Part shown: positions 1 to 22,254 of the stretch, in pieces | Position numbering within the stretch: the stretch's first letter is position 1 | Layout: every line of letters starts with the position of its first letter | Source: Baffinella frigidus | Lineage: Eukaryota; Cryptophyceae; Cryptomonadales; Baffinellaceae | DNA: 22,254 nucleotides | NCBI GenBank assembly: GCA_026770585.1 | Contig: MU647757.1 | Span: forward strand, 26,134 to 48,387 | Direction of reading: 5' to 3' | Translations under genes and position numbers: made by a program | The notes under the pieces: model-generated | The model's input: only the letters and a program-made list of their open reading frames with translations | What the model was told of the DNA's origin: nothing | Database searches by the model: none

Positions 1-1135
1 GGGTTGAACACCACCTGGCAGTCATCAACCGCTCACTACGGTCAGCGAGCATTGCTTCCTCGGTAACATGCATGGTGCAACACCTACACACGCAACGGTG
101 AGTAGGAGCACTCAGGAGGGAAAGTGTGGGTCGCACGACTTTACGCCGAGCAGGCACATTGCCATCTGTCATCGAGCAAGTCTGGTAGGACTACCCGTTG
201 CCCGTTTTCTGCTCAAGGACCCAACGGGCCTACACTCATACTCTCTCCGCTCGTCTTCCGCCCTCCCAAGTGCCCTGAAAGGTCTTCCATTTTACCTTGG
301 ATCCAAGGTAACTCGAAAATGCCCCAGAGCACTATGAGAGCCACCTCCAAGGGCTAGTGGTTATTGCAGAGGAAATTGCAGCACACTCAGGATCAATAAA
401 CACCCCACGCTGCCACTGGTGGCAGCCCGAAAACGCTCCAGAACAAAAACAAGATCATCGATGGCATCGCTCTACAGGGAGGTGTGGTGAGGGGAAACGG
501 GGCTTCTGGGGATAACCCCATGTAGGCATAGCCGGAGTGACTTTACACAAGGGCTCAGTCGAACCTGCATGGGTAGGACCGGGGAGCTCAGCCGTCGATT
601 CCTCCATGGAGGCAACTATTGGGCAAATCGATGATTTCTTGAGTCAATTTCCATACAAATGCCACCAAAATCGGGTAGCATCTGTGGAAGATTGACTTGA
701 GATTTGCCCCCGGGTTTCCTGCAGGGCGGGTGTGTGTAATACAAAGCACCAAAACACCGAAGAAACTCGAAATGTCGATTGACAAGGTTGAAATTAAATG
801 ATGTCGTCCCCTCCATCCGTGAACCACTGTCAACTCTCCCGAATATTCGAACTCGTCATCGCAACCCGCATGAGTGCCCAACCCTGCATTTTCGCATAGC
901 GGGCACAGCAACTCTCAGCTGCCGTATCATGTTCAATAAAGCTTCAGTAGGAAAGAGAGAGAGAGCGAGAGAAGGAGGGGGGGGGGGGCGGATGGGGTTG
1001 GGGGGGGGGGGGAGAGAGAGAGCACGGCCCGTATCGAGGGCAGATGTAGCGGCATTGTTCTGTCGCCTGCACCTGACACACCCCTCGATGTTTTCAACAA
1101 CTCGTCAGGTGGTGACTTACGACCTTCCTCGTCAG
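1..1135. other. No supported gene; low-complexity G-tract
   Basis: I see no convincing gene here. Short open frames on both strands lack recognisable domains. A tiny exon-like piece, acceptor near 20 and donor near 61, could be the tail of a gene outside the window, and AATAAA-type poly(A) signals occur near 394 and 935 on the plus strand, but none of this is enough to call a gene. About 955-1022 is a purine tract with long G runs flanked by GA repeats. Confidence 0.5.
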
Positions 1136-2566
1136 AACCTGCATCCCCTCTTCACGAGCCTCTGCACTGGAGAGCTAAACGCGATCCGAAAGCAAAAATG
1201 CGTTCCCTGCAGATCCCTTCTACTGAACGGCGTGTGTCGTTGGACCTAAAAAAAAGAAAGTCTCAGAAAGTCTCGGGAGCGCATTGACGACTTGCACCTG
1301 CGCGAGGCAGGTGATGAGCTGCTATCGCCATTCGTGGCTTCTCCATACACATCCCCTCACGCCGTCAGTTCGAAGGAGAACAAGCAGAAAGATTCTCAAC
1401 AAAAATAACCTGGCCTGTTTGCCCGTTTCCCCGCCTCCCTTCACAGCCCCTTACTATCTAACTCAAATTCTGAACCAGGCGAATTTTCCATTTGATTTCA
1501 ATGAAAATCACCACACACTACTTCACCCGTGTGGAATGGCCTGTCTTCTACAGGACTTGAGTCCATCTATTCGAAAAATTAGTACAACGAAACCGAGTTA
1601 ACTAACCTGGAAGTTCCAGCTCAGATAGCCTCAAGGCGTCGAAGGACAGCAGCTGTCCTTCAGGTCGTTTAGGGTTTAAATGCTCCCAACATAACACAAC
1701 GACACGCCTTTTCGTAGAAAAGATCTGCAGAAAAAGAATTTTTGCTTTTCAGATTGCGTTGAGCCCAGTCACGAGCAGGCTTGGTGACGTATCTGAGTGA
1801 ATTCTCTCAGATACGTGACTAAACACCCTTATTTGTGTAAAATTTACCACACATACTTTTTTTTCTCTTCACTTGTAGAAGAATCCCTGTTTTTTTTTCA
1901 GATTGCAGAAAAATCCCTGTTTTCACATTTCTAACCTCGAGTGGCGAGGCAGGCGTGAAGCTACTCTCTCCCGGCATGCCGCCTCCGTCCACAGCCCCTC
2001 ACTATACTAGTACATAACTCAAAGTTTGGACCAGGTGAATTCTCGATGTGATTTCAATGAAAATTACCACACACTATTTCACCCGTCTTCTACAGGACTT
2101 GAGTCCATCTATTCGATGGCTTCTCTGCAGAACCAGCTGCGGTATTCGCCTATGTTGGGAGCTCCAAGAACCTTAAAGCCCTAAAGGACCTACCAAGAAC
2201 CTCAACGACCTAAAGGACCTACAGTTAGTACCACGAAAACGAGTTAACTAACCCGGTTCAACGTTCCGGCTCAGATAGCCTCAAGGCCCGAAGGTCAACA
2301 GCTATTGGAGCTATTGTCCTTTAGGTCCTTTAGGTTCTTTAGGTCCTTTAGGTCCTTTAGGTTTTAATTTCGCCCAACATGTGCCAACGACACGCCGTTC
2401 CGTAGAGGGGATCTTCGAGCTTCCATTTTAGGTCCTTTAGGTTTTAAATGCTCCCAACATAGCCCAACGCCACGCCCTTCCGTAGAAAGGACTGCAGAAA
2501 AAGCATTTTTGCTTTCGGATCGCGTTTCGCTCTCCAGTGCAGAGGCTCGTGAAGAGGGGATACAGG
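1136..2566. mobile_element. Composite inverted-repeat element, non-autonomous
   Basis: Arms of about 100 bp at 1136-1244 and 2463-2566 are reverse complements of each other with few mismatches; both contain the stretch that reads CTCTGCACTGGAGAG on the left arm. Inside are further copies of the same module in the right-arm orientation (about 1675-1775, and partial at 2352-2412), a second duplicated segment (about 1470-1630 and 2020-2290, sharing CTACAGGACTTGAGTCCATC), and runs of a TCCTTTAGG-like 9-mer at 2315-2370 with inverted counterparts at 2165-2225. There is no transposase-like frame. It looks like a non-autonomous foldback or MITE-derived composite; no target-site duplication was identified. 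Confidence 0.55.
1789..1819. repeat. Short perfect hairpin
   Basis: CGTATCTGAG and its reverse complement CTCAGATACG are separated by 8 nt including GAATTC. A second small hairpin, AAGGACAGC / GCTGTCCTT, lies near 1645. Both are inside the composite inverted-repeat element and are probably parts of it. Confidence 0.5.
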
Positions 2567-3018
2567 GTGGTTCTCTTGGGGTGTTTGAGGCTGCCCACAT
2601 GGGCGCGCGCTCGCCCACGCACCGAACCCAAGTCAGCCTCCTTTGAGGCTCATGGTATCCCATGGTTGAAGTTTAAGAGCTTCAATCACGAATACCCCAC
2701 AAGGTGAAAGGGATTGTGTGGGGGGGTGAGGTGAATTCAGTCACCAAAGATGGCCACCAAAGATGAAAGGAGATGAATGTGATATTGTTGGGATTAACGT
2801 ACGGAAGTCAGCGAAATTCAGGGCAATCCAAGCGTCAGAAACAACCCAACATAGGTGGACACCAGAACTGGTCAAAACGGTGCCATACTGGTCAAAAAAC
2901 GTCAATCAAACTGAAAAAAAATCCACTCAAACCGATTCGAATTCGGATAGGAGGGCTGGGGGGGGAGTTGGGAGTCAGGAAGGAGTCTCCCCCCAATTTT
3001 GCTCGTTTGTTCGACAGG
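2567..3018. other. Upstream region of the DHHC gene
   Basis: No separate gene is seen. The DHHC reading frame stays open upstream to 2773, but that stretch is rich in K, Q and N, unlike the conserved part, and lacks a domain. It probably holds the 5' untranslated region and promoter. A CAG immediately before the chosen ATG means an upstream exon cannot be excluded. Confidence 0.4.
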
Positions 3019-6000
3019 ATGGCGGGGCGGGGCCACCTACGGGGGAAAGCGCGGCGATCGTCGTCAGCCTCGGCGGCGCTTGGAGCGATGTGGTCTTACG
3101 TTGTCCTGAAAGGAGGGGTGCTCGCTATCCTCATCTACAAGGACAGCGACCTGAAGGACGCGCTCACGCTGCACGTGATCGGAGTCACGTACACCACAGC
3201 GTTCCTCCTCCTCTTCACCATCTCCACCATTCTCTTCCTCGTCGTCTCGCGTTCCGACCCGGTTCGATCCCCTCGAGCAGCGCCCTAACACTAGAGCAGC
3301 GCCACGCCCCCCTGTTCTGCGAGGCAGGCAAGAATCGAGTGGGAGAAATGCGGAATAGCGCTGGTCAGAACCTGTCTAATCCACAGCTCTGATACTTTGC
3401 AAATGAGGGCGGTTCTGGAACTCTCTCGGTTGCAGACTGCGCAAAGGTCGCCGCACCCATCCTTTCCAAGTGAGAGAACATTTCTGAGGTGATTTGATTC
3501 TTGGGGTGTGCAGGGCTTCGTGGTAGCAGACGACGAAAAAACGCTGCTGGAGGATGGCTCTGAGCGCTCTGGCAAGCGGAGCAGAGCACAGGAAAGAGGT
3601 GGCGGGGAGAGCAGCCGCCTGGACACATCGGTAGGAGGGGAACTGCCGGGCGGAGCAAACGCACCCGGTTGGGCGCTTCAAACCATCGACGTTGAGCTGA
3701 GCGTGGTAAGTGTCCCTGGGCCTCCGCCCTGCATTTTTTCACACAGCCTGCCGCAGCGCCCCTCACCAGCCACAAGGGTGCCGCACCTTATCGAGCGCGT
3801 TGCTGGTGCCTCTCCAATTAATCGCGCGTGGCGTGGCAGCTTCCGGAGCTCGGAGCACGTGCACGTGGCGGGCACGCGAGCGCCGGGCAACGCGACGAGA
3901 ACGACGACGGGGGGCACCGAGCAGAGAGCGACGAAGACGAGATCCATCCGGAGCTACGGATCGACCTGAGCGCGGTGCACCACGGAAGCGGGGGGGCGGG
4001 AGGGTGCAGCGACGGGGCGAGCGTGGCGAGTAGCAGCGCCGAGGCTTCTGGGGTGCGATCCTGCGAGATCTGCCTCTGCCGCCAGCCCCTCAGGACCAAG
4101 CATTGCTATGACTGCGGCCGGTGCATGCCTACACCCTGAACCCTAACCCCTAAACCCTGCACCCCTAAACCTTAAACCCTACACCCTCAACCCTCAACCC
4201 TCAACCCTAAAGCTTAACACCTCAACCCTGAACCCTGTAGCCTAAACCCTAAATCTTAAAACCTATACCCTCAAACCTACACCCTACACCCTAAACCCTA
4301 AACCCTAAACCCTAAACCCTAAGCCCTAAAAGTGGTCACGACCAAGCAAGCAGTGGTGTCATGTGCGGTGCGGTGATTCACAGGCTGGTGTCAACCAGAT
4401 GCAGCCCAGAGGTTCCCACGCCCAGAGCTTCCCACGCCACCACTGGGGAACAATCCAAACCCTTAACTCCAAACCCTAATCTCTAAACCCTGAACCCTAA
4501 ACCCTAAACCCTAAACCCTACACCCTAAATCCCAAACCCTACACCTTAAACCTGCAACCCTAAACCCTTAATCCTACACCGTAAACCGTAAACCCCATTC
4601 CAAGATGCACCTACCCGGTAGGCATGGAGGTAGGGCGAGGCGTTGCAACGGTGACGCGGGAGGTGGGGTGCTGTTGTGTTGTTGGCAGGTGCGTGCACAC
4701 GTTCGACCATCACTGCTTCTGGATCGGCCGGTGCGTGCCAACCCTACACCCCACACCCTACACCCTACACCCTAAACCCTAAACCCTAAACCCTAAACCC
4801 CACACCCTAAACCCTAAACCCTAAACCCTAAACCCTAAACCCCAAACCTTAAACACGAAGCCCTAAACCCTAAAAACTAAACCCTAAACCCTAAACCCTA
4901 AACCCTAAACCCTGATCCACTAAACCCTGCACCCTAAACCTCAAACCAGGTGCGTCGGCGAGCGGAACAGGAGACTGTTCTGGTGGTATCTATTCACGGA
5001 GCTGATGACCCTCCTCTGGGCGGATGCTATCTGCGCGTCCACTTTCGTGAAAGTCACCACTGGCTCGGTCCCTCCCCGCACCCGCACTGGCTCGGTGCCT
5101 TCCCCCACCCCCACTTCTGACTCGGTCGCTGCCAGCCCTTCTCCCACTTCTCACCCCCACTGCCTCGGTCTCTGTCCTGCGCAACCAGGCTGCTCACCCC
5201 CCCACTCCTGACTCGGTCTCTGCCAGCCGTGCCCCTGCTGCTCACACCCGCACCTTCCACCGCCTCAGTCCTTGCACTGCCTCAGTCCTCCACTGCCTCA
5301 GTCAATCCCGTGCCCACACTTGATGCTGACCCCCTTGGTCACTGCCCTGGCCTCACTGCTGACCCCCGCACTGCCTCGGTCTCTGTCAGCGCAGCGCAGC
5401 CACGATGCGCACCCCAGCACCCTCCGCTGGTTTGGTCACCCCCCTGCCCATCCATTCTGCACGAGCGATGGACCACCGCTCGTTCCTCCTTTCACGCGGT
5501 TGATTCAGCTCGAACGGTGCGGATGAAAGAACAGAGCGCTTCGAGTCATCTACTGAACCGCACACCTGAACCCCACCCCCAATCCCTGCTCCCCACACCT
5601 TAGATCCTCCACCCTAAACTCTGATCCCTGACGGTGGGTGGCCGTGGGCAACGGACTGGTTGTTGACCAACCTGACTCCTGAACCCAAACCCCTAATCAC
5701 TGAACCTTACACCCTCCACTCTGAACCCTAAACACTAAACCCTAAACCCTAAACTCTAAACCCTAAAACCCAAACCACAAACCCCAAACCCCAAACCCCA
5801 AACCCGAAGCCCGAAACCCGAAACCCCCAACCCTCAACCCTCAACCCCCAACCCCCAACCCCACACCCCACACCCTAGACCCTAGACCCGAAACCCTAGA
5901 CCCTGAACCCTGAACCCTAAACCCTAAACCCTGAACCCTAAACCCTAAACCCTAAACCCTAAACCCTAAACCATTTTGTGGTACTAAATGGTACGTAGCC

Positions 6001-9000
6001 ACCTGGTGAGACGCAGCTCCTCGTCCTTTCCACGTCCGGTCCGAATACAAACTGTCGGATCCTGGTACAAAATTCAAAATAAAACCCCCAACTAAAATTC
6101 CGACTTATGACCTTGCGTGGCCTCGCTGCCATATTTTTTTGTCTTTCCTTCACCCCCAGCCCTAAACCCTTAACGCTAGACCCTACACCCCGGCGCTCGA
6201 CGGTCGGTTGCAGTGGGCAATCCACCCGTTGCGACTGGTTGTTCAACCCCACACCTCAACCCAAACCCCTCATCACTGAACCCCACACCCTCAGCCCTAC
6301 ACCTTAGACTCTCAACCCTAAATCCTTCTTCTTCTTTACCGCTCACGATACAGGTCGTAGATAGAGGCCCTTACGCCTTGCGTTGAGTGATACACGTCTA
6401 TGCGCCTTACGAACAGAAACCCTAAACGCTGGCGTGTTGGGTGGCAGTGGGCAACGGACTGGTTTCTGGTGAACCTGCCCAACCTCGCGGCGATCGTGGT
6501 GTGCCTCTCCTTCACCCTCATGCTCGCCACCCTCTGGTACCCCCCCCTCTTCTTGACTCGTATGCTCGCCGCTCGTTGGCAGAAGCCAAGCAGTCCCCAC
6601 CCTCACCCTCATGCTTGCCGCTCTCTGGCACCCTCATGCTTGCCGCTCTCTGCCACCCTCATGCTTGCCGCTCTCTGGCACCCTCATGCTTGCCGCTCTC
6701 TGGCACCCTCATGCTTGCCGCTCTCTGCCACCCTCATGCTTGCCGCTCTCTGGCACCCTCATGCTTGCCGCTCTCTGCCACCCTCATGCTTGCCGCTCTC
6801 TGGCACCAACCCCTCACCGGATGCACCCCCACGCTCGCCGCGCGTTGGTAGAACCCAGACAGCCCCCTCTCGCTCATGCTCGCCACTCTTTGGTATCGAC
6901 CCCTGACCTTGACCCTCATGCCCACCACTCTCTGATAAGTCCTCTCGCGCATGCTCGTTGCTCTCTGATACCAACCTCTCGCCTTCACCCTGATGCTCGC
7001 CACCCTATGGTAGCACCCAACCAGTCCTCTCCTCCGATTCGCGTGCCGCACCCGGAGACCACTCCTCGCATGCACCCTGATGCTCGTCGCTCGTCACGCA
7101 TTGGTACAACCCAACCAGTCCTCACCCTCATGCTTGCCGCTCTCTGGTACCACCCCCTCCTCTTGACCCCCATGCACGCCGCGCGTTGGTAGAACCTGAG
7201 CAGTCCTCTCGCTCGTGCTCGGCCCTCTCTGGTACCCAGGCCTTGCCGCCCATCATCGCACCTCTCTGCTACTATCCTGCATCATCGCAGCTCTCTGCTA
7301 CTATCCTGCCCCTCGCACCTCCTGGTTTAGGGTTCAGAGTTTAGGGTGTAGGGTTTAGGGTTTAGGGTTTAGGGTTTAGGGTTTAGGGTTTACGGTTTAC
7401 GGGTTTAGGGGTTTGGGTTTAGGGTTTAGGACTCCTGCTCCTGGGTCGCGTGGGAGGCTGAGTGTTGCTGCTGGATCGTGCTGGTCCCGGGCTGAGTGCT
7501 CCTCCTGGGCACACGTGCATTTGTGCCTCTTGTGCCTCTTGTGCCGCGTGCCTGAGTGCTGCTGCTGGGTCGCTCTTGCTCGTGTCTGAATGCTGATCCC
7601 AACGCGCGCGGTTGCCCCTAGGTCGAGCGAATGTCGCTGAGTGCTGCTCCCGGTGGTGGTGGCTGAGAGCTGATCCTGTGTCGCGATGGATGATGGGGGG
7701 CACGTTCTTCGAGGCGTACCTGAGAGCTGCTCTTGGGTCGCTCTGGTGGCCACGACTCCTGAGACAAACGATGACGCGTGGCTGAGTGGAGGTGGTGGGG
7801 CGCGGCAGGTTGTTTGGTGAGGCAGATGACGCAGTGAGGCAGTGCCTGCGTCATCTGCCCCTGCTTCGCGCGGGTGCGTGTCTCGAAGCACGTCTCTAGG
7901 TGTCTCGAAAGACGTCTCTCGGTGAGTGGTGATCCTCACGCGCGGGGTGGATGGGGGGGCAGCTTCTTCCAGACGTGCCTCATCTGCTGCTGGGTCGCGC
8001 TGGTACCAGGCTGGGTGCTGAACCTGGGGCGCGGTTGTGGCTGAATGGGGGCGCGCTCGTTGGTTGCTGGCAGGTTCTTCCAGACGTACCTCATCGGCAC
8101 GGGACAGACCTCCTGGGAAGTCCTCCGCTCTCGATCCATCTTCTACCTCCGCGAGGTCTCCCCTACCCGCCACACCAGAATGCTAGATGCGCCTATTTTA
8201 AACGGATGTGCTTTTTAAAATAGGCATTTGTGTAGTAACTTTCGTTGATTGGTCACGTAACTAGCCATGCGTAGGCCAGGTGCGAGGTTAGAACACCCTA
8301 TCCTGGTACAAATATTTGCAACCCCAAATGTAAGTAGGACCCTCCAGGATTCTGGAGTTGCTCTCTCGCCCCGTGATGCAGAAAGGCAACGTGAGAGGAG
8401 GACCTACTTGGACGCGACTCGGTACACGCACCCTTTCTGTGTGACCCCTCTTCTCCCGCCCCGAGGCGGGCCCGTCCCAGGCCTGCGTCCGCACACCGGT
8501 CTCACCCCACCCCTCTTTCTCCTCTCACCCATCTCCTCTCGCCCCGAGATGGCCCCTTCCCAAGGTCCGCACTCACGGAGGTCTCCCTCCACACCCTTCT
8601 CGCCCCTCATGCAGATAGCCAACGTGAGAGGAGGACTTACTCAGACGCCACTGAGTACACGTGACCTTTCTGCAGGACCCCTCTCATCTCGCCCCGAGGC
8701 GGGCCCATCCTAGGCTGCAACCTCTCAGGGGGCTCACCGCACCTCTCTCACCCCTCTCCTCTTGCCCTGAGGCGGGCCCGTGCCAGCAGGCACTCTCGAC
8801 ATTTGCTCTCGGGCATATGTTGCCATGCGATGTATGCATTTTTGAAGGGCGTATACGCCTACCGACATTGAAATGACTTGTGACAATATAAAGAGTGTGT
8901 GCCAGCCAATGGTTGCACTCTGCCAGTCCAGCGTTCACTGGCAGCGTTGCTGATATGGGTTCATCAAGAGTAAGGACACGCACCATCCCTAGGGTGGTCC

Positions 9001-9900
9001 TATTCTCCTAGGTATAGTCCTACTGTAGGACCCTGCAGGGACATCTAGACTACAAGAACTCAGAACGTGAGAACCCGCGCCGGATTTGCGGCCTGCGTGT
9101 TCTTAATTTAGTACCAGAGCGTTGACTAAATCGCGCGTTTAGTCAACCCTCAGGGACTAATTTCAGAACACAGACACCCACCGCGCCTCGACCAAGAGTG
9201 TTGTAAGAGCCCAGATAACCGTGTAGGTCGCTGCGCGTCCTTATTCGCGAGTAACCCCTGCACAGGGGTACCTCGCTTATCCCTTAGGTGACCAGTAAGC
9301 TCAAACACCCTACGGTAGGGCACTAGGACCTGCCTAGGGCGAGTCAGGGTGAATATTCACCCTATGGGCACTTGAGGGATAAGAAACGCCCGCCCCCCCT
9401 AGGACCGCCACAGGGCCTTAAGCATAGCCCTACTGTAGAGTCCTAGGAGGAGGAGCTTTCTTATGAGCGATGCACCCTTGTAGGCGAGGTATCCCCGACA
9501 GTGGTCATGCGCACCTAGGAATAGCCCTACCGTAGGAGACCCTAGAGCGGGGCGTGTCCTGACTCGCGAGTCACCCCTCAACAGGGTTACCTCGCTCATA
9601 AGAAAGCGCCCCCCCCTCGGACCCTATAGTAGGCCTATCCCTCAAGTGGTGGCCCTGCGGGCGGCAAGGCCTATGGTGATCCGTGTGGAGGGGGGCGCTC
9701 TCTGACCCGCGAGCAACCCCTGGCAACAGGTACCGGAGCACGTGTACCCCTTCTCACGCGGCTGCTGTCTCAACATCTCCTCCGTCTGCCTCCGTGACCC
9801 CAAGCGCAAAGCCCCGCACGAATGGCCCATGCCGGCAGAGCCGTACGGGGACGCACAGCGCTTCTGGTGGATCGAGAACGAGCACTGGAGCTGCTTTTGA
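3019..9900 (+). CDS. DHHC-type protein S-acyltransferase (palmitoyltransferase)
   Basis: Eight exons join in frame to 398 residues: 3019-3261, 3514-3705, 3840-4120, 4689-4730, 4950-5046, 6448-6536, 8074-8155, 9730-9900. Family knowledge: these integral membrane enzymes attach palmitate to cytosolic cysteines through an acyl-cysteine intermediate. Seen: a membrane segment at about 53-76 followed by DPGFV (80-84), the DPG motif. A Ser/Gly/Asp/Glu-rich linker leads to the zinc-binding cysteine-rich domain starting at C220 (CEIC, then HCYDC) and ending in DHHC at 245-248; C248 is the expected catalytic residue. TM3 (about 262-280) and TM4 (about 291-314) follow, then TSWE (327-330), matching the TTxE motif, and YPFSRGCCLN (348-357), matching the PaCCT region with its conserved Asn. 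Stop TGA at 9898. Length is typical. The ATG at 3019 has A at -3 and G at +4; extra upstream exons are possible. Intron phases are 0,0,2,2,0,2,0. The donor of exon 7 (GTCTCC) and the start codon are the least certain points. Confidence 0.9.
4137..4329 (+). repeat. Degenerate CCCTAAA telomere-type array, DHHC intron 3 (5' part)
   Basis: Many near-copies of CCCTAAA with changes such as CCCTACA, CCCTCAA and CCTTAAA, becoming more regular toward 4285-4325. It starts about 16 nt after the exon 3 donor. Confidence 0.92.
4337..4374 (+). repeat. Decayed copy of DHHC exon 3 end plus donor
   Basis: The segment ACCAAGCA...GTCATGTGCGG..TGCGGTG resembles the last 30 bases of exon 3 and its donor (ACCAAGCATTGCTATGAC then TGCGGCCGGTGC at 4093-4124). 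The match is imperfect and the call tentative, but it fits the pattern of exon-edge copies elsewhere in the window. Confidence 0.4.
4455..4600 (+). repeat. Degenerate CCCTAAA array, DHHC intron 3 (3' part)
   Basis: A second block of CCCTAAA-like units in the same intron, separated from the first by about 125 nt of unique sequence. Confidence 0.9.
4740..4948 (+). repeat. CCCTAAA array filling DHHC intron 4
   Basis: Intron 4 (4731-4949, 219 nt) is almost entirely CCCTAAA-like repeats from just after the donor (GTGCGTGCC) to the acceptor (AACCAG). There is little other sequence in the intron. Confidence 0.93.
5055..5400 (+). repeat. Minisatellite in DHHC intron 5
   Basis: Imperfect tandem units resembling CACTGCCTCGGTCTCTGTC (variants CACTGGCTCGGTCCCT, TTCTGACTCGGTCGCT, CACTGCCTCAGTC). 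The array starts within about 10 nt of the exon 5 donor. Open frames across it are repeat artefacts. Confidence 0.8.
5632..5675 (+). repeat. Fossil copy 1 of DHHC exon 6 start
   Basis: TGGGCAACGGACTGGTT at 5645-5661 is identical to the first bases of exon 6 at 6448, and the preceding GGGTGGC also matches. The acceptor AG is mutated (GGCCG instead of GGCAG), so this copy should not be spliced. Its downstream flank (AACCCAAACCCCTAATCACTG) is shared with fossil copy 2. Confidence 0.75.
5693..5972 (+). repeat. CCCTAAA-type array, DHHC intron 5
   Basis: Telomere-type repeats that drift through CCCCAAA, CCCGAAA and CCCTCAA variants before returning to exact CCCTAAA units at 5920-5970. Confidence 0.9.
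6160..6325 (+). repeat. Degenerate CCCTAAA array containing fossil copy 2 of exon 6 start
   Basis: CCCTAAA-like units surround a decayed copy of the exon 6 acceptor region at about 6200-6250 (TTGCAG then TGGGCAA, then GACTGGTTGTTCAAC). The AG is kept but about 10 extra bases interrupt the copied exon start. Confidence 0.75.
6537..7225 (+). repeat. Tandem repeats derived from the 3' end of DHHC exon 6
   Basis: Exon 6 ends with ATGCTCGCCACCCTCTG before donor GTACCC. The intron continues with many relatives of this segment: eight regular 25-bp units starting at 6611, 6636, 6661, 6686, 6711, 6736, 6761 and 6786 (ATGCTTGCCGCTCTCTG then GC or CC), then looser, longer units to about 7225. Some distal units again carry CTCTGGTACC (near 7143 and 7219), so they repeat the donor itself. 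The unit length is not a multiple of three, so the open frames here are not protein coding. Confidence 0.85.
7320..7432 (-). repeat. TTTAGGG-orientation telomere-type block, DHHC intron 6
   Basis: Near-perfect TTTAGGG units on the plus strand, opposite in orientation to the blocks in introns 3-5. It sits between the exon-6-derived repeats (left) and the exon-7-derived repeats (right). Confidence 0.93.
7433..8072 (+). repeat. Tandem repeats derived from the acceptor and 5' end of DHHC exon 7
   Basis: Exon 7 begins GGCAG|GTTCTTCCAGACGTACCTCATC. A close copy lies at 7959-7985 (GGCAGCTTCTTCCAGACG then TGCCTCATC) and a more decayed one at 7700-7722 (GCACGTTCTTCGAGGCG then TACCTGA). Each is followed by a GCTGCTGGGTCGCGCTGGT-like segment that recurs many times from 7437 onward. 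Open frames on both strands here are repeat artefacts. Confidence 0.8.
8184..8228. repeat. Short inverted repeat (hairpin)
   Basis: GCCTATTTTAAA and TTTAAAATAGGC flank a loop of about 10 nt, just after the exon 7 donor in intron 7. It may be a tiny foldback remnant. Confidence 0.6.
8340..8790 (+). repeat. Tandem duplication with a period near 232 bp, DHHC intron 7
   Basis: The segment starting GTGAGAGGAGGAC at 8391 recurs at 8623 with matching downstream sequence (GTACAC, CTTTCTG, CCCCGAGGCGGGCCC). A CCCGAGGCGGGCCC sub-repeat appears again near 8770. No coding content is supported. Confidence 0.75.
9262..9481. mobile_element. MITE family A copy, interrupted by a family B element
   Basis: The left end reads CAGGGGTACCTCGCT and the right end CTTATGAGCGATGCACCCTTG, the inverted ends of family A. 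The core carries CCTAGGACC and CTACTGTAG-type motifs. The left arm is split by a 100-bp family B element at 9280-9379; removing it restores the arm (CCTCGCT-TAAGAAACGCC). Confidence 0.75.
9280..9379. mobile_element. MITE family B, 100 bp, TA target duplication
   Basis: The inverted ends are TCCCTTAGGTG and CACTTGAGGGA, flanked on both sides by TA (9278-9279 and 9380-9381), as for Tc1/mariner-type Stowaway elements. The interior has ACCCTACGGTAGGG and a GGTGAATATTCACC palindrome. It is nested inside a family A copy, so it inserted later. Confidence 0.7.
9482..9725. mobile_element. Degenerate family A MITEs abutting the exon 8 acceptor
   Basis: Two diverged, adjacent family A units. The second runs from about 9583 (AGGGTTACCTCGCTCATAAG) to about 9721 (GCGAGCAACCCCTG) and contains a family-B-like TATCCCTCAAGTG. 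Its right end lies only about 8 nt before the splice acceptor of DHHC exon 8 (CAACAG|GTACC). Confidence 0.6.
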
Positions 9901-10793
9901 GGAAAGGTATGGGTACATGTAGGTAACTCGATGGGGAACCCCGATGTAGTGGGGAACTCCGATGTCCAGTAGGTCACGTGCCCCCCGGCAGCGAGGAGGT
10001 TCGGGAGAGGTCACCTCGCTGACGCTACCGGGGCACTTCGCTCATGAGAAACCGCCCCCCCCAAGGACCCCACAGTAGGACCATGCCTAGCTAGGGCCCT
10101 ATGGCGGTCCTTAGGGCGGGGCGGTTTCTCGTGAGCGAGGTACCCCTGTAGCTGACAAGCAAGATCCTAGCGGCGCACGGCGCGCTGGGAACGTCGCGAA
10201 GCTCGCGCATGTATTCCGCGCGCACGCGCAGGCTTATGTGGGTATCTAGGCTCTAAGGGCATCTAAGGACGCAGGACGTCAACGTAGATTCACTTAGGCC
10301 TCCGAAGTAGATTCACTTAGGCCTTCTAGGTAGAGAGTGTTGACTGGAAACTACGGCCCTTCTGAGGGCTGCCCATAGCGTTCAGAGGTTAGGGTGTAAG
10401 GTTTAACCCTACACCTGAATGAGGCAATGGTGAGGAGATGGAGGGTTGCGGTTACTGAGTGGCATGGTTCAGCCCTCGGAAGGAGGGGGCTGGTGTACAA
10501 TTGTGGTGGAGTGTAAATGAAGAGTTGGATTCACGTGCCGCACGCTCAAAACGAGACCCACTCAATACATTGATGCCCGATTCACTGTACAACTTCTCTT
10601 TCGGTTTCCAATTTCGGGGTTTCCGTTGCTTGGGGTGGACAATTTTTTTCTTCCCAAGTGGGAGCGCGATAGAACCGCTACTCTTCCAGACCAAGCCACG
10701 CAGCGGACTGTGTAGTACAGGTGCACAATAAGACCACACAGAACCCATCTCAGAATATTTACCATGCATCCACACACCCGCTCGCCCGAGAAA
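9901..10793. other. Intergenic region between convergent genes
   Basis: This holds the 3' flanks of the DHHC gene and of the minus-strand gene. Besides a family A MITE at 10029-10148, I see a repeated GTAGATTCACTTAGGCCT at 10283-10325 and a tiny pair of telomere-like units near 10390-10415 in opposite orientations. No gene is supported. Confidence 0.5.
10029..10148. mobile_element. MITE family A copy
   Basis: The inverted ends are CCGGGGCACTTCGCTCATGA and TCGTGAGCGAGGTACCCCTG, with GAAACCGCCCC facing GGGGCGGTTTC. The core has CCCACAGTAGGACC and GGTCCTTAGGG. Length is about 120 bp, like the intact copy at 11347. Confidence 0.8.
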
Positions 10794-13050
10794 TCAATGT
10801 TCCCGCGCAACGTCGCCCTTCTCCTTATCCCAGGGGGCTGTGTGCCCCCACAGCCCCGCGAGGAACGTGGACTGCTTCCCTCCGAGAATGTGGGCGCGCT
10901 TCTCCGCATCCCGCAGCTCCGAACTCTTCCTCCCCCCCGAGCCCGAGTCCGCGTCCTCGCCAGAACCCTGGCGCGCCTTCGGGTGCAGCTTCGCGGCACG
11001 CTCCGTGACCAGCAGCGCCTTCTCCTTGGCCTCATCAGCATCTTCCAATTGATCATAGCTATCCTGGGCCGTCAAGCGCACCTTGGGCTTGTGCGCCCCC
11101 CCCTCCTGCAGCGCGCGCGCGCTGGCACCCTCGCGACCCTCGCGCTTGGCAGGCCCCCCGTTGGCCTCGCGCGTCAGCTCTCGCCGCTCGCGCGCGTACT
11201 TGCTCTGCGTCCGCGTGTGCGCCGACTTCTTTTGCTCCTCCTTCGCCGCGTTTTCCCGATCCACTGCCTCCTGCCACACACCAACCCCCGCACACCGTCA
11301 GCCGCCAACCCCCGCACCCCTCCAGCCACCAACCCCCGCAACGTGTACAGGGGTACCTCGCTCATAAGAAACCGCCCCACCCCTAGGACAACCATAGGCC
11401 CCAATGCATAGGGCTACAGTAGGGTCCTAGGGGGGGGCGGTTTCTTATGAGCGAGGTATCCCTGTCAGGCAACCCCTCCTCGCAAGCACCCACTGTGACC
11501 CTGATCACAGACTCGGGCGCGGCGCGGCGCGGAGGAGGCATCCGTCAGCACTGCTTCCGGGAGGGGGGCTGGCAGGCAGAAAGTGGCGTGGCTGGGGCGT
11601 CAGTTTGTCAGGGTCTGACTGGAGGTAGCACTGGCCCCACGAGCGGGACTGGCAGAAAGGGGCGTGGCTTGGCGAGGCTGGGCGTGGGTCAGGCTGTCAG
11701 CAAGTAAGGCAGGCAGGCAGGCAAGCAGGCAGGCAGGCAAGGGCTTACCCGGAGGCGGTGGATGTCTGTGATGTGCTCCTGGTACTCGCGCTGCTCTCTC
11801 TCCGACTTGGCATGCACCGCGTCGGGCGCGCGGATGTCTTTGACCACCTTCTGCACCGCCTCGCGCGCCTCGGCCTTGGCGTTGTGCCCCTCCTTGGCGA
11901 GGGCGACCGCGCGTTGGGCCACGCTCTCAGCATCCTTGGCCATGGACACGCTCTTCGCGCGCAGCTCCGCGTAGCCGTGGTGCCCGTTGAGCTGGGCGTC
12001 GGCCGTGTTCTTCTGCAGCTTCTTCAGCAGCAGCGAGTCCCCCTCCATGCGCCGCTTCGCCTTCTTCGACTTGGCGACAAGACCGTCCACCCTGTGCCGC
12101 AGCCGCTCGTTCGTGGGATGCTCCGACAGCTGCGTCACCTCCTTGGCCACCGCGAACTCGGCCGTGCGGTACACCTTGTGGTCGTGCCTGGCCAGCTTCA
12201 GCGCGATCTCCACGGGCTTCTCGGCCGCCACGAACCGCGTGCGCGCCTCGTCGCTCTCGGCACGCAGGTTCTGCGCCTTCCGCCGCATCTCCGACGCCTT
12301 CGCCACGTCCGACTGCGCTTTGCTCTCATCCACATCCCCCGTCTGCTCCTGCTTCTTGGCCACCAGAAGCTTCTTCTTCAACGCGAGCTCCTGCGTGTCC
12401 ACCGCCTTGTCCATCTTCCCCAGCAGCGTCTTCTCCTTCTCCGCCTCCCCACGCAGTTTGCGGATTTCCTTGTGCACCTTCTTGGGCCCGTCGGCCACAA
12501 TTGCCGCGATGTCCTTCTTGATCTCCTGCTGCACCAGCATCTCCTGCTGCGTCTTCGAATCCCCACCCATGCCCTTCAGCGCCGCGTCCTGTCCCCCCCC
12601 TCGCAGCATCTCCTGCAGCGACACAAAACCTGGTGGTCCTTGTGTCCCCTGCCCCACCACGAGTACCATCACCACCAGCAGCAACGCCGCGCTCGCCGCC
12701 GCCAGCGCCCGGTGCGTCCGGCGCCTCCCGCTGCCCTCCTCCCCGGACCGCTGCAAAGAGGGAAGAGACGTCAGCGTCACACAGCACACACACACGTCTC
12801 GCTACCACGCGCTGCCCTCGAGCAAACAACACACCAAAGGAGCTGCTTGCCAGGGACCGCCGGGTGACCAAAGGCGGCAAACAAGCGAAGGGGGTAACTC
12901 GAAGCTGGCACCACAGCCGGTGCTCAGAAAATGGCGTTGCACGGAGATGGCAGGGGGGACTACCGTGTATGCCACGAACTCCACCGTGGATGCCATGCCC
13001 TCCTCAGGCCGCGTCCGTGCAGCGGTGGCCTCTGACTCAGCCCCGCCCAT
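10794..13050 (-). CDS. Single-pass membrane protein with long charged coiled-coil-like region, function unknown
   Basis: Three minus-strand exons join in phase 0 to 521 residues: 13050-12964, 12750-11749, 11270-10794. Donors are ACG|GTAGTC and CGG|GTAAGC; acceptors are CTCTTTGCAG and GTGTGGCAG. The ATG at 13050 has G at -3 and +4; an in-frame ATG at 13128 is possible but falls in sequence near the palindrome. After a 43-residue N-terminus with RRR just before the membrane comes one hydrophobic segment (about 44-62, with LLLVVMVLVV), so a signal anchor or type II topology is likely. The remaining 450 residues are rich in Lys, Glu, Ala, Arg and Gln with heptad-like spacing and no recognised domain. 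Two long plus-strand open frames across exon 2 are its GC-rich antisense shadows. I infer a membrane-anchored structural or tethering protein and assign no function. Confidence 0.7.
11285..11340 (-). repeat. Tandem repeat beside the exon 3 acceptor of the minus-strand gene
   Basis: Three imperfect units containing CCAACCCCCGCA (plus strand) lie directly upstream, in gene orientation, of the acceptor at 11271. This is another acceptor-side tandem expansion. Confidence 0.65.
11347..11465. mobile_element. Intact MITE family A copy (119 bp)
   Basis: The best-preserved copy. The left arm ACAGGGGTACCTCGCTCATA continues as AGAAACCGCCCC. The right arm is its complement, GGGGCGGTTTCTTATGAGCG then AGGTATCCCTGT. 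The inner parts TAGGAC and GTCCTAGG also pair. The loop holds GGGCTACAGTAGGG. It sits in intron 2 of the minus-strand gene, carries no frame, and its target-site duplication is unclear. Confidence 0.88.
11565..11745 (-). repeat. Donor-side repeats of minus-strand intron 2
   Basis: A (GCAG/GCAA)n tetranucleotide run at 11706-11740 lies directly after the donor in gene orientation. Beyond it are repeated segments around GGCAGAAAGTGGCGTGGCT and GGCAGAAAGGGGCGTGGCT. Confidence 0.75.
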
Positions 13051-13155
13051 CGCTATTTTCGACACCACAAAAATTTGGTTGACTGATTTCAAATGTGAAC
13101 AACACTCCAAAGTTGACAAGGCATTCAACTTTAGGCGGTGGTTGACATTTCATCT

Positions 13156-13647
13156 CCATACAAGTATTAATTAATTGCTTTCACCCCCTTGGATTTCGGG
13201 GTTTTGCCTGAAAATATTTTCAAAATTTATCCGCTCAAAAAGTTAGGAACGGCATCTGAAAGGGCTCGAAAAGTTTTTGCTTGGATGTGCTCTCAGATTT
13301 TTGCTGAGCCATCGGGAAGGACCCCTTCGGAGGGGCGCAAAATGACGATCCTGTGAAAATTACTACACAGTTTCAAAAAGATTCATTTTAAAATGGAAAT
13401 CAAATGAATTGTAAAAATGCGATTTGGAAGGCTGTGTAGTAATTTTCATACAAACCGACATTTTGCGCCCCTCCGAAGGGGCCCTTCCCGATGGCTCAGC
13501 AAAAATCTGAGAGCACATCCAAGCAAAAACTTCCCGAGCCCTTTCAGATGCCGTTCCTAACTTTTTGAGCGGATAAATTTTGAAAATATTTTCAGGCAAA
13601 ACCCCGAAATCCAAGGGGGTGAAAGCAATTAATTAATACTTGTATGG
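13156..13647. mobile_element. Large near-perfect palindrome (foldback element)
   Basis: Arms 13156-13370 and 13432-13647 (about 215 bp each) are reverse complements with only a few differences, around a 61-bp AT-rich loop with its own ATTCATTT/AAATGAAT hairpin. The outer ends are CCATACAAGTATTAATTAAT and its complement. The inner arm ends are GAAAATTACTACACAG and its complement. ACATT occurs just outside both ends (13145-13149 and 13653-13657), a possible 5-bp target duplication. It is AT-richer than its surroundings and has no coding frame. It lies between two divergent genes, so it occupies their shared promoter region. Confidence 0.85.
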
Positions 13648-13705
13648 ATATTACATTGGGGCGATCGCTGTTCGCAGCTTCACAAGTTCAGAGAACGAGC
13701 GTCGA

Positions 13706-16700
13706 ATGGCTATGGCGAACGCACGCCCCCATCTTGCGGGCGCGTGGTTCGTAGAGGATGCCCCCGAGTCATGGATTCCAGAGTCCATGGCCGGGTCGCG
13801 TTCTTCCTCAGCCGTAGAGGACGGCGGGGGGCTGCCCAGCTGGGGGGACATCGCCAGCGTCGGCGAGGGCCTGATGGCGAAGCTGGCGCCCAAAAAATCT
13901 GTGCGGCGCGTGAGCACGTTTGGCTCTACGGCGCCGAACGTGAACGTGCCGGGTCTCGGGGAGAAGCTGGAGGCGATGGCGGAGAACCTTCCAGAGAATG
14001 AGACGGAGGCACAACAGCGGACGGCCGTCTCCGTGCTCCTTGTTATCCAGACCGACGTGTTCCAGGTCAGCACACCACCGCGCAGCCGCAACCGGTGATG
14101 ACGTTTGGTGCGCAGTGATCCTGTCGCGGGCTGCCGCGTCCCGTTTAGTCTGCTTCTCGCAGCCTGCCTGAGTGAGGCGTCCTGTCGATGTGCAGCACGT
14201 GGTCGTCATGGGCAAGGCCAACGGACAGAAACACGGCAACTTGGAGGCACGTCCCCCACCCCCGATGCGATCAACAAGGGTGGCGCACCTTTGTGCGCTT
14301 CGTTTTCGTCCGAGGCACCCTGTGTTGTGTTTCGCATCATGCCAGAGAGAGAGTCAGGGGCGGCGGGTGCCAGGCTAAACCTTAACCCTAAACCCTCAAC
14401 CATAAAGCAGGCGCACGTGCGAGAGGCGTTGACGGACATCGACTGGGTCCCGCGATACGACCAGGTCCCGCGCGATTGATTTCATGATAATTTATTTAAT
14501 GAGGAGCCACGTTAAAGGGAGGCAGAGCTAGAATTGACAGACTGCGGAGGAGTCTCGTGCCTTGCCTTCCCAGACCATTCTAGCTCTGCCTCTCTTCACC
14601 TGGGCTCCTCATCAAATATATTCTGATGCTCGTTGTGCTGCAGCGTTTGTACGGGTCCTGGTGTAAATTTATTTACTGAAGAGCCCAGACTAACTGAAGC
14701 AGAGGCAGGAATGTTGACGCCCGTTTCGTAATTTTTGTGCGCAGACCCGGACTAGCGACGCAGTTATTGCATTGGCACGTCAGTTCCAGCTCTTATCTCT
14801 ATTATTACACTGCTAGCCAGGATATTTTACCTTGAGTCAACTTGGACGATCCTTTGCAAAAAGTTTTCATTTCGTTTAGATGGACCTGCTCCCAGAGCAG
14901 GCATTTGACTTCAGTCACTGATTTTGAGGGGTAGTTGACTGCGGCGACATGATTTGACCGGCAGTGTATGATGATGGTAGGAGACGAGGGAGACGAAGTG
15001 TGGGATATAATTCTGGGAGACGAACGTCACTTGAAACAACCAAAATTAGGGGGCGCGTAGATGAGGATCAGCGATGCGGTCAGAGCATTTTCAGTCACGT
15101 CAGTTTCGGAGTGGGGCTGCACAGATCGTCAATGATTAACGAGACAGTCAGTGCATTGTCAGTGCAGCACCGTGATGTCATTTCCGGCGTTGTAATGGTA
15201 GGAGACGAGGAAGACCAAGACCAAGTGTGGGGTACAATTGCGGGAGACCAAAGTTAACCAAAACAACCAAATTATGCGTGGGCGCAGATCCGGATCAGCG
15301 ACGGGGAGCATTTCCGGATTCGCGAGGAGCAATGCGAGATGTCGGTGCGCGTGACGTTCTATGCGACCGCCGATCCTGGGCCCATGGCTCCCCCTGCCAA
15401 GGTCCACCCCTACCCTACAAGGCCCAACCCCTCAAACTGGCCGACTCCGATCTCCACACCCCGGCCCGTCTCCCGCCCCTCCTCTCTTGCCAAGTCCTAG
15501 CTCTGCCTCAGTTATGATTCGCCCCTCATTAAATGCATTTGGACCAGGACTCCGTACCAACGTACTGGTACAAAGCGCATCTACATATATTTAATGCGAA
15601 GCCCAGAATAACTGAGATAGAGCCATAAGTCCTAATCCCTAGAGCAGGCCAAGGTGCGTGGCCTGCGGCCGATCTAGATTAGAGATGTACCGCTGATCAC
15701 ACCAGACCAGTGCTGGGCAGTTGATGTGTTGCTGGGAGTGAGAATGGCGTGGCTACCCTGTCAGGCGTTGGCAGCTGGCCTGATCGGACAGTCGCGAGAT
15801 CCGTCTTCGCGCCTCCGCACCGCGGTCACCTCTTCCCACCTCAGCCAGCCAGCCAGTCAGTCAGTCAGTCAGTCAGTCAGTGAGCGAGGGAGTGAGTGAG
15901 CCAGCCAGTCAGCCAGTCAGCCAGTCAGCCAGTCAGCCAGTCAGTCAGTCAGTCAGCCAGTCAGTGCGTGAGTCATTGAGCCAGCTAGCCACCCATCCAG
16001 GCATTGAGTGAGTCACAGACTGAGTCAGTTAGACTTTCCTGCGACGCGGCAAGGCACGCGACGCACGCAGATCCTCTCGTCACGCGGGATGCCGGACACG
16101 AGGGCGCGAATTGGCGTGCGAACTGTACAGCAATCACTTCTCTCACGCAGTCGAGCCCGCCAGAGGGCCCGTCCTCCTCCCACGGCCCCCACTCCAACGC
16201 GGCTGCTCAGAGGTTCTGGACTGTCGCGTACCGCAACCTTTTCTGCGCAGCCAAGGTGTGGTTTCTGGTTTCTGAATTGATGATGGGTGGTGAGCAGACG
16301 CAAAGCCTCTTCGAGATCGTCAATGCTCAGGTCTGCTCCTCACCCCCACCCTCCCTCACCTATCCCTTAACTGGCGAGTAGTCCCTACGCCCTACCGTAG
16401 GGCCCTAGGACCTGCCTAGGACTTCTTGGCGGTCAATTTTGACCGCCTCGCCGTTTAAGGGATTCAGGGGTACCTTGCTCATAAGAACCAGCCTCCCCCT
16501 AGGACCCTACAGTAGGCCTATGCCTAGGGCCCTATGATGGTCCTAGGGAGGGGGGTGGTTTCTTGTGAGCGAGGTACCCCTATAGCTCTGCCTGAGACAA
16601 ACTGGGCTCGCCACAAAAGCATTGCAGTTGTCCTGGTGTACTGGAGTTTCTGCTCTAAATGTATTTTATGGCGAGTCCAGTTTTACTGAGGCAGAGATAG

Positions 16701-16944
16701 GACCTCCCAACTGCGTGTGGCAGAGACAGTCACTTGCCCAGCCAGTGTGTATTTGTGCAAGACTTTTCACGACTCCAAAAGGTGTCACGCCAACTGCTGG
16801 ATTTAGGCTGACTTGGAACACCACGTGGCGCAGCTGGAAGCGATTTCGGTCAAGGGACAAGAGGGCTTCTCGCCGACAAAAACAGCACCCTTGTCACCGG
16901 CAAAAACAGAACCGCCAAGCTCTGTGTGGGGAGGAGTCTCTCAG
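13706..16944 (+). CDS. Multi-exon gene of unknown function (3' end not defined)
   Basis: Proposed exons, all joined in phase 0: 13706-14065, 14196-14246, 14411-14464, 15288-15401, 16151-16330, 16807-16944 (299 residues so far). I do not recognise the family. Exon 1 is hydrophilic, with VRRVSTFGSTAPNVNVPGLG and, near its end, hydrophobic VSVLLVIQTDVFQ. Exon 2 reads HVVVMGKANGQKHGNLE, exon 3 AHVREALTDIDWVPRYDQ, exon 4 includes SVRVTFYATADPGP, and exon 5 ends in VWFLVSELMMGGEQTQ then SLFEIVNAQ. Exon 6 starts ADLEHHVAQLEA and turns Pro/Ser/Thr-rich. Donors are mostly GTC-type (CAG|GTCAGC, AAG|GTCCAC, CAG|GTCTGC); intron 2 needs a GC donor (GAG|GCACGT). Uncertain points: the start (a frame-open ATG at 13640 lies in the palindrome; 13712 is also possible), a stop at 14477 if exon 3 is terminal, the left edge of exon 5, and the downstream end. 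Confidence 0.55.
14376..14408 (+). repeat. Short CCCTAAA-type block at an acceptor
   Basis: Four or five degenerate telomere-type units run to within 5 nt of the AG acceptor at 14409-14410 of the unknown gene, so they form the acceptor-proximal tract of the intron. Confidence 0.75.
14486..14530. mobile_element. Half copy of MITE family C, inverted
   Basis: TTTATTTAATGAGGAGCC... AGGCAGAGCTAG corresponds to one end of family C in the orientation opposite to the left end at 14581, so the two can pair into a hairpin. Confidence 0.55.
14581..14709. mobile_element. MITE family C copy 1
   Basis: The left end is TAGCTCTGCCTCTCTTCACC then TGGGCTC; the right end is GAGCCCAGACTAACTGAAGC then AGAGGCAG, in inverted orientation. 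GTCCTGGTGTA in the core is shared with the copy at 16583. Length is about 129 bp, with no frame. Confidence 0.7.
14964..15087 (+). repeat. Decayed upstream copy of the exon 4 acceptor region (unknown gene)
   Basis: About 120 bp ending in GCGCGTAG|ATGAGGATCAGCGATG and AGCATTTT duplicate the sequence at 15195-15312 that ends in GCGCAG|ATCCGGATCAGCGACG and AGCATTTCC. Both include GGTAGGAGACGAGG, AGTGTGGG and AACAACCAAA. The downstream copy is the real exon; the upstream one keeps an AG but its frame has decayed. Confidence 0.8.
15498..15626. mobile_element. MITE family C copy 2
   Basis: The left end TAGCTCTGCCTCAGTTATGA and right end AATAACTGAGATAGAGCCAT are inverted, with CATTAAAT and ATTTAATG inside. 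AAGTCCTA occurs at 15492-15499 and again at 15627-15634, compatible with an 8-bp target duplication as in hAT elements; the exact element edge overlaps TA. Confidence 0.75.
15842..16030 (+). repeat. CAGT/CAGC tetranucleotide microsatellite
   Basis: A long imperfect run of AGTC and AGCC units within the intron before exon 5 of the unknown gene. Confidence 0.9.
16363..16462. mobile_element. MITE family B copy 2, 100 bp
   Basis: The ends TCCCTTAACTGGCG and CGCCGTTTAAGGGA are inverted; the interior has CCCTACCGTAGGGCC, GGACCTGCCTAGG and a GGCGGTCAATTTTGACCGCC palindrome. It is exactly the same length as the copy at 9280. TA precedes it, but TT rather than TA follows. It lies 32 nt after the exon 5 donor. 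Confidence 0.72.
16465..16582. mobile_element. MITE family A copy
   Basis: The left end is CAGGGGTACCTTGCTCATAA and the right end TTGTGAGCGAGGTACCCCTA, inverted. The core has CCTAGGACCCTACAGTAGG. It directly follows a family B copy and directly precedes a family C copy: three elements in 340 bp of one intron. Confidence 0.85.
16583..16702. mobile_element. MITE family C copy 3
   Basis: TAGCTCTGCCTGAG, ACTGGGCTCGCCA on the left pair with TGGCGAGTCCAGT, CTGAGGCAGAGATA on the right. The core has GTCCTGGTGTACTGGAG. No frame. Confidence 0.8.
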
Positions 16945-16954
16945 GTCTCCCCCC

Positions 16955-17195
16955 CTACACCCCTACACCCTGAACCCTAAACCCTAAACCCTAAACCCCA
17001 AACGCTAAACCCTGAACGCTAAACCCTCAAACCTAAAACCTAAAGCTCAAACCCTCAATCCTAAAGCCTAAAGCCTAAACCTCGAACCTTAAACCCTAAA
17101 ACCTAAACGCCAAACCCCAAACCCTAAACACTAAACCCTAAACCCTAAACCCTAAACCCTAAACCCTAAACCCCAAACCCTGAACCCTGAACACC
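16955..17195 (+). repeat. CCCTAAA-type array after exon 6 of the unknown gene
   Basis: Starts about 10 nt after the donor CAG|GTCTCC at 16945. Exact CCCTAAA units lie near 16975-16995 and 17135-17175, with diverged units between (CCTAAAG, CCTCAAA). Confidence 0.9.
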
Positions 17196-18617
17196 CCAGG
17201 ACCCTGTCCCATCCTTGCTGACATTGTGTGGAGAGTCAGTCACAGGGGTTACTCGACATACAGGACACGCCCCGCCTTAGGCTTCTACAGTAGGGCTTTT
17301 GCTAGGAGCGTCGGACCACCCTAAGGGCGGCGCGTGTCTTTGATTTGGAGTGCCTCCTGCACTGGCGCTGACTAGATCGCGTGGCCATGACCTTTCATCT
17401 CACTTCACCTTTATTTGCCAAAAGAGACTGTGAGAACGAATTCTCGAACGCCCCCCCGCCTCGGGCGGAGAAAGATCATGCATGCAGACATTGGACATTG
17501 GGCCATAGAGGCTGGTTGAGCGACACACGCGGGGCTGGGAATGACAGGCAAGATTCGGGTGTGGCTGGCAGGGGAAGACAGCCGGTCTCGATGCGACGGA
17601 CCGCGTGGGCGAGCAGAGAGGAGAGAGGGCAAGTGCTGTGCATCCTCCGCGGTCTGTGCCACGGAGAGGAGGAGGAGGAAGAGGGGGGAGGGGGGCGTCG
17701 GGTGGAGGAGAGGTCCCAGGGCGGCGGGAGCATTAGCTTCGCGCCGCACGTCGCGTCTTAGACCTCGCGGGAGGGTGTACACCACATGAAATAAATACCC
17801 AACATATTGTTTTTTTACGGCATCCGCATAAACAGACAAAAAAATGGCGGAAAACTGCTGGAGATGGTGAGGGTGGCGTAGAGAAGTGGCGGTGCATGTA
17901 GACGCGGAGAGACGGGGACGCTCTTGTCTCGAGGCTGGCAGGAAGACTCGTCGACGAAGGCTCGCCTCTGCTTCCTTGGGACAAGGCGGGTTTTAATAAA
18001 TGAGTAAATAGGACCATCGCGACGAGGCAGGAGGAGAGGGGGGACCTAGGGGACGGGGAGACGCGTCGGGGCTCGCCCCTGCTGCCTCCACCGCGTTGGA
18101 GTGCCACCCCAACGTCAATCCTGTGATACTTCTGTCAACGCTTCAGGTGCCCGGCCGCGGAAGACCTCAGTGCCTCGACGTTTTCCAGTTGACTCTGCTT
18201 CGCGACTCAATTGATGCGTAAATTCAGAAAAGAAAAGAGGTTTTCCAAGAGTGCGCGCGTGGTTTGAGGCGTCCCTGCCTCAGTCGCGAGGGTCGGGGAA
18301 AAAGCGAGGTTTAATGTGTTGATAAACACGACCGCTTCACGCTAGGGGGAGAGATGCGGGTCTGGTTTGGGAAGTCCACTTGACTTACGGCGTGGCAAAG
18401 AGGCTCAAATAACCTGATCTTTGTTCGTGGATTTGTAAAGCGACTTGTTGCTGGTGGGGGCACCAGCAGGGGGTGGGGCTCTTGAACCTGATCGCTGATC
18501 GTCCTGCCAGGACCTTCGAAGCGCCGGCGAGAGCGTCTCTGCGTGCTTGGATTGGCTGCACCCTCAGAGGTGGAGAGAGCCGTGGGCCTTGGCACCGGAC
18601 TTGGCAAACAGCACAGC
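17196..18617. other. No recognised gene; may contain the 3' end of the unknown gene
   Basis: Apart from a diverged family A element at 17243-17359 I see no recognisable feature. Possible last exons of the upstream gene (for example after the AG at 17371 or inside the MITE-like element near 17310) are too weak to call. Purine-rich tracts lie at 17660-17720, and AATAAA-like strings near 17789 and 17995. Open frames here are rich in Arg, Ser and Gly and have no motif. Confidence 0.4.
17243..17359. mobile_element. Diverged MITE family A copy
   Basis: CAGGGGTTACTCGACATACA then GGACACGCCCCGCC on the left faces GGGCGGCGCGTGTC and GGAGTGCCTCCTG on the right. The core CTTCTACAGTAGGGC is shared with the family. 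Confidence 0.65.
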
Positions 18618-21600
18618 ATGGATCCCAGACGCTGGCGGGGTGTTGGGCCAACAGCAGGCCTGCTGTTGGTTGTGGGAGTGGCTGCACCGGCAGCAGTGAC
18701 AAGTCTCGAGGTAAGCGATGTCGCCGAAATCTTCTTGGCTGTGCATCCCACCACACACTGATCCTCGGGGGGGCTCACCTGAGCAGGCAGACGCAGCGGA
18801 TCGGTTCTTCAACGTGTCGAGGTTCGATGCTGGAATCCCGTTCACAGCGGGAAAGGTACTCGCCACAGCTCAAGTCCACGCTCCGTGCTGCTGGTGTCCG
18901 CCCTGGATGACGGTGGCGCCGCGCAGCAAGTGACGCAGGGCCCACGCAGGCACACTGGTCGGAGCGTTGCCTGCGAGAATGCAAGCAAGCCTGCTTGGAT
19001 GGGAATCCACCCCCGAGAACGCGCATCATGAACTTCCTAGGATGGAGCAAGGACGAGGATTGCACCTACCGCTGCACCCACGCGGTGGGCTTCCCCCGCT
19101 CTGCGCCCCCTGCTGTTTCATGCACGGAACACCCCGGCCCAGCACTGCGTCACCGGCGACTCACCGCGCCAGCGGAACCCACCCGCCGCCCTGTTCTCAG
19201 CGAACTTCTCCAAACCCAGCCGACGCCCTGCTCTCAGCCAACTTCTCTGCCCTGGAATGCCCCGGAGTCGCTCGGCATGCCACCCCAGCAAGGGTTTCGC
19301 GGTGCTGAAGAGCAGCGGTGCGGGGGCAGTGTCTGGGCAGGGACGTGCAGATGGGAGGACGGGTGTGGAAGTACAGAGGGCGGTGGCCGCACACCAGAAT
19401 CTGTGGGGTCAATGAACCTGCCGCCGTGGTCTTCTCGCTCGCCAACCTCGCCGCACATCTGGTACCCCCCTACCAGCGTTGCCGCCCCCGACTGGCCCCA
19501 TCTGGTCCCTTGCCCAGCCCGCCCCTGGCAGTCTCAAGCACACCCCGCCCTGGAGGTTGGCGGCAGGGCCTGGCTTGGCGATCGGGCGCGCGATCTCCCT
19601 CGTGGCACGCTCTTGCAACATCAAATATGGCTGATAGCAGGGCGCCGGGTGGGGGTTCTCTTGTAGGCTGGAGCGCTGCAGCTTCGCAAATAAAAGATCT
19701 ACCCCCGAACGGCTGCAAATATGGCTTCACACAGGGTGGCGGATGTGGGTGCTCTTGCAGGCGGGAGCGGTGCAGCTTCTGAGCGTGGCGTGCGGGCATC
19801 GCTGGCAGGCGGGATCGGTGCAACTTCGCAACGCGCAACGAGACGCCGCCCTTCTTCTCGCCTCTTCTGGTTGCCCCCCTCGCATCCACCAACGTGGTCT
19901 GGTATGGTTTGGGGTTTGGGGTTTAGGGTTTAGGATTTGAGGTTGCTCGCGCTCGCCTCCACTGAGATGTGAGGGTGGTGGTCACCACCCTCGCTCTACC
20001 TCTACCATCTGCTTCTTCTTGCCTCTTCTGGTTGCTCCCCCTCGGATCCACGAAGATGGCCTTGTAGGGTGTAGGGTGTAGGCTTCAGGATTTGGGGTGT
20101 AGGGTTTGGGGTTTAGGTTTTGGGGTTTGGGGTTTGTGGTTCGGGGGTAAGGGTTTAGGGTGTGGGGTTTTCACCCCAAGCCCTAAACCCTAAACCCTAA
20201 ACCCCCCACCCTAATCCCTAAACCCTAAACTCTAAAACCTGAACCCTAAATTCGAAACCCTACACCTTCAACCCCAGCCCCCAAACCCCAAACCCCAAAC
20301 CCCAAACCCCAAAGCCCTTGGTGGCTGGCACCTCGACAGGAGGGCTAGACGAGGCGTATCCGCATGCTGAAAGGCTGGGGATGGTGGGGTGGGTGTGGAG
20401 TGTCGCGTGGGTGTCATCAGCTGTCTTTCACACTCGCGATAACTGGCTCACTGAGAGGTCCGAGACACCCTAACCCTTGGACCAGGGTCAACCGCGTTGT
20501 TGCCATGTCAGTCGGAGAGAGCACATGTGTTTGTTCGCAGTGAGCGAGAGAGAGCGAGAGAGAGAGGCAGGGAGGGAGGGAGGGAGAGAAATAGAGAGGG
20601 AAAGCGAGCGAGCGAGAGATAGAGAGGGTGAGAGGGAGAGGGGGGAGGAGAGAGAGAGAGGACACGTGTTGGGGTTGGGAGGCAGCCAGCCACCCTGTGA
20701 GCCTCGACGACGTGGTTGCCATGTCTGCTTTTGGTCCTTGTCTTGCAAACACTCCTCAGAAGGGAACATGTGGTGCCCATGTTGGTTCCGGTAATCAACG
20801 CACTCTTCTCTCTGTCTGCGCCATTCAGCGCCACCCCTCCTCGTACCTAACTACCTACCTACCTACCAACCTGCCTGCCTACCTACCTACCTACCTACCT
20901 ACCAACCTACCTACCTACCTACCTACCAACCTACCTACCTGCCTAACTACCCACCCACCTATCTACCTACCTACCAACCTACCAACCTACCCACCTACCT
21001 ACCTGGGCCTGGGAGGTATGAGTGCACCACCAGCAAGCACGTGGACATCCTGCCGGCCCTGACCTGCGTGGCCCGTCCTCCCACTGGGTGCGTGGCCCGT
21101 CCTCCCACTGGGTGCCACTGGTCACCAGCCGTCTTTGGTACCCAGCCGTGTTTCTGAGAGGTCGCAGATGGCAACGAGGCGAGTGCCCCGAAGTGCAATC
21201 TCAGCAGGGTCCCGCGGTAGCTACCGCCTGCTGCCAGGTTGCGTTTCTCAACCCTAAACCCAAACCTCAAAACCCTGAGTCCTAAACCTCAACTCCTAAA
21301 CCCTAAACCGTAAACCCTGAACCCTGAACCCTGAACCCCAAACCCTAAACCCTACACCCTAACCCCCTACCCCAAACCCTAATCCCTTACCCCTTACCCC
21401 TTACCCCTGAACCCTAAACCCTGAACTCTAAACTCTGCACCCCAACCCCTAACCCCTACACCCTAAACCCTAAACCCAAACCTCAAAACCCTGAATCCCA
21501 ACCCCTAACTCCTAAACCCTCAAACTTAAACCCTCAACCCTAAACCCTGAACCCTGAACCCTGAACCCTGATTCCGAATCCAGAAACCTTAAAACCCTAA

Positions 21601-22196
21601 GTCCTAAACACCAAACCCTCAACCCTCAACCCTCAACCCTCAACCCTATACCATGAAGCCTCAACTCTGCACCCTCAACCCTGCTGCCGAGTCGGGTTGA
21701 CCAGCAAGACGGCAGGTTGCCCTGTGTGAGCGGCCTCTGAATGGGTCTCCCCTCTCTGAGCTCTGAGTGGGTGGTGCTGGCAGGTTTGACTACTTCCTAG
21801 GTCAGGTTGGACTACTTCACGAGTGTGAGAGGGCACTGAGGGGGTGGCACTGGTTGATACTGGCACGCTGGACTACTTGCTAGGTCAGATTTGACTACTC
21901 TCCGAGTGTGAGCGGCATCTGAGTGGGTGGCACGGGTACTGGCAGGTTGGACTACTTCCTAGGCAACACAGCCATGGCGTGGATGACCTATTCTGGCTTC
22001 GTCCGCGCTGGTCTGCCTCCCGCCTCCCTCCCTCCCTGGGTCCCGCCCCGCCTCCCCGTGCAGGGAGGCTGGTTCATGCATCAACCACCATCATCGCGGG
22101 TCTGGCCCCTTTCACCCTTCGTAGGTTGGAGGTTGGACTACTTTCTCGGCAACACAGCCATGGCCTGGATGACCTATTCTGGCTTTGTCCGCGCTG
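18618..22196 (+). CDS. PGAP3: PER1/PGAP3-family GPI-anchor phospholipase A2, 3' partial
   Basis: Exons 18618-18710, 18787-18855, 18950-19084, 19351-19461, 19809-19869, 20340-20457, then 21946-22010 or its twin 22132-22196, give 217 residues in frame; the rest lies beyond the window (family length roughly 320-350). Family knowledge: PER1/PGAP3 is a multi-pass ER/Golgi enzyme of the CREST hydrolase superfamily that removes an acyl chain during GPI-lipid remodelling. Seen: a signal peptide (MDPRRW, then GLLLVVGVAA), a lumenal Cys-rich part (CLRECKQAC; later DEDCTYRC), then KYRGRW and NEPAAVVFSLANLAAHL, the family signature and first membrane segment. Exon 6 gives SSAVFHTRD (182-190) with the S-x3-H pair S183/H187, followed by LTE-R-LDYF across the junction, where D198 is the conserved Asp. 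The C-terminal HxxxH motif must lie outside. Exon 5 is variable in sequence and is called from phase (0 to 1) and position. Confidence 0.88.
19640..19808 (+). repeat. Tandem copies of the acceptor and start of PGAP3 exon 5
   Basis: The motif CTTGTAG|GCTGGAGCGCTGCAGC then TTCGCAA (about 19660), CTTGCAG|GCGGGAGCGGTGCAGC then TTC (about 19754) and the real CTGGCAG|GCGGGATCGGTGCAAC then TTCGCAA (19802) are three successive versions of the same acceptor plus exon start. GGCTGCAAATATGGCT-type spacer sequence also repeats. Confidence 0.75.
19910..19940 (-). repeat. Short TTTAGGG-orientation block
   Basis: GGTTTGGGGTTTAGGGTTTA and neighbouring units lie about 40 nt after the exon 5 donor in PGAP3 intron 5. 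Confidence 0.85.
20008..20050 (+). repeat. Copy of PGAP3 exon 5 end plus donor
   Basis: CTTCTTCTTGCCTCTTCTG|GTTGCTCCCCCTCGGATCCAC duplicates the exon 5 end and donor at 19850-19890 (CTTCTTCTCGCCTCTTCTG|GTTGCCCCCCTCGCATCCAC), about 160 bp downstream inside the intron. Confidence 0.85.
20060..20312. repeat. Inverted telomere-type repeats, TTTAGGG then CCCTAAA
   Basis: From 20060 to about 20168 the plus strand carries TTTAGGG/TTTGGGG-type units. After GTTTTCACCCC it switches to CCCTAAA and CCCCAAA units until 20312. This is the orientation produced by a head-to-head telomere fusion, in miniature and degenerate form, within PGAP3 intron 5. Confidence 0.85.
20535..20662 (+). repeat. GA-rich polypurine tract
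   Basis: A run of GAGA and GGGA units near the start of PGAP3 intron 6. Open frames across it are low complexity. Confidence 0.9.
20843..21005 (+). repeat. CCTA tetranucleotide microsatellite
   Basis: About 160 bp of CCTA/CCAA units inside PGAP3 intron 6. Confidence 0.93.
21247..21690 (+). repeat. Long degenerate CCCTAAA array, PGAP3 intron 6
   Basis: About 440 bp of telomere-type units with many variants (CCCTGAA, CCCCTTA, CCCTCAA), the longest such block here. Several sub-blocks repeat each other, for example CCCAAACCTCAAAACCCTGA near 21258 and again near 21474. Confidence 0.92.
21700..21945 (+). repeat. Tandem copies of the acceptor and start of PGAP3 exon 7
   Basis: Variants of GGCAG|GTTGGACTACTTCCTAGG occur at about 21779, 21803, 21860 and 21883 before the real exon at 21946. 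Intervening GAGTGTGAG, CTGAGTGGGTGGCAC segments repeat with a period of roughly 85-140 bp. The copies have mutated acceptors or frame-breaking changes. Confidence 0.8.
21946..22010 (+). other. PGAP3 exon 7, copy a (65 nt)
   Basis: Acceptor ACTGGCAG, donor GCTG|GTCTGC. After one base completing Arg196, it encodes LDYFLGNTAMAWMTYSGFVR and Ala, then one base of the next codon. It contains the conserved Asp of LDYF. Confidence 0.85.
22132..22196 (+). other. PGAP3 exon 7, copy b (65 nt)
   Basis: Same length, same phases and the same 21 residues as copy a, with four third-position differences (TTC/TTT, CTA/CTC, GCG/GCC, TTC/TTT). Acceptor TTGGAG, with another AG six bases earlier (TTCGTAG); donor GCTG|GTCTCC. 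Including both copies would shift the frame and meet a TGA within copy b. Confidence 0.82.
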
Positions 22197-22254
22197 GTCT
22201 CCACCCCCCTCCCTCCCTCCCTCCCTCTCTTCCTCCCTCCCTCCCTCCCTCTCT
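22197..22254 (+). repeat. CCTCCCT-rich low-complexity tract at the window edge
   Basis: Pyrimidine-rich CCTCCCT units directly follow the copy b donor. A shorter version (22015-22055) follows copy a, so the duplication appears to include the start of the intron. Confidence 0.8.

Follow-up and report, generated by a model that had tools for sequence, protein, structure and literature searches.

Genes of the window and curation of introns

The window, that is the whole stretch of 22,254 nucleotides of Baffinella frigidus DNA analysed here, carries a DHHC palmitoyltransferase gene, a PGAP3 gene and a third gene (Table 1). All seven junctions between the DHHC exons are found in the transcript-derived P0002. 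An ab initio gene finder predicted ten exons for this gene, five of which match the eight confirmed ones (one with a stop codon added); it was misled by the copies of exon edges described below, and spliced alignment was therefore used in its place. PGAP3 exon 20421-20457 was placed by frame and resemblance only. In the third gene, which lies outside the curated, control-tested set, an 89-bp repeat (14991-15079) is 74% identical to 15218-15306 and overlaps the segment 14964-15087 that a preliminary description of this DNA had listed as an acceptor-side copy. An Rfam scan of the window gave no match.

Table 1. Genes, telomere-type arrays and exon-edge copies in the window
Feature	Position	Strand	Basis or remark
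DHHC palmitoyltransferase gene	3019..9897	+	spliced alignment of P0001
DHHC exons	3019-3261, 3514-3705, 3840-4120, 4689-4730, 4950-5067, 6448-6536, 8074-8155, 9730-9897	+	spliced alignment
DHHC intron 3, telomere-type arrays	4121..4688	+	intron starts gtgcat, next exon GTGCGT
DHHC intron 4, CCCTAAA-type array (4740-4940)	4731..4949	+	array fills nearly all of the intron
DHHC exon 5 end plus donor, copy (CACTGGCTCG|GTCCCT) at 5085-5110	5068..5249	+	within tandem repeats
Acceptor plus DHHC exon 6 start, copy	5635..5674	+	
Telomere-type array, DHHC intron 5	5678..5972	+	
DHHC exon 6 end plus donor, copies	6537..7225	+	eight copies scoring above controls
Telomere-type array	7324..7430	-	rarer orientation (G-strand in sense)
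Acceptor plus DHHC exon 7 start, two copies	7690..7987	+	7958-7987 clearest
Acceptor region (putative) plus exon start, repeat, third gene	14991..15079	+	exon by eye
Telomere-type array 3' of the third gene's exons	16961..17192	+	
PGAP3 gene	18618..22015	+	spliced alignment
PGAP3 exons	18618-18710, 18787-18855, 18950-19084, 19330-19461, 19809-19869, 20421-20457, 21946-22015	+	
Acceptor plus PGAP3 exon 5 start, two copies	19660..19779	+	
PGAP3 exon 5 end plus donor, copy	20012..20040	+	
Two telomere-type arrays back to back	20065..20318	.	opposite orientation
Telomere-type array, PGAP3 intron 6	21250..21682	+	
Acceptor plus PGAP3 exon 7 start, three copies	21773..21945	+	
PGAP3 exon 7, further complete copy	22130..22207	+	91% over 78 nt; missed in the preliminary description

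In total, 83 introns were curated in seven genes, 13 from the window (DHHC and PGAP3) and 70 from five genes elsewhere (CCT6, CCT4, CCT1, myosin and HECT-like). The myosin and HECT loci were picked for array richness. Left out of the counts were, from CCT6, two micro-exons and an intron of doubtful status (4602-5850 of reversed L022) and, from CCT4, a 6-nt pseudo-exon and a first block of 506 bp; one CCT6 exon start was shifted and two CCT4 edges were set by hand. The aligner's last two introns in CCT1 were replaced by one GC-AG intron. One pseudo-exon was removed and one exon end shifted in myosin, while one exon end was shifted and one exon added in HECT. The assembly was built from Illumina reads with AllPathsLG, as stated in PMC9756366, and this short-read origin is a caveat.

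Copies of exon edges inside introns

Each intron was searched for copies of its own flanking exon edges and compared with 40 block-shuffled versions of itself and 60 length-matched stretches of other genes' introns. The preliminary description had reported decayed copies of exon end plus donor and of acceptor plus exon start in introns of all three genes of the window. Most of these proved sound in DHHC and PGAP3: the acceptor-side copies at 5632-5675 (one copy), 7690-7985 (two), 19640-19808 (two) and 21700-21945 (three) and the donor-side copies at 6537-7225 (eight, among them an 8-copy 25-bp array at 6604-6807) and 20008-20050 (one) all exceeded the controls. A second acceptor-side copy at 6200-6250 is at best suggested by its score of 25 with 7 exon bp aligned, and the possible donor-side copy at 4337-4374 is not supported, the left edge of DHHC intron 3 scoring 19 against a control maximum of 20. 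On the other hand, the end and donor of DHHC exon 5 are repeated from about 5057, in copies that had been overlooked and of which one beats the controls; the repeats are tandem, with periods of 27 bp and 48 bp, and reach 5249.

Over the curated set, 34 of 83 introns contain a second copy of an adjoining exon edge that exceeds all controls; this concerns 22 donor edges and 18 acceptor edges, against about 0.8 expected per side. In this set, introns thus resemble their own flanking exon edges more than shuffled controls do. One design in unrelated genes is supported as well, since the same architecture recurs in other genes on other scaffolds, in 29 of the 70 introns outside the window (CCT genes 14/28, myosin 10/18, HECT-like 5/24). 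The exon-edge duplications are confirmed as real and extend beyond the window.

Copies become more frequent with intron length (0/19, 3/23, 6/11, 11/14 and 14/16 in rising length classes), being absent from all 19 introns shorter than 200 bp and present in 25 of the 30 of at least 400 bp. They derive mainly from the sequence next to the junction. For the upstream exon, the last 40 bp has a copy in the intron in 19/82 cases, the segment at 41-80 bp in 3/43 and that at 81-120 bp in 0/23; the corresponding values for the downstream exon are 16/82, 3/43 and 0/23. Non-flanking exons of the same gene gave intron copies in 0/75 and 1/74 cases, and only 3 of 166 edges gave an inverted copy. Ungapped alignments had suggested that copies almost always stop at the junction, a reading that fails under gapped alignment: at least 20 bp of intron is carried along in 20 of 40 copies, and 14 of 40 end within 6 bp of the junction. 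Since half of the copies carry intron in this way, a junction-bound process is not general. Intron-side similarity was seen in 6 of 40 copies when compared with other introns.

These proportions bear on the possibility that the genome is simply prone to local direct duplication everywhere, in which case the copies require neither a junction-specific nor a telomere-linked process. Edge duplications would be harmless as long as the true edge is in use and, with their exon partner held fixed by selection, would stay recognisable for a longer time. In line with this, a nearby second copy exists for 25/114 intron-interior windows and 17/175 random windows, tandem repeats of many periods occur within the window, and there are the copies that take intron with them. 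Yet in introns of at least 400 bp edges have copies in 27/58 tests, compared with 25/114 for windows inside such introns, and the copies ending within 6 bp of a junction also count against this reading. We consider this explanation a serious contender, although with somewhat less than an even chance of being right. The shared process of intron growth put forward in the preliminary description therefore stands in part: recurrence and the link with length support it, while much of the pattern may be generic duplication, as half of the copies carry intron.

Two or more copies, and up to eight, are present at 13 of 40 edges, and several copies belong to decayed multi-copy series. Altogether, 64 copies hold 19 alignment gaps and one stop, and exon and copy differ in a more coding-like manner than would follow from decay, with an excess at third positions. 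Judged by eye from the alignments, most copies retain GT/GC or AG. This coding-like divergence, the retained dinucleotides and the fact that the sole PGAP3 transcript found skips exon 6 could mean that the copies work as alternative exon ends or regulate splicing. However, in transcript-derived proteins it is the true exon edges and not the copies that are joined, as seen at each of 12 checkable junctions, including four that adjoin copy-bearing introns; few left copies are directly preceded by an acceptor (by eye), and the decayed series also speak against a function, which we regard as highly improbable.

Coding-like differences would also arise if diverged haplotypes or repeated contig ends had been joined inside hard-to-assemble introns, and the type of assembly makes such an artefact conceivable. 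It is nevertheless improbable. Two haplotypes would give at most one intact extra copy, which contrasts with the two to eight copies at many edges and their gaps and stop; neither the window nor the myosin locus contains N; and the protein P0024, listed with three contigs of which the longest has 1603 bp, continues across PGAP3 intron 3 as far as the first decayed acceptor in intron 4, although it covers no complete edge copy. Moreover, DHHC exon 3 has one match among the genome matches listed, a lower bound, which likewise led us to reject second gene copies as the source of the coding-like differences. A search via an antisense reading frame for independent contigs spanning the DHHC edge copies gave no match.

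Finally, copies might be the footprints of an introner-like or MITE family with long target duplications. In HECT intron 10 and in myosin intron 13, a 146-bp MITE separates the working donor from the copy and comes to within 2 bp of the latter. That this MITE makes long target duplications was rejected, as long flanking repeats are missing from 11 of its 13 near-full-length copies. The insert in myosin introns 1 and 4 is a minisatellite, and several other inserts hold telomere-type repeat, making a MITE origin of the copies very unlikely.

Telomere-type repeat in introns

All main array counts use a strict rule of 18 matches in 21. A loose rule (11 of 14) was rejected as unspecific because it passes 68/83 introns and also 39.8/83 shuffled ones; under it, arrays come to a median of 6 nt and 8 nt from the splice sites. 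Under the strict rule, 61 of 83 introns hold an array with the C-strand in sense and five one with the G-strand, dinucleotide-shuffled introns giving 0.8, and 22 have no strict array. The self-match of introns at lag 7 is 0.435, compared with 0.349 at lag 6 and 0.351 at lag 8. Neighbouring arrays share the strand in 85 of 92 cases at 16 loci, a count from which loci fetched by repeat pattern, L019 (overlapping the window) and all-N loci were excluded. The repeat is thus strand-biased and common in the sampled introns, and had been underrated. For the window itself, the statement that the inner part of introns is often telomere-type holds in that arrays are present; the strict rule is passed by only 5 of its 13 curated introns, with a median strict fraction of 0.

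The arrays are degenerate, as the scrambled unit CCTCAAA shows: it passes the strict rule in 25/83 introns and at the loose threshold covers 32% of intron sequence, compared with 39.5% for CCCTAAA. Among CCC-initial heptamers in arrays, CCCTAAA is the commonest. Of 18 scaffold-end stretches eight were all N; none of the other ten ends in (TTTAGGG)n, and one ends in (CCCCAAA)n, and none of these stretches could be recognised as a chromosome end. Both GT and AG are absent from the C-strand repeat, which should make it inert to splicing.

Strict C-strand repeat makes up a median of 49% of the 49 copy-free introns, 24 of which consist of it by at least half, and 10% of the 34 copy-bearing ones. 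Strict arrays start a median of 25 nt past the donor and end 22 nt short of the acceptor. These distances, the degeneracy of the arrays and the presence of a clear terminal direct repeat in only 4/83 introns are compatible with invasion of older introns by slippage or recombination, edge copies being a by-product; such invasion would agree with either account of the copies. Against it, arrays start within 30 nt of the donor in 34 of the 61 strict-array introns and end within 30 nt of the acceptor in 34 of 61, and half or more of the sequence is repeat in so many copy-free introns. We judge invasion possible but rather unlikely. A further idea took the copies as marks of the original intron that directly adjoin the array; it was rejected, as 10/22 copies and 10/22 working edges are array-adjacent on one side, 11/18 and 11/18 on the other.

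The start of the intron is identical to that of the next exon over at least 6 bases in four of 83 introns (prefixes of 6-8 bp; 0.30 expected by permutation), one example being the 6-bp direct repeat GTGCGT at the starts of DHHC intron 4 and the following exon. At positions 3-6 this comparison gives 107 matches against 87.4 expected (P = 0.005). The tandem-duplication hallmark of an intron start copying the next exon's start is therefore confined to a minority. For intron end and previous exon end over the 83 introns, positions 3-10 yield 185 matches with 185.0 expected, showing no such hallmark, and positions 2-5 a slight excess (123 against 111.3, P = 0.019). Among introner features, recurrence in one orientation across many introns is found (61 C-strand against five G-strand), whereas the 3-9 bp target duplications of transposons are not general in the 83 introns tested, short direct repeats occurring in few, and the heptamer array has, by reading, no defined ends.

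A proposed course of intron gain and growth

The account we favour, tentatively and at a little under even odds, is that telomere-type DNA supplies much of the intron sequence and that edge duplications lengthen introns; generic duplication is almost as probable. As a first layer, many introns, above all the copy-free ones, would be mostly degenerate CCCTAAA-type repeat between G|GT and CAG|G. By analogy with short interstitial telomeric sequences in mammals, telomere-type DNA may enter genes at breaks and be kept where it is spliced, and the 6-8 bp direct repeats in a few introns would be the trace expected of insertion with a short target duplication. Lacking GT and AG, the C-strand repeat can sit in a transcript without offering false splice sites. 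As a second layer, events at or beside a junction would add telomere-type repeat, minisatellite or MITE, leaving 7-75 bp of exon edge duplicated together with its splice dinucleotide, with or without some intron. Such duplications would be tolerated since splicing continues at the original sites; with the true donor and acceptor in use, the protein stays the same while the inner copies decay. Breaks followed by fill-in or template-switching repair may make both insertions and copies, and the repeat may have created introns rather than invading existing ones. PMC7215372 reports that telomeric repeats were inserted at breaks and that the flank was duplicated in 3/66 horse loci, and PMC6410037 describes interstitial telomeric DNA as a barrier to forks, with repair through BIR and template switching. 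In a stronger version, which we think doubtful, telomeric repeat is the raw material of spliceosomal introns here: inserted at G|GT, it would be kept in one orientation because the C-strand, without GT or AG, splices cleanly, and the fragile arrays would then break junctions and duplicate exon edges.

Several known systems resemble parts of this picture. As in insertion-type intron gain (PMC3443670), inserted DNA would be spliced as intron, in some cases with short direct repeats at the ends; here, the putative insert is telomere-type and strand-biased, clear terminal repeats are limited to 4/83 introns, and there are extra edge duplications. Tandem genomic duplication of AGGT-containing exon segments (PMC3443670) likewise duplicates exon sequence beside splice sites, and in few cases intron start resembles next exon start. 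In our introns, however, the body is mostly not duplicated exon, copies lie inside introns with other sequence, and intron end resembles previous exon end only in few junction-adjacent bases. Introners (PMC9860276) also place one sequence type in splice-compatible orientation in introns of unrelated genes, but are transposons with defined ends, unlike a simple degenerate heptamer array for which no general target duplication was found. Short interstitial telomeric sequences (PMC7215372) share internal telomere-type repeat, sometimes with flank duplication, at scattered loci, whereas here the repeat takes a large share of introns, is strand-biased and is coupled to splicing. Rogers and Bendich (2025, PMC11782384) read direct repeats of 4-30 bp at intron borders, found by eye in 213/213 introns, as insertion scars; the similar short border repeats here were permutation-tested, are mostly absent and are distinct from the longer exon-edge copies. 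In a non-exhaustive survey of open-access literature, we recognised no report of telomere-type introns in algae or of such exon-edge copies.

The source of new introns, and the reason why they accumulate in some genomes, are long-standing questions. Most introns sampled here share one simple sequence with a built-in reason for splicing neutrality, and their growth leaves readable scars. Comparisons of strains could show the birth and lengthening of introns directly, and the idea of a filler that is inert through missing dinucleotides can be tested at the bench. If telomeric repeat is indeed the raw material, introns of this organism would be born and grow from chromosome-end sequence.

Gene models and curated introns

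The window spans 26134-48387 on a contig 60.6 kb long, part of a genome sequence of 382 Mb (1364 contigs). Its spliced DHHC palmitoyltransferase protein gives a 98% match to an NCBI protein named Baffinella frigidus and also matches a protein of transcriptome MMETSP0987; this transcriptome and the genome are taken here to represent strain CCMP2293. In its main text, the published CCMP2293 draft is described as an AllPathsLG assembly of Illumina reads measuring 534.5 Mb in 10,880 scaffolds, which is larger than the sequence analysed, and the words 'intron' and 'telomer' are both absent from that text (PMC9756366).

Spliced alignment of the annotated protein divided the DHHC gene into eight exons. 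All seven junctions were also found in the transcript-derived protein P0002, which is partly frame-shifted, yet continuous over junctions 3|4 and 4|5. For PGAP3, the MMETSP transcript P0022 backs four junctions plus a fifth in which exon 6 is omitted and the reading frame meets a stop. This transcript joins at 21946 and ends within the first exon 7 copy, leaving a further full copy at 22130 unused. Four of the 12 transcript-backed junctions adjoin copy-bearing introns (DHHC 5, DHHC 6, PGAP3 4 and the fused PGAP3 5-6).

With five genes outside the window, namely CCT1 (17 introns), CCT4 (7), CCT6 (4), myosin (18) and HECT-like (24), the curated set comprised 83 introns. CCT loci were obtained by family search. 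The myosin and HECT-like loci, putative names that reflect our readings of the translations, came from 15 arbitrary 10-kb stretches, six of them all N, and were selected as the array-richest; two other arbitrary stretches with at least 7 kb of sequence contained zero telomere-type arrays. Donors were GT (79) or GC (4) and acceptors CAG (79) or TAG (4). G was the final exon base in 78 of 83 cases and the first base of the next exon in 70, and donor consensus past G|GT was weak, almost absent, at all curated loci. After three of the four GC-donor introns, the following exon begins with GC too.

Features located in the window and in sampled loci (L0xx)
Feature	Location	Remarks
Dispersed palindromic element, ends like TATGAGCGAGGTACCCCT	window 9241-9750, 10020-10150, 11345-11470, 16450-16590	by eye
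Long inverted repeat	window 13133-13660	5' of the third, uncurated gene; by eye
Skipping of PGAP3 exon 6	window 19869-21946	then stop codon, in the sole PGAP3 transcript found
Two telomere-type arrays	window 20065-20318	abut in opposite orientation, resembling fused telomeric tracts
PGAP3 exon 6	window 20421-20457	basis: frame and resemblance
PGAP3 exon 7 duplication	window 21946-22207	91% identity over 78 nt
146-bp MITE-like element, ends CTAGCTCTG / CAGAGCCAG	L022:9112-9251 (CCT6 locus); also L033, L037, L021, L026, L027	19 matches in sampled sequence

Copies of exon edges within introns

Two queries per intron were compared with its remainder: for the left edge, the terminal 30 bp of exon plus 10 bp of intron, and for the right edge, 12 bp of intron plus the initial 30 bp of exon. 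A copy was counted only if its score exceeded all 100 controls. Copies were found for 22 left and 18 right edges, against about 0.8 expected per side, in 34 of the 83 introns (window 5/13, CCT 14/28, myosin 10/18, HECT-like 5/24). Scores above controls were rare for segments deeper in the exon and for the gene's remaining exons, and inverted copies were found for 3 of 166 edges. No intron under 200 bp carried a copy (0/19), as opposed to 25 of 30 introns of at least 400 bp.

In total, the 40 edges have 64 copies, with two or more at 13 edges and a maximum of eight at DHHC exon 6. Ungapped alignments cover 7-75 bp of exon per copy and include the splice dinucleotide in most. Because gapped matches extend into the intron by at most 6 bp at 14 edges, 7-19 bp at 6 and at least 20 bp at 20, some copies end sharply at the junction while others take in intron. 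The 50 bp past the dinucleotide were unusually similar in 6 of 40 cases, relative to the starts or ends of other introns. Working and copy junctions lie a median of 196 bp apart.

Differences between exon and copy fall mostly on the third base of the codon (36, 23 and 90 differences at bases 1, 2 and 3; 475 codons). Nonsynonymous and synonymous codons stand at 60:75 for the best copies and 106:112 for all copies, compared with a ratio of about 1.2-1.5 that we estimate for a dead copy and a living exon (half the neutral ratio of 2.4-3.1). The window genes give a neutral-looking 26:16, and the coding-like excess lies in the other loci. Template switching to a homologue or a period of use of the copies are possible explanations of the third-position excess. 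Misassembly of alleles is another, but several edges have multiple copies and DHHC exon 3 has a single match in the genome, which argues against plain misassembly.

Telomere-type repeat in introns

Under a strict rule (18 of 21 positions matching), C-strand arrays (CCCTAAA in sense) were present in 61 of 83 introns, compared with 0.8 after dinucleotide shuffling and 25 for the scrambled unit CCTCAAA; G-strand arrays (TTTAGGG in sense) were present in five. C-strand arrays occurred in 5/13 window, 17/28 CCT, 18/18 myosin and 21/24 HECT-like introns. Strict arrays cover 22% (C-strand) and 1.0% (G-strand) of intron sequence, starting a median of 25 nt past the donor and stopping a median of 22 nt short of the acceptor; self-match at lag 7 in introns is 0.435. 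Where edge copies are lacking, introns have a median coverage of 49%, versus 10% where they occur. No telomere-type arrays were found in exons, even under a looser rule. Neighbouring arrays share a strand in 85 of 92 cases (123 kb of non-N sequence, 16 loci, some adjacent). GT and AG are both absent from CCCTAAA repeats and both present in TTTAGGG repeats; selection acting on this difference would be a simple explanation of the strand bias.

Possible origins of the copies

At least six identical bases are shared by the intron start and the next exon start in 4 of 83 introns (DHHC intron 4, CCT6 intron 3, myosin intron 12 and HECT intron 5; 0.30 expected by permutation), which would agree with insertion and short duplication for a minority of introns. 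On the other side, intron end versus previous exon end, there is a slight excess only, at positions 2-5.

Between edge and copy lies an AT-rich minisatellite in myosin introns 1 and 4 and telomere-type repeat in some other introns. Two introns, HECT 10 and myosin 13, have a 146-bp element bearing inverted ends at this position; it lies at most 2 bp from the copy and, respectively, 0 and 28 bp from the repeat of the working edge. The element was rejected as maker of the long flanking repeats and is not itself their source, since only these two of 13 near-full-length copies have them and the other 11 do not. The palindromic element with TATGAGCGAGGTACCCCT-like ends, which has matches in other loci too, resembles a MITE family.

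A generic duplication process would account for almost as much as a repair mechanism. Second copies are frequent without junctions, in 25 of 114 interior windows of introns of at least 400 bp (windows lacking telomere-type sequence; second copy within that intron) and in 17 of 175 random windows from seven sampled loci (nearby copies), so local duplication is frequent generally. Edges of introns of at least 400 bp are about twice as rich as the interior (27/58), although conservation of the exon partner may account for part or all of this excess.

The preliminary description had noted exon-edge duplications in introns of unrelated genes and suggested one genome-wide process behind them, such as error-prone or template-switching repair. 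The copies themselves are borne out and reach wider than claimed, occurring in several genes and correlating with intron length, and they sit on a background of introns with strand-biased telomere-type repeat. For their origin, a repair mechanism is plausible, with precedents in what is reported in PMC7215372 and PMC6410037.
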